Assembly (NCBI RefSeq): GCF_030012215.1
Contig: NZ_JASCXX010000004.1
Span: forward strand, 186,001-250,000
DNA length: 64,000 nucleotides
Direction: 5' to 3'
From: Anaerobaca lacustris
GTDB taxonomy: Bacteria; Planctomycetota; Phycisphaerae; Sedimentisphaerales; Anaerobacaceae
Shown: in pieces, positions 1 through 64,000 of the stretch
Position numbering within the stretch: position 1 is the stretch's first letter
Layout of the letters: each line of letters starts with the position of its first letter
Made by a program: the position numbers and the translations under genes
The notes under the pieces: model-generated
The model's database searches: none
What the model saw: the letters and a program-made list of their open reading frames with translations, nothing else
What the model was told of the DNA's origin: nothing

Positions 1-45
1 AAGCACGTGCGGCCTGAGCCGAACGCCGTACACCCAGGAGACGGC

Positions 46-1185
46 TCAGTCCGTGACTTCGACTTTGGAGTAGAGGGGGAACAGCAGGTTGTACACGAGG
101 ATGGCGTCGCCGTTGAACATGCGGATGCATCCTCGCGAGCCGGCCGTTCCGATCTGCTCGGGCTCCTTGGTGCCGTGGATCGCGAATCCGGTCCGTCCCT
201 TGGCGTTGCCGTCGATCCCGTCCAATGCGATCCACCGTGAACCGAGCGGGTAATCCGGATCGGTCGCTTTGTACACTCGGCCCGAATCCGGATCGGTCCA
301 GGTTGGCGCGATGAGTTTGCCGCCCTCCTGGACGCGCCAGAGCCCGGTCGGCGTCTCGTATCCGGCCCGGCCCAGACCCACCTTGAAACTGCGAACGTAG
401 ACGTCCTGCAGGTATAGATCCATCGTGAACGTGGAGCGACAGACGTTGGCGTGGAAGGGCCCCTTGACGATCTTGATCGCCTTGCCCGCCTGCAGGCTCT
501 GCGGGCGGGGGATGTTGTTGATCTGCATCAAGACCTCGTACGGGACCTTGTTCCGTCGGCCGATGACCTGCAAGAGATCACCCGGCTGGACGGTATAGTT
601 GTCGCACAGGGCGTCGCCCGCGAAGACCGCCGGACCGAACAGCCATTCCTTCGACAGCTTCGCCATTTCCTCCTTCACCGCCAGACGCTGGTTCGGCGGC
701 ATCGGCATCGACAGCGCCTCGTTGAGCTTGTTCCGGGCGGAAATGACCTGCCGCGGATGGGAGTTCAGCATCGCCATCGCCTCGGCCACCACCGCCGCAA
801 CCTTCGCGTCGGCCGCCGGCGCGGCCGGCCCCGTCACCTCGGTCGCCACGGGCGCGGGCTCCGCGACTTCCGGCAATACGGAATCCTGTCTCTGCGGCTC
901 GGTGGGCGCTTCTGCAGGTGTCTGTGCGGGCGCGGAACGCGCAGCCGGACCGGGGGCCGTGCTGGTTTCGACGACGGCCAATTGAGGCGTCGTGCGAGAC
1001 GGTTCCGGCGTCACAGGGTTCTCGTTCACGACATTGGCCGCACCCGCCTCCCGCGGCACCGATGAGTCGCCCCGAAATAGAATGAAGACCACAACTGTAA
1101 ACACGATGATCGACACGGCAAGGTAAAGCGTGTTGTTCTTCAATCCCCGTCGTTTCCGTCCCGTACTGGATAACAAGCGAGCCAT
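46..1185 (-). CDS. LysM / YkuD-family L,D-transpeptidase, membrane anchored
   Basis: Periplasmic cell-wall enzyme expected to make or edit 3-3 peptidoglycan cross-links. A basic N-terminus precedes one membrane segment (residues ~20-37), then a Pro/Ala/Thr/Glu-rich linker to ~120, a LysM peptidoglycan-binding domain (~197-241, starting YTVQPGDLLQVI) and a C-terminal YkuD domain (~254-378). The YkuD catalytic signature is complete: HGT at ~337 and SRGCIRM with the nucleophilic Cys at ~353. The ATG at 1185 was chosen because AAGGAGC lies at good spacing and it follows the upstream stop by one base; a longer TTG frame exists. It is probably translated with the 5-FCL gene just upstream. The fold is certain; cross-linking versus Braun-lipoprotein-type attachment is not decided. 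Confidence 0.93.
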   Translation of the reverse strand: MARLLSSTGRKRRGLKNNTLYLAVSIIVFTVVVFILFRGDSSVPREAGAANVVNENPVTPEPSRTTPQLAVVETSTAPGPAARSAPAQTPAEAPTEPQRQDSVLPEVAEPAPVATEVTGPAAPAADAKVAAVVAEAMAMLNSHPRQVISARNKLNEALSMPMPPNQRLAVKEEMAKLSKEWLFGPAVFAGDALCDNYTVQPGDLLQVIGRRNKVPYEVLMQINNIPRPQSLQAGKAIKIVKGPFHANVCRSTFTMDLYLQDVYVRSFKVGLGRAGYETPTGLWRVQEGGKLIAPTWTDPDSGRVYKATDPDYPLGSRWIALDGIDGNAKGRTGFAIHGTKEPEQIGTAGSRGCIRMFNGDAILVYNLLFPLYSKVEVTD

Positions 1186-1186
1186 C

Positions 1187-1768
1187 CTATGCTCCTTTCT
1201 GCGAATCGCAGCCAATTACTCCTTCGTCCGTCACCAGGAAATCGACCGGCTGGTCGTTCTCGGCAACCGGAATGGAATCCAACACTTGTTCGATGAAAGC
1301 AAGCCCGCACCGCGATGCGGTCAACATCTTGTTAGCGAAAAAACGGTCGTAAAACGCACCCCCACGGCCCAGTCGATTGCCCCGACGGTCGTAGCCCAGC
1401 GCCGGAGAAACAACCAGATCGATCTGGTCGAACGGAATCGGCACACCCTCCACGGGGTTCCGCAAACCCAATGCCCCCGTCGCAAAACCCGTTTCCAGAG
1501 AACTGATCCCGACGGGAATCATGTGGCGCTGCTGCCAGGAGATCTTGGGCACCGCCACCGTCTTACCAAGCTGCCAGGCATGGAGAATCGCCTCTGACGT
1601 ATCCACCTCGTGCGGCAGCGACAGAAACATCATAATGGTCGAGGCCTCCTGGAATCGCTCCGTAGCGATCAGATTGCGGCACGCCCTGCGACTCTTCTCC
1701 TGGCGCTGCTGATCCGGTATGGAAAGCAGGCGATTCTGCAATTGGCGGCGCAGCTCAACCTTGTCCAT
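1187..1768 (-). CDS. 5-formyltetrahydrofolate cyclo-ligase
   Basis: Converts 5-formyl-THF to 5,10-methenyl-THF using ATP, in cytosolic one-carbon metabolism. At 193 aa it has the usual family length. The diagnostic motif GYDRRGNRLGRGGAFYDR lies at ~125-142 and forms the nucleotide/Mg site; the N-terminal [14 protein letters not shown] helix is also typical. Start at ATG 1768, preceded by AGGGG; the frame extends 13 codons further to a weaker start. The start lies inside the end of rarA (14-bp overlap), so the two are probably co-transcribed, and the L,D-transpeptidase follows. No functional link between the three is obvious. Confidence 0.93.
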   Translation of the reverse strand: MDKVELRRQLQNRLLSIPDQQRQEKSRRACRNLIATERFQEASTIMMFLSLPHEVDTSEAILHAWQLGKTVAVPKISWQQRHMIPVGISSLETGFATGALGLRNPVEGVPIPFDQIDLVVSPALGYDRRGNRLGRGGAFYDRFFANKMLTASRCGLAFIEQVLDSIPVAENDQPVDFLVTDEGVIGCDSQKGA

Positions 1769-3170
1769 CCATAGGCCCCTGATTCCCGTGGGTTGCTGTA
1801 CGCTCAACCGTCCTGGTACTATCTATCAGCCTTTGCAGTTCCTGTAAATGGTGACCTATCGTTTTTTCGTACCCGGCGTTCTTCGGCACGTAGTATCGCT
1901 CGGGCGCGCCGGGAAGGTATTCCTGGGCCACGAATCCTTCGGGAAAGTCGTGCGGGTACTTGTAGGCGGCGCCGATGCCGGCCTTCTTCGCAGCCGCATA
2001 GTGTGAATCCTTCAGATGACGCGGCACCGCCCGTGTCGGCTTGGTCTTGACGTCGCTCATCGCCGTCCAGATCGCCCCGGCGCAGGCGTTCGATTTCGGC
2101 GCACAGGCGATGTAGACGGCCGCTTGGGCCAGGACCAGTTGGGCTTCGGGCAGCCCGACGAACTCGGAGATCTGCACGGCGGCCGCGGCCAGGACCGTCG
2201 CCATCGGGTCGGCATTGCCCACGTCCTCGGCCGCACAGACGGCGATCCGCCTGGCGATGAATCGCACGTCCTCGCCCCCTGCCAGCATCCGGGCCAGCCA
2301 GTAGACCGTCGCATCGGGGTCCGAGCCGCGCATGCTCTTCTGAAAGGCGCTGGCCAGATCGTAGTGTGTATCACCCGAACCATCGCAGGTGATGGCCTTC
2401 TCCTGGATCGACTCTTTCGCCACCTCCAGGTCGAATGTTATCGGCCCACCCTCGGCGTCGGCGGCCTGCGACCGCACGCCGACCTCCAGCGCCGTCAGGG
2501 CCTTACGCCCGTCGCCGTCGGCCATCTCCGCCAGAAAGCGCAGCGCCGCCGGGTCCGCCTGGACCGCCAGCGAGCCCAGGCCTCGATCGACGTCGCGAAG
2601 CGCCCACTCCAGCAGTTGGACAATCTCCTCGACGGACAGAGGCTCGAATCGAAACACGGTGCTGCGCGAGATCAGCGGCCCGTTGACCGAGAAATAGGGA
2701 TTCTCCGTGGTCGCGCCGATCAGGACGATGACGCCCGATTCGACGTCGTCGAGAAGAACGTCCTGCTGCGCGCGATTGAAGCGATGGATCTCGTCGATGA
2801 AGAGAACCGTTCGACCCGCGCCGGCGGCGAGGCGATCTTTGGCCTCAGCCAACACGTCGCGAATGTCTTTGACCGTCGCGGCCGGGGCGCTGAGATAGCG
2901 AAATCGCGCGCTCGTGTCGCGCGCGATGACCGCCGCCAGCGACGTCTTGCCGACGCCGGGCGGACCGTGGAAGATCAGACTGCTCAATCGGTCGGCCGCA
3001 AGCATTCGCGTCAGGAGCTTTCCCGGTGCGAGAAAATGCCTCTGCCCGACGAACTCATCGAGGATTCTCGGACGCATCCGCGCCGCCAGGGGTGCGGCGG
3101 ACTTCAGGTTGGCCGCTTCCGACGAGGCGAACAGGTTTTTATCGGCTCTGTCATCACGCATCGTTGCCAT
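1755..3170 (-). CDS. rarA: Replication-associated recombination protein A (MgsA/RarA AAA+ ATPase)
   Basis: AAA+ ATPase related to clamp loaders and RuvB that acts at stalled replication forks. Visible in order: [11 protein letters not shown] box, Walker [10 protein letters not shown] (~69-77), Walker [10 protein letters not shown] (~117), sensor-1 GATTENPYF, arginine-finger region [12 protein letters not shown], then the MgsA C-terminal tetramerisation part ([20 protein letters not shown], ending near [18 protein letters not shown]). Length 471 aa is normal. The open frame runs 58 codons further upstream, but those residues do not look like the family; I use ATG 3170, with MRDD at 3161 as the alternative. 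First gene of a three-gene minus-strand group. Confidence 0.93.
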
Positions 3171-3931
3171 TATACGAACGGCCCACGCGAATGTCGAATG
3201 GATTCGCTCGACGTTCCGCCAAACGCGCAAGATGCCGGCGCGTCCCGGCGGGGAGATGGAGAACATGCGCAGGATTTCGAAACCACAACCGCGCGCGTTT
3301 CTCAAGCTGCGCGTCACGCGAAAGCGCCATCGCAGATCGCCCACTTCATTAAACGGAAACGACGGAGGATGTCACGACGTCAGCCCCGCAGACCAAGGCC
3401 GTTCAAATCAGGAATTTCAAGAGCACCTTTCTTAGGTATCCAAAGCATCCATGCCCCCCAGGCAACCAGATCGACGAATCCGCGAAGCCGCCAAGGCATC
3501 GCGAGGCCACCCAAGTGCCTTGCGGTTCACGCGAACGAGTCCAAGTGACCCTCGAAACAGACAAGACTGTAACCCATTGCTTTCACCTACCTTAGAGAGA
3601 GACCACCACCCGACGTTTTCCTTGTGAATTCGACGAAGAAAGGCCTTGATTTCTCACGGTGATCGGAGACAATAGAGAGACGATGACATTCTGCGATCGG
3701 TAAAAATTGTCGGCGCAGCCGGCTTTTTTTCATTTGATTTCGGCTCGTCTGCCGATAAACTTCTACAGGTACCGACGGACGCGGTATGGAGTCTATGGTC
3801 AGGAGAAGTGTGCCGATGAGAGTGAGAGACAGGCCATGTAAGGAAACAGGCTTGAGAGTTCTTTTTGTCGTGTGGTTGTAGTTGGCTGACCAGAAAGCCA
3901 TGGTGAGTGCAGTCATTGAAAGGGAAGTATC
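3171..3931. other. Long intergenic region upstream of rarA and a barrel gene
   Basis: About 760 bases between divergent genes, so it should hold promoters for both. I found no ORF with a recognisable product, no tRNA (GTTCAAATC at 3401 resembles a T-loop but has no flanking stem) and no repeat array. A short GC hairpin (GTCGGC/GCCGGC) lies near 3708-3722 before a T-run. The 3' 300 bases are noticeably less GC-rich than the flanking genes. Only the Shine-Dalgarno of the following gene (AAAGGGA near 3919) is clear. Confidence 0.5.
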
Positions 3932-4459
3932 ATGAAGCGTTGGTTGATTCTGTTGTTGGTAGGTTGTTTGGTTCTCGGCAGCGTGGCAAGCGCCGCGGTA
4001 CAGAAGGGTGACACCGAGATCGATGCCCTCGGCGCCTGGATGAAGCAGAACGCAAAGGGTGACGCTGAAGACATCGATGTGTTCTTCCTGTCGGCGGGCA
4101 TCGGCTACTTCGTCACGGACAACATCCAGATTCAAGGAGCTGCCGTGGGCGCCTGGACCGAGGTCGCCGGTGTCGACACGGACATCTGGGCGATCGGTGC
4201 CCGCGCCAAGTATCACTTCATGCCGACGAACCAGTGGGTGCCCTACATCGGTGGCCAGCTCATGTGGGCTAACTTCGATGCAGAGGGCGAAGATGGTGAC
4301 GGAGTTCTCTGGGGACCGTTGGTGGGTCTGCGGTACGAGCTGAACGCCTACAACGATTTCTTCGTCGAGTACCAGTATCACATGTGGGACGGAGACATTC
4401 GTGATTATGTCAAGGACGGACACGGGGTGTTCGTGGGTATCGTCCATCAGTTCAAGTAG
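3932..4459 (+). CDS. Small outer-membrane beta-barrel protein, OmpW/OmpA-barrel-like
   Basis: Exported 175-aa protein. A Sec signal peptide (KRWLILLLVGCLVLGSVASA, cleavage after ~21) is followed by alternating hydrophobic/polar strands rich in Gly, Tyr and Trp (e.g. GARAKYHFMPTNQWVPYIGG, YELNAYNDFFVEYQYHMWDG). It ends in a C-terminal beta-signal-like strand with a penultimate aromatic (GIVHQFK). The size fits an eight-stranded barrel. Closest type by eye is the outer-membrane-protein beta-barrel/OmpW group; ligand unknown. It is a single transcription unit: AAAGGGA Shine-Dalgarno before ATG and a strong terminator 54 bases after the stop. The isolated unit suggests an abundant structural porin-like protein, which is inference. 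Confidence 0.75.
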   Translation: MKRWLILLLVGCLVLGSVASAAVQKGDTEIDALGAWMKQNAKGDAEDIDVFFLSAGIGYFVTDNIQIQGAAVGAWTEVAGVDTDIWAIGARAKYHFMPTNQWVPYIGGQLMWANFDAEGEDGDGVLWGPLVGLRYELNAYNDFFVEYQYHMWDGDIRDYVKDGHGVFVGIVHQFK

Positions 4460-4512
4460 GACACGGAGGACGGAGAACCGAACGATCGGAATCTCTGAGA
4501 CTCAGATGACAG

Positions 4513-4547
4513 AGCTGCGAGCCCTCGGGGCTCGCAGCTTTTTTCTT
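4513..4547 (+). terminator. Intrinsic terminator after the barrel gene
   Basis: Perfect 12-bp stem AGCTGCGAGCCC / GGGCTCGCAGCT with a 3-base TCG loop, followed at once by TTTTTTCTT. This is the clearest Rho-independent terminator in the window and ends the 3932-4459 transcript. Confidence 0.93.
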
Positions 4548-4843
4548 GCGCACTCTGCATTGCCCCCCACGCTCAATGGCCTGAGCACCTTTCCAGGTGT
4601 CACCGACCCTCACACGGTGCCCGCCATCCCCAAGCCCTCTGGGCTTGAGGCTGCCACCCTCCTCATTCAGCTTCGGCGTGTGGAACCGGACAACCGAAGA
4701 CGTATCCTTGACGGAAACCAAGGCGCTCTGTAGACTCGGTTCCGGCAGTAAGCGTTGCGATTCAGGCGCCGTCGGCAAGCGACGGGCCGGACGCGCGCTT
4801 GTGGAGATGAACGGACGCGTCTCATAGGGGAAAGGACTGGCAC
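4548..4843. other. Intergenic region between two barrel genes
   Basis: Just under 300 bases after the terminator, without a credible ORF. It should carry the promoter of the next gene; I could not pick a convincing -35/-10 pair. A purine run (AGGGGAAAGGA near 4826-4836) upstream of ATG 4844 acts as the ribosome binding site. Confidence 0.45.
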
Positions 4844-5719
4844 ATGAAGACCAAGCGAGGCATTCTGGGCCTCGTCCTGGGCCTGATCGTCTTGCCGGGC
4901 CCGGCGGCACGCGGCGCCGGGGTGATGGGGCCGCCCATCGCCATTCTGGAGGAGGGGCAGTGGACCGTCGGCCTCGAATACGGCTATGCGGAGACCGGCC
5001 TGAAGGCCCACGGCACGCGTCTGAGCAGGCCCCAAGGCGAGGAGGCAACCTATGGCGCGGAGTTCATCGACATCAAGGGCCTGAACAGCCGGATGGTCTT
5101 CGGGAGCCTCGCCTATGGCGTCGTCGACAACTGGGACCTGTTCCTTCGGCTCGGCACCGCGGACGCATGGGACCATGCGGTGGTGCGGACGCCCCCGTTT
5201 TCCGACAGCCCCGAACGATTTCGTTATGACGGCGACTACGGTCTGGCCTATGGCCTCGGCACCCGGGCGACCTTCTGCTACTGGGGCCCCTGGCAGTTCG
5301 GCGGGACGACGCAGGTGACCTGGATGGACCCAGGCAAGAGCCGTTTCTCCTGGTCCGATTCCGATACGCCCGACACGATCACCTCCGGCCGGACCAACGT
5401 CGATTTCTGGCACGTGAAGGCAGCCGTGGCCGCCACGTATCAGATCGACGCGTTTCGCTTCTGGGCGGGGCCGTTCGTGCAGTTCGTGCGCGGAGATTTC
5501 CGTCGCCGCGGCGAGACCTTCACCGACGGCCTGCCCACGGGAAGCTTCACCTGTTCGGCCGACATCGAAGAGACCTCTCAGGCGGGCGTCCATTTCGGAG
5601 CGATCTGGCAGGCGTCACGTGGGACGAATTGCTGGATCGAGGGTCAGTACACCAACGATTCATGGGTCTTCGGCCTCGGTGCGACCGTTGTCCCGGCCCG
5701 CTTCCTGGCCGGCCGATAG
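4844..5719 (+). CDS. Predicted outer-membrane beta-barrel protein
   Basis: Exported 291-aa protein of unassigned family. The signal peptide (KTKRGILGLVLGLIVLPGPA, cleavage around ARGAG) is followed by repeated amphipathic strands with many Tyr/Trp/Gly and polar turns, e.g. WTVGLEYGYAETGLK, NWDLFLRLGTADAW, WHVKAAVAATYQIDAFRFWAGPF, as in porin-like or MtrB/PorV-like barrels. Two Cys occur far apart. I do not recognise a specific family; membrane topology is inferred from strand pattern only. It ends three bases before the convergent polyprenyl synthase gene, with no terminator between them. Confidence 0.65.
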   Translation: MKTKRGILGLVLGLIVLPGPAARGAGVMGPPIAILEEGQWTVGLEYGYAETGLKAHGTRLSRPQGEEATYGAEFIDIKGLNSRMVFGSLAYGVVDNWDLFLRLGTADAWDHAVVRTPPFSDSPERFRYDGDYGLAYGLGTRATFCYWGPWQFGGTTQVTWMDPGKSRFSWSDSDTPDTITSGRTNVDFWHVKAAVAATYQIDAFRFWAGPFVQFVRGDFRRRGETFTDGLPTGSFTCSADIEETSQAGVHFGAIWQASRGTNCWIEGQYTNDSWVFGLGATVVPARFLAGR

Positions 5720-5722
5720 CGT

Positions 5723-6715
5723 CTACGCCTTGCGGTCCACCATGAAGCGCGCCGTCGCCACAAGGGCGTCTCTGGCGTGACCGTCAGGAATGGGGGCCAA
5801 GGCCTCGATCGCGGCATCGACGTACCGACCGGCGCACTGACGCGCGTAGTCCAGACTCCCGTGGAGGTCGAGCATCTGCCGCAGCTCGTCGCGGGACGGC
5901 AAGGGATCGTTTAGCAGGGCAAGCACGTCCGGGCGTGCCGATGCGCCGACCGCATCGAGCAGATGGATGATCGCCAGGGTCAGCTTGCTTTTGGTGACGT
6001 CGCGCTGCGAGGTCTTGCCTGTCTCCAATTCCTCGCCGGCAATGTCCAGCAGGTCGTCCTCAATCTGAAAGGCGATTCCCGCGTTCAAGCCATAGCGTGA
6101 CATCGCCTCGACCCCGTCGTTCGGCGCCTGCGCCAACAGGGCGCCGATCCGGCAGCACCCGCGAAAGAACGCGGCGCTCTTGTCCGTGATGATGCTGATG
6201 TACTCCGATTCGGTCAGTTGCCAGTTCCGCCTCTGGGCGACCTGCCGCAGCTCACCCTCGCAGACACTGACGGCGGTCTGCGCAACGACCCCGGCCAGCG
6301 ATGGATTGAGGTTCACGGTCATCTTGAAGACCTGGCTCAGAACGAAATCGCCCAGCAGAACGGCCGATTCATTGCCCCACACGGAGTTGACGGTCGGCGC
6401 GCCGCGTCGCGTCAGGCCGTCGTCCACGACGTCGTCGTGAAGCAGGGTCGCGCCGTGGATCATTTCCATCATGGCCGAGACGTCGATGTGCTCCTGCGTG
6501 ACCGGCCCGAAGCACCGCCCGGCCAGCAGGACGAGGGCGGGCCGAATCATCTTGCCGCCGCGTGCGATGAAATGCCCGAGCATCGGGGCCAGCTCGGCCG
6601 CCCAGTCGGGCGCCGACAGCGAGCGGTGGATCAACTCGGCCACGCGCCTCAGATCGGCGTCCACCGATTGAAAAGACGGGATGTCGTGCCAAGGCGTATG
6701 TTCGATTGCATTCAT
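5723..6715 (-). CDS. Polyprenyl (octaprenyl/solanesyl-type) diphosphate synthase
   Basis: Long-chain trans-isoprenyl diphosphate synthase, which supplies quinone side chains by adding IPP units to an allylic primer. The first aspartate-rich motif DDVVDDG (~94-98) follows GGKMIRPALVLLAG and MIHGATLLH; the second is QIEDDLLDIAG (~220-224) followed by GKTSQRDVTKSK. 330 aa is normal. ATG 6715 fits the family N-terminus; a GTG at 6766 with a good GGGAAGAGGG site and GTGA overlap with ilvE is a real alternative. The small residues upstream of FARM (GATLL) suggest long-chain product, but chain length cannot be fixed by eye. Confidence 0.92.
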   Translation of the reverse strand: MNAIEHTPWHDIPSFQSVDADLRRVAELIHRSLSAPDWAAELAPMLGHFIARGGKMIRPALVLLAGRCFGPVTQEHIDVSAMMEMIHGATLLHDDVVDDGLTRRGAPTVNSVWGNESAVLLGDFVLSQVFKMTVNLNPSLAGVVAQTAVSVCEGELRQVAQRRNWQLTESEYISIITDKSAAFFRGCCRIGALLAQAPNDGVEAMSRYGLNAGIAFQIEDDLLDIAGEELETGKTSQRDVTKSKLTLAIIHLLDAVGASARPDVLALLNDPLPSRDELRQMLDLHGSLDYARQCAGRYVDAAIEALAPIPDGHARDALVATARFMVDRKA

Positions 6716-6762
6716 GTCGATCGGCAATTCCAACGTGCGGCCGGCGCGCCGGGGAGGAACGG

Positions 6763-7629
6763 TCACTGCCCTCTTCCCCGTGCGTAGTTGTCGAAAGCCT
6801 CTCTCAGGAGGCGCGTGATCGGTCCGGGCCGGCCTTCGCCGATGTGACGTCCGTCGATTTCCACGATGCCAATGACCTCGGCGGCCGTACCGGTCAGGAA
6901 GAGCTCATCACACACGTAGAGATCGTATCGCGTCAGGTTCTTCTCGACGACCTGGATCCCCCGCTCCCGGGCCAGCCGGATGACGATGCCGCGCGTGATC
7001 CCCGCCAGGCCGCCAGCCTCGACCGGCGGCGTCAGAACGACACCGTCGCGGACGATGAACACGTTATCGCCCGTCGCCTCGGCGACAAAACCCTCGTGGT
7101 TGTACATGATCGCTTCCGGGACGCCGCTGTCGAGGGCCTCGATCTTGGCCATGATGTTGTTCAGATAGTTGAGGCTCTTGACCTGGGACGGGAAGGCCAG
7201 CGGATGGGTGCGCCGCGTCGTGGCGCTGACGATCCGCATGCCTTTCTCGTACAATTCCTCGGGGTAGAGCTGAATCGTGTCGGCGATGATGATCACATTG
7301 CCGTTCTTGCAGATCAGGGGATTCAAGCCCAGCGTGCCGGTGCCCCGCGTGACGATGAGACGGACGTAGCCGTCGCGGATGCCGTTGGCCTTGACGGTCG
7401 TCTCGACGGCCTCGCCAAGCTCTTGCCGGTTCATCGCCAGCGGCAGGCGGATCACATGGGCCGAATCGAACAACCTCTTGATGTGGGCCGCCAATTCGAA
7501 CACCCTGCCGTCGTACACACGGATGCCCTCGAACACGCCGTCGCCGTAGAGAAGTCCGTGATCGAAGACGGAGACCTTGGCATCGGCCTCATCGACAAGA
7601 CCTGCGTTCATCCAAATCTTCAACGCCAT
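6763..7629 (-). CDS. ilvE: Branched-chain amino acid aminotransferase
   Basis: Class IV PLP aminotransferase for the last step of Val/Leu/Ile synthesis (2-oxo acid + Glu). Family blocks: FDHGLLYGDGVFEGIRVYDG near the N-terminus, PLP Lys ~151 in PSQVKSLNYLNNI, FVAEATGDNVFIV and GITRGIVIRLARERGI. The short 288-aa thermophile/actinobacterial-type length and EGIRVY fit IlvE better than D-amino-acid aminotransferase or PabC; a true PabC candidate sits at 49.5 kb. It follows lolD on the same strand with a 77-bp gap and precedes the prenyl synthase. Confidence 0.88.
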   Translation of the reverse strand: MALKIWMNAGLVDEADAKVSVFDHGLLYGDGVFEGIRVYDGRVFELAAHIKRLFDSAHVIRLPLAMNRQELGEAVETTVKANGIRDGYVRLIVTRGTGTLGLNPLICKNGNVIIIADTIQLYPEELYEKGMRIVSATTRRTHPLAFPSQVKSLNYLNNIMAKIEALDSGVPEAIMYNHEGFVAEATGDNVFIVRDGVVLTPPVEAGGLAGITRGIVIRLARERGIQVVEKNLTRYDLYVCDELFLTGTAAEVIGIVEIDGRHIGEGRPGPITRLLREAFDNYARGRGQ

Positions 7630-7706
7630 ACGCGAATCTCATGCCTCCCAGTTCATAGCGGCCGAATCGAGCGGGCCGGCCGGGCGAAACCACCGTCACC
7701 GACAGA

Positions 7707-8405
<699 letters not shown>

Positions 8406-8540
8406 ACAGGTTCCATTCACGCACACCCGGCCCAATCTCGCCAAACGACAGCGCCGGCCGGGCCGTCCTTCTATAGCGGATTTCTCCCGTCGCCACAAGC
8501 AAAACCGGAAATCCCTCCCCCAGGCCGGGACGGCGGGCCG

Positions 8541-9884
8541 TCACATTCGACCGCCGTGAAGCGTCTCGACCGGCCGCAACCGCGCCGCATTACAGGCAGG
8601 GACCAGCGCGCCGATCAGACAGGCCACGATCGCGAAGAGAGCGATGACCGCCAGCGTGTGCATTTGCACATCGTGGGGGATTTCGCCGATCGCATAGATG
8701 GTCCGGTCCCAGAGCTGGAATCCGAACCGCTGATAGAGCCACTCTTCGATGCGGTTGATCCTGGCGAGAAACAGCCAGCCGCCCGCGATACCCGCCACCG
8801 ATCCCAGCAGGCCCACCACGAAGGCAAAGCCCGAAAACAGCCCCATCACACTGGCGCTGGAGGCGCCAACGCTCTTGAGCACGCCGATGTCCTTGGTCTT
8901 GTGGCTGACGATCATATAGAAGACGACGAACACGATGAACACCGCCGTGACCCCGACAAAGCCGAACATGACGCTCATCAGCGTCTCTTCCTTCTCCATC
9001 GGGGCGATGAAGGCCCGGCGATATTCCTTCCAGCTCTCGACCGTCACCGTCTCCAGGAGCCGGCCGTCGGGGGCATCGACTCGCTTCTGTTTGAACTGAC
9101 CCCACAGCCCGCGCACCTGCTCGACGCCGGCACGCAGGTCGACGCCGGGTCGAAACTTGATGTGGACGGCGCTGACTCTCTTGTGCTGCCCGGCCATGCA
9201 GAGCGACTGCGCCTGCTCCAACGGGATGTAGACCGTGGAACCATCGACGCGGGCGATGCCGCTATGTGAATTGTCGCTGTAGTAGAACTGCTGATTGCTC
9301 ACGATGGTCGTTCCGGCCATGGCCGGCGCGCCTCGGGCGTTGAGGGGAAAGCACGTCAGCGAGAAGGCGGCCCTGCGCGGGCTGGCGTCATGGGTGTACT
9401 GGCTGCGGGCGTCCCGCCACAGAACCAGGTCGATCCCAAGGACGCATCCCAAGGCGTTCGGCTCATAGACGGGGACGAAGGCCTTGGCCGGGTCGTCGGC
9501 ATGGTAGCCGAGGGTCTGTGCGAAGTTCGTGACCCGGCTATGCCGGACCGGATCGAGGCCGAGCAACTCGACGTACTGCTCCCGATCATACTGCGGGCGA
9601 AGCAGCGCGTAGTTCTTGACCACGGGCGAGACGGCCTCGATGCCGTCGAGCCGTTCGAGATCGGCCATCAACTCTTCGTAGTAGGGGAACCCGACGAGCG
9701 ACTTGGTGCCGACGACGCAATCGCCGACGAAATCGTGGTTCTTCTGCTTGAACTGCCCGACCAGGCCGCTCATCACCGTCATCACCACGACGACGATGAA
9801 TACGCACAGCGCAACCGTCAACACCGCAAAATGCGTGATTCGCTGCTTGAGCAGATATCGGACTATCAGCTTGAGCTTATACAT
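8541..9884 (-). CDS. LolC/LolE-like ABC permease (second copy)
   Basis: Inner-membrane FtsX/MacB-fold permease. One N-terminal helix (HFAVLTVALCVFIVVVVMTV), a large periplasmic domain (~45-300), then three C-terminal helices around VGVTAVFIVFVVFYMIVSHK, GLFSGFAFVVGLLGSVAG and LAVIALFAIVACLIGALVPA. The cytosolic coupling motif KTKDIGVLKSVGAS between helices 2 and 3 is typical for LolC/E, as is the ending ARLRPVETL. It lies 17 bases after the first permease and before lolD. It has diverged strongly from its neighbour, consistent with a heterodimer rather than a recent duplication. Confidence 0.87.
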   Translation of the reverse strand: MYKLKLIVRYLLKQRITHFAVLTVALCVFIVVVVMTVMSGLVGQFKQKNHDFVGDCVVGTKSLVGFPYYEELMADLERLDGIEAVSPVVKNYALLRPQYDREQYVELLGLDPVRHSRVTNFAQTLGYHADDPAKAFVPVYEPNALGCVLGIDLVLWRDARSQYTHDASPRRAAFSLTCFPLNARGAPAMAGTTIVSNQQFYYSDNSHSGIARVDGSTVYIPLEQAQSLCMAGQHKRVSAVHIKFRPGVDLRAGVEQVRGLWGQFKQKRVDAPDGRLLETVTVESWKEYRRAFIAPMEKEETLMSVMFGFVGVTAVFIVFVVFYMIVSHKTKDIGVLKSVGASSASVMGLFSGFAFVVGLLGSVAGIAGGWLFLARINRIEEWLYQRFGFQLWDRTIYAIGEIPHDVQMHTLAVIALFAIVACLIGALVPACNAARLRPVETLHGGRM

Positions 9885-9901
9885 TCACCTGTCCAACGGC
9901 G

Positions 9902-11248
9902 TCACTCATATCGCAAGACCTCCACCGGTCGCGTCAACGCCGCAACGATGGCGGGCGTCAGGGCCCCGATCGCGGCGGCCCCAATTGCCAGTGCGACAAT
10001 CGGCAGAGCCGACGCCCAGTCCACCTCGTTCGGGATTCGCGCGAACATATACACGCTGCTGCTCCACAGCTTCAGGCCGAAGAGCACGCGGATCGCCTCT
10101 TCCACGGCGTTGATGTTCTTCGTGATCGCGTAGCCGCCGACGGCCCCGATGGCGGCCCCCACGACCCCGACGGTCATGCCGAAACCGAGAAAGATCCAGG
10201 CCACCGAGACGCTGGCGGCGCCGCAGCTCTTGAGGATGGCGATGTCGCGCTGCTTGAGCCGGACGATCATGTAGAAGATGCAGAAGACCAGCACCACCAC
10301 CGTGAAGCTGACCACACCGAAGATCAGCAGGAGCACGCCCATCTGCTTGCGGATCTCCTCGACGTAGCGGCGCTGCATCTCGCGCGCCGTGACGATCTCG
10401 GTCGCCGTCTTTCTCCAATACTCACTCCAGCCAAGCTGCCGCTCGGCGAACACGTCCCACAGGCCGCGAATCTGAGCTACCGCCAGCGCGGGGTCCGTCC
10501 CGGGCTTGAGCTTGATGTTGATCGTCGTGGCCGGAGCGTCCTGACCGGGATAAAGCACATCCGCCAGGGTCTCGATCGGGACATAGACGAAGCCGGTGTC
10601 GAGATCGTGTACCCCCGTGAAGACAATGTCGGCAATGTGAAATGGCAACAGCTTCCGCCTGGGCGTCCGGTCGGAATCGTCGGTTGCGTCCATGGTTCCC
10701 GTGGTGAGGACCACGCGCTGGCCGAGCATCTCCTCAAGGACGGCGGTTTGATCGTATTCGTCGGTGTTCGGGTCGGCCTCGGCAACGACACCGATCCCAA
10801 CGAACCCTCCGTCGGCATCCGGCATCTCCGGCACTTCGAACGAAGGTTCGCCCGGCAGCGGCCTTTGGCGAAGCAGCGCATCCTTGAACCCGGTGACGCG
10901 GGCCCGCGCGACTGCCTCGATCCCCCAGATGCTGACCGGCCGCACGTTTCCGATCCCGACGTTCAGCAGCCCCTGGCTGTACAGCGTGCCGGTGGCGGCC
11001 TCAACGATGTCAGTCTGTTCGAGCCGCTCAACGAGCAAAGGGTATCTATGGATGGGCACGCCCGGCGGCGGCGCGATCACCACGTCGCCGAGCATCTCGA
11101 CGGCGCTTCGCTCGAAGGCGTTGATGAAGCCGGTGAACAGACTGGCCACCACGATCAGCAGCGAGACCGACAGCGCCACGGCGGCGATGCTCAAGAAGAT
11201 GATCCGCCGCTTTCGAAGATACCTCAGCCAGAGGAATAGTTTCAGCAT
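9902..11248 (-). CDS. LolC/LolE-like ABC permease (first copy)
   Basis: Membrane partner in the same putative lipoprotein exporter. N-terminal RYLRKRRIIFLSIAAVALSV helix, ~240-residue periplasmic domain (with acidic insert around EMPDADGG and DRTPRRKLL), three C-terminal helices, and the coupling motif RLKQRDIAILKSCGAASVS. 448 aa from ATG 11248; a TTG 21 bases upstream overlaps no useful signal. It follows lysS by 29 bases. In Gammaproteobacteria the periplasmic regions of LolC and LolE differ in binding LolA versus lipoprotein; which role this copy has cannot be told here, and no lolA is in the window. Confidence 0.87.
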   Translation of the reverse strand: MLKLFLWLRYLRKRRIIFLSIAAVALSVSLLIVVASLFTGFINAFERSAVEMLGDVVIAPPPGVPIHRYPLLVERLEQTDIVEAATGTLYSQGLLNVGIGNVRPVSIWGIEAVARARVTGFKDALLRQRPLPGEPSFEVPEMPDADGGFVGIGVVAEADPNTDEYDQTAVLEEMLGQRVVLTTGTMDATDDSDRTPRRKLLPFHIADIVFTGVHDLDTGFVYVPIETLADVLYPGQDAPATTINIKLKPGTDPALAVAQIRGLWDVFAERQLGWSEYWRKTATEIVTAREMQRRYVEEIRKQMGVLLLIFGVVSFTVVVLVFCIFYMIVRLKQRDIAILKSCGAASVSVAWIFLGFGMTVGVVGAAIGAVGGYAITKNINAVEEAIRVLFGLKLWSSSVYMFARIPNEVDWASALPIVALAIGAAAIGALTPAIVAALTRPVEVLRYE

Positions 11249-11277
11249 CGAGAAACCTGAATGCCACAATCGCGCAA

Positions 11278-12747
11278 TCAGCCCGCCGTCGGCGCGTCCA
11301 CCGGCTTCAGGTGCGGGAACAGGATCACGTCGCGAATCGTCGTCGCACCCGTCAGAATCATCACCAGCCGGTCGATTCCAATCCCCAGCCCGCCGGCCGG
11401 CGGCATGCCATACTTCAGGGCCTTGATGAAATCGGTGTCCATCGTGGCCATCGTATCCTCCTGGCCTTTGAGCTGCACCAGGAAATTCTCATATTGCCGG
11501 GCGGGATCGTTCAGCTCGGTATAGGCGTTGGCCAACTCCATGCCGGCAATGAACAGCTCGAAGCGCTCGGCGTACCGCGGATCGGTCTTGCTGCGCTTCG
11601 TGAGCGGGCAGAGAACCGCCGGGTAGTCCAGGACGAATGTCGGATCGATCAATGCATCCTCGACAGTCGCCTCGAACACCTCGTTGACCACGACGGCATC
11701 GTCCATCGCGGATTCGTTCAGCTCCAGCGCGCGGGCCTTGTGACGGACGGCGTCGATATCGTCGATGTCGCAGCCGCTGTGCTCCTTGAGCAGATCGGCG
11801 TACCGGACTCGTCGCCAGGGCCGGGTCAGATTGATGTCGAAATCACCGAACTTGACGGTGGCGTCGGTACAGTGAGCGGCCACGCATGACCCGATGAGTT
11901 CCTCGGTCAGGTCCATCATGACGTTGTAGTCGCCGTACGCCTGATAGACCTCGATCATGGTGAATTCGGGATTGTGCCGCCGGCTGAGTCCTTCATTGCG
12001 AAAACTGCGATTGATCTCGAAGACCCGCTCCAGCCCGCCGACGAGCAGGCGCTTGAGGAACAGCTCGGGCGAGATCCGAAGGTACAGATCGAGGTCGAGA
12101 CTGTTGTGATGCGTGATGAACGGCTTGGCGGCCGCCCCGCCGGCGATAGCCTGCATCATGGGCGTCTCCACTTCGAGAAAGCCCCTGGCTTCGAGGAACT
12201 GACGGATGGTGGCAATGATGGCGCTTCGTTTCTTGAACCGCTCCATGACCTCCGGGTTGGCCCACAGGTCCACATATCGCTGGCGATACCGCTGGTCGAT
12301 GTCGGCCAGACCGTGGAACTTCTCCGGCGGTTGCGAAAGACACTTGCTCAGGAACGTCAGGCCGTTTTCTTCGACCCAGACGGTGATCTCGCCCGTGCGG
12401 GTCCTTCCGAGCTGGCCGGCGGCACCGATGATGTCGCCCAGGTCAAGCAGCTTGGCCAGCGGCCACTGGTCTTTCACGATGCTCTTGCTGAGTCCGACCT
12501 GGATGGTGCCGCTACGGTCCCGCAGGGTGATGAAGATCAGTTTGCCGATATCGCGGAACAAGACGATCCGCCCGGCACAGCGCGCCTGCTGGCCTTCCTG
12601 TTCGTCCTGGAATCGCGCCTTGATCGACTCGGCCGGCTCGACCGGCTCGTACCGCGACCCGTAGGGGTCGATCCCCAGGGCCTCAAGCTTCTCGATCTTC
12701 TCCTGTCGTTGCTGCTCGAACTTGTCTGTATCGGTTTGACTCGTCAA
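11278..12747 (-). CDS. lysS: Lysyl-tRNA synthetase, class II
   Basis: Charges tRNA-Lys in the cytosol. The N-terminal OB fold (residues ~60-150, AGRIVLFRDIGKLIFITLRD) is followed by class II motif 1 (RFLEARGFLEVETPMM-like), motif 2 (FEINRSFRNEGLSRRHNPEF) and motif 3 (PPAGGLGIGIDRLVMILTG). 489 aa is normal. No ATG fits: the frame begins with TTG 12747 preceded by AAGGCAGGA at ideal spacing, and MTSQTDTDKFEQQRQEKIEKL supplies the family N-terminal helix. It heads or shares an operon with the Lol permeases. Class II type is clear; no lysK is present here. Confidence 0.95.
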   Translation of the reverse strand: MTSQTDTDKFEQQRQEKIEKLEALGIDPYGSRYEPVEPAESIKARFQDEQEGQQARCAGRIVLFRDIGKLIFITLRDRSGTIQVGLSKSIVKDQWPLAKLLDLGDIIGAAGQLGRTRTGEITVWVEENGLTFLSKCLSQPPEKFHGLADIDQRYRQRYVDLWANPEVMERFKKRSAIIATIRQFLEARGFLEVETPMMQAIAGGAAAKPFITHHNSLDLDLYLRISPELFLKRLLVGGLERVFEINRSFRNEGLSRRHNPEFTMIEVYQAYGDYNVMMDLTEELIGSCVAAHCTDATVKFGDFDINLTRPWRRVRYADLLKEHSGCDIDDIDAVRHKARALELNESAMDDAVVVNEVFEATVEDALIDPTFVLDYPAVLCPLTKRSKTDPRYAERFELFIAGMELANAYTELNDPARQYENFLVQLKGQEDTMATMDTDFIKALKYGMPPAGGLGIGIDRLVMILTGATTIRDVILFPHLKPVDAPTAG

Positions 12748-12776
12748 CGTCCTGCCTTCCGCAATCGGCCCACCCG

Positions 12777-15113
12777 TCAGTTCGCCACCAGCGCATCGGC
12801 CTCGATCAGTCTGGTCTTGACGACCAACAGGCCCACCGCCAGTTGCGGATCGGCTTCGAGCGTCTCTTCCAGCGTGCGCTTCTTGTAGGAATCGCCATGC
12901 TCGTCACGGGCCGCCTGGACGAGAACGTCGTTGTCCCTCTGCACTTCGATCATGGCCCTCAACTCGTTGCTGTCGAGTTCCATCTCCACGTTCGGCCCGA
13001 CCCCCCAATCCTTGCCCCCTTCTCTCTCGACCGCCTCGCGACTCTTGACGCGTTGTCCGCTCGGAAGGTGATAGTAGGCCATGGTGTACTTCAACTGTGC
13101 GCCGCCGCCGGGATAGTGCGTGATGCCCTGCACGCTCCCCTTGCCGTGGGTTCGGCTGCCCACGAGAACAGCCCGCCCGTGCCTGGCGTCGGCCAGCGCG
13201 CCGGCCACGATCTCCGAGGCGCTGGCGCTGCTGGAGTTGATGAGAATCACCAGCGGATAGTTCGGGTGCGTCCCTCGTCGATGGGCATACTCGTAGCTGG
13301 GGATCATCCCGACCTTCGGCTGCGTTCGAACGATCAGTCCTTCCTGGATGAACTTGTCGACCACCTTGACGGCGCTGTCGAGCAGCCCGCCCGTGTTGAA
13401 ACGCAGATCGACGATCAGGCCTTTGAGCCCTTGCGATTCGAGCTCGCGCAAAACACGTTCGAAGTCGCCGACGGTCTCCCCGGAAAAGCTGGTGATACGC
13501 ACATAACCGATCTGATGGATTGGATCGACCACGTACAGCCACATCCCGGCCTCGGTTCTCTGCCAGCCACGAATGGTGGGCACGATGATGCGGTCCCGCG
13601 TGATCGTGATCTCCTCGGCCCTGTCTTCGGCCGGCCTCTTGACCGCCAGGGTCACAGTCGTTCCCCTTGGGCCGGTGATCTTCTTGACGGCACACGTCAG
13701 ACTCATGTCCTTCGTGGGCAGGCCATCGACGGCCTCAATCACATCGCCGGCATCCAGACCCGCGCGGTAGGCGGGCGTGTCCGGCAGCAGACTGGCAATG
13801 GTCAGCAACCCCCGCGGCTTGGAGATCTCGATCCCGATGCCCGAGAACTCGTTCATCATCATCTTCTCGAAATCCTGCACCTGTCGCGGCCAGACCATGA
13901 CGGTATAGGGATCGAGCGTCTTCAGCGCCGCTTCCGAGAAATGGGCGACGAGCGGACGCCGGGGCAGTTGCACCGTCGCGTCGTTCAACGCCAGGGCCTT
14001 CTTGAGGACGGCCAGAAAGTCGTCCTTGCCAAAGCCCTGCGCGCGCGCCTCGACCTCCTCGCGCAGCCCCATCAGCGCCACAGACCAGGCCGTAACCTTC
14101 TCGGGTGTCGGCGCCGGATAAGACCCGTCGGCGTTTGGGTCCCGCACGCTGGCGATCACCAGCACCTGGGCCAGGTGATCGCAGCGCGTGATGGCCTCGG
14201 TCGCCATCCGGACGTAATCGATGCTGTTGACATAATGCAGGCTCAGCGCATCCATGGCCCGCTCGAACATCCGCTCCTCGATCCCGTCGAACCGCTCCTT
14301 GCGCGTCTCGCACGGGCTGTCCCGGAACGAACCGGCAATACCAGCCTTGTCGAGAAGCTCTTCGGCATGCTCGGAATACCCGCGATTGTTCGGGTCGATG
14401 GCCTTCAGCCAGTAGTAGTAACCTGCATAGGCGTCGAGCCACTTGCCCTCGGCCTCGAGAATCACGCTGCGGTCCACACTGACCTGAAGAACCTTCTGGA
14501 CGAATGGATCGACCAGCAATGCCGCCTTCTGCGGCTCGGTGGCGAACTCTGTGGCTTTGACGAGCACCGCCAGAATGTCCGTGACGTTGTTGGGCTCGTT
14601 GGGCTCGTCGTCGGCCAGCAGCAGCGCGTCTTCATCGAGCTCGGCCACGGGCGGGGGATCGATTCGTGACAGGTCTACCACGGCCTTGAGCTCTTCGAGC
14701 TTGCGCAATTGCTCGGCGTATGCCTCGGCGCGGGCGGCCTGCCGCCGTTGGCTGATGTGCTCGTGTTCCTGGACAATGCGCTCAAGCTGCTCGGCCTGCC
14801 GACCGTTGGAGGCCTTGGCCTTCTGGATCAGGCCATCGGCCTCGTCGAACAGGCCCTGATAGATCCTGCGGCAGGCTTCGCTTATGAGATCGACCTGTGC
14901 GGAACCCTCGGTAGCGGCCTTGCCCTCTTTGGTTGCAGCGCTCGAAAGCGAGCGAGCGGACTGCGCCGAGCAACTGTGGCCTCCAAACCAACTGGAGAAG
15001 GCCAAGGCCAACGTACACGAAAGAAAAACCAGGTTCCAAACGCGAGCGTGCCGGGTCCTGCCCTTACCGCATCTGGAGTCAGACGAAGACCCGTTTGATT
15101 CTTGCGCTGTCAA
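12777..15113 (-). CDS. S41-family C-terminal processing peptidase with PDZ domain
   Basis: Secreted/periplasmic serine protease of the Ctp/Prc type, 778 aa, with a long N-terminal region. Signal peptide ~25-50 (VWNLVFLSCTLALAFSSWF), helical/TPR-like region to ~370, PDZ domain from GIGIEISKPRGLLTIASLLP to LAVKR, then the S41 core: GYVRITSFSG, LIVDLRFNTGGLL, ILINSSSASASEIVAGAL (nucleophilic Ser) and SRTHGKGSVQ (catalytic Lys). All catalytic parts are intact. The start is TTG 15113, with AAAGGAG seven bases upstream and no in-frame ATG before the signal peptide. Substrate unknown; Ctp proteases trim lipoproteins and wall hydrolase regulators in other bacteria. Confidence 0.92.
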   Translation of the reverse strand: MTAQESNGSSSDSRCGKGRTRHARVWNLVFLSCTLALAFSSWFGGHSCSAQSARSLSSAATKEGKAATEGSAQVDLISEACRRIYQGLFDEADGLIQKAKASNGRQAEQLERIVQEHEHISQRRQAARAEAYAEQLRKLEELKAVVDLSRIDPPPVAELDEDALLLADDEPNEPNNVTDILAVLVKATEFATEPQKAALLVDPFVQKVLQVSVDRSVILEAEGKWLDAYAGYYYWLKAIDPNNRGYSEHAEELLDKAGIAGSFRDSPCETRKERFDGIEERMFERAMDALSLHYVNSIDYVRMATEAITRCDHLAQVLVIASVRDPNADGSYPAPTPEKVTAWSVALMGLREEVEARAQGFGKDDFLAVLKKALALNDATVQLPRRPLVAHFSEAALKTLDPYTVMVWPRQVQDFEKMMMNEFSGIGIEISKPRGLLTIASLLPDTPAYRAGLDAGDVIEAVDGLPTKDMSLTCAVKKITGPRGTTVTLAVKRPAEDRAEEITITRDRIIVPTIRGWQRTEAGMWLYVVDPIHQIGYVRITSFSGETVGDFERVLRELESQGLKGLIVDLRFNTGGLLDSAVKVVDKFIQEGLIVRTQPKVGMIPSYEYAHRRGTHPNYPLVILINSSSASASEIVAGALADARHGRAVLVGSRTHGKGSVQGITHYPGGGAQLKYTMAYYHLPSGQRVKSREAVEREGGKDWGVGPNVEMELDSNELRAMIEVQRDNDVLVQAARDEHGDSYKKRTLEETLEADPQLAVGLLVVKTRLIEADALVAN

Positions 15114-15243
15114 TGACCGCTCCTTTCAGTTATTGGAGGCCCCGGCCGCGACGAGGTAAATCCACAGAATAAGCCGGCCTCAGCGATTCCAGGCCGATGG
15201 GCCTGGAATCGCCGGGCAAGCGCAAAGGTCGTTGCCCCTGTAT

Positions 15244-16188
15244 CTACAGACACTCCTGCGCCTTGCCGGCACAGCCGAGGACATGCAGCTTGTGGCGGAC
15301 CATATCGCGAATGGCATCGCGGCCCGGCCCCAGATACTTGCGCGGGTCGAACTCCGCCGGCTTCTCGGCGAAGACCTGGCGAATCTTGGCCGTCAGGGCC
15401 ATTCGCAAGTCCGTGTCGATGTTGACTTTGCACATGGCCATCTTCGAGGCCCTGGTCACCATCTCCTCCGGAACCCCCATGGCGTCCGGCATCTTACCGC
15501 CGTACTTGTTGATCAAATCCTTGAACTCTTTCAGCACGCTGCTGGACCCGTGCATCACCAGCGGGAAACCCGGCAGCCTGCGACCGATCTCCTCTATTAC
15601 GTCGAACGCCAGCGTTGGTGCGGTCTTGAACTTGTACGCCCCGTGGCTGGTCCCACAGGCGATGGCCAGCGAATCGCAGCCGCTCTTCTCGACGAACTCC
15701 ACCGCCTGATCCGGATCGGCAATATGCTTGCTGACGTCATCAACACCAACGACATCTTCCTCAATGCCACCGAGCTGCCCGAGCTCGGCCTCGACGACGA
15801 CGCCCCGAGGATGGGCGTATTCGACCACCTTCTTGGTGATCGCGATGTTCTCTTCGAAGGGCAGGTGCGAGCCGTCGATCATGATCGAGGTAAATCCGTC
15901 GTCCACGAACTCCTTGCAGGTCTCGAACGTATCGCCGTGATCGAGGTTTATGGCAACAGGGATGTCCGGGTTCTCTTTGACCACAACGTCAATGATGGCC
16001 TTGAGATAGCTGTTCTTGGCATACTCCCGGGCGCCTCGGGAGATCTGGAGGATCAGGGGGGCCTTCTCTTCAGCGATCGCCTGGACGATCCCCTGCGTGA
16101 TCTCCATGTTGTTGACGTTGAAGGCGCCGATGGCATAGCCATTCTTGTAAGCCATCTCGAACATCTTTTTGGTGTTGACTAACGGCAT
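15244..16188 (-). CDS. fba: Class II fructose-bisphosphate aldolase
   Basis: Zn-dependent aldolase splitting or forming fructose-1,6-bisphosphate in glycolysis/gluconeogenesis. Characteristic blocks: GYAIGAFNVNNMEITQGI, NLDHGDTFE (catalytic Asp/Zn His), SIMIDGSHLPFEENI, VEAELGQLGGIEEDVVG (Glu and loop), GTSHGAYKF (Zn His), PLVMHGSSSV (Zn His), KVNIDTDLRMA. 314 aa suits the GatY/FbaA-B group; KTAPTLAFDVIEEI and the absence of tagatose-specific context favour FBP. Strong AAGGAG before ATG. Monocistronic by spacing (130 bases on either side). Confidence 0.95.
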   Translation of the reverse strand: MPLVNTKKMFEMAYKNGYAIGAFNVNNMEITQGIVQAIAEEKAPLILQISRGAREYAKNSYLKAIIDVVVKENPDIPVAINLDHGDTFETCKEFVDDGFTSIMIDGSHLPFEENIAITKKVVEYAHPRGVVVEAELGQLGGIEEDVVGVDDVSKHIADPDQAVEFVEKSGCDSLAIACGTSHGAYKFKTAPTLAFDVIEEIGRRLPGFPLVMHGSSSVLKEFKDLINKYGGKMPDAMGVPEEMVTRASKMAMCKVNIDTDLRMALTAKIRQVFAEKPAEFDPRKYLGPGRDAIRDMVRHKLHVLGCAGKAQECL

Positions 16189-16317
16189 AGTCTGCTCCTT
16201 ACAAAGTGTCTAAAAGAACGAGTCAGAGCCGCCCGAATCGCGCGTTCGACGATCCTGAGGGCAACCCATGAGACCCCAACCCCATTGAATCGCTCGGACT
16301 TGACGCAGGCCCGGGCT

Positions 16318-19272
16318 CTAATAGGTCTCCGAAACCCCCAGATCCGTGTACCGGCGCAGGCCAAAAGCCAGCTCCGGCACCCCCTGAGGCCAGAGACTCA
16401 CCACGAAGCTCTGTTCGTCGAGCGACTCATCGGCACTGAGCGTCATCGCCAGATTCATCCGATGGTATCTACGAATCAACGTTATATCACTTCGGGTGCC
16501 CTCGCCATAGTCAAAATCATATTGCTGGGAGAAAACTGCGGTGTACCTTGGATCGATCACGTAGGTGGCGGCAAATGTGACCGCGTTGGAGCCCCTCTCC
16601 CTGCCGCTGACGACCCGCCGCAGATACCGGCTGCCAACGTAGTAGCTCAGGTTCGGCCAGCACAGACGTGAGAAACCCACGTTAATCTGGTCAAACACCC
16701 CGCTGCGCATGTCATAATGCATGTCCGCCAGGACGGACGTCGTGTCCGTGAGCCGCAATGCTGCATCGGTCCCGATGTAGTCGCGGCGAGGCCCGAACAT
16801 CCCCGTGGCACGCCGGTCCCGTGGCAACAGCACGCTCCCGGAGGGGTTTGCCAGAGGGATGAACGGCTGGTTCCAGAGGATTTGATCCGGGCCGGCGCTC
16901 GCGTCGCCGGGGTCGCTGACCCATACGAAGTCGAGGTTCAGCTTCAACCAGTCAACCGTTCGCTGGCCGTCCGGTCCGACGGGGCCCCGCTTGGTCTGCC
17001 AACGTTGGTAGATGCCAAGGTCCAGGACATCCCGCTGCTCGACGGCCTTGTGGCTGTGCGTATACGCCACGGCCGTCAACTGAGGGCTGACCACATGCCG
17101 CAGTTGGTTGAGGTCCCAGAATCGCGACTGCACATCCGGATAAACCCGCCAAAACGACGGCGCCGACATCCTGATGCCGCCTTCCCCGATCCACACGGCA
17201 TCCTGACGCTCCGCGGGAGAGTCGTCCAGGGCCGACTGAAACCCGCCCCCGTCTTCGTAGCCGAACGTACCGGCCACAAACGGCACGATCCTGACCCGGC
17301 CCACGGCCAACGGCATGTCCACCTCGTTGCGGGTCATCGTGTACATGAAGAACTCCTCCGAACCTCTCGAAGGGGCCTCTTCATTGTAGCGATAGCGATA
17401 CCGGCTGATCTGGTTGTTGCTGTAGAATGTCAGGCGGTCCTGGAGGAACGACTGGCCGGTCCAATGGAACTGCGCGCTCGGCATCTCCTCGACCTTGTCG
17501 AGGAAATCATTGATCCGAGCCTTTCCCAGCAAAGACAGGCCCCAGTTGTCTTCGATCCGCTTGAGGTGCAGCAGGGTCTCCTGTTCCTTTCCGACGTTGA
17601 ACTCGCTGCGATAATACTGCTGGAGAAAATTCTCATCGGACAGATAGCTGGCCTCAGCCGTCAGTTGCCATCCAAAAGGCAGGAAGTGGCGATGCTGGAA
17701 CTTCAGCCGCCCACGGACATCCTCGGAGAATTCCACGTTCTTCTGGGACCGGCTGAGCCGATCGGTTCCGTCGTCGGCAATCATATAGCCCAGCAGGCGA
17801 CCGAAATAGGCCTGTCGCTCGTACTCGATGTCGATGCCGCCCCCGACGCCGCGTTTGCCGTAATAATCCAGCGACAGCGTGCTATCGGTCCCCTCCGGCT
17901 CGCGAAGCCCGAGGATGCGACTGAGGAACCACTGCGTCTCGACAGACGTTCCATACGTCCTGCTGTGGCCAACCTTCGCTGATCTGAGGGGGACGTCGGG
18001 CCTTTGGAGGTTCGGCCGGAGCGACGGCAAACCGAAGATCGTGGTGTCATAGTACTTGAACCGGACGCCGTCCATCTGGGCGTCGAAACCGGCATCGACG
18101 GCAGCGCTATCGGCCCGTTCATCGTCTGCCACCATATCGGTGATATGCACCTTCTCAGCCGTCACCGACAACTGGGGCGTGTGGAATTCGCTTGTTGTCA
18201 CGGTGACGCCGTGCGCCTCGAATTCGTTCGCGGCCACTTGTCTCAGTCGGTCGGCGCGGACGTAGATGGGGATGTTCCGCAGGGGATCGAACGTTCGCAT
18301 CATCGCATCATCGATCAGCCCGCGCTGCCGACGAAGATCGTAATACAACTGGTTGGCGCGAATGGTCCGCTGGCCCTGCCGGATGTGAACGTCGCCGGAA
18401 ACGTAGATTTCGCCGACCCCCTGCCGTTGCCCCGGCATCGGATCCGTTCCCACCCGATTCGCATCGGTCGGATAGCGCCACAGGACGAGGTTGTCGGCCT
18501 CCAGCTCGTAGACCGTCGAGCCGGTCTTCTGTGCGTCCTGCTGTTGCCACCACGCATAAAGCCGCCCCATGATGGTCGTTACCTCTACATCGGCCTCCCT
18601 CGTGATCTCGATGGTCAGGGGAGCCTCAGTCAGCGGCGCCCAACTGAGCGTATGGCCGGCGGCAGGACCGGCGCGCCGAGGCCCCAGAAGCGATGCAGCG
18701 CCGCGCGACGGCGGCGATTCGGATTCCGATGGGCCGTCGAAGCTGCCGGAATCGAAGGCTTCGAGAGCCCGCCTGTACAGCAGCAGTCCCTCTGGACTGC
18801 CCGTCTCGGTTCGGTCGGCGGTGACGAAGATCTCGCCGTCGAGATCGAACCTCAGCACCGTCGCCTTGCCCTGTTCGACCGACGCCACCTCCAAGCCGGC
18901 CTTCCTCAGACCGGCCGCCTGTTCCTGCGACACCAGGCCGCTCAGATAGATGTAGACCTGATATCGGGTGGCCTCTGCGTCTTCGGCATCGGCGCCGACC
19001 ACGTCAATCCGCAGCACGGCGCTCTGGGCAGCCAGTTGCAGACCCGCGACAGCCATGCTGAAACCATCGCGGCAAACCAACAGATGCTGTCCGGCCTCGC
19101 CTTTCTGACGCAGCAGGTCCCTGGTGGCGATGCGAAGGTCCTGAACGAGCCAACGCCGCGGCGCCAACGAACCGGCGCTGGACGACTCACCCGACGGGTC
19201 TTCCGGGCCGCCCGATGCCGACAAGGGCAGCATCCACAACAATGCACCTGCAATCAGTAGCTGATATCGCAT
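16318..19272 (-). CDS. lptD: LptD-like LPS-assembly outer-membrane protein (OstA/LptD)
   Basis: Predicted outer-membrane translocon that inserts LPS, 984 aa (E. coli ~784). Signal peptide (YQLLIAGALLWMLPLSASG), an N-terminal ~250-residue region unlike known domains, a LptA/OstA-type jelly roll (~265-400: VGEIYVSGDVHIRQGQRTI, RANQLYYDLRRQRGLIDDA, RADRLRQVAANEFEAHGVTV), then a large C-terminal barrel (RVYPDVQSRFWDLNQLRHVV, YTHSHKAVE, typical for LptD). The Cys pairs needed for the E. coli inter-domain disulphides are not present; only a few scattered Cys remain. Divergent from the small gene at 19464. This supports an LPS-bearing diderm. Confidence 0.83.
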   Translation of the reverse strand: MRYQLLIAGALLWMLPLSASGGPEDPSGESSSAGSLAPRRWLVQDLRIATRDLLRQKGEAGQHLLVCRDGFSMAVAGLQLAAQSAVLRIDVVGADAEDAEATRYQVYIYLSGLVSQEQAAGLRKAGLEVASVEQGKATVLRFDLDGEIFVTADRTETGSPEGLLLYRRALEAFDSGSFDGPSESESPPSRGAASLLGPRRAGPAAGHTLSWAPLTEAPLTIEITREADVEVTTIMGRLYAWWQQQDAQKTGSTVYELEADNLVLWRYPTDANRVGTDPMPGQRQGVGEIYVSGDVHIRQGQRTIRANQLYYDLRRQRGLIDDAMMRTFDPLRNIPIYVRADRLRQVAANEFEAHGVTVTTSEFHTPQLSVTAEKVHITDMVADDERADSAAVDAGFDAQMDGVRFKYYDTTIFGLPSLRPNLQRPDVPLRSAKVGHSRTYGTSVETQWFLSRILGLREPEGTDSTLSLDYYGKRGVGGGIDIEYERQAYFGRLLGYMIADDGTDRLSRSQKNVEFSEDVRGRLKFQHRHFLPFGWQLTAEASYLSDENFLQQYYRSEFNVGKEQETLLHLKRIEDNWGLSLLGKARINDFLDKVEEMPSAQFHWTGQSFLQDRLTFYSNNQISRYRYRYNEEAPSRGSEEFFMYTMTRNEVDMPLAVGRVRIVPFVAGTFGYEDGGGFQSALDDSPAERQDAVWIGEGGIRMSAPSFWRVYPDVQSRFWDLNQLRHVVSPQLTAVAYTHSHKAVEQRDVLDLGIYQRWQTKRGPVGPDGQRTVDWLKLNLDFVWVSDPGDASAGPDQILWNQPFIPLANPSGSVLLPRDRRATGMFGPRRDYIGTDAALRLTDTTSVLADMHYDMRSGVFDQINVGFSRLCWPNLSYYVGSRYLRRVVSGRERGSNAVTFAATYVIDPRYTAVFSQQYDFDYGEGTRSDITLIRRYHRMNLAMTLSADESLDEQSFVVSLWPQGVPELAFGLRRYTDLGVSETY

Positions 19273-19463
19273 CCCGCGATGGTCTCATAAACAACTTGGG
19301 CATCCTGCACGACTTAGGTTTGGACGAGATTATAGCCCCCCGCTCGGGCAAAGCCAGCAAAAACCCCACGCGGATCAGACGCCGCTTGATTCGATCGGGC
19401 CCTTGCGATAGAACGGACCCGCTGAAACGCAACCGACCGCACAAAAACGCCTTGGCACGGACG

Positions 19464-19760
19464 ATGAACATGGCTCGACAGGACTACACCCCGCATCAGC
19501 AAAACATCATCTCGGGGTACTATAAGAACCTCGATACGATCATGCTCGCCAAGCTTCAGGAACTGGTCACCGAACTGTACCTGGCCGATACACAGGCCAA
19601 GCGCGACCGCCTCTGGAAGCGGGTCGAGCAGGCCATGACCAAATTGCACATCCCGGCGACGCTGGCCGGGCATATCATGGCGGCCAAGGACGTCGAAATC
19701 CTCGCCGCCAACCTTCAGGACTGGCTCAAGAAGAAAGGCACCGCCTCCGGCAGACCGTAG
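19464..19760 (+). CDS. Small conserved hypothetical protein
   Basis: 98-aa soluble, mainly helical protein without signal peptide. Recognisable core ARQDYTPHQQNIISGYYKNL at the N-terminus, then LAKLQELVTELYLADT, KRDRLWKRVEQAMTKL and AAKDVEILAANLQDWL. I recall similar short proteins in Planctomycetes genomes with no known function. Two in-frame ATGs (19464, 19470) are possible; no strong Shine-Dalgarno separates them. It lies divergent to lptD and 135 bases before pilT. Nothing in the sequence gives a function. Confidence 0.72.
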   Translation: MNMARQDYTPHQQNIISGYYKNLDTIMLAKLQELVTELYLADTQAKRDRLWKRVEQAMTKLHIPATLAGHIMAAKDVEILAANLQDWLKKKGTASGRP

Positions 19761-19895
19761 GACAGTCGGCCGCGGTCTCTGCAAGCAGACCTTCCCCTGA
19801 GGCCGCCGAACCTGTATACTGTAGAGGAGTCAGGCAAAGCGGATGGGCGCGTGGGGAGGAATCCGCAATCCGAGACGCATACGACGGAGAACGAT

Positions 19896-21032
19896 ATGAC
19901 AGAAGAATACTCCCCGGCCGCCAAGGTCTACCCCACCGAGAACCTCGGCAAATACAGCATCCTGGACATGCTGCGGTACTTTGAGGAGCACGGCGCGATG
20001 CGGGTCTCCGACTTGCACATCAAGGTCAACGCGCCGCCGGCCTATCGCATCGACGGAAATCTCGTCAAGCTCAAGGGTCCCAACGTGACGCCCGAACTGG
20101 CCAAGCAGCTCATCTTCCCCCTGCTGCGGCAGCACAACGTCTCCAAGCTCCAGACCCAGCACAGCGTGGACTGCTCCTACCGGCTCGGCTCGCTTCAGTT
20201 CCGGATCAACGTCTTCCGCGAGAACGACGGGATCGCCGCCGCCATTCGGGCCCTGTCGCTCGATGTCCCGGCCGTCGAGGAGATCGGCTTTCCCAACGAC
20301 GTCTGGCACGATATCATCAATCTCAAGCAGGGACTCGTCCTGTTGACCGGGATCACCGGCGCCGGCAAGTCCACCACGATCGCCTCTCTGATCGGACGCA
20401 TCAGCGAGAAGAACGCCTATCGCATCTTCTCCGTCGAGGACCCGATCGAGTATATCTTCCAGCAGAAGTACTCGATCGTCTCGCAGCGCGAGGTCGGCCG
20501 CGACGTGCGGTCGTTTCAGGACGGCCTCAAAGAGATGATGCGCGAAGACCCCGACGTCATTTTCGTCGGCGAGATGCGCGACGCCGAAACCATCGCCATG
20601 ACCCTGATGGCCGCCGAGACGGGACACCTGGTCTTCTCGACACTGCACACCCGCGACGTCACCGGATCGGTGACGCGAATCCTCGACTACTTCCCCGAGG
20701 GCCGCCAATCCGAAGTCCGCAACCAGCTTTCGCTCGGCCTGGCCTACATTCTCTGCCAGAAGCTCGTGCCGCGCAAGAACGGGCAGGGTCGCGTCGTCAC
20801 AATGGAGATCCTCAACAACAACTACGCCTGCGCCAACCTGATCCGAACGGGCAAGATCGAGCAGCTCTATTCGCAACTCCAGACCAAAACGCGGGACCGG
20901 CAGGACGAGAAGATGATCACGATGGAGAAGCACCTGTCCATGCTGGTCAAGGATGAGACCATCGATCTGCTCGAAGCCCAGAAGTGGGCCAACGACCTGA
21001 AGGCCTTCGTAGACTGCATGCAACGAGGGTAG
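19896..21032 (+). CDS. PilT/PilU-type twitching motility ATPase
   Basis: Cytosolic hexameric secretion-superfamily ATPase expected to power pilus retraction. N-terminal PAS-like part with SDLHIKVNAPPAYRIDG, Walker A GITGAGKSTT (~152-160), Asp box FSVEDPIEYIFQ, Walker B DPDVIFVGEMRDAETI, His box GHLVFSTLHTRDVTGSVTRI. 378 aa. It lacks the GspE/PilB N-terminal module and the tetracysteine zinc site, unlike the GspE at 34.7 kb, so PilT is the better assignment. ATG 19896 is preceded by GGAGA; a GTG frame 45 bases upstream is less likely. No other type IV pilus gene is adjacent. Confidence 0.9.
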   Translation: MTEEYSPAAKVYPTENLGKYSILDMLRYFEEHGAMRVSDLHIKVNAPPAYRIDGNLVKLKGPNVTPELAKQLIFPLLRQHNVSKLQTQHSVDCSYRLGSLQFRINVFRENDGIAAAIRALSLDVPAVEEIGFPNDVWHDIINLKQGLVLLTGITGAGKSTTIASLIGRISEKNAYRIFSVEDPIEYIFQQKYSIVSQREVGRDVRSFQDGLKEMMREDPDVIFVGEMRDAETIAMTLMAAETGHLVFSTLHTRDVTGSVTRILDYFPEGRQSEVRNQLSLGLAYILCQKLVPRKNGQGRVVTMEILNNNYACANLIRTGKIEQLYSQLQTKTRDRQDEKMITMEKHLSMLVKDETIDLLEAQKWANDLKAFVDCMQRG

Positions 21033-21083
21033 TCACTGCGGTTCCCTTGTGTCGGACGGGCAGCCGCCTGCGTTCGCTTGAGA

Positions 21084-21977
21084 ATGACGATTGAGTTCAA
21101 CTGTCCGAAGTGCGGCGCGTTGATCGCGTTCGACAGCAAGCACGCCGGCCGACGCGCGCGATGCCTGACGTGCGGGCAGAAGTTCCTCATCCCCGCCGAG
21201 AGCTTCAAGAAACCTGAGAAGATCGCACCGGAACCCGAGCAACCCCCGGAACCCGTCCCCGGCTTCTATCGCGCCGTCTTCGTGAGCAACGTCAAGCTGT
21301 TCGTCGATCCCAGGAACGCGACGACACTGGTCTTCATCGCGGCGGTCGTCTGCTTCCGATTCTTCCTCGCCCAGGCCTGTTGTCTGAACTACGTCGCAGA
21401 TTTTCTCATCTGGGGATGGCTGTTCGGGTTCTACCTCAACGTGATCTACCAGACCGCCTTCGACGAAGACACGCTGCCGGAGATCTACCTGGGCACCTCC
21501 GTCACGTTTCTATGGTGCGTCATCGCTCCGCTGCTGACCTTCGGTCTGACGCTCGCCTTCGTCGAGCTGCCTTTCTTCATCGCGCTGTGGCTGTTCCAGG
21601 ATTCGGGGATCACGCTAACCAACTTCGGCTCGTCCGTCGGCCCCGCGTACCTGCTCCTGCAGTTCTTCTTCGTGCTGGGCCTGTTCGCGTTTCCGGCCGC
21701 CATCCTGACGACCGCGGTGGGCAAGGACATCGCGCTGTTGCGCCCGGATTATCTGCTCATTCCAGTGGCGCATGCCTTCGCCCCGTACGTGACGTGCGTC
21801 GTGCTCCTGGCAGCCGCGTGCTTCCTCCAGACACAGGCCGCCCAATACACCGGCGCCGGCCCGATCACCACCACCCTGCACCTGGCCCTGAACCTGCTCG
21901 TCCAGGTCGTCGCCATCTTCGCCATGCGCGCCATCGGCCTGCTCTACCGCCACTACGCCTGCTACTTCAAGTGGTGA
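21084..21977 (+). CDS. Zinc-ribbon multi-pass membrane protein
   Basis: 297 aa. The N-terminus is a zinc ribbon with two CxxC knuckles (FNCPKCGALIAFDSKHAGRR then CLTCGQKFLIP), a domain common in planctomycete proteins. A Pro/Glu linker leads to about five or six hydrophobic segments (~80-295), e.g. ATTLVFIAAVVCFRFFLA, YLLLQFFFVLGLFAFPAAIL, FAPYVTCVVLLAAACFL, LLVQVVAIFAMRAIGLLY, giving a DUF4013/Yip1-like layout. No enzymatic motif is seen. Function unknown; the ribbon could bind metal, nucleic acid or protein. It lies 51 bases after pilT on the same strand and converges on maf. Confidence 0.72.
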   Translation: MTIEFNCPKCGALIAFDSKHAGRRARCLTCGQKFLIPAESFKKPEKIAPEPEQPPEPVPGFYRAVFVSNVKLFVDPRNATTLVFIAAVVCFRFFLAQACCLNYVADFLIWGWLFGFYLNVIYQTAFDEDTLPEIYLGTSVTFLWCVIAPLLTFGLTLAFVELPFFIALWLFQDSGITLTNFGSSVGPAYLLLQFFFVLGLFAFPAAILTTAVGKDIALLRPDYLLIPVAHAFAPYVTCVVLLAAACFLQTQAAQYTGAGPITTTLHLALNLLVQVVAIFAMRAIGLLYRHYACYFKW

Positions 21978-22010
21978 AGGTCTCTCTGCCATGTGACGGC
22001 AATTGCAGCA

Positions 22011-22604
22011 TCAGGGCAGGATGTGCGGGATGTCCGCGAGTGCCTGCTCAAGGAGTTCCATGGGCAGGCCCACGACGTTGGTGAGGCTGCCTTCGATGCG
22101 CTCGACGAATTCGTCGCCGGTTTCCTGAATGGCGTAGGCGCCGGCCTTGCCTTCCCACGTGCGGCCGGCGAGGTGGCCGGCGATCTGTTCGTCGCTGAGC
22201 GTGCGCGGATAGACCGTTGTGACGTCCGAACGGACGATCTCGACACCGTCGGCAAGCCGGACCAGGGCCAGGCCGGTGATGACCTCGTGGGGCCGGCTGA
22301 AGAGCTTCCTCGTGATGCGTTCGGCGTCCCGTTCGTCGACGGGCTTGCCGATGATCTCACCGGCGCAATCGACGATCGTGTCGGCGCCGAGCACGATGCG
22401 GTCCGGGTGTTGCGCCGCCACGCTTCGCGCCTTGGCCAGGGCCAGGACCTCGGCGTATCGGGCGGAGTTGTGCCCGTCGGCGGAGAACGCCGTCTCGTCG
22501 ACGTCGGAGGGGACCACATCGAACGCATATCCCGCCTGGGTCAGGAGATCCCTGCGGCGAGGCGAAGCGGAGGCCAGGATCATTCTTGTCGCGGAGTCAT
22601 CCAT
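22011..22604 (-). CDS. Maf-family nucleoside triphosphate pyrophosphatase
   Basis: House-cleaning enzyme that hydrolyses dTTP/UTP or modified nucleotides to the monophosphate. N-terminal ILASASPRRRDLLTQAGYAF, then SDVDETAF, LALAKARSVAAQHPDRIVLG, ADTIVDCAGEIIGKP, and GKAGAYAIQETGDEFVERIE with SLTNVVGLP, all in order. The ADTIV and GKAGAYAIQ motifs match the YhdE (dTTP/UTP) subgroup better than YceF, from memory. 197 aa from ATG 22604; a GTG at 22634 overlaps the lipoprotein stop (GTGA) and could be the real coupled start. Confidence 0.92.
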   Translation of the reverse strand: MDDSATRMILASASPRRRDLLTQAGYAFDVVPSDVDETAFSADGHNSARYAEVLALAKARSVAAQHPDRIVLGADTIVDCAGEIIGKPVDERDAERITRKLFSRPHEVITGLALVRLADGVEIVRSDVTTVYPRTLSDEQIAGHLAGRTWEGKAGAYAIQETGDEFVERIEGSLTNVVGLPMELLEQALADIPHILP

Positions 22605-22630
22605 GCCGTTGCCGTCCTCTTCCGTGCGTT

Positions 22631-23719
22631 TCACGGCGTGATCCTGGGTGCATCCTCATCATCGGCCCGAACCAACGCCACACCTCCGACGATGCGGCGA
22701 CAGAAGAGCGAGTACTCCTGCTCCAGGCGATCGAAGTCGCTGCCCACATATCGTTCGAACAGTTGCGGTCCGACGATTCGGTTCCATTGCACCGTCCTGG
22801 CGAGATTGCGGTCCTCGGCCGTCTTTCCGGCCTCCTCATCCAGCGGCCATTCTCCGAGCAGGCCGTCCCACAGGAGCCGGTGGTACCGGGTTACACGCTT
22901 GCCGCGATCGGCCTCCCGCAGGAAGCGCACCAGGGCGTACGACTGGCTGTAGAACGCCATGACCGCCTCATTCTCGTCCGTGGCGAGGACCTCGCCCGGA
23001 CTGGTCGCGATCAGTTCTCGAAGCCGCATCTGCTTGCCATTCATCAGGGTCTCGCTGAGGGCCCCGAGCCGTGGGTAATTGCGGGCCGCATCGAACGAGT
23101 ACATCCCATTTTCATACGTGCTGGTCTCGAAGAGCATGGCGATGCCTTCGTCCAGCCAGCTCGGCAGGCGATACTTGAAATGCCGGCTGTTGAACTGGTG
23201 CCATCCCTCGTGCCCAATCGCCGACAGCGTTCGCTTGCGCCCGATATCATACACCACGCAGGCCCCGTTGAGATAGTAAGCCCCCGTCTTGATCTTGCAG
23301 AAAACCGCCGCCTGGTCTCCGGCGAAGGCGTGTGTGAACCTCTCCCACTGCTGCCGATCGGCAAAGAGATAGATATCGAACTTGGCGACGGTCTGGATCG
23401 GCTGAGGCAACTGGTCGTTGTAGCCCCAATAGGCCGATTCGACGAAGCCCGGCAAGGTGCGGAGCAGCAACGGTTCAAGGAGCGTCGTGAAGATGCGGTA
23501 GTGATCCGTGGTCAACGCCAAACCGGGGCCGTACGGGTTGTCCCAGAGTTCCACCGACTGAAGCACCGGGAGGTTCTCGCTTTGCAGGCGCTCCATCGTC
23601 AGGATAGGAACGTCCCTGGCGGCGCCCTCCCCGGAACCTGCAGGCGCGCGCCCGGACCCCGCACACCCGGCCAGACAGAAAACCACCACGAGGGGCACCA
23701 TGGTGAGCTTCCGAGCCAT
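22631..23719 (-). CDS. Putative zinc-metallopeptidase lipoprotein (HExxH)
   Basis: 362-aa predicted lipoprotein: KLTMVPLVVVFCLAGC has a lipobox with Cys ~19. The central part contains HEGWH at ~170-174 (HExxH) and WLDEGIAMLFE with Glu ~191, about 20 residues later, the layout of gluzincin/peptidase-MA-like DUF1570 proteins that are frequent in planctomycetes. Upstream FDIYLFADRQQWERFTHAF also fits that family. The N-terminal TTDHYRIFTTL is the typical beta-strand start. Good GGAGAGAG site before ATG. Substrate unknown; catalytic residues look intact, so real protease activity is plausible but inferred. Confidence 0.75.
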   Translation of the reverse strand: MARKLTMVPLVVVFCLAGCAGSGRAPAGSGEGAARDVPILTMERLQSENLPVLQSVELWDNPYGPGLALTTDHYRIFTTLLEPLLLRTLPGFVESAYWGYNDQLPQPIQTVAKFDIYLFADRQQWERFTHAFAGDQAAVFCKIKTGAYYLNGACVVYDIGRKRTLSAIGHEGWHQFNSRHFKYRLPSWLDEGIAMLFETSTYENGMYSFDAARNYPRLGALSETLMNGKQMRLRELIATSPGEVLATDENEAVMAFYSQSYALVRFLREADRGKRVTRYHRLLWDGLLGEWPLDEEAGKTAEDRNLARTVQWNRIVGPQLFERYVGSDFDRLEQEYSLFCRRIVGGVALVRADDEDAPRITP

Positions 23720-23949
23720 ACTCTCTCCTCCGTGTCAGGATCCTTCTATCACCGAATCGAGCGGCCTGAGGTCGGTGCGCCGCGGCCGTGTGACGGACCG
23801 CCCGCAAAGACCGCCGGTTCAATTCTACAATCTATCAAAGTATACCAACTGCTCCTGACGAGGCGTACGGCTTTTCCCCGATTCGCACAGAAGAAGCGAC
23901 GCCCGGACCGATAAAACCAGGGCAGAAGACCCAGTGATTCGCCCCCTCG

Positions 23950-24510
23950 TTACAGGTCCTTGAACGCGGCCCCAAACACCTCGGCAGTGAACAGGAAGAC
24001 CTGCGTCTTCGGGTCCTTCCACGCGTCGGCGGCCAGTCCGGCCTTGTGGGAGCAGCAGTACGACAGAAACTGTTCGGCGGTCCAGCCGGTTTCCGTTGCC
24101 ACCTGAGGTAGAAAACACCCCGACGCACACCCGCTCACGATGTAAATCCCGTCGATTCCCAGGCGGAGACTGAGAGGGTCGTCCGTTCGCTTCAGCGGCG
24201 AAAGGACCGAAACCTCGACGTCCAATTCACTCAGTTCGCGCGGCGCGATCGGGTCAGCGAGGAAGCGTGGGTCCTCGGTCGCCGAAGCCTTGGCCATCTC
24301 AGCGACCAGTTCGATCAAGGGTTGATCCGACGTGAACCGTCCGATGCAACCTCGCAGTCGTCCGCGATTCTTCAACGTGACGAAGCACCCGCACGTCGCC
24401 GTCAGTTCCGGGTCGTCCGTCTGCGGCACCAGACAGGACTTCCCCTGGACGGCGGCGTGAACCGCATCCCGTGCGATTGACAACACCTGCTTCTGTTGTC
24501 TTCCATCCAT
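23950..24510 (-). CDS. AMMECR1-domain protein
   Basis: 186-aa cytosolic protein of the widespread AMMECR1 family, whose biochemical role is not settled. Family marks: CGCFVTLKNRGRLRGCIGRF, MAKASATEDPRFLADPIAPR, ELDVEVSVLSPLKR, GIDGIYIVSGCASGCFLPQV, TGWTAEQFLSYCCSHKAGL, and FLFTAEVFG at the end. The conserved RLRGCIG strand and Cys are present. ATG 24510 (GAGAGG upstream) gives the normal length; the longer open frame overlaps the promoter region of the divergent DUF368 gene and is not believed. In some genomes AMMECR1 is fused to Memo and radical-SAM proteins; neither is seen here. Confidence 0.88.
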   Translation of the reverse strand: MDGRQQKQVLSIARDAVHAAVQGKSCLVPQTDDPELTATCGCFVTLKNRGRLRGCIGRFTSDQPLIELVAEMAKASATEDPRFLADPIAPRELSELDVEVSVLSPLKRTDDPLSLRLGIDGIYIVSGCASGCFLPQVATETGWTAEQFLSYCCSHKAGLAADAWKDPKTQVFLFTAEVFGAAFKDL

Positions 24511-24715
24511 GCTCAGCCTCTCGACCTTGGTTTCTTGATCGGACCCAGTGTAATGCATGGTGGCATTCGTATCCAAGCATGCTTTTCTCACAAGCATTCG
24601 CGACAAGAGGTTGACTTTCGGGGGCGGCAAACCTACCTTGGGCCACCATCCTGAGGCTTTCGCCCGGTCTCGGCCACAGGCCGCGGGCACCCGATTGTAC
24701 ATAGGAATTACCGCA

Positions 24716-25648
24716 GTGAGAGATTATCTCGTGAACGCGCTCAAGGGAATGGGGATTGGCACCGCCAACGTCATTCCCGGGGTCTCGGGCGCCACCATCG
24801 CCATTGTCACCGGGGTCTTCGAGCCGCTGGTCAACGCAATCAGGTCCTTTGACCTGATCGCGATGCATCTGCTGGGCACAGGCCGGTTCAAGGCCCTTTC
24901 CCAACGCGTGAATCTGCCCCTGTTGGTTCCCCTGGCCATCGGTCTGTTCGCAGCCATCATTTCCTTCGCCCGGCTGCTGGAATACCTGTTCGGCCATTAT
25001 CCAGTCTACATCTGGGCCTACTTCTTCGGCCTGATCCTGGCCTCTGTCTACTTTGTAGGCGAGACCGTGCGTCCCTGGACGGTGGTTCGCGTGGGCCTGC
25101 TGCTGGCCGGCGTGGCCGTGGCCGTGGCTGTGACCTTTCTGAATCCGGCGGTCGAGAATCGTAACCCGGCCTACGTGTTTCTATGCGGCGTCGTGGCCAT
25201 CTGCGGCATGATTCTGCCTGGCATCTCAGGCTCATTCATCCTGATCCTCATGGGCAACTATGAACTGATCGTCTTCGAGGCGATTTCACAGGGGCGCCTC
25301 TCGCTGCTGGGGCCCTTCCTTGTCGGTTGCGCCATCGGATTGGCGGCGTTCACCCACGTATTGTCCTGGGTGCTACGCGTTGCCAGGCACCAGACCCTGG
25401 CGGTCTTGACAGGTTTCATCGTGGGCTCGCTGGTTACGATCTGGCCCTGGAAGACAGCCATCCACCGGCTCACCGAAGCCGGAGAGGCGGTCTTGAAGGA
25501 GGGCCAGCCCGTGGTCCTCCGATATCGCCCTGTCCTGCCTGAGACTCTCAACGCCGAGGTCGTGATCGCCCTGCTAATCATGGTCGCCGGTATCGTCAGC
25601 ATCTCGATTACCGAGTCCGTCGCATCCCGGCCGAAGGACCGACAATGA
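24716..25648 (+). CDS. DUF368 family polyprenyl-phosphate translocase (PopT-like)
   Basis: Multi-pass membrane protein, 310 aa, with the DUF368 signature GMGIGTANVIPGVSGATIAI at the N-terminus and a second copy GMILPGISGSFILILMG mid-protein, as expected for an inverted-repeat membrane fold. About eight hydrophobic segments. Recent work assigns DUF368 proteins as flippases returning undecaprenyl phosphate to the cytoplasmic face. GTG 24716, with AGGAA upstream, fits the known N-terminus (RDYLVNALKG); no closer ATG. The stop overlaps the ATG of ispE (ATGA), tying lipid-carrier recycling to isoprenoid precursor supply. Confidence 0.88.
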   Translation: MRDYLVNALKGMGIGTANVIPGVSGATIAIVTGVFEPLVNAIRSFDLIAMHLLGTGRFKALSQRVNLPLLVPLAIGLFAAIISFARLLEYLFGHYPVYIWAYFFGLILASVYFVGETVRPWTVVRVGLLLAGVAVAVAVTFLNPAVENRNPAYVFLCGVVAICGMILPGISGSFILILMGNYELIVFEAISQGRLSLLGPFLVGCAIGLAAFTHVLSWVLRVARHQTLAVLTGFIVGSLVTIWPWKTAIHRLTEAGEAVLKEGQPVVLRYRPVLPETLNAEVVIALLIMVAGIVSISITESVASRPKDRQ

Positions 25649-26553
25649 CCTGCAATCGCCCCAATCCCCAGTTCGAGCCGCAGGCGGAGGGCCTGCTGGT
25701 CCGGGCGCCGGCCAAGCTGAATCTCAGCCTGCTGATCGCCGGAAAGCGACCGGATGGATTCCACGAGATCGAGACCGTGATGGCCAAGATCGACTGGTAC
25801 GACGAGTTGAGAATCCAGCCGGGCCCGCCGGGGATCGACCTGATCTGCAACGGCCCCCACTGGGCTCCGGGCGGGCAGGACAATCTGGTCTACCGAGCAG
25901 CCGCAGAAGCCTTCCGGGCCGCCGGTAGATCCGACGGCGTTCGACTGACCCTGACCAAGAATGTCCCTGCCGGGTCGGGCCTCGGTGGGGCCAGCAGCGA
26001 CGCCGCCGCCGCCCTGATCGGCCTCAACAGGCAGTTCGACCTGCGACTGTCCATGCGTCAACTCGCAGAGGTGGCCGCCCGGCTCGGCAGCGATGTCGCC
26101 TTCTTCCTCGGTGGTCCACTGGCCTTCTGCACCGGAAGGGGGGAGAAGACCAAGCCACTGCCCGGGCGGTTCGACTTCACCGCCATGCTGGTTCTTCCCG
26201 ATATAAACGTTTCCACGGCAGAGGTTTATGCCCATTACGCACATGACGCGAAAGAGTACGAACGGCTCCATCGACTGGCCGGCAATCACCTGGCCAACGG
26301 CAGGATCGATCTGCTGTCAGAGATGTGCGCAAATATGCTGGAGACAAGCTGTTACCGCGTTTGTGCCGAACTCGGCCGACTGAAGAACGCGGTGGAGTCG
26401 CTCGGATTGGGGCCGGTCTGCCTCAGCGGCAGCGGCTCGACCCTCTATATAGTGGCGCGTGACAGCGATTCACGGAGCCTCGACCTCGCGCGCGACCGCG
26501 TAACAGGCGAGACCGCCTGCCGCTGCGTTGTCGTGCGGAACAATCCCTGGTAG
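25645..26553 (+). CDS. ispE: 4-diphosphocytidyl-2-C-methyl-D-erythritol kinase
   Basis: GHMP kinase of the MEP pathway for IPP/DMAPP. N-terminal APAKLNLSLLIAGKRPDGFH (typical IspE start with substrate-binding Lys), GHMP ATP loop VPAGSGLGGASSDAAAALIG, catalytic-domain LGSDVAFFLGGPLAFCTGRG (with Asp), and C-terminal LSGSGSTLYIVARDS glycine motif. 302 aa is normal. Starts inside the DUF368 stop codon (ATGA). Indicates isoprenoid synthesis through MEP rather than mevalonate; other pathway genes are elsewhere. Confidence 0.94.
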   Translation: MTCNRPNPQFEPQAEGLLVRAPAKLNLSLLIAGKRPDGFHEIETVMAKIDWYDELRIQPGPPGIDLICNGPHWAPGGQDNLVYRAAAEAFRAAGRSDGVRLTLTKNVPAGSGLGGASSDAAAALIGLNRQFDLRLSMRQLAEVAARLGSDVAFFLGGPLAFCTGRGEKTKPLPGRFDFTAMLVLPDINVSTAEVYAHYAHDAKEYERLHRLAGNHLANGRIDLLSEMCANMLETSCYRVCAELGRLKNAVESLGLGPVCLSGSGSTLYIVARDSDSRSLDLARDRVTGETACRCVVVRNNPW

Positions 26554-26739
26554 CCGTTCGGAGGACGAGGACGCCACCCTCCTCGTTGCACAGGCACGAA
26601 GACGGTGGCGGGCCCGACGGACCGACGGCCCCTGCAAAACAAAGAAGATGGGATACCCCCCCTCGCCCCACTGGGGCAGCGCCCGGCGTGACTTGGCCGG
26701 CCAGACGAAGGTCGGTCGACGCCGGCGACGGTTCGCTGC

Positions 26740-27021
26740 CTATGCGGTCAGATCTTCCAGCACTCTGTCGAGCGCCAGATCGAGTCGCTCCGTCAGGTCG
26801 TATCTGCCTTCGGTGATCTGCCTTCGAAGAGTGAGGATCTTGTCCCGACGGATTTCCGGCAGGGACGCGATCTTCTTCAGCACCTGGCCAATAGGCGTGT
26901 TGTGAATGTTGTCGAGGATTTGTTCCATGACCATATCCTGGTCTGGGGCCAGATCCGCCTCAAGAGGATTCACCCAATGCTCGTTGCCACGAACGAACCT
27001 GCTGGAATCGAAATCCGGCAT
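26740..27021 (-). CDS. FlgM-like (anti-sigma-28 type) small protein
   Basis: 93-aa soluble protein. The C-terminal half IGQVLKKIASLPEIRRDKIL then LRRQITEGRYDLTERLDLAL resembles the FlgM core, where (I/V)R..K(I/V)..(I/L)R..I..G.Y is conserved, ending in VLEDL. The N-terminal half is acidic and unstructured-looking, as in FlgM. AGGTAGGT precedes ATG 27021. Last gene downstream of the T2SS run, 399 bases after gspM, so it may have its own promoter. No flagellar gene is in the window, so a role as a sigma or other regulator brake for the secretion block is only a suggestion. Confidence 0.5.
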   Translation of the reverse strand: MPDFDSSRFVRGNEHWVNPLEADLAPDQDMVMEQILDNIHNTPIGQVLKKIASLPEIRRDKILTLRRQITEGRYDLTERLDLALDRVLEDLTA

Positions 27022-27420
27022 GTTACCTACCTTGCCAAAAACAAGCCTGAACGAAAGGCCCCGTCCACATCTGACGGAAATTCAAACCACTATATGTTGT
27101 ACGTCTCAGAAAACCAACTCAAACCTCAAATCAACATTGATATCGACATAACCGGTTTGAAAACTTTAGAGAAGTTTTGCCTCGAATCCGCCCATTTGGG
27201 GCATAAATCTCCGTCCAGATGCAGAAAAACAACCGAATTTCAGTACAGGGGGTGGCGATTGCACCTCATGGGACGTCGGTGGGACCGCCAACGACGCCGG
27301 TCCGGGCCGCGACGGGTGTGAATCTGGGAAAGACACTACATGTAGTGATATGCCCTCAAATCCCCTACCGATGGAAGTTATTCCGGTAAGAAGTGGGACT
27401 ATACGGCTGATCGGGCCGAA
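27022..27420. other. AT-richer intergenic gap after gspM
   Basis: Nearly 400 bases without a credible gene; the only ORFs are GC-frame shadows. The half near the FlgM-like gene (27050-27240) is clearly more AT-rich than the surroundings (e.g. CACTATATGTTGTACG) and is the likely promoter for it. A perfect 14-bp palindrome lies at 27334-27347. No intrinsic terminator with a T-tract is visible after gspM. Confidence 0.5.
27334..27347. repeat. 14-bp perfect palindrome CACTACATGTAGTG
   Basis: Self-complementary over all 14 bases with no loop, so more like a dimer-protein binding site than an RNA hairpin. It sits between the end of gspM and the putative promoter of the FlgM-like gene. The half-site TGTAGTG also forms the outer arms of the palindromic element at 59.8 kb. 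Confidence 0.5.
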
Positions 27421-27921
27421 TCAGAAGGAGTACTGGAAGGTCACGTCCATATCCCACAGGTCGGGCATGCCCGCCTTCTTGGTCAGCCGGATTCTCTCGC
27501 AACTGAGGTTCACCCACATCGACTGGATGGTCGAGAGAAACTGCGCCGCCTGGACGATGCTGACGTCGATCAGGTTGACGCGCGCCTGCTGGCTTTCCTT
27601 GCCCCCGGAGGTGACGGTGCTCCCCGTGCTGAGCCTGTAGTTGCTGGAAGGAATCCGACAGAGATTCACCGCGCGATCGACCGCTTCGGCGTAGGCGAAT
27701 CTGCCCAGGCTTTTGGTCTCGTCAACAATCATCAGGCGGTCGGGGTCCTTGTCGAGAATCTCAACAATACTGGCGGTAGCCTCCCCGTACAACTTCTGTT
27801 CGCTGTCCCAAGCCTCTTCTGCCTGGGGCAGATATACCCCCCACACCAGCAGCGGCCAGAGGCCTGCCAGAATCGGGGCCAGGACGTAGTAGAATATCGG
27901 GTTCCTATAGATATCGCGCAT
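27421..27921 (-). CDS. gspM: GspM/PilO-like type II secretion inner-membrane protein
   Basis: 166 aa with one N-terminal membrane helix (YYVLAPILAGLWPLLVWGVY) followed by a coiled-coil-like stretch (PQAEEAWDSEQKLYGEA) and a small alpha/beta periplasmic domain (~85-166), the layout of GspM/PilO. It starts six bases after gspL, its expected partner, and closes the gspC-M series. Sequence identity to GspM cannot be proven by eye; the position is the main support. Confidence 0.66.
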   Translation of the reverse strand: MRDIYRNPIFYYVLAPILAGLWPLLVWGVYLPQAEEAWDSEQKLYGEATASIVEILDKDPDRLMIVDETKSLGRFAYAEAVDRAVNLCRIPSSNYRLSTGSTVTSGGKESQQARVNLIDVSIVQAAQFLSTIQSMWVNLSCERIRLTKKAGMPDLWDMDVTFQYSF

Positions 27922-27927
27922 AACGGG

Positions 27928-29382
27928 TCATCTCCCGGTCGCCTTCTTCGGCTCAACGGTGATTGTGAACGTGTCGCGGCCGCCCTTCTCGACGTAGCTT
28001 TCCTGCTTTCGCGCCAGACCGGCCTTTTCCATCGCGTCGAAGACCCTCAACGTGTTGGGACGCCTTGAGGTGTCCGCACTGATGACGATGTTCGCCCCGC
28101 TGAGGGTGATCGTATCAATGTTCAGATCGGTCTGAGCCGCACAGGCGTTGAGCGCCTGCAGCACCAGGGTCAACTTGGCCTCTATGGTCTCCCGATCGGC
28201 CCCGATGCCGCTCTGTCTCGCCCGGACCGCTCTCACGGCGCTGCCCAGTTTCTGAACGGCCGCTCGCATCGTCGCAGGCAGCTTTTCCTCGCCCGGCATG
28301 ACAGCCAGATAGTCGGGTTCGAGCTTCTCTCTCTGCACAGCCCGGTATCGGTTCACCCGCATCAGGTGCATCTGGGCGTAGACGCCGAGGGCCAGCAGCA
28401 GAACCGTCAGAGAGATGCTGAGAAATCGAACGGCCTTTCGCAAGCGGAGCGTCTTGCCCAGGTACGGCATGTGATCGACGCGGAAGTTCGTCCCTTTGTC
28501 CTTCTCCGACTCTGGAAGCGCCGCCCCATAGGCGATGGCAAAGTCCACCACGTTACGACAATCGGTCAACTCGGCAGGGTCGATCCGGCCCATCGCGGCA
28601 AGATCGCAGTCTTCGACGTCGAACGGAACTCGCGGGCCGAGGTCCGAGGCCCTCAGTCCGTTCAGCGCGTCCAGAACGCACAGTTTGGGGGCGGACTGCC
28701 CCGAGCCGCCCAAGGCAGCGGTCACAAGGGTCTCACGGGTCAGCAGTGCCTTGCGGTCCTGCGACGGCCCCACCGGGAAGGCCCGTGTGAACGAGACCTC
28801 GTCCCCGTTCGGGGTGCCGATCAGGTAGCCGCGAGCGTCCGAAAGCAGAGCGTATACGCGATCGGCCTCCTCGGATCTGCCCCACTGGGCGAGATATCTG
28901 GACAAACACCATGCATCCGGGCTGACCGCAATCGGATCGATCCCGTTGCTCTGTAGCGACAACAGGATATCGGACAAAGTGCTTCGTTGCGCGGTGAACA
29001 CGTCGAGCTGCGCGCCGGTCTGGCCCTTCGAGGCGATCCGAAAGGCCACCGCCATATCGCTGATGTCCGTGGCGAGCGTCTCTTCGGCGTCGAAACGGAC
29101 GGTGGCCGCGATCTTCTTGTAGTCGCTGAACTCACTGTGAACGCTGTGCTGCATGAACAGGGCGCAGTCCAACGCCACCGCCGACTCGGTGAACTTCAGA
29201 CCCCGCTCGGCGCAGGCCTGGGCGATGCGGTCGGCCAGTGTCTGCTGGTCGGGTGGCTCTTCACCATCGATGTCGAGCGAGAAACACCCCAGCAGCCTGG
29301 TCTGCCCCCCTTGCGGGACGAGGCAGACGACGGTCGCCCGGTCTTCTCTCAGATAGATGCCCAAACGCTTTCGTAGCTCCAT
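27928..29382 (-). CDS. gspL: GspL/PilM-PilN-like T2SS assembly protein
   Basis: 484 aa. The N-terminal ~280 residues form an actin/PilM-like cytosolic domain (LGIYLREDRATVVCLVPQGG, FTESAVALDCALFMQHSVHS, VDFAIAYGAALPES). A single membrane helix follows at ~323-342 (FLSISLTVLLLALGVYAQMH), then a coiled coil and a small ferredoxin-like periplasmic domain (IDTITLSGANIVISADTS). This cytosolic-TM-periplasmic layout is GspL, linking GspE to the inner-membrane platform. Lies between gspK and gspM. Confidence 0.8.
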   Translation of the reverse strand: MELRKRLGIYLREDRATVVCLVPQGGQTRLLGCFSLDIDGEEPPDQQTLADRIAQACAERGLKFTESAVALDCALFMQHSVHSEFSDYKKIAATVRFDAEETLATDISDMAVAFRIASKGQTGAQLDVFTAQRSTLSDILLSLQSNGIDPIAVSPDAWCLSRYLAQWGRSEEADRVYALLSDARGYLIGTPNGDEVSFTRAFPVGPSQDRKALLTRETLVTAALGGSGQSAPKLCVLDALNGLRASDLGPRVPFDVEDCDLAAMGRIDPAELTDCRNVVDFAIAYGAALPESEKDKGTNFRVDHMPYLGKTLRLRKAVRFLSISLTVLLLALGVYAQMHLMRVNRYRAVQREKLEPDYLAVMPGEEKLPATMRAAVQKLGSAVRAVRARQSGIGADRETIEAKLTLVLQALNACAAQTDLNIDTITLSGANIVISADTSRRPNTLRVFDAMEKAGLARKQESYVEKGGRDTFTITVEPKKATGR

Positions 29383-29452
29383 GCTCCAAAATCTCCCAGA
29401 GTCAGGACGGCCTTGTGCCTGCCCCGATGGGCGCGCAGGAAGCGGCCCCTGT

Positions 29453-30706
29453 TTAGTCGGATATCACGGCAATCCGCTTTACTCGGCGACCTTCCCTGTT
29501 GACGCCCGCCATAGCCACCTTTCTGGCCACGCCACTGGTCGCAGTGACCCGTACGGTGAAGGTCGTGCTGGTTGTCGTGATGAACGGCTGGCATTTCTCA
29601 ATGGCATTGGCGTATCGGAAAATGTCCTTCTTGGCTTCTTCAATGTCCGAGAACGGCTTCGTGCGCCTGCGCTGAATGATGGCGTCGGCGATCTTCGGTG
29701 CATCGGCGATGCTGCCGAAGGCCAAGGCCGCTTCGAGGATATGCCTCGGCGCCGTATTGATGTTGACCTGCCGGGTCCCCCAGAGCCCGAGGTACTTCAT
29801 CGCGGATTCGTCGCGCGTGGTGCTGACGACGCTCGGTCTTGCGAAAAGCTCGGTATCGATCAAAGAACTGTGAAAGAGCCGGGCGAAGGCGGCGCTCTGC
29901 TGGTCTATCTGCTCGGTCACCGTCACCGTGGTTCGAAGCGTGCGCTGCACGGCCGGCTTGGCACCCGTGGCCGGGGTCCGCGTCACCCTGGCTCTCAGAC
30001 TCGCCGGTGCAGGGGCCGCGACCGACAGGGCTTTGAACTCGACCTGGAACGGCCTGACCTTGGCCACTTCGGCCAGATCGCCCCTGACACCTTTGATCTC
30101 GTCGGGCAGGTAGCCCATCCACTCACAAAACGTCACGAAACCCGTATTGGCTTCGGCCTTGAGCTTCTCATCGGAGATCAGCGCCCAGCCGAGAGGATAC
30201 TTGGCGTTGTCATCCTCGATTTCCACGGTCACTTTGGCCGAACCGATCTCAAACTCGATCGGCTCGGTCACGAGCGGCCAGCGCGGACCGTAGGGGCCCG
30301 GTATCGTCACGGAAGCCGTGGATGCGGGCCTGCGATTCTCCTGCGTCCCGTTCGGATGCGGAGCATCCGCTTCCCTCTCGGCCGCCACCTGGGCGAGCAA
30401 CTCCTGGTACTGCGGCTCGGTCATGACGAAGAGATCGGAGAAGTCCGGCTCGTTCGGGCGACTGATCACCGAAGGTTGGAGATCGACCAGCGAGGCGAGC
30501 GCGTACTTCATGGCGGAGGTGCAGGCGTACTGGGCTTGGGCATAATCGATGATGAACCGGTCCCGATGCCGACGCGCGGCCACCTGGGCGCTGAGGGTGT
30601 ACCCCAACGTCGAAAGGATGACCAGAATCACCAGCGTAATCAGCAGGATCACGCCGTGGCGTTTCCGGAGCCTATCGGACTCTTGTCGGCAGAATCGGTT
30701 GCACAT
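29453..30706 (-). CDS. gspK: GspK-like minor pseudopilin
   Basis: 417 aa. N-terminal RKRHGVILLITLVILVILST is the GspK-type prepilin helix: cleavage after Gly, with the usual +5 Glu replaced, as is characteristic of GspK. A large globular domain follows with the GspK helical part (VNINTAPRHILEAALAFGSI) and FSDIEEAKKDIF, which recall the SAM-like fold. ATG 30706 overlaps gspJ by 35 bases and has GAGG nearby; the longer open frame starting at 30862 would place 52 extra residues before the prepilin leader. Caps the pseudopilus with GspI and GspJ. Confidence 0.85.
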   Translation of the reverse strand: MCNRFCRQESDRLRKRHGVILLITLVILVILSTLGYTLSAQVAARRHRDRFIIDYAQAQYACTSAMKYALASLVDLQPSVISRPNEPDFSDLFVMTEPQYQELLAQVAAEREADAPHPNGTQENRRPASTASVTIPGPYGPRWPLVTEPIEFEIGSAKVTVEIEDDNAKYPLGWALISDEKLKAEANTGFVTFCEWMGYLPDEIKGVRGDLAEVAKVRPFQVEFKALSVAAPAPASLRARVTRTPATGAKPAVQRTLRTTVTVTEQIDQQSAAFARLFHSSLIDTELFARPSVVSTTRDESAMKYLGLWGTRQVNINTAPRHILEAALAFGSIADAPKIADAIIQRRRTKPFSDIEEAKKDIFRYANAIEKCQPFITTTSTTFTVRVTATSGVARKVAMAGVNREGRRVKRIAVISD

Positions 30707-31475
30707 TGCCTCGTCCGTCTCTTGAACCTTGTTCGGCTTGCGTATCCTCGGCGTTCGCCGCACCGGCGTCGGGGCCGGTGGGGCCGAACCGAATGGCCCG
30801 TATCCGGTCGATCGCGATGGTCCGGCTGATCTTCTCCTCATCCAACACGTCCAGCGTCCCACGAACGGTTTCGTACGGCCTGGCGAACGACAGCGTCACC
30901 CGGACCCCGGGCGGCGGGGCTGGCCCCGGCCACCGGTCCACGGCGCCCTCTTCTCTGGGCACTTCGATCCGGAAGTACGTCACGCCCCCACACAGGGGCA
31001 CGAATGTATAGTCGCTCTCCCAGTTTTCTCGTCTGGCGTCGAGGAGCTTGTCCTCGAACCCGACCCCGGTGCGGCTGCGGTAGATCGCCAGTCCCGGGAC
31101 GGCGCCTTGGTGGTCATAGGCGCCACGCCAGACGATCTCTTCGAGCGTCTGTTCCTTGTTCTCGGCATCTTTCAGAATGCGGCGCACGATCAGTTCGGCC
31201 GTGACGAATCCGTTGTCGAATCCGTTTCGGATCTGCACCGTGACATTGTCGTCGGCCCCCAGGGTCCGGTCCAGGTCCTCGGCGATCCGTTGCAGCACCT
31301 CGGTCGCCAGAGCGGGGGTCTCGATCTTGTCGAGGACCGCCTCGGCCGCCCGGTTGGCCTGGCCGTAGACCCCCAGAATGGCGGTCAGCACCATCGCCCC
31401 GATAACCAGCGCGGCCAGCATCTCTCCCAGAGAGTAGCCCCGGCGAAATCCTGGTTGTCTGTTTGCCGTCTTCAT
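30672..31475 (-). CDS. gspJ: GspJ-like minor pseudopilin
   Basis: 267 aa with a type IV prepilin leader: RRGYSLGEMLAALVIGAMVL, cleavage after Gly and Glu at +5, though with Ser-Leu-Gly instead of the usual Thr-Leu-Leu. The following helix and C-terminal beta-rich domain fit GspJ (TEVLQRIAEDLDR, TYFRIEVPREEG). The C-terminal 35 residues are disordered and basic and overlap gspK. Assignment as J rests on size and on its position between I and K. Confidence 0.78.
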   Translation of the reverse strand: MKTANRQPGFRRGYSLGEMLAALVIGAMVLTAILGVYGQANRAAEAVLDKIETPALATEVLQRIAEDLDRTLGADDNVTVQIRNGFDNGFVTAELIVRRILKDAENKEQTLEEIVWRGAYDHQGAVPGLAIYRSRTGVGFEDKLLDARRENWESDYTFVPLCGGVTYFRIEVPREEGAVDRWPGPAPPPGVRVTLSFARPYETVRGTLDVLDEEKISRTIAIDRIRAIRFGPTGPDAGAANAEDTQAEQGSRDGRGNVQPILPTRVR

Positions 31476-31500
31476 AGCACGTTGGCGATCTCAGTGCGGA

Positions 31501-32334
31501 TCAGTTCCGTCGGCTCCTGATCAATTCCATGACGTCCCCGACGTCCATCTTTTCCAGTTCGTCATAGCGTAATCCCGTCGCAGGGTCCACGTCGCTGCCG
31601 GCGGGGGTTTCCGTCCGGTCTCCAGTCTGGTCCCGGGCCTCTTCTCGCGCCAGCGCCAAGGCCGCGATCGACTCGACCTGAAGGTCTTTCTCTTCGGCCG
31701 TCGGGTCCCCCGCGCTGCGAATGTAGATGTCCAGATTGTGTTTGATGAACGCGCCGGCCTCGGTCGTGAGCAGCCCGTTTTCCACCCACGTGCCGATCGT
31801 GTCGGCGTCGACACCCGCATACCGGGCCGCCTCTTCGAGCGTTTCCAGGAGTTGCTCGGCGGCCAGCGCTTCGACGTCCTCGTCTTCGAGGAACTGCTCG
31901 GCCTGCTGATCGGTCAGCGTGGTGATCCAATGGATCAACTCGACCGTCTGGGTCTCGCCGACCGGATCGGTGTAGTCGGCCGAACAGACCGCGCGAAGCC
32001 ACATCTGCCCCGTCACCGGCTCGGAGAACGCCTCCACCACCGTGCGCCAGCCGATGTCGGGATAGCGATCGCTCGTGCCGTATTCCACCTGTTCGCTAAG
32101 CGTCTCGGAAGTCAGGAGCTTCTCCATGTTCTCGCGAGCCAGTTGAAACGCCACCATCTGGAAGGCGGAGTTCGCCGCCGTCGCCATGCAGCGATTGATG
32201 ACGAACAACACGCTTGAACTGGCCAAAGCCAAAATGGCCAGGGACGTGACGACCTCCAGGAGCGTGAACGCGCCCACGCGGCGTTCCGCCGCCCTCTGCA
32301 TCGTCCCTAACGGATTGGCTCGGTTTCCGTACAT
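31501..32334 (-). CDS. gspI: GspI-like minor pseudopilin with long acidic extension
   Basis: Prepilin leader RRVGAFTLLEVVTSLAILAL (cleavage after Gly, Glu at +5), followed by QMVAFQLARENMEKLLTSET, typical of GspI. At 277 aa it is about twice the normal GspI length. The second half (~140-277) is very acidic and helical (QFLEDEDVEALAAEQLLETL, ARYAGVDADTIGTWVENGLL) with no relation to pseudopilins that I can see. ATG 32334 leaves a 20-residue leader; ATG 32301 would shorten it. The extra domain would sit at the pseudopilus tip and might contact substrate or secretin, which is inference. Confidence 0.75.
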   Translation of the reverse strand: MYGNRANPLGTMQRAAERRVGAFTLLEVVTSLAILALASSSVLFVINRCMATAANSAFQMVAFQLARENMEKLLTSETLSEQVEYGTSDRYPDIGWRTVVEAFSEPVTGQMWLRAVCSADYTDPVGETQTVELIHWITTLTDQQAEQFLEDEDVEALAAEQLLETLEEAARYAGVDADTIGTWVENGLLTTEAGAFIKHNLDIYIRSAGDPTAEEKDLQVESIAALALAREEARDQTGDRTETPAGSDVDPATGLRYDELEKMDVGDVMELIRSRRN

Positions 32335-32367
32335 ATCTTAATGGTGAGGCTCCAAACAACCCGGCGA

Positions 32368-32964
32368 TCAAAACGACGCCACCTGTTCCTTCGTCCTGGG
32401 ACGCATCAGTTCCGGGTTGCCCTGGAGCAGTTGCACGATCGGGGTCAGCCTTCCGACCGCGACCGTATGGGCCTGTTCGCTCTCATCGCGAAAGACGATC
32501 TTGCCTCCGTATTGCCAGCCGGAGTGCCCGGCGCGGAACTTGGCGCGCCCTTCGTTGGCAAACGTGCCGTCGTCGAACTCAACATAGGCGACGCGACAGC
32601 CGTCTCCGAAATATCCGTCGACCACGATCTCTTCGTCCAGCACCTCGACCAGATTCGACGAGCTGATCCGTCGAAGCAGATACGTCTGCTCGGTGACGTC
32701 CACGATCACCTCGTAGCGCCGCCCCGTCTCGGCGGCGGCCGAGGCCGCCATCTGCATGGCCGAGACGAAGCCCTGCACCTGCGCCTTGAACGTGCTTCGT
32801 CGCAGGATGCCGAAAAGATTCGCCTGGGCGACCATCACGAACAGCGCCAGCATGGAGAGCACGACGATCAGCTCGACCAGCGTGAAGGCGCCGGTCCGCG
32901 ACCGGGTGGCCGGGCCGGTTTTCGCGTGCGTCCGGTTAGCGGTCGGTGCTGAGCAGGTCGGCAT
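32368..32964 (-). CDS. gspH: GspH-like pseudopilin
   Basis: 198 aa. Leader RSRTGAFTLVELIVVLSMLA with Gly/Phe cleavage and Glu +5, then a GspH-type beta-sandwich (FKAQVQGFVSAMQMAASAAA, YEVIVDVTEQTYLLRR, GWQYGGKIVFRDESE). A long basic leader (~24 residues) precedes the cleavage site. ATG 32964 overlaps gspG by 29 bases, with GAGGG upstream. Minor pseudopilin that joins the GspG shaft to the I-J-K tip. Confidence 0.8.
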   Translation of the reverse strand: MPTCSAPTANRTHAKTGPATRSRTGAFTLVELIVVLSMLALFVMVAQANLFGILRRSTFKAQVQGFVSAMQMAASAAAETGRRYEVIVDVTEQTYLLRRISSSNLVEVLDEEIVVDGYFGDGCRVAYVEFDDGTFANEGRAKFRAGHSGWQYGGKIVFRDESEQAHTVAVGRLTPIVQLLQGNPELMRPRTKEQVASF

Positions 32965-33376
32965 TGTAGCCCTCGCCGCCTTCCTGGCCGTCGGCACCGA
33001 GACTCTTGATGACGAACGGCTTGCCGCTTTCAGGATACAGTTCGTAGATAAACTCATTGTTCCAACCGTCGGGCGGGACATCCGTGGTGTCCAGATAGCC
33101 GCCGGGCTGCCAGTTCGTCACATCCGACGGCTGCTCGACCAGGGCGTACAATCCCTCGTCCTCCGTGGGGTACCGGTTGGTGTCCATGTAGAACTGATTG
33201 ACGGCGCTGGCCAACTGCCGCAGACTGGCCTTGGTGGTCGTGACCTTTGCCTTCTCGGTCTGCCCGACGAAATTCTTGACCACAACGCCCGCCAGCAGTC
33301 CGAGAATGATCAGGACGGCCATGAGCTCGACCATCGTAAAACCGGTTCTGACTTGTCGCCTTCTGCTCTCCTTCAT
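32936..33376 (-). CDS. gspG: Major pseudopilin GspG
   Basis: 146 aa, the normal size. RRQVRTGFTMVELMAVLIIL is a classic prepilin signal with Gly/Phe cleavage and Glu +5. The GspG body follows: LRQLASAVNQFYMDTNRYPT, EDEGLYALVEQP, YLDTTDVPPDGWNNEFIYEL, IKSLGADGQEGGEGYNADL. The C-terminal Gly/Asp-rich Ca-binding loop (LGADGQEGGEG) is conserved. ATG 33376 has AGGAG upstream. It forms the pseudopilus shaft after processing by a prepilin peptidase not found in this window. Confidence 0.93.
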   Translation of the reverse strand: MKESRRRQVRTGFTMVELMAVLIILGLLAGVVVKNFVGQTEKAKVTTTKASLRQLASAVNQFYMDTNRYPTEDEGLYALVEQPSDVTNWQPGGYLDTTDVPPDGWNNEFIYELYPESGKPFVIKSLGADGQEGGEGYNADLLSTDR

Positions 33377-33399
33377 AATCCATCGACTCCTATACGCTC

Positions 33400-34617
33400 T
33401 CAAAAGTTCACAACGGAGATTCGTAAGATCGGCAGGATAGTGGCATAGGCGATCACGCCAACGACACCCGCCATGAAAATGATGATCACCGGCTCCACCG
33501 CGGCGCTCAGACGCTCTATCACTACGTCGGTGGAGGCCTCGAGGTTCTCGCTGATGCTCTTGAGCATCGTCTCCAGCTCGCCGCTCTTCTCGCCGACGGC
33601 CACCATATGGGCGATGGCCGGATCGATCACGCCGCTGTCCCGCAACGGTGCGGCGATATCGGCACCGGCGAGGATGCGCTCGCGGGCGTGCTGGATCGCC
33701 CGTTTCATCAGGCTATTGCCCGTTGTCTCGGCCACGACCCGAAGCGACTCGGCCATCGCCAGACCCGAGCCGATCAGCGTCGAAAGGGTCGAGGCGAACC
33801 GGGCCACCACGCGCTGCTTGATCAGCGGCCCGAAGAACGGCAGAGACAGAAGGAACTTGTCGCGCAGATAGGCGCCCCGTTCGGTTCGAAAGATCTTCCG
33901 CAAGATCAGAACGACAGCGGCCACACCGGCGAGGATGACGAGTATCCACCAGCTCATCACAATGTGACTGAAGTTCATCAGTTGGGCGGTGATCCAGGGC
34001 AGTTCCTGTCCGGCCCGCTCAATCTGCGCGCCGATCTTCGGGATGACCTGGGTCGTCAGAATCAGGACGGCAAAAAGGCAGAAACAGATCAGAACGATCG
34101 GGTAGATCATCGCGGTGATGACCTTCGCCTCGACCCGCTGGCGTTTCTCCATGAAGTTGGCGATGGTCCGAAGGCTGCCGCCCAGGGTGCCCGTGACCTC
34201 GCCGACCCGCACCATCGCAACGTAGATCACGTCGAAGTAGTCGCGATACTCACTGAGGGCGTCGGTAAACGATTCGCCGGTCACCACGCGGTCGCGGATC
34301 TCAGTCAGCGCCGTCTTGAACCGGTGGTCCGAGGTTTGCAGCGTCAGGACCGACAGGGACTCGGTCAGCTTGATGCCGGAATTGAGCAGCGTGGCCAGTT
34401 GCTTGGTGAAGTCAACGATCTGTGACCGGCTGACCCTTCGCAGGGAGGAGAACAGGATGCGCTGGCTTTCGGAGGCCGAGGAAATCTCGGACATCGATGA
34501 CGGGTGGACGCTCCGGACGCGCAGTTGCTTTCGGGCGGCGTACGGACTCTCGGCCGTGATCGTCCCCTTGACCTTCTTGCCCCCGGCGGCGATTGCCGTG
34601 TACTGGTATCTTGGCAT
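33400..34617 (-). CDS. gspF: Type II secretion inner-membrane platform protein GspF
   Basis: 405 aa polytopic protein with two GspF domains: YQYTAIAAGGKKVKGTITAE at the N-terminus, FTKQLATLLNSGIKLTESLS and the repeat RFASTLSTLIGSGLAMAESL in the second half. Membrane segments around ~170-190 (VITAMIYPIVLICFCLFAVL), ~220-240 and ~375-400 (VIIIFMAGVVGVIAYATILP). The GSGLAMAESL and VGEKSGELETML motifs are diagnostic. Lies between gspE and gspG, as in standard T2SS operons. Confidence 0.93.
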   Translation of the reverse strand: MPRYQYTAIAAGGKKVKGTITAESPYAARKQLRVRSVHPSSMSEISSASESQRILFSSLRRVSRSQIVDFTKQLATLLNSGIKLTESLSVLTLQTSDHRFKTALTEIRDRVVTGESFTDALSEYRDYFDVIYVAMVRVGEVTGTLGGSLRTIANFMEKRQRVEAKVITAMIYPIVLICFCLFAVLILTTQVIPKIGAQIERAGQELPWITAQLMNFSHIVMSWWILVILAGVAAVVLILRKIFRTERGAYLRDKFLLSLPFFGPLIKQRVVARFASTLSTLIGSGLAMAESLRVVAETTGNSLMKRAIQHARERILAGADIAAPLRDSGVIDPAIAHMVAVGEKSGELETMLKSISENLEASTDVVIERLSAAVEPVIIIFMAGVVGVIAYATILPILRISVVNF

Positions 34618-34694
34618 AGTACAATCTGATTAACAAAGCACTCACAATCCGTCACGCGTCGATCTGCACTCGACGCCGGACCGGCCAACCGATC

Positions 34695-36401
34695 CTACGA
34701 AACGTCGGCCTGGGTCACTCTCAGGACCTCCGAGACCGTCGTGATCCCGGCCAGGACCTTTCGGGCCCCGTCCATCCGGAGCGTCTGCATGCCCGCCTGA
34801 ACGGCCAGCCTCTTGATCTGTCCGGCCGTTTCCTGCCGGTAGATCAGTTCCTGAATCGGCTCGTTGACGAGCATCACTTCATAAATGCCCGTTCGTCCGC
34901 GATAGCCGGTCTGAAAACACCGCGAACAGCCCTCACCGACGAAGAACGTCGCATCCTTCTGCTCTTCAAGGCCGTCCAGACCCAGGTCTCTAAGCTCGTG
35001 AGGCGCCGGCTCCGTGGGCCGCTTGCAGTCCGGGCAGACGCGGCGCACCAGACGCTGGGCGATGATCGCGATCAGCGACGAGCTGACCAGGTAGGGCTCC
35101 AGGCCCAGGTCCAGAAGACGGCTCACCGCGCCGGCCGAATCGTTCGTGTGCAGCGTGCTGAAGACCAGGTGGCCCGTCAGCGACGACTGGATCGCCATGC
35201 GGGCGGTCTCGATGTCGCGGACTTCGCCGACCATGATCACGTCGGGGTCCTGACGCAGCACATGCCGAAGCGAGGTGGCAAACGTCATGCCCTTCTTGCT
35301 GGCGACCTGGATCTGGCTGATGCCTTCGAGCTGATACTCGATGGGGTCTTCGATCGTCAGAACGTTCTTCTCGGCCGAGTTGATTCGATTCAGATAGGCG
35401 TAGAGACTGGTGCTCTTGCCGCTGCCGGTCGGACCGGTCACGAAGATCACGCCGTGGGCACGATGCAGCAGCGAATCGAGCTTCTTGAGGTCCTCCGGCC
35501 ACAGACCCAGCTCTTCCAACGCGAACACGCCCGTGCTCTTGTCGAGCAGACGCAGCACGCTGCGCTCGCCGAAGCTGGTCGGGACGGTGCTCACACGGAG
35601 GTCCACCTCGCGCTGTCCGAGCCGCACGCTGGAGCGCCCGTCCTGCGGCATCCGGCGCTCGGCGATATCCATCCCCGCCATGACCTTGATGCGAGAGGTG
35701 ATCAGCGGCAGCACGTTGCGGTTCAACGTCAGCACGTCGTACAGAATGCCGTCGATCCGATAGCGGATCTGGATCTTGGCTTCGTACGGGTGCACGTGAA
35801 TGTCGCTGGCCCGCAACTGAAGGGCGCGAAACAGGATGTCGTTGACCAGCCGGATGACCGGCGGGCGATTGACCACGTCGAGCAGGTCGTCGGAGGCCGA
35901 GACCTCGTCGACGAGCTGGTCGAGGTTCTGCGAATCCAGCTCTTCGGCGACCTCTTCGATCACCGTGTTGCGCTGCTCGTAGGCGACGTCGATCACCGCC
36001 GTGATGGCCGCTCGCGTCGCCACCGCCGGCTTGACCGGCATCCCCGTCATCTTCGAAACGTTGTCCAGCACGTTGGCGTCCAGCGGCCTGGACAGGACAA
36101 CGGTCAGCTCGCCGTTGCTGTCCTCGCTCTTGACGCCGATCAGGAAGTGATGCTGGGCGTACATCGGCGGAACGGATTCGATGAATTCCCGAGGAACCGA
36201 CTTCTCCGAGATCTCCGGCAGGTACTCCCAGCCCAGGGCCTCGGCGAACAGCTTGAGCACCACGTCTTCAGTGAAGTACGGGCAACTGAGCAGCACCTCG
36301 TCGAGGCGTCCCTGCCCGGCGTTCTGGTCCAGGAAACTGGCCAACTGTTCGGCCTTGACCAGCCCCGTCCGTTCGGCCGTCTGTATCAACAAATTCTTCA
36401 T
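34695..36401 (-). CDS. gspE: Type II secretion ATPase GspE
   Basis: 568-aa cytosolic assembly ATPase. N-terminal GspE N1 domain (~1-150), then the core: ASDIHVHPYEAKIQIRYRID, Walker A GPTGSGKST (~323-331), Asp box TIEDPIEYQLEGISQIQV, Walker B DPDVIMVGEVRDIETARM, His box GHLVFSTLHTNDSAGAVSRL, and a zinc knuckle CPDCKRP...CSRC before GYRGRTGIYEVM. Everything catalytic is intact. ATG 36401 is three codons inside a GTG frame. It powers pseudopilus growth with GspF and GspL. Confidence 0.95.
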   Translation of the reverse strand: MKNLLIQTAERTGLVKAEQLASFLDQNAGQGRLDEVLLSCPYFTEDVVLKLFAEALGWEYLPEISEKSVPREFIESVPPMYAQHHFLIGVKSEDSNGELTVVLSRPLDANVLDNVSKMTGMPVKPAVATRAAITAVIDVAYEQRNTVIEEVAEELDSQNLDQLVDEVSASDDLLDVVNRPPVIRLVNDILFRALQLRASDIHVHPYEAKIQIRYRIDGILYDVLTLNRNVLPLITSRIKVMAGMDIAERRMPQDGRSSVRLGQREVDLRVSTVPTSFGERSVLRLLDKSTGVFALEELGLWPEDLKKLDSLLHRAHGVIFVTGPTGSGKSTSLYAYLNRINSAEKNVLTIEDPIEYQLEGISQIQVASKKGMTFATSLRHVLRQDPDVIMVGEVRDIETARMAIQSSLTGHLVFSTLHTNDSAGAVSRLLDLGLEPYLVSSSLIAIIAQRLVRRVCPDCKRPTEPAPHELRDLGLDGLEEQKDATFFVGEGCSRCFQTGYRGRTGIYEVMLVNEPIQELIYRQETAGQIKRLAVQAGMQTLRMDGARKVLAGITTVSEVLRVTQADVS

Positions 36402-36434
36402 AGACTTCACTGCCTGCGTATCCGGTCTTCCTGA

Positions 36435-39400
36435 CTACTGCGCTTCGAGGACTCGTTCCGGCTGGACCGGCTTCGGCTTGAAGCCGGGCCAACTCTGGTG
36501 GCTCTGGAATTCCTTCTCATGCTGTTCGAACGCCAGTCGGTTCCGCTCGCTAAGCCGTTCCAGCTCTTCCATCGAGTGCCCCGTGGCCATCCCCGGCCGG
36601 ATCACTTCCGCTTTGACGAAGATGTACAGCTTGCTCTGCCGGTCCGAGTTGTTGACACCCCGGAACAGGCCGCCGACCAGCGGGATGTCTCCCAGGATCG
36701 GAACCTTTCGGCCTCCCTTGGTCTGATTGAGCTTGATCAAGCCACCGAGGATGATCGTACTGCCATCCGGTACGGTTACGGCGGTGTTGAGTTCGCTGGC
36801 CGTCGTATTCGGTGGCTTCTTCGGGTCCTCGCTCGTGAAATCGGACCGAACCAGGCCGATGTCCAGGCGGAGAAGGTTCCCTTCGCTGATGTGCGGGGTG
36901 ATGTTCAGGGTGATACCCGCCTCATAAGGCGTATAATCGACCGCCGTCTGAATGAGCGTGGTGTCGGTGCCGGCGCTGCCCGAACTGACGGGAATCGACG
37001 AGGTCTTCTCGACATACGTCGTGTCGGTCGTCTTGATCGTGCCCGGCTCGTTGTCGTTGACCAGGATCTTTGGCTTGGCCAGAACGCGCCCGTAGTTCTT
37101 GGACTGCATCGCCGTCAGCAGGGCATTGATGTGCTTGTCGCCGTAGAACGCCCTGAAGTTGTCGCCGTCCCACTGCATGTCGGCAAACTGACTGCGGTCG
37201 CTCTGCAGCAGCTTCTCAAGAATCGTGCCGCTCGTGACCCCCTCGGCGATCCCCCCCGTCAGACCCGATGTCGCCGTCAGGTCGGGAATGCTCTGAATCA
37301 GGTTGAGATCGTAGTTGAACGCGTCGGTCTTGCTGATCTCCACCAGCGTCACGTCGATCAGGACCTGCGGCCGGCGCTTGTCCAACTGCCGGACCAGGTT
37401 CGAAATCCATTCCTGGTTCTTCTTGCTGGCGTAGACGATCAGCGAATAGGTGTTGGGATCGGGAACGATGGTGATCTCCTGCTCGCGACGTTTCGTGACG
37501 CTCGTCTGGATCTTGCCTTCCGGGTCCTGATACTCCGTCGTCTCCTGGATGAGACTCTGGAAGACCTGGGCCAGGTGGCCGGGCGACGAGTTTTCCAGCG
37601 GGTAGATTCTGTACGGGATCTCGTCTTCGCACGTCTCGCTGTCCACGAAGCTGATGATGGTCTCGATCCGGGCGTGCTGTTCGGCCGTGGCGTTGACGAG
37701 CAACGAGTTGGTGGATTCGACCACCACCACCTGGGGTTCACCCACCGGCCCCCGTTCATCGATCTCCGGCATAGGCGTCCCCGTCGCGGCGCTGACCGCC
37801 GCGGCCGCCCGGGCCGCAGCCGCTGCCTGCTGCTGCGCGGCTGTTTGCTGCGCATTCGTTCTTGGCTGGCCGGTGAGGCGACCGGTGGCGCCCGTCTCGG
37901 GCACCGTGGTGATGATCCCCAACTCTCGGAACTTCCCGCGGACCTCTTCTGCATCGACGTGGCGAATGCGGTACAGCTTCATTGATCGCAGGTCCTGCTG
38001 CGCGACGTCCAGCGAATCGATCAGGTCCTCGACCAGATCCAACTGATTCTGAACGCCAATCATCAGAATGCGATTGGTTCGCTCGTCGGCGTCCAGATAC
38101 ACGCCGGGCTTGCTCACCGGCTCGGCGGCTGCGCCCGGTCGCCGCGCCGCCGTTGCGGCGGCGGCGGCCTGCTGCTGTTGCTGAACCCGCAGACGTGCCA
38201 GGCGCTGGCGATAGGCCACCTCGGATTCTCCGGGCTGCTTCGCGGGGGTCGCCGCACCCTCGTCGACGCCCACCGTCACGGAAACGCTTTCGAGCTGCTC
38301 GGCCAGCGCCTTGACCTTCTCGGCCAGACTCATCGCCATGGTGTACCGAAGCTGGCGGAATCGGAATCTCCGCGGCTCGCCCGGCCGATCCACCATGTTT
38401 AGCAACTGCTCGATCCGCGCCATCCGATGGGCATACGCTGTGACGATCATCGTCCCGCTCTCCGGAATCGGCGTCACGCCGATGGAGAGCCTCATGCTGT
38501 CCAGCAGATTCTGCGCACTGACCGTGTCGATGTACTGAAGCTCGAAGACGCGCGTGACAACGACGTCGCCGGCCTCCACCGCTCTGCCGCCCGGGCCCAC
38601 AAGACCGGGGTCGACGTCGAGCGCCTGGGCGACGGGGACGATCGTAACGATATTGCCTCTGTGTCGCGTCATGACAAGGTTCTGGAACTTCAGCACGGAC
38701 TCCAACAGAAGGTACAGGTCCTTGACCTTCATCGACCCGCGAAGGTCGCCATTTAACTTGAGCGTCACCTCCCCCGTGATCTGGGTGGGGTCGTAGATGT
38801 AGTCGAGGTTCATGTATTTGCCGACAAGGTCCAATAACTGGATCACCGGAAGCTTCTCTGGAAGGTTCAGATCGACGATGCGGTCGTCGTCAATGCCCGC
38901 TGTCGGCGTGTAGTCACCCGCGGGGGAGATGGACTGCGATGTCCTGTCCGACGTCCGGTTTCCTGCGGTGCGAGCCATGTGATCGGTCTGGGTCGGCACG
39001 ATCTGCCCGGGCTGCAGCGTGGTCGGCTCCTCGGGCCGGTCCGCCGCGTCGCCGGCCGAACTTGGAAGCGGAAGGGAGGTCTCGTTGGAATCCGCCTGGG
39101 CAATCGCCAGATCCAGGGCCAGAGGGTTGCGGTCGGCCTCCAGCAGGCGAGCGGGCAACACACCGAGATTCGACGTTCCCAGACGATCCGCGTTCAATTC
39201 AGCCGCCCAAAGCCGTGTCTCAAGAAGCTTCCTCTGCATATCGTCCGGCAGGGTGATCTTCCCGGAATCGGCCGGGTTCTCACGCGGCCCCGACCACAAC
39301 GACGGTTCGGTTCCAGGACTGTCTGCAGCCGAACGGGGCGTAACGGCCGGAACCGTCTGCGGCGCATTGGGGGCGACCTGGCTGCTTCCTTGTCGGAACG

Positions 39401-39947
39401 AGGCCCTTCGCTGTTCCAGGACCTGCGGTCCCAGTTCGACGGCCAACGCGATCTCCTGGAGCTGGAAAATCGGGGCAACGGCCCAGATCGAACCGTTGTG
39501 CAGATCGATGATGGCCTTGGCCTTGCCCGTCTCACGGGGAGGATGGGCGAAGCTGCCAATACAGAGATTACCGACGGCGGTCGCGATGCGTTCGTTGGAC
39601 GGAAGACTCGCAGCCAGGGATGCCGGACCGATCTTTCGGACCTCGAAGACTTCGGGCGCATCGACAAGACCCAGCAAGGCCACCGCCTTCTGAACGTCCT
39701 CCGGGCTGGCCGTAACCAGCAGGGCATTGGTCCCCGGCAACGGGGAGGCGGTTGCGAGGTTGAGCTTCGAGAGGAACTCCCTGCCTCGCTCGGGAGAGAT
39801 ATGGTCCAGGGAAACGAACCTGGCCCCACCGGATGGAACGCCCTGGCCGAAGGCCAACAGGGGTCGGTTGCACAGCATGCAGAGGCCCAGGAAAACTGCG
39901 AGCAGTACTTCGTGGCGCCTCTTATTCAGAAAATGCCGTTCCGTCAT
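36435..39947 (-). CDS. gspD: Type II secretion secretin GspD, enlarged
   Basis: Outer-membrane channel subunit, 1170 aa against ~650-700 for typical GspD. Order: signal peptide (EVLLAVFLGLCMLCNRPLLA); an extra N-domain (~45-95, SLDHISPERGREFLSKLNLA); a low-complexity linker (~160-345); an N0-like domain (~350-440, NLPEKLPVIQLLDLVGKYMN); several N1-type repeats interrupted by Gln/Ala-rich tracts (QQQQQAAAAATAARR and TAAQQQAAAAARAAAA); and the secretin core with AKPKILVNDNEPGTI, DYTPYEAGITLNITPHIS and VPILGDIPLVGGLFRG. No clear lipobox. It should form the T2SS exit pore. It is 33 bases before gspE but 476 bases after gspC. Confidence 0.93.
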   Translation of the reverse strand: MTERHFLNKRRHEVLLAVFLGLCMLCNRPLLAFGQGVPSGGARFVSLDHISPERGREFLSKLNLATASPLPGTNALLVTASPEDVQKAVALLGLVDAPEVFEVRKIGPASLAASLPSNERIATAVGNLCIGSFAHPPRETGKAKAIIDLHNGSIWAVAPIFQLQEIALAVELGPQVLEQRRASFRQGSSQVAPNAPQTVPAVTPRSAADSPGTEPSLWSGPRENPADSGKITLPDDMQRKLLETRLWAAELNADRLGTSNLGVLPARLLEADRNPLALDLAIAQADSNETSLPLPSSAGDAADRPEEPTTLQPGQIVPTQTDHMARTAGNRTSDRTSQSISPAGDYTPTAGIDDDRIVDLNLPEKLPVIQLLDLVGKYMNLDYIYDPTQITGEVTLKLNGDLRGSMKVKDLYLLLESVLKFQNLVMTRHRGNIVTIVPVAQALDVDPGLVGPGGRAVEAGDVVVTRVFELQYIDTVSAQNLLDSMRLSIGVTPIPESGTMIVTAYAHRMARIEQLLNMVDRPGEPRRFRFRQLRYTMAMSLAEKVKALAEQLESVSVTVGVDEGAATPAKQPGESEVAYRQRLARLRVQQQQQAAAAATAARRPGAAAEPVSKPGVYLDADERTNRILMIGVQNQLDLVEDLIDSLDVAQQDLRSMKLYRIRHVDAEEVRGKFRELGIITTVPETGATGRLTGQPRTNAQQTAAQQQAAAAARAAAAVSAATGTPMPEIDERGPVGEPQVVVVESTNSLLVNATAEQHARIETIISFVDSETCEDEIPYRIYPLENSSPGHLAQVFQSLIQETTEYQDPEGKIQTSVTKRREQEITIVPDPNTYSLIVYASKKNQEWISNLVRQLDKRRPQVLIDVTLVEISKTDAFNYDLNLIQSIPDLTATSGLTGGIAEGVTSGTILEKLLQSDRSQFADMQWDGDNFRAFYGDKHINALLTAMQSKNYGRVLAKPKILVNDNEPGTIKTTDTTYVEKTSSIPVSSGSAGTDTTLIQTAVDYTPYEAGITLNITPHISEGNLLRLDIGLVRSDFTSEDPKKPPNTTASELNTAVTVPDGSTIILGGLIKLNQTKGGRKVPILGDIPLVGGLFRGVNNSDRQSKLYIFVKAEVIRPGMATGHSMEELERLSERNRLAFEQHEKEFQSHQSWPGFKPKPVQPERVLEAQ

Positions 39948-40423
39948 CGCTCATTACCCCGCATCAAAATCACCCTTCTCCATGCTACTTCAAAGACAAC
40001 CGAGTCTTCTACGTCAAGAACACCGACGCCGACGCCATCGGAACGGATGATCCGGTCCAACCAGCCGACGAGCGACTGTGGCTGTACGACGAACCACGGC
40101 TCTCTTGCTCGTTGAGCCGGCTCGGACATACCCAATCACACCTATTCAGACATCGCAGAGGGCCGAAAGTTCCCGCTTCGCCCACAAAAAACCATGCTCC
40201 CAGCACTGCAACAGGCGGTGAACCATCCGTCGGAGACTCCGCGTCGGTCTCGTGCGCAGACCGACGGCGCGCGACGCGACAATCCGATCCACGATATCCG
40301 ATAATCACGCGACGGACGAGGCGCCGAAACGAGAGGATCGAGGCCACATCGATGGGAGCGGCTCAGGGCGATGGAATGACGGTGGGATGGGACGTGGAAG
40401 CCCGTTGGGAAGGACCGAGAAAA
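39948..40423. other. Unusual intergenic gap between gspC and gspD
   Basis: About 476 bases inside an otherwise tightly packed operon. Reading frames here lack family similarity and start signals, so I call no gene. A 9-bp hairpin CGTCGGTCT / AGACCGACG with a 7-base loop lies at 40242-40266, without a T-tract on the minus strand. A -35-like TTGACG on the minus strand (40017-40012) has no good -10 partner. The gap may carry a gspD promoter or a transcript-processing site. Confidence 0.45.
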
Positions 40424-41410
40424 CTATTTGCGAATGACGCGAGGAATATTCAGTTTCCGGCGCACCTCGCTGAGCTTATCGGCACTGGAAGGGTCCATGG
40501 ATTCGTTCAGTTCTCTTCCCAGGTCCTCGACCTTCTCGGCCTCTTCCGGGCTGACGCGCGACGATTTGTATTCGGCCATCAGCTTCTTGATCGCGGCATC
40601 GCGGTCTTCGGGGGCCAGATTGGGATCCAGCGTTGCCGGGGCGTTCTTCTGGAGTTCCCGAAGTTGCTCGATGAAGCCTGCCATCTCTTCCTGCTCGCGC
40701 TCGCTCACCTCACCGTCGCCCTGAACAGCCGACGTCTCAGGTGCCCACGGACGCGCCACGGGCTGTCCGGTGATCCGACCGCCCGCCGGCCGGACCGAGG
40801 TCGGGCGGAGCTCAGCCTGCGGGACGGAAGGACCGGTCGCTTCAAGGAGGCTGGCTGTAGCCGGGACGGGCTCGGTAGCCATCTCGACGTCGGCCTGACC
40901 GTCCCAACAGACGATCGATCCGCTCCGGATCTCCTTGATGAGCAGATGGCCGATCTCGTCGCCCTTTCGGACCCACCGATAGGTCTTGTCCGGGAGACGA
41001 ATGTACGCGAAACTGTTGTCTGCGCTGACCGTCGTTCCGACAAGGTCGAACTGGGCCGAAGACGATACCGGTTTGGCCACAGGCCGTGTCGGCCGAGAGC
41101 CCGTCGCAGGCGGTTTCGCGGCGGCGGTAACCGGCGCCGGAGGCGGGTCGAGGATGTTCTTGAAGGATTCGGCCTCTCGTACCAGTGGGGCGACGGCGCC
41201 CTGCCCGCTCTGCGGGCTGTCGCCGTGTGCTGCTTTCCACTCGTCCACAACGCTGGGTTCATTCAGGATGCGCTCGACCTCCGGATCGTTCCGTACGGCG
41301 AAACCGGCCAGCAGATCCGGGACCAGAGACTTCGGCCCTGCCACCAGGACCAGCACCAGGCCGGCCAGGAGGATGACCACTACCGACGTTATGCGCAATG
41401 TACTTACCAT
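40424..41410 (-). CDS. gspC: GspC-like T2SS inner-membrane protein
   Basis: 328 aa with one N-terminal membrane helix (ITSVVVILLAGLVLVLVAGP), a Pro/Ala linker, and a GspC homology region (~115-165: FDLVGTTVSADNSFAYIRLP, KTYRWVRKGDEIGHLLIKEI) that in GspC contacts the secretin N-domains. There is no PDZ domain; instead the C-terminal ~100 residues are charged and helical (EREQEEMAGFIEQLRELQKN, PEEAEKVEDLGRELNESM). AAGGTGG precedes ATG 41410. The position just upstream of gspD supports the call. It follows the tetraheme protein gene by 41 bases. Confidence 0.78.
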   Translation of the reverse strand: MVSTLRITSVVVILLAGLVLVLVAGPKSLVPDLLAGFAVRNDPEVERILNEPSVVDEWKAAHGDSPQSGQGAVAPLVREAESFKNILDPPPAPVTAAAKPPATGSRPTRPVAKPVSSSAQFDLVGTTVSADNSFAYIRLPDKTYRWVRKGDEIGHLLIKEIRSGSIVCWDGQADVEMATEPVPATASLLEATGPSVPQAELRPTSVRPAGGRITGQPVARPWAPETSAVQGDGEVSEREQEEMAGFIEQLRELQKNAPATLDPNLAPEDRDAAIKKLMAEYKSSRVSPEEAEKVEDLGRELNESMDPSSADKLSEVRRKLNIPRVIRK

Positions 41411-41451
41411 AGGCCACCTTACTTTCTTAGTGTTTTGACACCCCAGGTGAT

Positions 41452-42822
41452 CTACGGTTCCCTCCAATGCTTGATTTTTTCGAGATACTCGGCCTCATGG
41501 CCGGCGTATCCACTGCTGTGCTCGGGCGTGTGGCAGTCCAGGCAGGACATCTTCGGCTCGACCGTCGGCGTCCAGCCGGAACTGTGAACGTGCGCGGAGC
41601 CCGGGCCGTGGCAGTTCTCGCACCCTACATCCTTCAGGTGCGGCGTCTTCTGTTCCGTGATGAATCCGCTTTCGCGATCCATGCCAATGACGTGGCAAAT
41701 CACACACTCCGGATCGTGATCCGACCCGACCTCCACGAGCGTGGCAAAGGCGCTGGCGTGGGCCTTCGTGCTCCACGCGGCGTATTCATAGTCGTGGCAC
41801 CGCTGGCACGCCTGGGAACCCACATATTGCAGGCCGTCAGGCAGGGGGATGCGGGGGTACTTCTCGAGCAGACCGCTCTGCCGGACCAGTTCCTGATACT
41901 GCCCGTAGAGCCTGACCAGGGCCCCGTCGTCGGGCAGCGCTTCTTCGACGGGGATCCTTTCGAGAAACAGGGCCGGTTCCACGCCGGGACCCGGAAAACG
42001 GACCCTGAGACGGCTGATATACCGCCCAAAGCGCCCGACCGTATAGACCAGCGGTCGCTCGCCCGGCTCGCTGAGCACCTGGGGCTCGTCAGAATCCGAG
42101 GGCAGAATCAGACAGTCAGCGTCGGAGGACTGGGCCCAGATCCGGCGAGATTCGGCATCGCCGTTCCGCAGGACCAGGATATTGACGGCGTGCTCGTCGG
42201 TCGGACGGCCAAAAAGCTCGGCTACCGACTCCGGCCGGTCGATCCGAGCATCCACAGAGGCGAAACGAGCGACAATTTCACGCCTCTGGCCTTCAAACCG
42301 CTTGACGAAACCCGCGGGCGAATCGTCCCGATCCGGCCCCCAAGGGGCGCCGATGACGGCAAAGGAACCCTCTCGAGGGGCCGTCAGGCCGAGGGTTTGG
42401 GCGATCTGAACGTCCTGCTCTGTCAGATGCACCAGGTCGTAGCCAAGCAGGCGAAAGGCCTCGAGAAGGATCCCAAACTTGATCAGGTCCTGCTCGCCGT
42501 CGCCGGCGACGAGTGTCCCGGTGTCAACCACCGCGCGCCTCGCCGACGGCACGCGGCCGAAGATGGCCGGTCGCTTCGACAACCCACCCAGTTGGCCGCC
42601 GGAACAGCCGCAGGGCTTCAGGGCGCCAAGCTCGGTGCCCGTGAAAAAAATCGAAACCTCCCCCGGATCGGCGACCTGTCGGGAAACTGGTGGCCGGACC
42701 GATTCTTCCGGACAGGCGAAGCCGCCGATCAGGACACAAAGACTTACCAGAACAATATTTACAGCCAAGCGGCACCCAGTCAAGGCATTCGACCGGCCGG
42801 GGGATACGTCAGGCGTCGTCAC
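41452..42822 (-). CDS. Metallophosphatase-like / tetraheme c-type cytochrome protein
   Basis: 456-aa exported protein with two parts. An N-terminal hydrophobic segment (LAVNIVLVSLCVLIGG) leads to a ~270-residue domain that starts VSIFFTGTELGALKPCGCSG and continues GGLSKRPAIFGRV, resembling UshA/5'-nucleotidase-like folds that carry a CGC...GGL motif; the metallophosphatase metal ligands are not obvious. The C-terminal ~130 residues hold four haem motifs, CQRCH, CVICH, CENCH and CLDCH, as in cytochrome c554-like proteins. GTG 42822 has GAGGAA ten bases upstream; GTG 42855 or TTG 42840 are alternatives. Probably periplasmic electron transfer; partner unknown. In tandem with the DUF1573 gene and gspC. 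Confidence 0.8.
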   Translation of the reverse strand: MTTPDVSPGRSNALTGCRLAVNIVLVSLCVLIGGFACPEESVRPPVSRQVADPGEVSIFFTGTELGALKPCGCSGGQLGGLSKRPAIFGRVPSARRAVVDTGTLVAGDGEQDLIKFGILLEAFRLLGYDLVHLTEQDVQIAQTLGLTAPREGSFAVIGAPWGPDRDDSPAGFVKRFEGQRREIVARFASVDARIDRPESVAELFGRPTDEHAVNILVLRNGDAESRRIWAQSSDADCLILPSDSDEPQVLSEPGERPLVYTVGRFGRYISRLRVRFPGPGVEPALFLERIPVEEALPDDGALVRLYGQYQELVRQSGLLEKYPRIPLPDGLQYVGSQACQRCHDYEYAAWSTKAHASAFATLVEVGSDHDPECVICHVIGMDRESGFITEQKTPHLKDVGCENCHGPGSAHVHSSGWTPTVEPKMSCLDCHTPEHSSGYAGHEAEYLEKIKHWREP

Positions 42823-42836
42823 AGCAGTCGGTTTCC

Positions 42837-43988
42837 TCAATAGAAGCCACGGCACTGAATGGACAACACCTCGCCGTCCTTGATCTTCGCCTCAACGAAA
42901 TCGGAAAGGACCGCCCGCTCGCCCTCGGCCGGGGGGGGAATGATCCGCAGCTTCAGTTGGTAGCGGTTCTGGACCTTCGTCTTGGCTAAGAGCGTCACAA
43001 TACCCTTCTGCGAGGAGACGCTTTCGATCTCGAAATCATCCTGGTAGTTGCTCAGGATCCAGATTTCCCGCTCTACGGGCACCCCCGCCTTGAGATTAAA
43101 CAGCATGATCGTCTGCGGGCTGACCGTGAATTCGGGCAGGACATCATATAAGATGCGAACGTTGCGGCACTCCGGATGCGTCAGGTCGATGCTGATCTGG
43201 CCGCGAAGACTGCCCTTGAGCTTCTCGATGTCCGCGATCGGCTTGAGGACGAACTCGGTCGCTTCGACCCTCGGATCGAAGTCGGCCTTGATCGCCGTGG
43301 CGGTGGCCCTGAATCCCGTGATCGCAAAGGGTTTTCCGTCGAGGCTGGTCAGCGTGATATCGCCGGCCCCGGCGTTGTCCTGCCTGAGAAACAACTTCAG
43401 GGTCGATGGTTCATAGTGCACGCGCGGGGCGATGGTGGCCGTGATGGTCAGGCTCACGACGCGCTGGGCAGGATCGTTGCATTCGATGTAGAGGTTTCGT
43501 CTCATCGACCCGGGTTGCGAGCCGGCGCGGTAGCTGATCTCCAGGACGCCGCTTTCGCCCGGGGCGTATTCCTGGCCGGGCTTAACCCCTTTGGTCACCA
43601 CGCCGCAGCAGCTCCTGACCTGCGTGACCCTTAGCGGGGCTGTACCCGTGTTGGCAAACCGGAACTCGGCCTTCTGGGAGGTATCCGGGCCGATTTCGCC
43701 AAAATCGTGCTCGACCGATTCCATCGCGATTCGGGGCGTGGCGACGACGTGAAAGTCTGAGATCTTCACCGCATCCGGCGGGTCGGTCTTCTCGCTGGCG
43801 GCCGCAGCCGACCGCTCGCTGGGAACCACGCGGGTGATCTTAACCTCCGTCTCTGCCTGAGCTTGTGGCCTTGCCGATTCCTGCCGACAGCCGAACTGAC
43901 AGGCCAGCAGCATCGCGCAGACCGTTGCGAGCCACAGACAAGGTCGGAAACGCGTCTTTTCGCTATGGGCAGCCATGTTCTCGGTCAT
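42837..43988 (-). CDS. DUF1573-domain lipoprotein
   Basis: 383 aa, exported; LATVCAMLLAC may be a lipobox (a second Cys follows four residues later). The DUF1573 Ig-like domain is seen as VEHDFGEIGPDTSQKAEFRF then NTGTAPLRVTQVRSCCGVVT. The usual SCGCT of the family is SCCGVV here. A second Ig-like region with the same topology follows (~190-380), ending in a beta-strand rich tail (VLSIQCRGFY). GGGAG precedes ATG 43988. First gene of the putative 17-kb minus-strand block, divergent from rpmE. Function of DUF1573 is unknown; it often occurs next to redox proteins in planctomycetes. Confidence 0.8.
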   Translation of the reverse strand: MTENMAAHSEKTRFRPCLWLATVCAMLLACQFGCRQESARPQAQAETEVKITRVVPSERSAAAASEKTDPPDAVKISDFHVVATPRIAMESVEHDFGEIGPDTSQKAEFRFANTGTAPLRVTQVRSCCGVVTKGVKPGQEYAPGESGVLEISYRAGSQPGSMRRNLYIECNDPAQRVVSLTITATIAPRVHYEPSTLKLFLRQDNAGAGDITLTSLDGKPFAITGFRATATAIKADFDPRVEATEFVLKPIADIEKLKGSLRGQISIDLTHPECRNVRILYDVLPEFTVSPQTIMLFNLKAGVPVEREIWILSNYQDDFEIESVSSQKGIVTLLAKTKVQNRYQLKLRIIPPPAEGERAVLSDFVEAKIKDGEVLSIQCRGFY

Positions 43989-44101
43989 TTTGTGTACTCC
44001 CGTACCTGCTGAACGTTCAAGTCGCCCTTGTGCATGTATTGTATCGTTGCGGGATTTCACACACAAGCCGTTGGAAATATCGGCACGCCGCTCCAATCGA
44101 G

Positions 44102-44141
44102 GAGAAATTTCTCTTGAAACATACGGCTACGGGGGTAAAAT
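44102..44141 (+). promoter_or_regulatory. Putative rpmE promoter with adjoining palindrome
   Basis: TTGAAA (44114-44119), 16-base spacer, TAAAAT (44136-44141), a good sigma-70-type match, 33 bases before the rpmE start codon. A perfect 12-bp palindrome GAGAAATTTCTC (44102-44113) abuts the -35 box and could be an operator. Confidence 0.55.
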
Positions 44142-44174
44142 GTTGGGTTTCGAGTCTGTTCCGGAGTCCGATCT

Positions 44175-44408
44175 ATGAAAAAAGACATACATCCACAATA
44201 TCACAAGGTCGTCGTTCACTGCGGGTGTGGGGCCACATTCGAAACCCACAGCACGTCGAAGGAGATCCACGCGGAAATCTGCTCGATGTGCCATCCGTTC
44301 TACACCGGCAAGCAGAAGTTCGTCGATACCGCCGGCCGGATCGAGCGATTCCAGAAGAAGTACGGAACATCGTACATCAAGAAGACCGGAAAAGAACCGC
44401 AGCCTTAG
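44175..44408 (+). CDS. rpmE: 50S ribosomal protein L31
   Basis: 77-aa ribosomal protein with the family start [16 protein letters not shown] and the zinc-binding Cys set CGC...[20 protein letters not shown], so this is the Cys-containing (C+) form. [10 protein letters not shown] ends the conserved core. GGAG lies ahead of ATG. The gene precedes prfA, a common bacterial order, and is divergent from the DUF1573 gene. Confidence 0.96.
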
Positions 44409-44543
44409 TCCGGCATGCGATCGGTGTACGAGCTCCCGCCATGCGAGACCGGGGCGGGGCTTCCTGCCACAATGGGGCGGCGCACGCACGCGCGGGCACC
44501 TTGGCCGCCTGAGATCAAGCTCACCTGCTGACTCGTGCAACCT

Positions 44544-45632
44544 ATGGGCAACACCCAGAACAGCGTTCTGACCAAGCTCGACCAGATCGACGCGCGGTAC
44601 CGCGAGATCGAATCGTTGGTCTCCGACCCGGTCGTGGCAAGGGACTCGACCCGGCTGGTCGCTCTGTCCAAAGAGCAGGGCAAAATCCGCTTGATGGTGG
44701 CGAAGTATCGCGAGTACAAGCAAGCCGCCGCCGGTGTCGAGGACGCCGAGCAGATGCTCCACGACGAGACGGCCGAGCCCGACCTCAAGGCACTGGCGGA
44801 AGAGGAAATCGAGCAACTGACCGTCCGCAAGGAGCAGTTGCTCGAGGAAATACAGAACACCCTGGTCATGGCCGACGACCTGCAAATCGACGCCGTCATT
44901 ATGGAAATCCGGGCCGGTACCGGGGGTGAAGAGGCCGCACTGTTCGCGCGAGACCTCTACAACATGTATACGCGATATGCCGAGAGACGGCGCTGGAAGG
45001 TCGAACAGCTCGATTTCAGTCCGTCGGAAATGGGGGGATTTCGAGAGGTGATCTTCAGCGTCAAGGGCGAAGGGGTCTGGGCCGAACTCGGATATGAGGG
45101 CGGCGGCCACCGGGTCCAGCGCGTTCCTGAGACCGAGTCTCAGGGCCGAATCCATACTTCGGCGGCCACGGTGGCGGTCCTTCCCGAGCCGGAGGAGGTG
45201 GACGTCGAGATCGATCCGGACGAGGTGATCGAGCACGTCTGCCGATCCAGCGGCCCCGGCGGACAGAATGTCAACAAGGTCAGCAGCGCCATCAAACTCG
45301 AACACGTCCCCACCGGCATCACGGTCAGCATGCAGGAAGAGAAGAGCCAACACAAGAACCGGGCCAAGGCCTGGCGGGTCCTGCGAAGCCGCCTCTATGA
45401 TCTGTATGAGAGCCGGCGGCGCGCCGAGCGGGACTCGCAGCGCAAGACCATGATTGGCTCGGGTGATCGGTCATCGAAGATCCGGACGTACAACTTCCCG
45501 CAGAATCGTCTGACGGACCATCGCATCAATCTGTCGCTCTACAGCCTGGACCGGATTCTCAACGGCGACATGGCAGAGCTGATCGCCGCGATCCGGGACT
45601 ACGACCGGCAACAGCGGCTGAAGAACCTTTGA
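44544..45632 (+). CDS. prfA: Peptide chain release factor 1
   Basis: Terminates translation at UAA/UAG. 362 aa. Stop-codon tripeptide PET (~195-197) in GGGHRVQRVPETESQGRIHT, matching the RF1 PxT form rather than RF2 SPF; catalytic GGQ at ~239-241 in RSSGPGGQNVN; downstream EEKSQHKNRAKAWRVLRSRL and NFPQNRLTDHRINL. N-terminal coiled coil is complete. ATG 44544 used (GTG nine bases upstream is possible). No prmC methyltransferase gene follows, unlike the usual prfA-prmC pair. Confidence 0.96.
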   Translation: MGNTQNSVLTKLDQIDARYREIESLVSDPVVARDSTRLVALSKEQGKIRLMVAKYREYKQAAAGVEDAEQMLHDETAEPDLKALAEEEIEQLTVRKEQLLEEIQNTLVMADDLQIDAVIMEIRAGTGGEEAALFARDLYNMYTRYAERRRWKVEQLDFSPSEMGGFREVIFSVKGEGVWAELGYEGGGHRVQRVPETESQGRIHTSAATVAVLPEPEEVDVEIDPDEVIEHVCRSSGPGGQNVNKVSSAIKLEHVPTGITVSMQEEKSQHKNRAKAWRVLRSRLYDLYESRRRAERDSQRKTMIGSGDRSSKIRTYNFPQNRLTDHRINLSLYSLDRILNGDMAELIAAIRDYDRQQRLKNL

Positions 45633-45641
45633 GCCCCCTCG

Positions 45642-45664
45642 ACGGCTGTCGGCCCGACAGCCGT
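45642..45664 (+). repeat. Stem-loop between prfA and the next gene
   Basis: About 10-bp inverted repeat (ACGGCTGTCG / CGACAGCCGT) with a 3-base loop directly after the prfA stop. No T-tract follows, so not a classical terminator; it could be an mRNA processing or stabilising hairpin. It also argues against the ATG at 45667 as a start. Confidence 0.5.
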
Positions 45665-45687
45665 GGATGGGCATCCGGCGGAAGCGT

Positions 45688-46770
45688 ATGATCGTCGTCG
45701 TCACAGGAATGGTGGGCCTGGACAAGAAGAGCTACCTGGAAACGGTCTGCCGCATCGCCAGGCAGAACGGCAACGAAGTGCTGCTCTGCAACGTCGGCGA
45801 TATGATGTATGATGAGGCCCCCGATGTCCCGCCGGGCAAGATTCTCGATATCTCCCTCAAGCGGCTGCATTCGCTGCGTCGAAGCGTGTTCAAGGACATC
45901 ATCGTCAAGGCGCGGCAGGCCCCGCATCTGATCGTCAATACCCACGCCACGTTTCGCTGGCGGCACGGACTCTTTCCGGCCGTCGATTTCGACCAGATGC
46001 GACAGCTCGGCGCCGACATGTACGTCTGCCTGATCGACGGTGTCACCACGATGCACCAGCGGCTCCTGGAGCACCGGGCCGTCGAGCACACGCTCAAGGA
46101 TTTGATCGTCTGGCGCGAGGAGGAAATCATCAGCACGGAGATGCTCTGCAAGGGGATCGACGAAACGGCTCCTTTCTACTGCCTGGCCCGGGGCGTCGAG
46201 GAGGACACCACCGAGACGTTTTATCGGCTCGCCTTCGAGCGTCACGCCAAGAAGGCCTATCTGAGCTTCCCAATGACGGCGGTGGCCGAAATGGACACCG
46301 TGCTGGCCGAGATTGGCCGTTTCCGCTCGCAGATGAAGCGACACTTCATCTGTTTCGATCCGGGCGATCTGGAAGAAGCCGTTCTCCCACTGCACGCCGC
46401 TCGGGCCAAACGGGAGGGTCGGGGCCACATCGATGTGGAAGTCGGCGATCGCCAGATCCAACTCAGCGCCGACGAGGTCCTCCAGATCGAGCGGGACATC
46501 AACAGCCAGATTTATGCCCGCGACTTTCTGCTCATCGACCAGGCCGACATGATCGTCAGTTTCATTCCCGCGATGTCCGACGGGCGAGCCGCCATTTCCA
46601 GCGGCGTCGAGCGAGAACTCCAGCACGCCCACGAGGCCGCCAAAGAGGTCTACGTCATCTGGACCGCGCAGCAGCACCCCTCCGTCTTCATCACCCAGAC
46701 CGCCAGCGCCGTCTTCCGCACCGTCGCCGAGGCACTGACCTTCTTCGAGAAGCGCCACCTGGCTGAATAG
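45688..46770 (+). CDS. Two-module P-loop / deoxyribosyltransferase-like protein
   Basis: 360 aa, soluble, no named function. N-terminal module: MIVVVTGMVGLDKKSYLETV looks like a P-loop with Walker A variant GxxGLDKKS, followed by VGDMMYDEAPDVP and LIVNTHATFRW, similar to adenylate-kinase-like AAA proteins of archaea. C-terminal module (~190-360): KKAYLSFPMTAVA, RDFLLIDQADMIVSFIPAMS, SGVERELQHAHEAAKEVYVI, recalling nucleoside 2-deoxyribosyltransferase/TIR-like Rossmann folds. ATG 45688 has GGAAG nearby. It follows prfA at 55 bases. A nucleotide kinase or signalling ATPase is possible; I cannot say which substrate. Confidence 0.62.
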   Translation: MIVVVTGMVGLDKKSYLETVCRIARQNGNEVLLCNVGDMMYDEAPDVPPGKILDISLKRLHSLRRSVFKDIIVKARQAPHLIVNTHATFRWRHGLFPAVDFDQMRQLGADMYVCLIDGVTTMHQRLLEHRAVEHTLKDLIVWREEEIISTEMLCKGIDETAPFYCLARGVEEDTTETFYRLAFERHAKKAYLSFPMTAVAEMDTVLAEIGRFRSQMKRHFICFDPGDLEEAVLPLHAARAKREGRGHIDVEVGDRQIQLSADEVLQIERDINSQIYARDFLLIDQADMIVSFIPAMSDGRAAISSGVERELQHAHEAAKEVYVIWTAQQHPSVFITQTASAVFRTVAEALTFFEKRHLAE

Positions 46771-46822
46771 CCATACGTTCCTCCTTCGAGGTGTACTTCG
46801 GCTTTGGAGTATCGTCGCGCAA

Positions 46823-46842
46823 GGGCGAGGCATGCCTCGCCC
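46823..46842. repeat. Perfect 20-bp palindrome, REP-like
   Basis: GGGCGAGGCATGCCTCGCCC is self-complementary across 20 bases, flanked by CAA and CTACG, in a 129-base gap. The form resembles intergenic REP-type repeats in high-GC genomes. Only this copy is in the window. Confidence 0.7.
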
Positions 46843-46899
46843 CTACGCCGGACCAGCAGAACCTTGCATCTGAGATGAGCAGCGCGTAGGATGACGCCT

Positions 46900-47619
46900 A
46901 TGGATGCACTACCTCAGAGTTCGCCGGACGAACCTGCCCTTTCGGGCGAAGAAATGGCTCGGCGGATCGATCATACGCTGTTGAAGGCCGAGGCCACGCG
47001 AGAGCAGATCCTTCGGCTGTGCGATGAGGCGATGCGCTATGGCTTCTGCGCCGTCTGCGTCAACGGACGTTGGGTTTCGACAGCGGCCGAGAGGCTGCAC
47101 GGCAGTGGGGTTCGCGTGGCATCGGTCGTGGGTTTTCCGCTTGGGGCCGACACCACCAAGGCCAAGGTGGCCCAGACGAAAGAGGCGATCCACGATGGGG
47201 CCGATGAGATCGACATGGTCGCCGACCTCGCTGCCATGATCGAAGGGGACACGCGATACCTGCTGCGCCAGTTGCAGGCGGTATGGAATGCCTGCCGTGC
47301 CATGCGACCGCCGGTGCTGCTGAAGGTCATCATCGAATCGGCGGCATTGACGACGGAGCAGAAGGTGCTTGCGTGTCGGGCGGCCGAGCAGATCGGCGCC
47401 GATTTTGTCAAGACGAGCACGGGGCTGCACCCGGCCGGCGGCGCAACCGTCGAGGACATCCGCCTGATAAGGGAGACCTCGCCGCGGTACAAGATCAAGG
47501 CCTCCGGCGGCATTCGGACGGCACAGCAGGCCATCGCCATGGTCGAGGCGGGCGCCGAGCGGATCGGCACATCGGCCGGGATCGCTATTGTGGAAGAGTT
47601 GCGGACCGCGCGTCGATGA
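46900..47619 (+). CDS. deoC: Deoxyribose-phosphate aldolase
   Basis: Cleaves 2-deoxyribose-5-phosphate to acetaldehyde and glyceraldehyde-3-phosphate. Class I TIM-barrel motifs: RIDHTLLKAEATREQILRLC, FCAVCVNGRWV, VVGFPLGADTTKAKVAQTKE, DEIDMVADLAAMIEGD, KVIIESAALTTEQKVLACRA (with a catalytic Lys), Schiff-base Lys ~171 in DFVKTSTG, and KASGGIRTAQQAIAMVEAGA. 239 aa. ATG 46900 has AGGA at eight bases; ATG 46891 is in frame three codons earlier. Confidence 0.95.
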   Translation: MDALPQSSPDEPALSGEEMARRIDHTLLKAEATREQILRLCDEAMRYGFCAVCVNGRWVSTAAERLHGSGVRVASVVGFPLGADTTKAKVAQTKEAIHDGADEIDMVADLAAMIEGDTRYLLRQLQAVWNACRAMRPPVLLKVIIESAALTTEQKVLACRAAEQIGADFVKTSTGLHPAGGATVEDIRLIRETSPRYKIKASGGIRTAQQAIAMVEAGAERIGTSAGIAIVEELRTARR

Positions 47620-47650
47620 GATCGTCGCGGTGGTCTGAGAGGGTGTCGTG

Positions 47651-47980
47651 ATGGCCGAACGATTTGTCAGCGAACCGATCCAGCCGGCGGCAGGCACATT
47701 CGACGCGGCGGGAATGACCCGGGGCGAGCCGGGATTGCCGAGACAGTTCACCTGGAGAGACCAGCAGTACACCGTCGCCGAGGTCATCGAGGCGTGGAAG
47801 GAGGATGGGCCCTGTCGTAACGGAAGCCCGGAGATGTATCTGCGAAAGCACTGGTACAGGGTTCGCACGGCAGAGGGGCCCGAGATGACAATCTACTTCG
47901 AGCGGCAGCCCCAGTCGAAGCAACACAGCAAGAAACGCTGGTGGCTCTACACCGTCGGCTCGAAAGAGCCGGTTCGATAG
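47651..47980 (+). CDS. Small DUF6504-like protein
   Basis: 109-aa soluble protein with ERFVSEPIQPAAG at the start, FTWRDQQYTVAEVIEAWKED in the middle and HWYRVRTAEGPEMTIYFERQ near the end: the pattern of the DUF6504-type family (SEPI, W-x-x-x-x-Y-x-V, R-V-T, Y-F-x-R). No catalytic motif. It starts 31 bases after deoC and ends eight bases before pabB, so it is probably in the same transcript. Role unknown. Confidence 0.65.
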   Translation: MAERFVSEPIQPAAGTFDAAGMTRGEPGLPRQFTWRDQQYTVAEVIEAWKEDGPCRNGSPEMYLRKHWYRVRTAEGPEMTIYFERQPQSKQHSKKRWWLYTVGSKEPVR

Positions 47981-47987
47981 GCAAGCT

Positions 47988-49469
47988 ATGGACGCTCGAC
48001 CTTGCCCGCTGGAAATCGCCTCCGCCACGGCCCCGTGCATCCCCTGCACACTCCACGCTCGCGCGATCCACGCCGCCGTGCTGCTGCCCGCGATCAGTGA
48101 AGTCTTTGCGAGACGGCGGTCGGCGTCGATCCTGGGGGCAAATGCCGCGGTGGTCGATGGCCCCCGGTTCAGCTACTGGGCCACCGAACCGAAGGAGACC
48201 TTTGAGTTCACAGTGGATGGCAAAGAGCCCTTCGAAAAGCTCGAATCCGCCTTGGCCAGATATACGCTCTGCGAAGGACCAGCGAGCCTGCCTGATGGTT
48301 TGTTCCGGGGGGGCTGGATCGGGTACTTGGCCTACGAACTGGGACGCCACATCGAACGACTGCCCCGCAGGGCCGTCAACGACCTCGCCTTGCCCCTGAT
48401 CCGGCTGTGCTTCCACGACCGCTTCCTCGCCTACGATCATCGCGAGGACGCGTTCTGGCTCATCGCGTTGGAGTTGCCCGACGACCGCGAATCGCCCCAG
48501 GAGAAGATCGAGACCCTGGAGCGGCTGCTGGATGAAGCACAGGACATGGATGTACCCTGCCCGCCGGCGGCCAATATCGAACACCTCGATGCGTCCAGGA
48601 TCGCAGACAACATTGGCGAGGCCCCGTACCTGCGGGCGGTCGAGCGGATCAAGCGGTACATCCGGGATGGAGAGGTCTATCAGGTCAACCTCTCCCACCG
48701 CTGCGAATGCCCTTTCGCAGGCCGGCCTATCGATCTGTTTCACTGGCAGAACCGGTACAACCCAAGCCCCTACGCCGCCTTCGTCGATGCGGGCGATTTC
48801 CAGATCGTCAGCGCGTCGCCCGAGTTGTTCATCCGCCTCGACAACGGCTGGATCGAAACAAAGCCAATCAAGGGCACCCGGCCACGTCTGGTCGGGGGCG
48901 ACCCACGCAGTGCGGCCGCCAATCGACGGAACATCAATGAACTGCTGTCCAGCGAAAAAGAGAAAGCCGAGCTGAACATGATCGTGGACCTGGAGCGCAA
49001 CGACGTGGCCCGCATCTGCCGGCCGGGGACGCGGCGGGTCCTTCAGCCCAGGACGATCGAGACCTATCCGACCGTCTTCCACGCGGTGGCCACCGTGGGC
49101 GGAGAGCTGCGAACGGGAATTCGCCTCACCGACATCCTGAGAGCCATGTTTCCGGGCGGGTCCATCACGGGGGCCCCGAAGATCCGCGCGATGGAGATCA
49201 TCGACGAATTCGAGCCGACCGCCCGGGGCATCTACACCGGCAGCATCGGCTTCATCGGCCTCGACGGCACTGCCTGCTTGAACATCGCCATCCGAACGGT
49301 TATCATCGCCGCCCACAGAGCCTTCGTCCAGACCGGAGGGGGAATCGTTGCCGATTCGGACCCGAAGGCCGAGTGGCAGGAGACGATCGTCAAGGCAAGG
49401 GCCCTTCTTGCCGGGATCGACGCCGTGCAGAAATCGTGGATCGCAACGTTCGGACGCGCAGTAGGGTAG
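47988..49469 (+). CDS. pabB: Aminodeoxychorismate synthase component I
   Basis: Makes 4-amino-4-deoxychorismate from chorismate and ammonia for folate. 493 aa. Chorismate-binding domain from EAPYLRAVERIKRYIRDGEV, YQVNLSHRCEC, then PIKGTRPR at 293-300, whose Lys is the PabB-specific nucleophile (anthranilate synthase has PIAGT). Continues SSEKEKAELNMIVDLERNDV, FPGGSITGAPKIRAMEIIDE and GGGIVADSDPKAEWQET. The amidotransferase subunit PabA is not here and must come from elsewhere. Next gene is pabC, one base away. Confidence 0.93.
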   Translation: MDARPCPLEIASATAPCIPCTLHARAIHAAVLLPAISEVFARRRSASILGANAAVVDGPRFSYWATEPKETFEFTVDGKEPFEKLESALARYTLCEGPASLPDGLFRGGWIGYLAYELGRHIERLPRRAVNDLALPLIRLCFHDRFLAYDHREDAFWLIALELPDDRESPQEKIETLERLLDEAQDMDVPCPPAANIEHLDASRIADNIGEAPYLRAVERIKRYIRDGEVYQVNLSHRCECPFAGRPIDLFHWQNRYNPSPYAAFVDAGDFQIVSASPELFIRLDNGWIETKPIKGTRPRLVGGDPRSAAANRRNINELLSSEKEKAELNMIVDLERNDVARICRPGTRRVLQPRTIETYPTVFHAVATVGGELRTGIRLTDILRAMFPGGSITGAPKIRAMEIIDEFEPTARGIYTGSIGFIGLDGTACLNIAIRTVIIAAHRAFVQTGGGIVADSDPKAEWQETIVKARALLAGIDAVQKSWIATFGRAVG

Positions 49470-49470
49470 A

Positions 49471-50334
49471 ATGCCAGAGAAGGTCTTCCTGAACGACAAA
49501 CTGGTCGAGATCGAACGGGCCCATGTGTCCGTCAAGGACAGCGGCTTGCTCTATGGGGCAGGCTTGTTCGAGACGATGCGGAGCCACAACAGGGTCGTCT
49601 TTCGGCTGGAGGACCATCTCGACCGGCTCCTGGCCAGTGCCGCCGCCCTCTCGATCCGTCACGCGTTCGACAGAGAGTTTCTCACCAAGGCCATCTACGA
49701 GGTGCTCGCGGCCAACGAGCTGACCGATGCCCGCCTCCGGCTGACGCTGACGAGCGGGCCGGTCGCCGAGACGAACGAGCGGACCGAGCCCACCCTGCTG
49801 ATCACCGCTACGAATCTCCAAGGCTATCCAAGTGAGTATTATCGGACGGGCGCAATGGTCGTACTATGCCCCTATCGGCAGAATACCACCGAACCGATCT
49901 GCGGGCACAAGACCACGAATTACTATCCGAGGCTGCTGGCGTTGACCCTGGCCCGGCAGAAAGGGGCCGCCGAGGCCCTCTGGTTCACGACGGACAACCG
50001 GCTGGCCGAGGGGTGCATCAGCAATGTCTTTCTCGTGAAGGGCGATGCGCTCTACACCCCTTCGCTTGCGACGCCCGTGCTGGCAGGCATCGCCAGAAAG
50101 GCGGTCTGCCGGATCGCCGACGGCGAATCCATCGAGCTGATCGAGAAGGACCTGCACATCTCCGACGTGCTGGAGGCCGACGAGATCCTCCTGACCAACG
50201 TCGTCATGGAGGTCCTGCCCGTGGTCGCTGTCGAGCGACACACCATCGGGGACGGGAAGGTCGGGCCGATCACCATGCGACTGCGAGAGAGATTCCTGCA
50301 AACCATCGAAGACGAATGCCGGAGAAAAGAATGA
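49471..50334 (+). CDS. pabC: Aminodeoxychorismate lyase (class IV aminotransferase)
   Basis: PLP enzyme that releases pyruvate from aminodeoxychorismate to give p-aminobenzoate. 287 aa. VSVKDSGLLYGAGLFETMRS, PLP Lys ~147 in GHKTTNYYPRLLALTLARQK, and GCISNVFLVKG with PVLAGIARKAVC. The sequence could also fit D-amino-acid or branched-chain transaminase; placement directly after pabB decides. Stop codon overlaps the next ATG (ATGA). Confidence 0.88.
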   Translation: MPEKVFLNDKLVEIERAHVSVKDSGLLYGAGLFETMRSHNRVVFRLEDHLDRLLASAAALSIRHAFDREFLTKAIYEVLAANELTDARLRLTLTSGPVAETNERTEPTLLITATNLQGYPSEYYRTGAMVVLCPYRQNTTEPICGHKTTNYYPRLLALTLARQKGAAEALWFTTDNRLAEGCISNVFLVKGDALYTPSLATPVLAGIARKAVCRIADGESIELIEKDLHISDVLEADEILLTNVVMEVLPVVAVERHTIGDGKVGPITMRLRERFLQTIEDECRRKE

Positions 50335-51443
50335 AAGTCAAAGACATGGCCGGCGTGGTCGAGAAGATCGCTCCCCTGGGCCTGGCCCAGAACTGGGACA
50401 ATGTGGGTCTGCTCGTTGGCAATCCCGAACGCCGGATCCAGAACGTGCTACTGACCATCGACGTGACCAAGGCGGTCGTCGCCGAGGCCAGGGCCCTCAA
50501 GACAGACCTCATCCTCAGTTACCATCCGGTCATCTGGGACGGGCTCAAACGAGTCCTTGCGGACGGCCCGACGCAGGTGGTTTACGAGCTGATCCGCTCG
50601 AATATCGCGGTCTTCTCGATCCATACAGCACTCGACGCGGCAGTCGGGGGCGTCAACGACGGCTTGGCCGAGATGCTCGGCATCGTGGATGCCAGGCCGC
50701 TGGGCGATTACGTCGAGTATTCCCCGCAGGAGAACTACAAGCTTGTGGTGTTCGTGCCGGTCGATGCGCTGGACAAGGTGGCCAACGCCGTCTTTGCCGC
50801 CGGGGCCGGCGCGATGGGGAACTATCGCGATTGCGGCTTCGGTACGGATGGGACCGGGACGTTCTTGCCGCTGGAAGGGGCCCATCCGGCCATCGGTAAA
50901 CGAGGCCGGCGCGAGGCGGTCCACGAGATGCGTTTCGAGACCATCGTGCCCGCCGAGAAGCTCGACGCCGTCGTGGATGCGATGAAGCAGGCCCATCCCT
51001 ACGAGATGCCCGCGTTTGACATTCTCCGGCTCTTCGGTTATGGAAGCCGGTTTGGCTTGGGTCGGATCGGCCCGTTGGGCAAACCGGTGAAGGTCGGCAA
51101 GCTCATTGAGCAGGTCAAGAAGCAGACCGGGGCCAAGGCCGTCGGGCTGGTGGGCGATTCGAAACGGCTGGTCCGAACCGCGGCGGTGTGCGCCGGGACC
51201 TGTGGCACGATCCTCCACACGGTGATCGCCAACGGGGCTGACCTGTACCTGACGGGCGAGCTGAAGCACCACGAGGCGCTGGCCGCCCAGGAAGCCGGGC
51301 TGACCTGTCTGTGCCTGAGCCACACGGTCTCCGAGCGGTTCATACTCAAGAAGCTGGCCCGGCAGTTGAAGGACCGGGTCAAACCGGTGACGGTTACGAT
51401 CAGCAAGAAGGACGCGGACCCGTTCACATGGAAGAACATATGA
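50331..51443 (+). CDS. NIF3/YqfO-family protein (GTP cyclohydrolase I type 2-like)
   Basis: 370 aa NIF3 protein with a dimetal site: LILSYHPVIWDGL, SIHTALDAAVGGVNDGLAEM near the N-terminus and LYLTGELKHHEALAAQEAGL toward the end provide the His/Asp/Glu ligands. The central ~110 residues (NYKLVVFVPVDALDKVANAV, AHPYEMPAFDIL) are a PII/CutA-like insert, as in YqfO. The annotation GTP cyclohydrolase type 2 comes from family nomenclature; activity in this family is not well proven. GGAG lies before ATG, which overlaps pabC (ATGA). Confidence 0.9.
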   Translation: MKVKDMAGVVEKIAPLGLAQNWDNVGLLVGNPERRIQNVLLTIDVTKAVVAEARALKTDLILSYHPVIWDGLKRVLADGPTQVVYELIRSNIAVFSIHTALDAAVGGVNDGLAEMLGIVDARPLGDYVEYSPQENYKLVVFVPVDALDKVANAVFAAGAGAMGNYRDCGFGTDGTGTFLPLEGAHPAIGKRGRREAVHEMRFETIVPAEKLDAVVDAMKQAHPYEMPAFDILRLFGYGSRFGLGRIGPLGKPVKVGKLIEQVKKQTGAKAVGLVGDSKRLVRTAAVCAGTCGTILHTVIANGADLYLTGELKHHEALAAQEAGLTCLCLSHTVSERFILKKLARQLKDRVKPVTVTISKKDADPFTWKNI

Positions 51444-52255
51444 CGCAAGAGACGAGAGAGACACTGGCCGAAGAGCCGCAAGAGACCCTCGACGAGGTCA
51501 ACGAGCATTCGGACGATGAGGCAAATGTGGGGGGAGCGTCCCCGCTCGCCATGTCGTGCGAGACGCACGACCTGCCCGGCGATGACGCTGAGCCTCAGAC
51601 ACCCGAGAGGATCGAGGTCGAGTTCTCGGTTGACGATATTGGAGAGCCGCAGGATGCCGAGGAGACCACCGACGAGTTGGAGGCGACCGAAGCAGAAGAG
51701 GACACCGAGACACAGCCGGCCGACGACGCCGAGCCGACGCCGACCGTCGAATCGGTGATCGAGGCGATCCTGTTTGCCAGCGAAGAGCCGCTGAGCGACA
51801 GCCGCCTGGCGGGCATCGTCGAGACCACAACCAAACAGGTCCGCGACTGCATCCAATCGCTCAACGACAAGTACGAGCGGAACCACAACGCCTTTCGTAT
51901 CGAGCAGATCGCCGGCGGGCATCAGATGCTGACGCTGCCGACCTACAATACATGGCTCAAGAAGATGCTGAAGGTGCGCAGCGACAACAAGCTCAGCCCG
52001 GCGGCCATGGAAACGCTGGCCATCATCGCCTACAAGCAGCCCGTGATCCGCGTAGACATCGAGGCCATTCGCGGCGTGGCCGTCGGCGAGGTGATCCGTA
52101 GCCTCATGTACAAAGGCCTGGTCAAGATCGTCGGTCGCGCCGAGATCCTCGGCCGCCCCATGCTCTACGGCACAACGAAGAAGTTCCTCGAAGTCTTCGG
52201 CCTCAACTCCCTCAAAGACCTCCCCAAAGCCGAAGAACTCAAGAAGCCTGACTGA
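51440..52255 (+). CDS. scpB: Segregation and condensation protein B
   Basis: Winged-helix kleisin partner that, with ScpA and SMC, organises the chromosome. The ScpB core starts at ~103 (VESVIEAILFASEEPLSDSR) and continues YERNHNAFRIEQIAGGHQML, KLSPAAMETLAIIAYKQPVI, VDIEAIRGVAVGEVIRSLMY and GRAEILGRPMLYGTTKKFLE. A ~100-residue, highly acidic N-terminal extension (Asp/Glu/Thr-rich) is not part of the usual protein. ATG 51440 overlaps the NIF3 stop (ATGA). scpA is not adjacent. Confidence 0.93.
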   Translation: MTQETRETLAEEPQETLDEVNEHSDDEANVGGASPLAMSCETHDLPGDDAEPQTPERIEVEFSVDDIGEPQDAEETTDELEATEAEEDTETQPADDAEPTPTVESVIEAILFASEEPLSDSRLAGIVETTTKQVRDCIQSLNDKYERNHNAFRIEQIAGGHQMLTLPTYNTWLKKMLKVRSDNKLSPAAMETLAIIAYKQPVIRVDIEAIRGVAVGEVIRSLMYKGLVKIVGRAEILGRPMLYGTTKKFLEVFGLNSLKDLPKAEELKKPD

Positions 52256-52264
52256 GGAGCATCA

Positions 52265-53458
52265 TCACCAGTTCCAGGGGAGCGGATTGGTCGGGCCCAC
52301 GGCGTGGGCGGGACGGGGGTGCTCGGCGTTGAAGACGTAGAGATCCTCGATCTTCTCGATGACCACCGGACTTTCGTCGATGCGGCCGTCGGGCCCGATC
52401 ACGTCGGCCAGCGACAGGCCCAGATGCTTCGCAAGAAACCTGTAGGCCCCGATCCGCTTGGACCAGCCGTAGTCGTGACCTTCGTCGGGCAGGTGCCAGT
52501 TCTCCACGCCGGATTCGGCCCCGTACAGACGATACACGTTCCGGATGTAGGGGAACTCGACGTCAGGAACGTTCTTTGTCCAGTCCTGGCCGTTGGAGAC
52601 GATCAACTGGGGACGCGGCGCCGCCATCGCGGCGATGTCGGTGTTGTTCGTCTCATGGGATCGGCTCTTGTGAATGGGCATGCCGCTCTCGCACACGCAG
52701 CCGCCAAAGAAATGGGCCGAGACCATTACGACCGGCACAGAGACCGCAATGCGATCGTCGACCGCTGTCAGCAGGAACGTTTGCGTACCGCCGCCGGAGG
52801 CCCCGGTGATGGCGATCCGGACCGAGTCGACGTCCGCTCTCGTACAGAGGTAGTCCAGCAAGCGGATGCTGTTCCATAGTTGTATCTTCAGCGCATCGGG
52901 CCGGCGGTGCTCCCACCCGGCGTTAGCCCAGTCGCCATAGCCGACCATGTCGTAGGCCAGCACGATGGCCCCCATACGGGCCAACGTCCCGCATCGCTTC
53001 TGCATGTCGGGCCGAAATCGCCCATAGTCCTCACGACTACCCCAGTGCCCGTGGGCCGAAAGCACGGCTGGAAAGGGCCCCGCACCAGCGGTCGGGCGGT
53101 AAAGGCTTCCGGTAACGAAGAGACCCGGCAGGCTCTCGATGGCGATGTTCTCGACCGTATAGCCCTCGTACTGCCGCTGATTACGCACAATCGGGTTCAG
53201 CGCGCACTTCTTGGGCAACGGCAACAGCCCCGCACCCCGCAGAATGGCCTCGCGATTGGTCCGGGCCCGCTGCTGCCATTCGGCGAGGTTCGAATACGTC
53301 TTCGCAAATCGTGCCAGTTGTGCCTTCGCCTCTTCCTCCGTTTGATAGTTGCCCACGCAGAGTTGCGGCTCGTCCGTATCCTGGGCCGTGACCGGTCCGT
53401 TCAGCAGCGTCGCTACAACAAACAGGCCGATCAGGCTGTCGCGCACTCGTCGTTGCAT
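52265..53458 (-). CDS. Exported acetylxylan-esterase-type alpha/beta hydrolase
   Basis: 397-aa secreted hydrolase of the AXE1/dienelactone-hydrolase-like group. Signal peptide (RRVRDSLIGLFVVATLLNGP). Family features: PFPAVLSAHGHWGSREDYGR (oxyanion-loop region), AIVLAYDMVGYGDW, catalytic Ser ~221 in ITGASGGGTQ, PRPQLIVSNGQDWTKNVPD for the Asp and PDEGHDYGWSKR for the His. A strong AAGGAG precedes ATG 53458. It is 36 bases after a heparinase-like gene. Likely removes acetyl or other acyl groups from polysaccharide; substrate not fixed. Confidence 0.83.
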   Translation of the reverse strand: MQRRVRDSLIGLFVVATLLNGPVTAQDTDEPQLCVGNYQTEEEAKAQLARFAKTYSNLAEWQQRARTNREAILRGAGLLPLPKKCALNPIVRNQRQYEGYTVENIAIESLPGLFVTGSLYRPTAGAGPFPAVLSAHGHWGSREDYGRFRPDMQKRCGTLARMGAIVLAYDMVGYGDWANAGWEHRRPDALKIQLWNSIRLLDYLCTRADVDSVRIAITGASGGGTQTFLLTAVDDRIAVSVPVVMVSAHFFGGCVCESGMPIHKSRSHETNNTDIAAMAAPRPQLIVSNGQDWTKNVPDVEFPYIRNVYRLYGAESGVENWHLPDEGHDYGWSKRIGAYRFLAKHLGLSLADVIGPDGRIDESPVVIEKIEDLYVFNAEHPRPAHAVGPTNPLPWNW

Positions 53459-53494
53459 CGTTTCATCTCCTTGGAAGGTTTGGGAATCCATGGG

Positions 53495-55357
53495 TCACCA
53501 CTGTGCCAGTGGTTTGATCTCGACGGCGCCGGCATGCTGTCCATCGGTCCGGACGGGCGAGAACAGGACGGCGATACACACGTCGCCCTGCGCATCGGCC
53601 AGTCGGGCCAGCAGACGCTTGACTCCTTTGTTTGTCCTCTGGGGCGGCTCCTGCTCGGCCGAGCCGATTGTGAACGCCGCTTTCGCAGGGCTCAACAGTC
53701 GCACGATAAGCTCCTTGCCATCGAGTTTCAGCCTGGCGACCGAACCGTCCTCGATCCGAATGTCCGCGTCGGTCGTCATCCCCCAGACCACATCGCACGG
53801 CTTCTCGATGGCGAATTCATCCTGGACGAGGACCGCCGTCCGGCCGGCAACCATCTTCACGCCGCGAGAAGCGGACTTGGCGAACCTGGCGTACGCCTGC
53901 GTCAGGTTGACAATCGCAGAGGGATCGGTCTCGTTCATCTTCGTGCTGGTGAAGGTCGATTTGGCCAGGGCGTCCTGGTCCTCGCCGCCCAGCATACAGA
54001 TGTTGTGACTGGCCGAATTCAGCCGGTAATACGACCAGCGTTGTCCTCCCGGTCGGCTCTCCCAGTAGCCGGGCAGGTTGTAGTTGTCGGCGCCAAGATC
54101 GCGGGCCCAGCGAACGCCGAGGGCGTCCAGTTCGAAGTTGCCCAGATCGAGGTGCCCGTGATTGACCTGGTTGTAGCCCGCCTTGATCCCGACGAAGAGC
54201 GCCTCGGGGTCGTCCCAGGCACTTCGCATCGTGACGACCTCGACCGGACCGCGAAAGTAGCGGTCGAGTTGGCGTCGAGCGGCACTGGCTCGCGGCTTAG
54301 CCGTGTACCAGACGAGATGGGCCGCACCGGCCGGTCGCCTGGCAATCTCCTCGTGCTCGGCGTATGCGTACAGCGGATTGTGAAACGTGCGGGCCAGCCA
54401 GAACATGCAGGCCATCGGTCGGCGGGCGCTGCGCTCTCCGACGTCGGCGAGATTCAGGTACAGACCGGTCGGCCCCGTGGTATAAACCGGAAAATCTCCG
54501 GCCTTCGAGAGGCCTTCGACGTCGAGCAGTCCGAATGTGCTGCCCAGCGCCGTATCGAGTGCGGCCAGTCCGTACGCCGTATAATGCGTCGCATAGCTCC
54601 AGTAGCCCGGCCCTTCGCCCCACGCGCCGTCGGGCGCATAGGTCTTCAGCGCACGAGGCAGCGACTCGACGGCCGCCGGGACGATCCGCTCGGCATAGCT
54701 CGGCTCGATGTCGGCGATGGCCAGGGCCCCGACGATCATCCCACCGTTGCAGACCTGGTTCCAGTTGTGATCGCTCCGGGTCCACCAGCCGTTGGATTCG
54801 TACACCTTCAGACCGGGTTCGAGGCCCTTCTCGATCAGGGCCCGAACGATCGCGGCCCGTGTATCGGGGTCAAGATATGCGTGCAGCCAGTCGTACCCGA
54901 CACCCACCGCATGGCTCATCTCAGCCGTATCGAGGAAGTGCGAAGGGTTCCAATCGGGGAATGCGCAGACCTCCAGGAGATTCGCCCTGGCCTTGGCGGC
55001 ATAGCGTTCGTCGCCCGTCCAGCGATAGGCCAGGGCCAGAGAGTAGATGCGACGCAGGCAATCCCGGCTCACGCTGAGCAAGCGAGGGCCGACCTTTTCG
55101 TACACCAGCGGCGGTCTCTTCAAACACGCCTCGGCGTCGGCCCGGACATCGTCCCAGCATTTCTGCAAGGCCCGGTCCTCGACCATCGCAGCTTTGAGCA
55201 GCATCAGGTCCTTGTCTTTGAGCATGAGCCTGGGATGGCCTTTTTCCAGCGAAGCAAGAAAATCGTTTTCGACGGTCGCCTGTTGCGCCCCGGCGAAAGC
55301 CGATAGAACGAGCGGAACGACCAGAGACAAGAGGAGAAAACCAGACGTGCGTTTCAT
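53495..55357 (-). CDS. Heparinase II/III-family polysaccharide lyase-like protein
   Basis: 620 aa, exported (KRTSGFLLLSLVVPLVLSAF). N-terminal alpha/alpha-toroid with DNWNQ-like SDHNWNQVCNGGMIVGALAI, WGEGPGYWSYATHYTAYGLA; C-terminal heparinase_II_III beta-sandwich (VNHGHLDLGNFELDALGVRW, SHNICMLGGEDQD). The HGHLDLG block carries the His used in this lyase fold. The substrate (alginate, heparan-like or another uronate) cannot be named by eye. GTG-ATG start; AAAGGACA upstream fits ATG 55357. Divergent from nagB with a 200-base promoter gap. Confidence 0.82.
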   Translation of the reverse strand: MKRTSGFLLLSLVVPLVLSAFAGAQQATVENDFLASLEKGHPRLMLKDKDLMLLKAAMVEDRALQKCWDDVRADAEACLKRPPLVYEKVGPRLLSVSRDCLRRIYSLALAYRWTGDERYAAKARANLLEVCAFPDWNPSHFLDTAEMSHAVGVGYDWLHAYLDPDTRAAIVRALIEKGLEPGLKVYESNGWWTRSDHNWNQVCNGGMIVGALAIADIEPSYAERIVPAAVESLPRALKTYAPDGAWGEGPGYWSYATHYTAYGLAALDTALGSTFGLLDVEGLSKAGDFPVYTTGPTGLYLNLADVGERSARRPMACMFWLARTFHNPLYAYAEHEEIARRPAGAAHLVWYTAKPRASAARRQLDRYFRGPVEVVTMRSAWDDPEALFVGIKAGYNQVNHGHLDLGNFELDALGVRWARDLGADNYNLPGYWESRPGGQRWSYYRLNSASHNICMLGGEDQDALAKSTFTSTKMNETDPSAIVNLTQAYARFAKSASRGVKMVAGRTAVLVQDEFAIEKPCDVVWGMTTDADIRIEDGSVARLKLDGKELIVRLLSPAKAAFTIGSAEQEPPQRTNKGVKRLLARLADAQGDVCIAVLFSPVRTDGQHAGAVEIKPLAQW

Positions 55358-55557
55358 CACTGTCCTTTCAACGCAGCTATAGCAGGTGGCGACCTCAAAA
55401 CCAATGGCGATATCACCTCATTTTATAGAGAAGACGCGACGGAGAATGCAAGACAAATCCACATCGCCTTGCGTCCTGACGGCATCCCATGGCATTGACA
55501 GGGATGGCACAGCAGCCTATGATCGCTCCAAGTCACAAGCATATTCAGGAGTCCACT

Positions 55558-56304
55558 GTGAACAGAGCCGTCTACAAGACCAAGGACGACATGGGGGCCG
55601 CCGCCGGCAGCACCGCCGCCAACGCCATTCGACGGGCCATCGCCGACAAGAACCAGGCCAATATCATCCTCGCCACCGGCGCCAGTCAGTTCGAGATGCT
55701 CGAGCAACTGACCGCCTCCGACGCGATCGACTGGTCGAAGGTCACGATGTTCCATCTCGATGAGTACATCGGCCTGGGCCCCGATCATCCCGCCAGCTTC
55801 CGCAAGTATCTTCAGGAGCGTTTCGTCGACAAGGTCGGCGCTCTTCAGGCCGTGCACTTCGTCAACGGCGATGCGGCCGACCCCGTCGCCGAGTGCGACA
55901 GGCTCGGCGACCTGATCCGCGCCCATCCGATCGACGTCGCCTGCGTGGGAATCGGAGAAAACGGCCATCTGGCGTTCAATGACCCGCCCGCCGACTTCGA
56001 GACCGAGCAGCCGTATCTCGTTGTGCAACTCGACGAACGCTGCCGGCAGCAGCAATTCGGCGAAGGCTGGTTCGCTTCGCTGGAGGCCGTCCCATCGCAA
56101 GCGATCTCGATGGGCATTCAGCAGATCCTCAAGAGTCGCAGGATCGTTGTCACCGTGCCGGACCGGCGCAAGGCCGAGGCCGTCCGCAACGCCCTCGAAG
56201 GCCCCGTGACGCCAAGATGTCCGGCGTCGATCCTCCAGCGGCACGAGCACTGTTCCATCTTCCTCGATGAAGCGGCCGCTTCCATGCTCTCGGTAAACTC
56301 CTGA
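55558..56304 (+). CDS. nagB: Glucosamine-6-phosphate deaminase
   Basis: Converts GlcN-6-P to fructose-6-P and ammonia. 248 aa. [35 protein letters not shown] (catalytic Asp/Glu, ~68-69), [17 protein letters not shown] (~131-147, with the catalytic His) and [20 protein letters not shown]. Start GTG 55558 is chosen because CAGGAG sits six bases upstream; three in-frame ATGs further up (55489-55519) would add a poorly conserved tail. Next gene is nagA after 14 bases. Confidence 0.9.
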
Positions 56305-56318
56305 CGGGTGGTGGTATC

Positions 56319-57296
56319 ATGGAAATCCCGGGACTCATCGATTTGCAGGTCAACGGCTTCAAAGGCGTGGATTTCTCCGGTGCCCATCTGAGCGAAGAGG
56401 ATGTCGTTCGCACCTGCGACAAGCTGCTCGACGCGGGGACCACCGCCTTTCTTGCTACGCTGATCACCAGCCCGACGGAGATCTACGAGCGGAACTTGCC
56501 GCTGATCGCGAAAGCAGCGCGGACGGCTGAATGCCAGGGCCGTCTCCTCGGCATTCATCTCGAAGGGCCGTTTCTCTCGCCGATCGAAGGGGCCAGGGGC
56601 GCGCACAATCCCGCGTGGATGAGTGCGCCGAGCATCGAATACCTCGACCGGCTCATCGCATGGGCCGATGGGACCGTCAAGATGCTGACTGTGGCGGGCG
56701 ATCTCGACGGTGTCGAGGAACTGATCCGTCACGCCGCGAAGCAGGGGATCGTCGTCTCGCTTGGTCACCACATGGCCAACGAAGACCAGCTCAAGCGATG
56801 TGCGGCCGCCGGAGCCAAGGCGCTGACCCATCTGGGCAATGGCGTCGGCGCGATGCTGCCTCGGCACGACAACCCCATCTGGGCGGGCCTGGCCAACGAC
56901 GACCTCGTGGCCACGATCATCCCCGACGGCCACCATCTGCCGCCTTCGCTGCTCAAGACGATCCTGCGGGCCAAGAGCCCGGCCAATTGCATCGCCGTCA
57001 GCGACGCCTCGGAACTGGCGGGCCTGGCCCCCGGCCGATACCAGTCAATGGGGGCCGAGGTCGTGCTCGATCCGACGGGCCGTCTCTACAATCCCGCGAC
57101 CGGATACATGGCCGGCTCCTCGGCGACCCTTCTGGCGTGCATGAACCATCTGGCCTCGCTGAATCTGGTCACGTATCGCGAGCTGGTGTCGATGGCCTTC
57201 GACAATCCGCTCCGGCTGCTCGGAATCGACCGGCGGCACATCCGTCGTGACAAGGTCGTCCTGTACGACCAGAGGCGTCGCCTCTTCACCGTCTAA
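56319..57296 (+). CDS. nagA: N-acetylglucosamine-6-phosphate deacetylase, short form
   Basis: Amidohydrolase-fold enzyme giving GlcN-6-P for nagB. 325 aa. [18 protein letters not shown] begins the barrel; metal/catalytic blocks [63 protein letters not shown] and [11 protein letters not shown] (catalytic Asp) are intact. Compared with E. coli NagA (382 aa) it lacks the ~50-residue N-terminal half of the beta-sandwich domain. I recall similar short forms in other phyla, so this is probably not a truncation. In tandem with nagB and the GH95 gene. Confidence 0.88.
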
Positions 57297-57334
57297 GCGC
57301 TATCGGGACATCCTGCAACTACAGAGGAGTGACC

Positions 57335-59740
57335 ATGAGAAGTCACATCATTCGGTTCGCCGTGCTCACATTCGCCATCTGCACTGTCTCCGTCGGCGCC
57401 GCAAGCGACGGCGGGCCATCCGATATGAAACTATGGTACGCCGAACCAGCTCAAACGTGGACCTATGCATTGCCTGTGGGCAACGGACGGCTCGGGGCAA
57501 TGGTGTTCGCAGGCACAGCCGAGGCGCGCTACCAGCTCAATGAAGACTCTCTCTGGTGCGGCCGGCCACACGACTACGCCCAGGACGGCGCCGCCCAATA
57601 CCTGCCCGAAATCCGTCGGCTGCTGTTCGAAGGCAAACAGCGCGAGGCCGAACAACTGGCGATGGAGCATTTCATGTCGTCGCCGCTGCGTCAGGTTCCC
57701 TATCAACCATTCGGCGACCTGACGCTGCGCTTCCCCGGCCACGAGAACGCCGAGAGCTACTATCGCGAGCTGGACCTCGACACCGCCGTGGCCACGACGA
57801 CCTATCGCGTCGATGGCGTGACCTATACGCGACAGACCTTCGCCAGTTTCCCGGATCAGGTGGTTGTAGTCCGGATTTCGTGTGACAAGCCCGGTACGCT
57901 GAGTTTCACCGCCGCGCTGACCAGCCCCAACGCCGATGTGCGGACGCGAAGGGTAGACGACCGGACGCTGGCGATCCTCGGACGGGCCCGGGATTTCGAG
58001 GTGCGAGGCACCAAAGAGGTGATCCCCGGCGCCGTGCGGTTCGAAGGCCGCTGTCAGATTCGAATCAACGGCGGCCGGGCCACCGTGAACGACGAACAGA
58101 TCCGCGTCGAGAGCGCCAACGCCGCGACGTTGACGATCGCCATGGCCACCAACGTCAGGAACTACAAGGACCTCTCGGCCGACCCCGGACAGCGCTGCGC
58201 CGAGGCGCTCCGCAAAGCCGCCGAGAAGACGCCGCAACAGTTGCGCGACGCCCACGTGGCCGATCACCAGGCGCTATTCCGGCGCATGACGCTCGATCTG
58301 GGCCCGGCGCGCACGGCGGACCTCCCCACGGATCAGCGGGCACTGAAGTACGCCGAAAGAGAGGACCCCCAACTGGCGGCTCTCTTCTTCCAGTACGGTC
58401 GTTATCTGATGATTGCCAGCTCGCGGACCGGCGGCCAGCCGGCCAACCTTCAGGGGCTCTGGAACGAGAGCACCAGTCCGCCGTGGGACAGCAAGTACAC
58501 GGTCAACATCAACACCGAGATGAACTACTGGCTGACCGAGCCGACGAATCTGGCCGAGTGCGGCCGCCCGCTGTTCGACGCACTGGTCGAGATCGCCGAG
58601 TCGGGCCGCTCGACCGCGCGAAAGCACTACGACGCCCCCGGCTGGGTGCTGCACCACAACTTCGACCTCTGGCGCGGCACGGCGCCGATCAACGCTTCGA
58701 ACCATGGCATCTGGCCCACCGGCGGCGCGTGGCTCTGCCAGCACCTGTGGTGGCACTACGTCTACAGCGGCGACAGGCAATTCCTTCGCGAACGGGCATA
58801 TCCCCTGATGAAAGGGGCGGCCGAGTTCTTCGTCGAAACTCTGATCGAAGACCCGCGAAGCGACAAACGCTGGCTGATCAGCGGACCCAGCAACAGCCCC
58901 GAGATCGGCGGATTGGTCATGGGCCCGACGATGGACCACCAGATCATTCGCAGTCTCTTCGCCGACACCGCCGAGGCGGCGCGCGTGCTGGGCGTCGATG
59001 AGGAGTTCGCGACGAAGCTCGACGCCTTGCGCATTCGCATCGCGCCGAACCAGATCGGCCGGCACGGCCAACTCCAGGAGTGGCTCGAAGACAAGGACGA
59101 CCCGAAGAACGAGCATCGCCACGTCTCGCATCTCTGGGGCCTGTTCCCCGGCAGCGAGATCTCGGTCGATACGCCCGAATTGCTCGACGCCGCGAAACAG
59201 TCGCTGATCTTTCGCGGCGACGGCGGCACCGGCTGGAGCCGGGCGTGGAAGATCAACTTCTGGGCCCGTCTGCTCGACGGCGACCACGCCCACCGGATGC
59301 TCAAGCATCTTCTGACGCTGACCGACTCGCCGCTGACCGAATACAAAGGCGGGGGCGTGTACGGCAATCTCTTCGACGCCCATCCGCCGTTCCAGATCGA
59401 CGGCAACTTCGGCGCCACCAGCGGCATCACCGAGATGCTCATGCAGAGCCACCGGCGCAACCCGCAGGGCCGCTATATCATCGAGCTGCTGCCGGCCCTG
59501 CCGAGCGCCTGGCCCGACGGCCGGATCACCGGCCTGCGAGCGCGCGGCGGTTTCACACTTGACATCGCGTGGAAAAATGGTATGCTCGCCGAGGCAATCG
59601 TCAAGAGCCCAAGTGGCCACTCGTGCATCGTTCGGTACGGAGAAAGAACGGTGCAGATCGAGCCCGGCGCCGGAGGCGTCAGGCTGGACGGGGCCCTGCA
59701 AGGGCCAGTGGGCTGGGGTAAAGGCAGACAAGGAGGTTGA
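57335..59740 (+). CDS. Exported GH95-family alpha-L-fucosidase
   Basis: 801 aa with signal peptide ([20 protein letters not shown]). GH95 pieces: [36 protein letters not shown] at the N-terminal beta-domain; (alpha/alpha)6 barrel [29 protein letters not shown] (the two Asn at ~391/393 match the Asn pair that activates water in AfcA), [11 protein letters not shown] (general-acid Glu ~523) and [11 protein letters not shown] (Asp). All key residues are kept. GAGGAG before ATG 57335. Hydrolyses terminal alpha-L-fucose (often Fuc-alpha-1,2-Gal); alpha-galactosidase activity also occurs in GH95. Follows nagA by 38 bases. Confidence 0.93.
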
Positions 59741-59787
59741 TGGCATCTCATACGTTCATCTCTGCGCCGTTTGTAGTGTGCCCGTAA
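59740..59787 (+). other. Coupled mini-ORF, possible gene remnant
   Basis: A perfect AAGGAGGT lies just ahead of the GH95 stop, and a new ATG overlaps that stop by one base (TGATG). The frame encodes only [15 protein letters not shown] before TAA. The palindromic element begins inside it. It looks like the start of a translationally coupled gene cut short by the repeat; a leader peptide is the alternative. Low certainty. Confidence 0.35.
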
Positions 59788-59837
59788 GGGCTGCTCCCAC
59801 AGAAAGAAAATGACGCCTCACGGCGTCACTACAAACG
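59768..59837. repeat. Palindromic element with two internal hairpins
   Basis: Outer inverted arms CGTTTGTAGTG (59768-59778) and CACTACAAACG (59827-59837) are exact 11-bp complements. Inside are hairpin GCCC-GTAA-GGGC (59780-59791, GNRA-type loop) and hairpin TGACGCC-TCAC-GGCGTCA (59811-59828, overlapping the right arm). The whole could fold as a three-way junction or cruciform. Typical of REP/MITE-like non-coding elements; only one copy is in the window. Confidence 0.7.
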
Positions 59838-60017
59838 CACGGCGCGCGGGCCGCGCATCGGTACGGGACCCCCATCGACCGACAACAGAAGGGCAATGGA
59901 AAGGAGGATCAGCACAGAGTACGGGCGAATGACCCGTCGCCCCGACAATCCGCTTAGGAGAGGGTGATGAGAAGGGAACCTCAGGAGGAAACCTTCACCT
60001 AAGAAAAGGAGAACGAC

Positions 60018-60821
60018 ATGAAACGGATTTCGATTCTGGTCGCCGTCGTGGCGCTCGCGCCGGCCGTGGGCCGGGGGAGCCTCCGTTACTCGGAGCGGTA
60101 CCACATCCGGTACAGCCCGTATGCCTTCAACTACCGCAATTCGGGTCTGATTCCCGGCGCGGTCAAGTACTCGCCCTATGCGTTCAACGCGCGCAGCACG
60201 GGCCTCGCGTATGAAGGCGTGCGATACACGCCATACGCCTTCAATTACCGCAACGCCGGTCTCGTCGTAGACTACCACCTGTGGCACGCGCCATGCTGCA
60301 CCCCATGCCAGGTCGTCGTGCCCTGCTCAACACCGCAGAGCAGCACGCCCGCCCGTCGTGCAAGACGCCGCCCGGCTGTGGCGCGCGGGCCGTCGGTTTC
60401 GACCTTGAGATTGCAGGAGATTCGGCAAGGCGACGGCGAGGAGATCATCCGCCGGCACCTTCAGGCCCGGGGGTTGGACAACGTCCACATCGACCGTCGC
60501 CTGCGCGTCGAGAACCGGACCGCCGGCGCCGCCTTCATCCTCCGGGATAAGAACTTGGTCGTCCGATACACCAACCCCGACATCATGGAGTCTCTCGAGG
60601 CTGCCGGCGGGGGCTGGACGAACGCGATCGAACGATACGAGCAGAGGTGGGAGACCTTTGCCGACGATTTCGAGGCTCGCGGCGGGACCGTCTACTACGT
60701 CGATGTGTCTGAGCCGGACCAGATCGTCGCCGCACTGGCCGCCTGCCCCCAACTGGCTCCCGACTCCAATAACGATCCAAATTCCGACCGAGCCACAATG
60801 ATCGCCAAAGCCTTGGAGTAG
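60018..60821 (+). CDS. Exported protein with SPYAFN tandem repeats
   Basis: 267 aa, family not recognised. Signal peptide (KRISILVAVVALAPAVGRGS). Residues ~28-88 are three copies of a ~20-residue repeat: YSPYAFNYRNSGLIPGAVK, YSPYAFNARSTGLAYEGVR and YTPYAFNYRNAGLVVDYH. A short Cys segment (CCTPC) and a basic low-complexity linker follow. The C-terminal ~140 residues form an alpha/beta domain (IIRRHLQARGLDNVHIDRRL, AGAAFILRDKNLVVRYTNPD, RWETFADDFEARGGTVYYVD) with no known motif. AAAGGAG precedes ATG. Monocistronic by spacing; role unknown, possibly cell-surface. Confidence 0.65.
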   Translation: MKRISILVAVVALAPAVGRGSLRYSERYHIRYSPYAFNYRNSGLIPGAVKYSPYAFNARSTGLAYEGVRYTPYAFNYRNAGLVVDYHLWHAPCCTPCQVVVPCSTPQSSTPARRARRRPAVARGPSVSTLRLQEIRQGDGEEIIRRHLQARGLDNVHIDRRLRVENRTAGAAFILRDKNLVVRYTNPDIMESLEAAGGGWTNAIERYEQRWETFADDFEARGGTVYYVDVSEPDQIVAALAACPQLAPDSNNDPNSDRATMIAKALE

Positions 60822-61021
60822 GCGCGCAGGTCACGAACTGATCTGCACAGTGCTTCGGCCCGGATTTGGCTTGCGGTAAGCGTCCGAATCTGGACAATAG
60901 CTTGCCCTGGCTTGCTCCCGATCTCGCCGGACATCGGAATCGGGAACGACAGGCATGCCCGGAGGGCGAGGTCGCGATGGGCGGCAACGGCAACTGAGCT
61001 TTGGACAAAAGGAGCGTTATC

Positions 61022-62473
61022 ATGGCGAAGGCGGATATTGGCGTGGTGGGGTTGGCGGTCATGGGCGAGAACCTGATCCTGAACATGGAGAGCAAGGGCT
61101 TCACGGTGGCCTGCTTCAACCGGACCGTTTCGAAGGTGGACGATTTCATCAACGGTCGGGCCAAGGGCAAGAAGATCATCGGCTGTCACTCGATCGAAGA
61201 GCTGACGGCCAGCCTCAAGACGCCGCGCAAGGTGATGCTCATGGTCAAAGCGGGACAAGCCGTCGACGCGTTCATCGACCAGGTCCTGCCTCACCTTGAG
61301 GCCGGCGACATCGTCATCGACGGCGGCAACAGCCACTTCCCCGACACGATGCGTCGCACGCAATACGTCGAGGGCAAGGGCAAGCTTTACATCGGCACCG
61401 GCGTCTCCGGCGGTGAAGAAGGCGCGCTGCTTGGGCCGTCGATGATGCCCGGCGGCTCGCCCAAGGCCTGGCCGGCCGTCAAGGACATCTTCCAATCGAT
61501 CTGCGCCAAGACCGACAGTGGCGAGCCCTGCTGCGACTGGGTCGGCGAGAACGGCGCCGGCCACTTCGTCAAGATGGTCCACAACGGCATCGAGTACGGC
61601 GACATGCAGATGATCTGCGAGACCTACCAGATGATGCACGAAGGTCTCGGCATGACGAACCGGCAGATGCACGAGGTCCTCGCCGAGTGGAACGCCGGTG
61701 AGTTGGACTCGTATCTCATCGAGATCACGCGGGACATCCTGGGCTACAAGGACGAAGACGGCAACGAGGTGATCGACCTGATCCTCGACACAGCCGGCCA
61801 GAAAGGTACAGGCAAGTGGACCGCGATCGAGGCATTGAACCTCGGCCAGCCGCTGACGCTGATCGGCGAAGCGGTGTTCGCGCGATGCCTGTCGGCCCTC
61901 AAAGAAGAGCGTGTGGCCGCCGCGAAGATCCTGAAGGGCCCCAAGCCCGAGTTCAAGGGTGACAAGAAGATTTTCATCGACGATCTGCGTCGCGCCTTGT
62001 ACGCGTCCAAGATCGTCAGCTACGCCCAAGGCTACCAGTTGATGCGGGCCGCAGCGCAGGAATACAAGTGGAACCTCAACTACGGGGGCATCGCCCTGAT
62101 GTGGCGCGGCGGCTGCATCATCCGCTCGGTCTTCCTCGGCAAGATCAAGGAGGCCTTCGACGCCGATCCGAACCTGACGAACCTGCTGCTGACACCGTTC
62201 TTCAAGGACGCCGTCGAGAAGGCTCAGGCCTCGTGGCGACGCGTGGTGACGGCGGCCGTCGAGATGGGCATCCCGGTGCCGGCCATCAGCACGGCGCTGG
62301 CCTATTACGACGGCTATCGGCACGCCCGCCTGCCGGCCAACCTGCTCCAGGCCCAACGGGACTACTTCGGCGCCCACACCTACGAGCGTGTGGACAAGCC
62401 GCGAGGCGAATTCTTCCATACGAACTGGACCGGTCGCGGCGGTGCGACCGCCGCCTCGACCTACGTCGTATAG
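61022..62473 (+). CDS. gnd: 6-phosphogluconate dehydrogenase, decarboxylating
   Basis: Oxidative pentose phosphate step yielding ribulose-5-P, CO2 and NAD(P)H. 483 aa. N-terminal GVVGLAVMGENLILNMESKG and CFNRTVSKVDDF (dinucleotide fold), GDIVIDGGNSHFPDTMRRTQ, VSGGEEGALLGPSMMPGG, catalytic Lys in GHFVKMVHNGIEYGDMQM, and the C-terminal helical domain with SALAYYDGYRHARLPANLLQ and QRDYFGAHTYER. AAAAGGAG precedes ATG 61022. NADP versus NAD preference: NRT after the first strand suggests NADP. Stands alone. Confidence 0.95.
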   Translation: MAKADIGVVGLAVMGENLILNMESKGFTVACFNRTVSKVDDFINGRAKGKKIIGCHSIEELTASLKTPRKVMLMVKAGQAVDAFIDQVLPHLEAGDIVIDGGNSHFPDTMRRTQYVEGKGKLYIGTGVSGGEEGALLGPSMMPGGSPKAWPAVKDIFQSICAKTDSGEPCCDWVGENGAGHFVKMVHNGIEYGDMQMICETYQMMHEGLGMTNRQMHEVLAEWNAGELDSYLIEITRDILGYKDEDGNEVIDLILDTAGQKGTGKWTAIEALNLGQPLTLIGEAVFARCLSALKEERVAAAKILKGPKPEFKGDKKIFIDDLRRALYASKIVSYAQGYQLMRAAAQEYKWNLNYGGIALMWRGGCIIRSVFLGKIKEAFDADPNLTNLLLTPFFKDAVEKAQASWRRVVTAAVEMGIPVPAISTALAYYDGYRHARLPANLLQAQRDYFGAHTYERVDKPRGEFFHTNWTGRGGATAASTYVV

Positions 62474-62859
62474 CCCCAGAGGCGCGTCCGTAGACAACAG
62501 CCTCCGGATGCAGTCCGTGCAGACGCCGATTGTCCCACTCGGCCAAGGCGTCGCGTACCGCGGACCCCCTCCGGAGGCAGTTTCCTTTATTCCACCGCGT
62601 CTCGCCGATCCGGGGAGCCACAAGTACAAACTCGCTGGGGGGGGACAGTCAATCACCACTTTGCGTTTCACAATGAACCCTCGCCGATGAAAAACGCAGC
62701 CGTCCTCATCGGCATTCACCATTTTGCGCCGACCGCGTCCAATGCCGGTCACCGTCTCGCATTGCCGGCCACAAAAATTTAGACACGCTCCGCGCCCCGT
62801 GTTAATCTAATCGGCATTCTGCGGAAGGCTGAACAACCGTCACTTGGATGGAGAACTGT
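62474..62859. other. Intergenic region upstream of araA
   Basis: About 386 bases with no believable ORF. Contains an 8-bp inverted repeat GCCGATGA / TCATCGGC (62683-62713, 15-base loop) that may be an operator or leader structure, and the promoter-like pair listed separately. No terminator with T-run is visible after gnd. Confidence 0.5.
62779..62808 (+). promoter_or_regulatory. Putative araA promoter
   Basis: TTAGAC (62779-62784), an 18-base spacer, then TAATCT (62803-62808): a moderate sigma-70-type match 51 bases before the start codon, and one of few AT-rich stretches here. Confidence 0.4.
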
Positions 62860-64000
62860 ATGATTGAAGATATCAAGAAACTCGAAGCATGGTTCGTCAC
62901 AGGCAGCCAACATCTCTACGGCCCCGAGACCCTCGCACAGGTCGCACAAGATTCGAAAGAGATCGCCCAGGCCCTCTCACGAGCGAAGCAGGTGCCGGTG
63001 AAGGTGGTGTTCAAGCCGGTTCTGACGACGCCCGAAGCGATCTACGATCTCTGCATGAAGGCCAACACCACGCCCAACTGCATCGGCCTGATCACCTGGA
63101 TGCACACCTTCTCGCCAGCGAAGATGTGGATCGCCGGTCTCAAGGCGTTGAGCAAACCGTTCGTCCATCTGCACACGCAGTATAATCGGGACATCCCCTG
63201 GGCCGAAATCGACATGGACTTCATGAACCTCAACCAGAGCGCCCACGGGGGTCGCGAGTTCGGGTTCATCTGCACGCGCCTGCGCCGCAACCGCAAGGTC
63301 ATCGTCGGCCACTGGCAGGAAGCCGGCGTCCAGGCGGAACTGGGCGTATGGGCCCGCGCCGCCTGCGCCTGGCACGACACACAGGGGGCCAAGGTGGTGC
63401 GCTTCGGCGACAACATGCGCGAGGTCGCAGTCACCGAAGGCGACAAGGTCGAGGCCCAGAAGCAGCTTGGCTATTCGGTGTACGGCTACGGCGTCGGCGA
63501 CCTCGTCGCGCGCGTGAACAAGGTCACGGACAAGGAAATTGACAAACTCACGGCTGAATACCAGGCGACTTATGAGCTGACCAAGCCGACCAGCAAGGAC
63601 GGCAAGCAGCGGGAAGCACTGCGGGAAGCGGCCCGGATCGAGCTGGGCATGCGGGCATTCCTGGAAGAGGGCAACTTCAAGGCGTTCACCACGAACTTCG
63701 AGGACCTGCACGGCCTGAAGCAACTGCCGGGCCTGGCGGTCCAGCGTCTGATGGCCGACGGCTACGGCTTCGGCGCCGAGGGCGACTGGAAGACGGCCGC
63801 CCTGGTCCGCGCGATGAAGGTCATGGCCGCCGGTCTGCTGGGCGGCACCAGCTTCATGGAAGACTACACCTACCACCTCGACCCGGCCGGTCCGAAGGTG
63901 CTCGGCGCGCACATGCTCGAAGTCTGTGCCTCCATCGCCGAGGGCAAGCCCTCCCTGGAGGTCCATCCGCTGGGCATCGGCGGCAAGGCCGATCCGTGCC
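62860..64000 (+). CDS. araA: L-arabinose isomerase (3' end outside window)
   Basis: Converts L-arabinose to L-ribulose. About 380 of ~500 residues are in the window. Matches E. coli AraA block by block: [95 protein letters not shown] (with active-site Glu), [17 protein letters not shown]-like [38 protein letters not shown] (second Glu) and [12 protein letters not shown] at the edge. ATG 62860 has GGAG at seven bases; an in-frame ATG lies four codons upstream. Expected to be followed by araB/araD-type genes. Confidence 0.95.

Follow-up and report, generated by a model that had tools for sequence, protein, structure and literature searches.

A DUF1573 lipoprotein and a UshA-like four-heme cytochrome at the head of a predicted type II secretion operon in Sedimentisphaerales

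In the order Sedimentisphaerales, the gspC/gspD run opens with a gene for a DUF1573 lipoprotein, with or without a UshA-like four-heme cytochrome gene behind it, in 41 of 54 genomes that could be judged among 61, or in 42 of 54 if G040 is included on weaker evidence. The remaining seven genomes could not be judged owing to contig ends, lack of a gspE orthologue or, in G006, a cytochrome gene split by rearrangement. Judged from sequence, the block described here may tentatively be regarded as a Sedimentisphaerales type II secretion system (T2SS) operon that opens with a conserved accessory redox module. The arrangement suggests that protein export in this order is tied to envelope redox chemistry.

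Organization of the gene block

The block occupies positions 43988-26740, on the minus strand, of the window, the 64,000-nt stretch of DNA that was analysed and to which all coordinates refer. It begins with the DUF1573 lipoprotein and UshA-like four-heme cytochrome genes, continues with gspC-D-E-F-G-H-I-J-K-L-M and closes with a FlgM-like gene. The original prediction had named these genes, in the order gspC to gspM and on this strand, and all are present as stated, according to Pfam and NCBIfam matches, orthologues and position:

42837..43988, minus strand: predicted DUF1573 lipoprotein with signal helix, lipobox-like Cys, long linker and three beta-sandwich domains (PF07610)
41452..42855, minus strand: UshA-like CGC domain plus four-heme c554-type domain, predicted lipoprotein (Cytochrome_C554; NF041198 below cut-off)
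40424..41410, minus strand: gspC (position before gspD; similarity to the L253 orthologue)
36435..39947, minus strand: gspD, secretin of 1170 aa (PF00263, 131.8 bits; Secretin_N in 5 stretches)
34695..36410, minus strand: gspE, ATPase (PF00437, 455 bits; MshEN, 43 bits)
33400..34617, minus strand: gspF, platform protein (PF00482, 170 bits)
32936..33403, minus strand: gspG, major pseudopilin (PF08334, 106 bits; TIGR01710, 127.6, cut-off 88.9)
32368..33081, minus strand: gspH, minor pseudopilin (N_methyl, 18.7 bits at residues 61-85, below cut-off; orthologues in relatives)
31501..32334, minus strand: gspI, minor pseudopilin (N_methyl, 18.6 bits, below cut-off; orthologues)
30672..31475, minus strand: gspJ, minor pseudopilin (N_methyl, 16.3 bits, below cut-off; orthologues)
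29453..30862, minus strand: gspK, minor pseudopilin (T2SSK, 20.6 bits, cut-off 24.2; NF037980 GspK, 45.6, cut-off 130; orthologues)
27928..29382, minus strand: gspL (T2SSL PF05134, 30.2 bits, cut-off 25.5)
27421..27921, minus strand: gspM (position and orthologues)
27022..27420, minus strand: conserved non-coding gap from gspM to the FlgM-like gene (13-row alignment)
26740..27021, minus strand: FlgM-like anti-sigma gene (PF04316, 25.7 bits, cut-off 25)

With the gspC ATG at 41410, the predicted 41-bp gap between the cytochrome gene and gspC stands. The 14-bp gap predicted between the DUF1573 and cytochrome genes does not; the two genes probably overlap by 19 bp, because relatives G001 and G005 have ATG where the cytochrome gene has GTG at 42855. 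The gspH open reading frame is probably too long at its start.

GspD, GspE, GspF and GspG pass their Pfam cut-offs, and GspL does so with a moderate score. GspK is weak, under both its Pfam and NCBIfam cut-offs, and GspD reaches 295 bits with TIGR02517, below the cut-off of 351. No Pfam match was obtained for gspC or gspM of the window, and a PDB profile search with the window's gspC gave no meaningful match to GspC. A gspC relative in L253, 31% identical to the window gspC over 261 aligned columns, scores 28.3 bits with PF11356 (T2SSC; cut-off 27), and in all 20 of the further downstream regions retrieved, gspL is followed by a gspM orthologue. GspC and GspL distinguish T2SS from type IV pili, and this hallmark pair is present here, GspL by Pfam cut-off and GspC via similarity to the L253 protein.

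The block is like known type II secretion (Gsp/Out) operons in its C-to-M order, its secretin, its MshEN-type four-Cys ATPase and its T2SSG major pseudopilin, and unlike them in the length of the secretin, in the high divergence of C, H, I, J and M, and in carrying DUF1573 and a UshA-like tetraheme cytochrome at its head. The four Cys of GspE occur in 59/59 aligned rows. Conserved Cys are also found in the alignments of GspH, I, J and K, which makes these possible thiol clients, and in none of those of GspC, D and G; GspC is ruled out as a thiol client for lack of a conserved Cys.

Linkage within and beyond Sedimentisphaerales

In a second draw, DUF1573 heads gspC or gspD in 8/8 further DUF1573-bearing genomes of the order; these were selected by DUF1573 presence, so the count tests position and not presence, and at least one further f1 genome of the draw (G459) is without DUF1573. 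Among pairs sought within 600 bp, 32 DUF1573-cytochrome pairs lie at most 121 bp apart and 27 cytochrome-gspC pairs at most 107 bp apart, overlaps included and with a few loci counted twice. Chance adjacency is ruled out by the gene order in the judgeable genomes and the second draw.

The constant partner of gspC is DUF1573, not the cytochrome. In 12 of the 61 genomes and in four of the eight from the second draw, DUF1573 lies at the head of gspC/gspD without the cytochrome (in each set one has a MauE protein between), and gspC remains with DUF1573 in four genomes where gspD-M lie elsewhere (G008, G012, G023, G041). The cytochrome is apart from gspD in two of the five cytochrome-bearing genomes of family f5 (G045, G049), and in G053 another gene comes in between. 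The link between redox and secretion that had been proposed is thus borne out by order-wide gene order (41/54 and 8/8), but with DUF1573 rather than the cytochrome as its fixed member. A T2SS without neighbouring DUF1573 occurs in 12 or 13 of the 54 judgeable genomes, so the link is not obligatory; among these genomes are five of the six from family f2, whose remaining member could not be judged, and three of the five from f4.

Outside the order, the DUF1573-cytochrome pair persists at 16 of 20 loci of the same phylum. It stands beside gspC at none of these 20 and at none of 66 more distant named loci; the basic job of the pair is therefore not T2SS-specific. Comparison of gspC neighbourhoods had been put forward as a check, on which a pair mostly apart from gspC would have counted against the link; this separation is untrue within the order and true outside it. 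Each of the 11 loci from other orders represents a single DUF1573 gene from a genome that has several, and 7 of 14 close named loci are contigs already in the 61-genome set. No constant partner of the pair was found among the scanned neighbours outside the order. These neighbours include a nucleotidyltransferase and a glycogen synthase (L146, L150), an O-antigen ligase (L155-L157), and RecA and AlaRS (L155).

The DUF1573 lipoprotein and the UshA-like cytochrome

The home genome has one DUF1573 gene and one such cytochrome gene. The DUF1573 product scores 65.5 bits with PF07610 (cut-off 26.1) and 40.3 with the OS_HP2 selenoprotein model NF041425, below its cut-off of 100. It carries a CCG motif in the window and SCGC in many orthologues. 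Alignment A2 of DUF1573 holds 27 of 35 first-set ORFs plus 7 later ones; one DUF1573 row was omitted for an internal stop. Among aligned rows a lipobox-like Cys is found in 38/44 and C164 in 45/45. The AF2 model (pLDDT 81.7) has three beta-sandwich domains, and the product is predicted to form a lipid-anchored rod, built of three Ig-like domains and bearing a CGC-type motif. DUF1573 (with UGC) and UshA-like proteins (with CxU) are both entered as selenoprotein families in the lists of PMC9312934, PMC13188914 and PMC2398784. The window protein shares the PF07610 domain with the listed OS_HP2 selenoprotein and has CGC/CCG where the latter has UGC, but it is the Cys form, with two extra beta-sandwich domains and linkage to gspC.

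The tetraheme protein of the original prediction does have four hemes and, from structure model and domain matches, is really a fusion with a UshA-like domain. It has four CxxCH motifs and scores 58.8 bits with Cytochrome_C554 (PF13435; cut-off 20.8) and 155.5 with the UshA-like model NF041198, below the cut-off of 275. PCGC and the eight heme Cys are present in 27/27 rows of alignment A1; in a larger alignment, which includes repeats, the two CGC Cys occur in 62/62 and 61/62 rows and the heme Cys in 62/62. A lipobox-like Cys is conserved in 37/44 rows. Alignment A1 holds 27 of 36 ORFs; left out were fragments or N-bearing frames (L041, L046, L048), near-copies (L056, L057), two rows from the order (L066, L070, needlessly) and divergent paralogues with PCGC but without QLGG (L051, L053).

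The AF2 model of the cytochrome (pLDDT 80) matches 5'-nucleotidases in Foldseek (E about 1e-12), and a profile from alignment A3 matches its C-terminal domain to cytochrome c554 1bvb (E 2e-21), the Nitrosomonas protein. The motifs GNHE, GHSG and GGHTN, with which 5'-nucleotidases bind metals, are absent from the alignment of the UshA-like domain, and the CGC motif lies near the expected 5'-nucleotidase site. The protein is a 5'-nucleotidase-fold domain without the three usual ligand motifs, bearing CGC and fused to a c554-like domain. It is like the UshA-like (seleno)proteins of NF041198 in family match, in having PCGC at the family's PCGU and in a model resembling 5'-nucleotidases, and unlike them in its sub-cut-off score, in Cys for Sec and in the missing motifs. 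From cytochrome c554 it differs by the nucleotidase-like fusion, the predicted lipid anchor and membership of a T2SS operon. There is no selenocysteine at the PCGC of the window, and among 151 PCG[CU] matches in the loci scanned the only TGA-bearing match falls in a frame that contains stops.

Replacement of the cytochrome by a MauE-thioredoxin protein

In genus g16 (2 genomes, G020 and G475) a protein of the MauE family (PF07291) is encoded between DUF1573 and gspC. This occupant of the cytochrome slot bears SCGCFG; it differs in being a membrane protein with, as read from sequence, a thioredoxin-like C-terminal CxxC part. In G040, from another family, DUF1573 and MauE are followed 366 bp on by a gspC-like frame of which only the start is present before the contig ends, and MauE probably fills the cytochrome slot there too; in G017 the MauE protein adjoins DUF1573. 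Mostly, MauE does not adjoin the T2SS.

Across the order the MauE protein is encoded in 24 of the 27 genomes that lack the cytochrome, against 2 of the 34 that have it. The two are near-reciprocal, with weak phylogenetic independence: only 4 well-supported independent pairs are available, and the sign test is not significant on a tree that leaves out the 2 of 61 genomes without a gspE orthologue. Of the 26 genomes in the long MauE set, 22 were read in sequence, and G048, G052, G054 and G059 were placed by frame length (only 229 aa in G052). PF01578 (cytochrome c assembly) is missing in 8/27 cytochrome-less and 2/34 cytochrome-bearing genomes, and the swap as a mere result of loss of cytochrome c assembly fits only partly.

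The FlgM-like gene and the gap downstream of gspM

The FlgM-like gene had been taken to end the run. Gene order supports this, the gene being next after gspM in 12/21 regions, but a place in the same transcript is not supported. Some 400 bp separate it from gspM, with conserved promoter-like DNA in front of it, and it is probably a conserved neighbour transcribed separately. It scores 18.5 with TIGR03824 (cut-off 40.75) and just passes PF04316; a FliA over cut-off is present in the genome, and in relatives a divergent GHMP kinase lies beyond the FlgM-like gene. The gap contains a dyad at 27334-27347, the promoter-like pair TAAAGTTT-N13-GTCGATA at 27141-27168, which occurs once in the genome, and a second dyad at 27088-27101. 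The pair could be a sigma-28 element, whose consensus has a spacing of 11, against N13 here. Consensus scans for promoters and terminators gave weak matches only, and the gap has no Rfam match. A regulon reading of the dyads is dropped, as the pattern is not above the reversed control (6 strand hits against 10). At one mismatch, dyad sites recur elsewhere in the genome only twice, on contig C61, where the ORFs around one site resemble transposases by eye.

Possible function

The reading preferred here, at a probability of roughly 0.45, is a periplasmic thiol/heme redox module that serves the T2SS or its cargo. The CGC site of the nucleotidase-like domain would exchange electrons with envelope thiols or disulfides, in the tip of minor pseudopilins or in secreted enzymes that fold before export, with DUF1573 as partner; the four hemes would carry electrons to or from another carrier, and the MauE-thioredoxin membrane protein would do the same job where the cytochrome is missing. 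Thiol chemistry, a T2SS client, the direction of electron flow and co-transcription are parts of this reading that we infer. A more elaborate form is rather unlikely: a dedicated T2SS quality-control unit in which the nucleotidase fold has given up metal catalysis to become a thiol redox site (a selenol in relatives), the four hemes lead to an envelope electron pool, DUF1573 is the tether, export of folded enzymes is gated or powered by redox state, and the whole is interchangeable with the MauE-thioredoxin unit in the same slot.

Alternatively, the lipoprotein cytochrome, perhaps with DUF1573, could be cargo that the T2SS places on the cell surface, where it would pass electrons to the outside. 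T2SS export of the lipid-anchored decaheme MtrC of Shewanella is documented in PMC12175506, and the original suggestion that connecting a cytochrome with a secretion machine would be a novelty was too broad; the novelty looks to be the conserved genetic coupling. Literature searches found no T2SS operon that encodes a redox partner. In both cases a multiheme lipoprotein is connected to a T2SS, but in Shewanella the cytochrome is cargo by the account in PMC12175506. The lipobox-like Cys conserved in both proteins and the sense that an external electron sink would make in an order described as strictly fermentative (PMC11266412) fit cargo. Yet the slot in G020 and G475 holds a membrane protein not expected as T2SS cargo, 11 first-sample genomes have DUF1573 alone ahead of gspC or gspD, and the pair occurs across the phylum without a neighbouring T2SS, which makes this explanation improbable. 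About equally doubtful is a role for the DUF1573 lipoprotein in assembling or tethering the T2SS, like a pilotin or as a scaffold for GspC/GspD, with the cytochrome as passenger of an old pair. DUF1573 as constant partner, in some genomes without the cytochrome, its predicted rod of three beta-sandwich domains and its company with gspC apart from gspD in four genomes agree with such a role, whereas the invariant C164 and the listed selenocysteine relatives point to redox work, and 12 or 13 of the 54 judgeable T2SS genomes lack DUF1573 at this spot.

Still less probable is a frozen gene order, joined once in the ancestor of the order and kept as a block without functional coupling. Outer neighbours are kept as well, namely the FlgM-like gene after gspM, the GHMP kinase beyond it and, on the upstream side in 7 relatives (G001-G005, G029, G036), a divergent prfA. 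However, the flanks vary while the DUF1573-(cytochrome)-gspC core persists, gspC accompanies DUF1573 when the remaining operon is elsewhere, the cytochrome slot is refilled by the MauE-thioredoxin protein, and short gaps are retained even where the DUF1573 and cytochrome proteins are only about a quarter identical.

Degradation of complex polysaccharides is predicted for Sedimentisphaerales in the survey PMC11266412, and a machine that exports enzymes would thus matter for carbon turnover in anoxic sediment. No biochemical characterisation of the DUF1573 or UshA-like families was found in the literature searched, as far as its text was available. If the link is functional, it would give a first testable job to DUF1573 and to the UshA-like CGC/CGU proteins, two uncharacterised and widespread envelope families, and would raise the question of why bacteria that the same survey calls strictly fermentative retain a heme protein in a secretion operon.

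Organization of the locus

The gene run occupies the minus strand of the window and comprises a DUF1573 gene, a cytochrome gene, gspC, gspD to gspM and a FlgM-like gene. The gspC-to-gspM series, with the DUF1573 and cytochrome genes ahead of it on the same strand, is present in the order originally predicted. gspC starts 41 bp past the cytochrome gene, gspM reaches 27421, and the FlgM-like gene lies about 400 bp beyond. Features of the region are:

27022-27420, minus strand, gspM-FlgM gap: an invariant TAAAGTTT-N13-GTCGATA with a dyad (CACTACATGTAGTG type) on either side
41452-42855, minus strand, cytochrome gene, overlapped by the DUF1573 gene
ATG at 43988, minus strand, DUF1573 gene, first of the run, overlapping the cytochrome gene
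44175-44408, divergent, upstream of DUF1573: presumably an L31-like ribosomal protein gene
44535-45632, divergent, upstream of DUF1573: presumably prfA

The genome (5.73 Mb, 117 contigs), which its named relatives assign to Sedimentisphaerales (class Phycisphaerae), holds 16 secretin-domain matches, four of them within one 1641-aa frame on contig C2, and 9 gspE-like matches with E below 1e-100.

The FlgM-like gene was predicted to end the run. As a neighbour it does: of 21 regions read, 12 have it immediately behind gspM (farther off in 2, not found in 7). As part of the same unit it probably does not, given a gap of about 400 bp with a promoter-like pair. Gap length is nearly constant (384-484 bp in rows of families f1 and f3), and the dyads and TAAAGTTT, with GTCGATA 13 bp on, are conserved in 13 rows. 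The pair is unique in its own genome, which encodes a FliA scoring over the cut-off. We take the FlgM-like gene to adjoin the operon but to be transcribed separately.

The DUF1573 and cytochrome proteins

The DUF1573 product is a predicted lipoprotein, whose three beta-sandwich domains follow a signal helix, a lipobox-like cysteine (38 of 44 rows) and a disordered linker. C164 is invariant (45/45 rows) and a second cysteine at +2 (SCGC) occurs in 27 of 45; the window protein has CCG instead.

The N-terminal domain of the cytochrome is modelled as resembling 5'-nucleotidases (AlphaFold, pLDDT 80; Foldseek E about 1e-12) and matches 5h7w by profile (E 1e-18), and the C-terminal part matches cytochrome c554 (1bvb, profile E 2e-21). 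GNHE, GHSG and GGHTN, which we take to be metal ligands, are not kept in the nucleotidase alignment. A PCGC motif directly ahead of a conserved GGL.RR segment is found with eight heme cysteines in all 27 aligned rows, five of which have extra residues between the cysteines of the first heme site. In a wider set, which includes some repeats, the CGC cysteines are kept in 62/62 and 61/62 and the eight heme cysteines in 62/62. Published lists, in the portions available, give DUF1573 as a UGC selenoprotein and UshA-like proteins as CxU selenoproteins (PMC9312934, PMC13188914, PMC2398784). Both window proteins are Cys forms, scoring under the cut-off of the corresponding NCBIfam selenoprotein families.

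Two genomes (G003, locus L051; G023, locus L053) carry a second, divergent UshA-like multiheme gene apart from gspC, with GMAG rather than QLGG after PCGC. In G006 the cytochrome gene is in two pieces about 68 kb apart and in opposite directions, the C-terminal half beside gspC and the N-terminal half beside DUF1573 (L046, L048); an inversion or a misassembly that breaks within the gene would leave this arrangement.

Linkage within Sedimentisphaerales

Neighbourhoods were read in 61 genomes, the window's own and those of 60 relatives; 37 belong to family f1 and 24 to six further families of the order. The cytochrome was found in 34, DUF1573 in 59, and gspE in all 61 at E 1e-100 (orthologue by HMM score in 59). 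DUF1573 heads gspC or gspD in 41 of the 54 judgeable genomes.

Linkage of DUF1573 to gspC or gspD in 61 genomes
Class; n; genomes
Linked, with cytochrome; 29; 26 of f1, G038 (f3), G053 and G060 (f5); G021 and G028 counted, though contig ends before DUF1573
Linked, without cytochrome; 12; G008, G020, G025, G034, G041, G042, G046, G050, G052, G054, G056, G058
Counted not linked; 13; G015, G030, G037, G039, G040, G043, G044, G045, G047, G048, G049, G051, G055
Not judgeable; 7; G006, G007, G013, G014, G026, G057, G059

Among the 29 f1 and f3 genomes with the cytochrome, the next gene is gspC in 26 and gspD in one (G010); one has the split gene (G006) and one a contig edge (G014). gspC remains with DUF1573 while gspD is elsewhere in G008, G012, G023 and G041, and gspD directly follows DUF1573 in G052 and G056. 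Between cytochrome and gspD, G060 has a gspC-like gene and G053 a gspC-like gene plus one unrelated gene; both score only weakly against the order's gspC profile (the gspC-like gene of G060 at 22 bits, that of G053 at 10). On recheck, G040 shows DUF1573, MauE (a MauE-thioredoxin membrane protein, PF07291) and, after a further 366 bp, a 156-aa frame that runs off the contig. Because this frame resembles the family's gspC-like genes (29-33% over 73-86 aa; in a tiny set, E about 4e-6 to 4e-5) and the gspD contig begins with a gspC-like tail, G040 is likely linked too, giving 42/54.

A second draw, by class-wide DUF1573 search (86/160 genomes at E 1e-10), gave eight new order members. DUF1573 heads gspC in all eight. 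The cytochrome is missing from three (G402, G411, G416) and present in four (G421, G431 twice, G442, G453), and in G475 MauE separates the two genes. The linkage to T2SS genes itself is almost certainly real.

G431 carries the DUF1573-cytochrome-gspC-gspD-gspE run in two copies on different contigs (L351, L352). Reading of sequences from f5 loci L095, L096 and L103 showed that their secretins (1172-1910 aa) come after gspC-like proteins containing repeats and, in L095, a 1259-aa protein, seemingly a beta-helix with a dockerin-like end, between cytochrome and gspC-like gene. In f2 loci L247 and L249, DUF1573 lies away from the T2SS with an MltA-type lytic transglycosylase gene next.

Distribution outside the order

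A phylum sample of 294 genomes, searched at E 1e-20, yielded the cytochrome in 151; in 20 loci read, DUF1573 adjoins it in 16 and gspC in none, one (L154) having a gspD-like ORF about 6 kb away. Among 80 named loci, all 14 at >=39% identity continue with gspC (13) or gspD (1). The other 66, which include Brocadiales, Pirellulales and Armatimonadota, have neither directly after the cytochrome, and 30 have a detectable DUF1573; they include L180, labelled Sedimentisphaerales, whose contig ends 3.1 kb past the cytochrome, and L217, where the opposite strand carries gspF, gspE and a gspD-like ORF at a distance of about 5 kb. The DUF1573-cytochrome pair is therefore more widespread than its T2SS location, and the coupling is seen only in Sedimentisphaerales. 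The original prediction had asked whether the pair lies mostly apart from gspC in relatives: within the order it does not (41/54, 8/8 new), but outside it does (0/20; 0/66; 0/11 DUF1573 loci, one per genome, from other orders of the class).

Close upstream of the pair in L145, L146, L147 and L149 are proteins of about 820 and 341 aa with two CxxCH each; in L146, the one locus scanned, they hit models for HZS_alpha and for diheme peroxidase/cytochrome c.

MauE and the cytochrome position

In G020 and G475, of one genus, a MauE-family membrane protein that carries SCGCFG as well as a thioredoxin-like CxxC lies exactly between DUF1573 and gspC, and G040, from another family, probably has the same order. 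G040 is also the sole cytochrome-less member of six in f5 and the sole MauE bearer there. In G017 MauE is beside DUF1573; in most MauE-bearing genomes it is elsewhere. Of the 61 genomes, 24 of the 27 without the cytochrome have the long form of MauE-thioredoxin, versus 2 of the 34 with it, and MauE at the Pfam cut-off occurs in 23/27 versus 5/34 (Fisher tests, 1e-11 and 3e-8). On the gspE tree, four well-supported independent contrasts have MauE opposite to the cytochrome in about 2.6, the same way in 0.1 and no difference in 1.2; a sign test on these four is not significant. The exchange is suggestive, and heme assembly loss accounts for the pattern only in part.

Possible role

A cytochrome-secretion link was predicted to be new. 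Since T2SS export of a cytochrome is already known (PMC12175506, available text), only the conserved coupling of the genes can be claimed as new, within the literature searched. Listings for T2SS with Planctomycetes and cytochrome, c-type cytochromes with disulfide and operon, and DsbA with GspD gave no such operon. The available text on DUF1573 does not address secretion; that of a Phycisphaerae genomic survey does not use the word and describes Sedimentisphaerales as strictly fermentative (PMC11266412).

A surface cytochrome as T2SS cargo seems unlikely, the MauE swap in the cytochrome slot counting against it, and DUF1573 as a T2SS assembly factor is doubtful to the same degree. A frozen gene order appears less probable still.

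The CxC motif, typical of thiol redox sites, is common to the DUF1573, cytochrome and MauE families, the window's DUF1573 having CCG. Cysteines are conserved in the minor pseudopilins (GspJ 19/19, three sites in GspK, two each in GspI and GspH), with none conserved in GspC, GspD or GspG (sets of 17-54 rows). Two of the three CxC-bearing partners are on the available selenoprotein lists, and T2SS exports folded proteins (PMC7949064, in part). On these grounds the best reading, at a probability of roughly 45%, is that the DUF1573-cytochrome pair may form a thiol/heme module, which would serve the pseudopilus tip or T2SS cargo.
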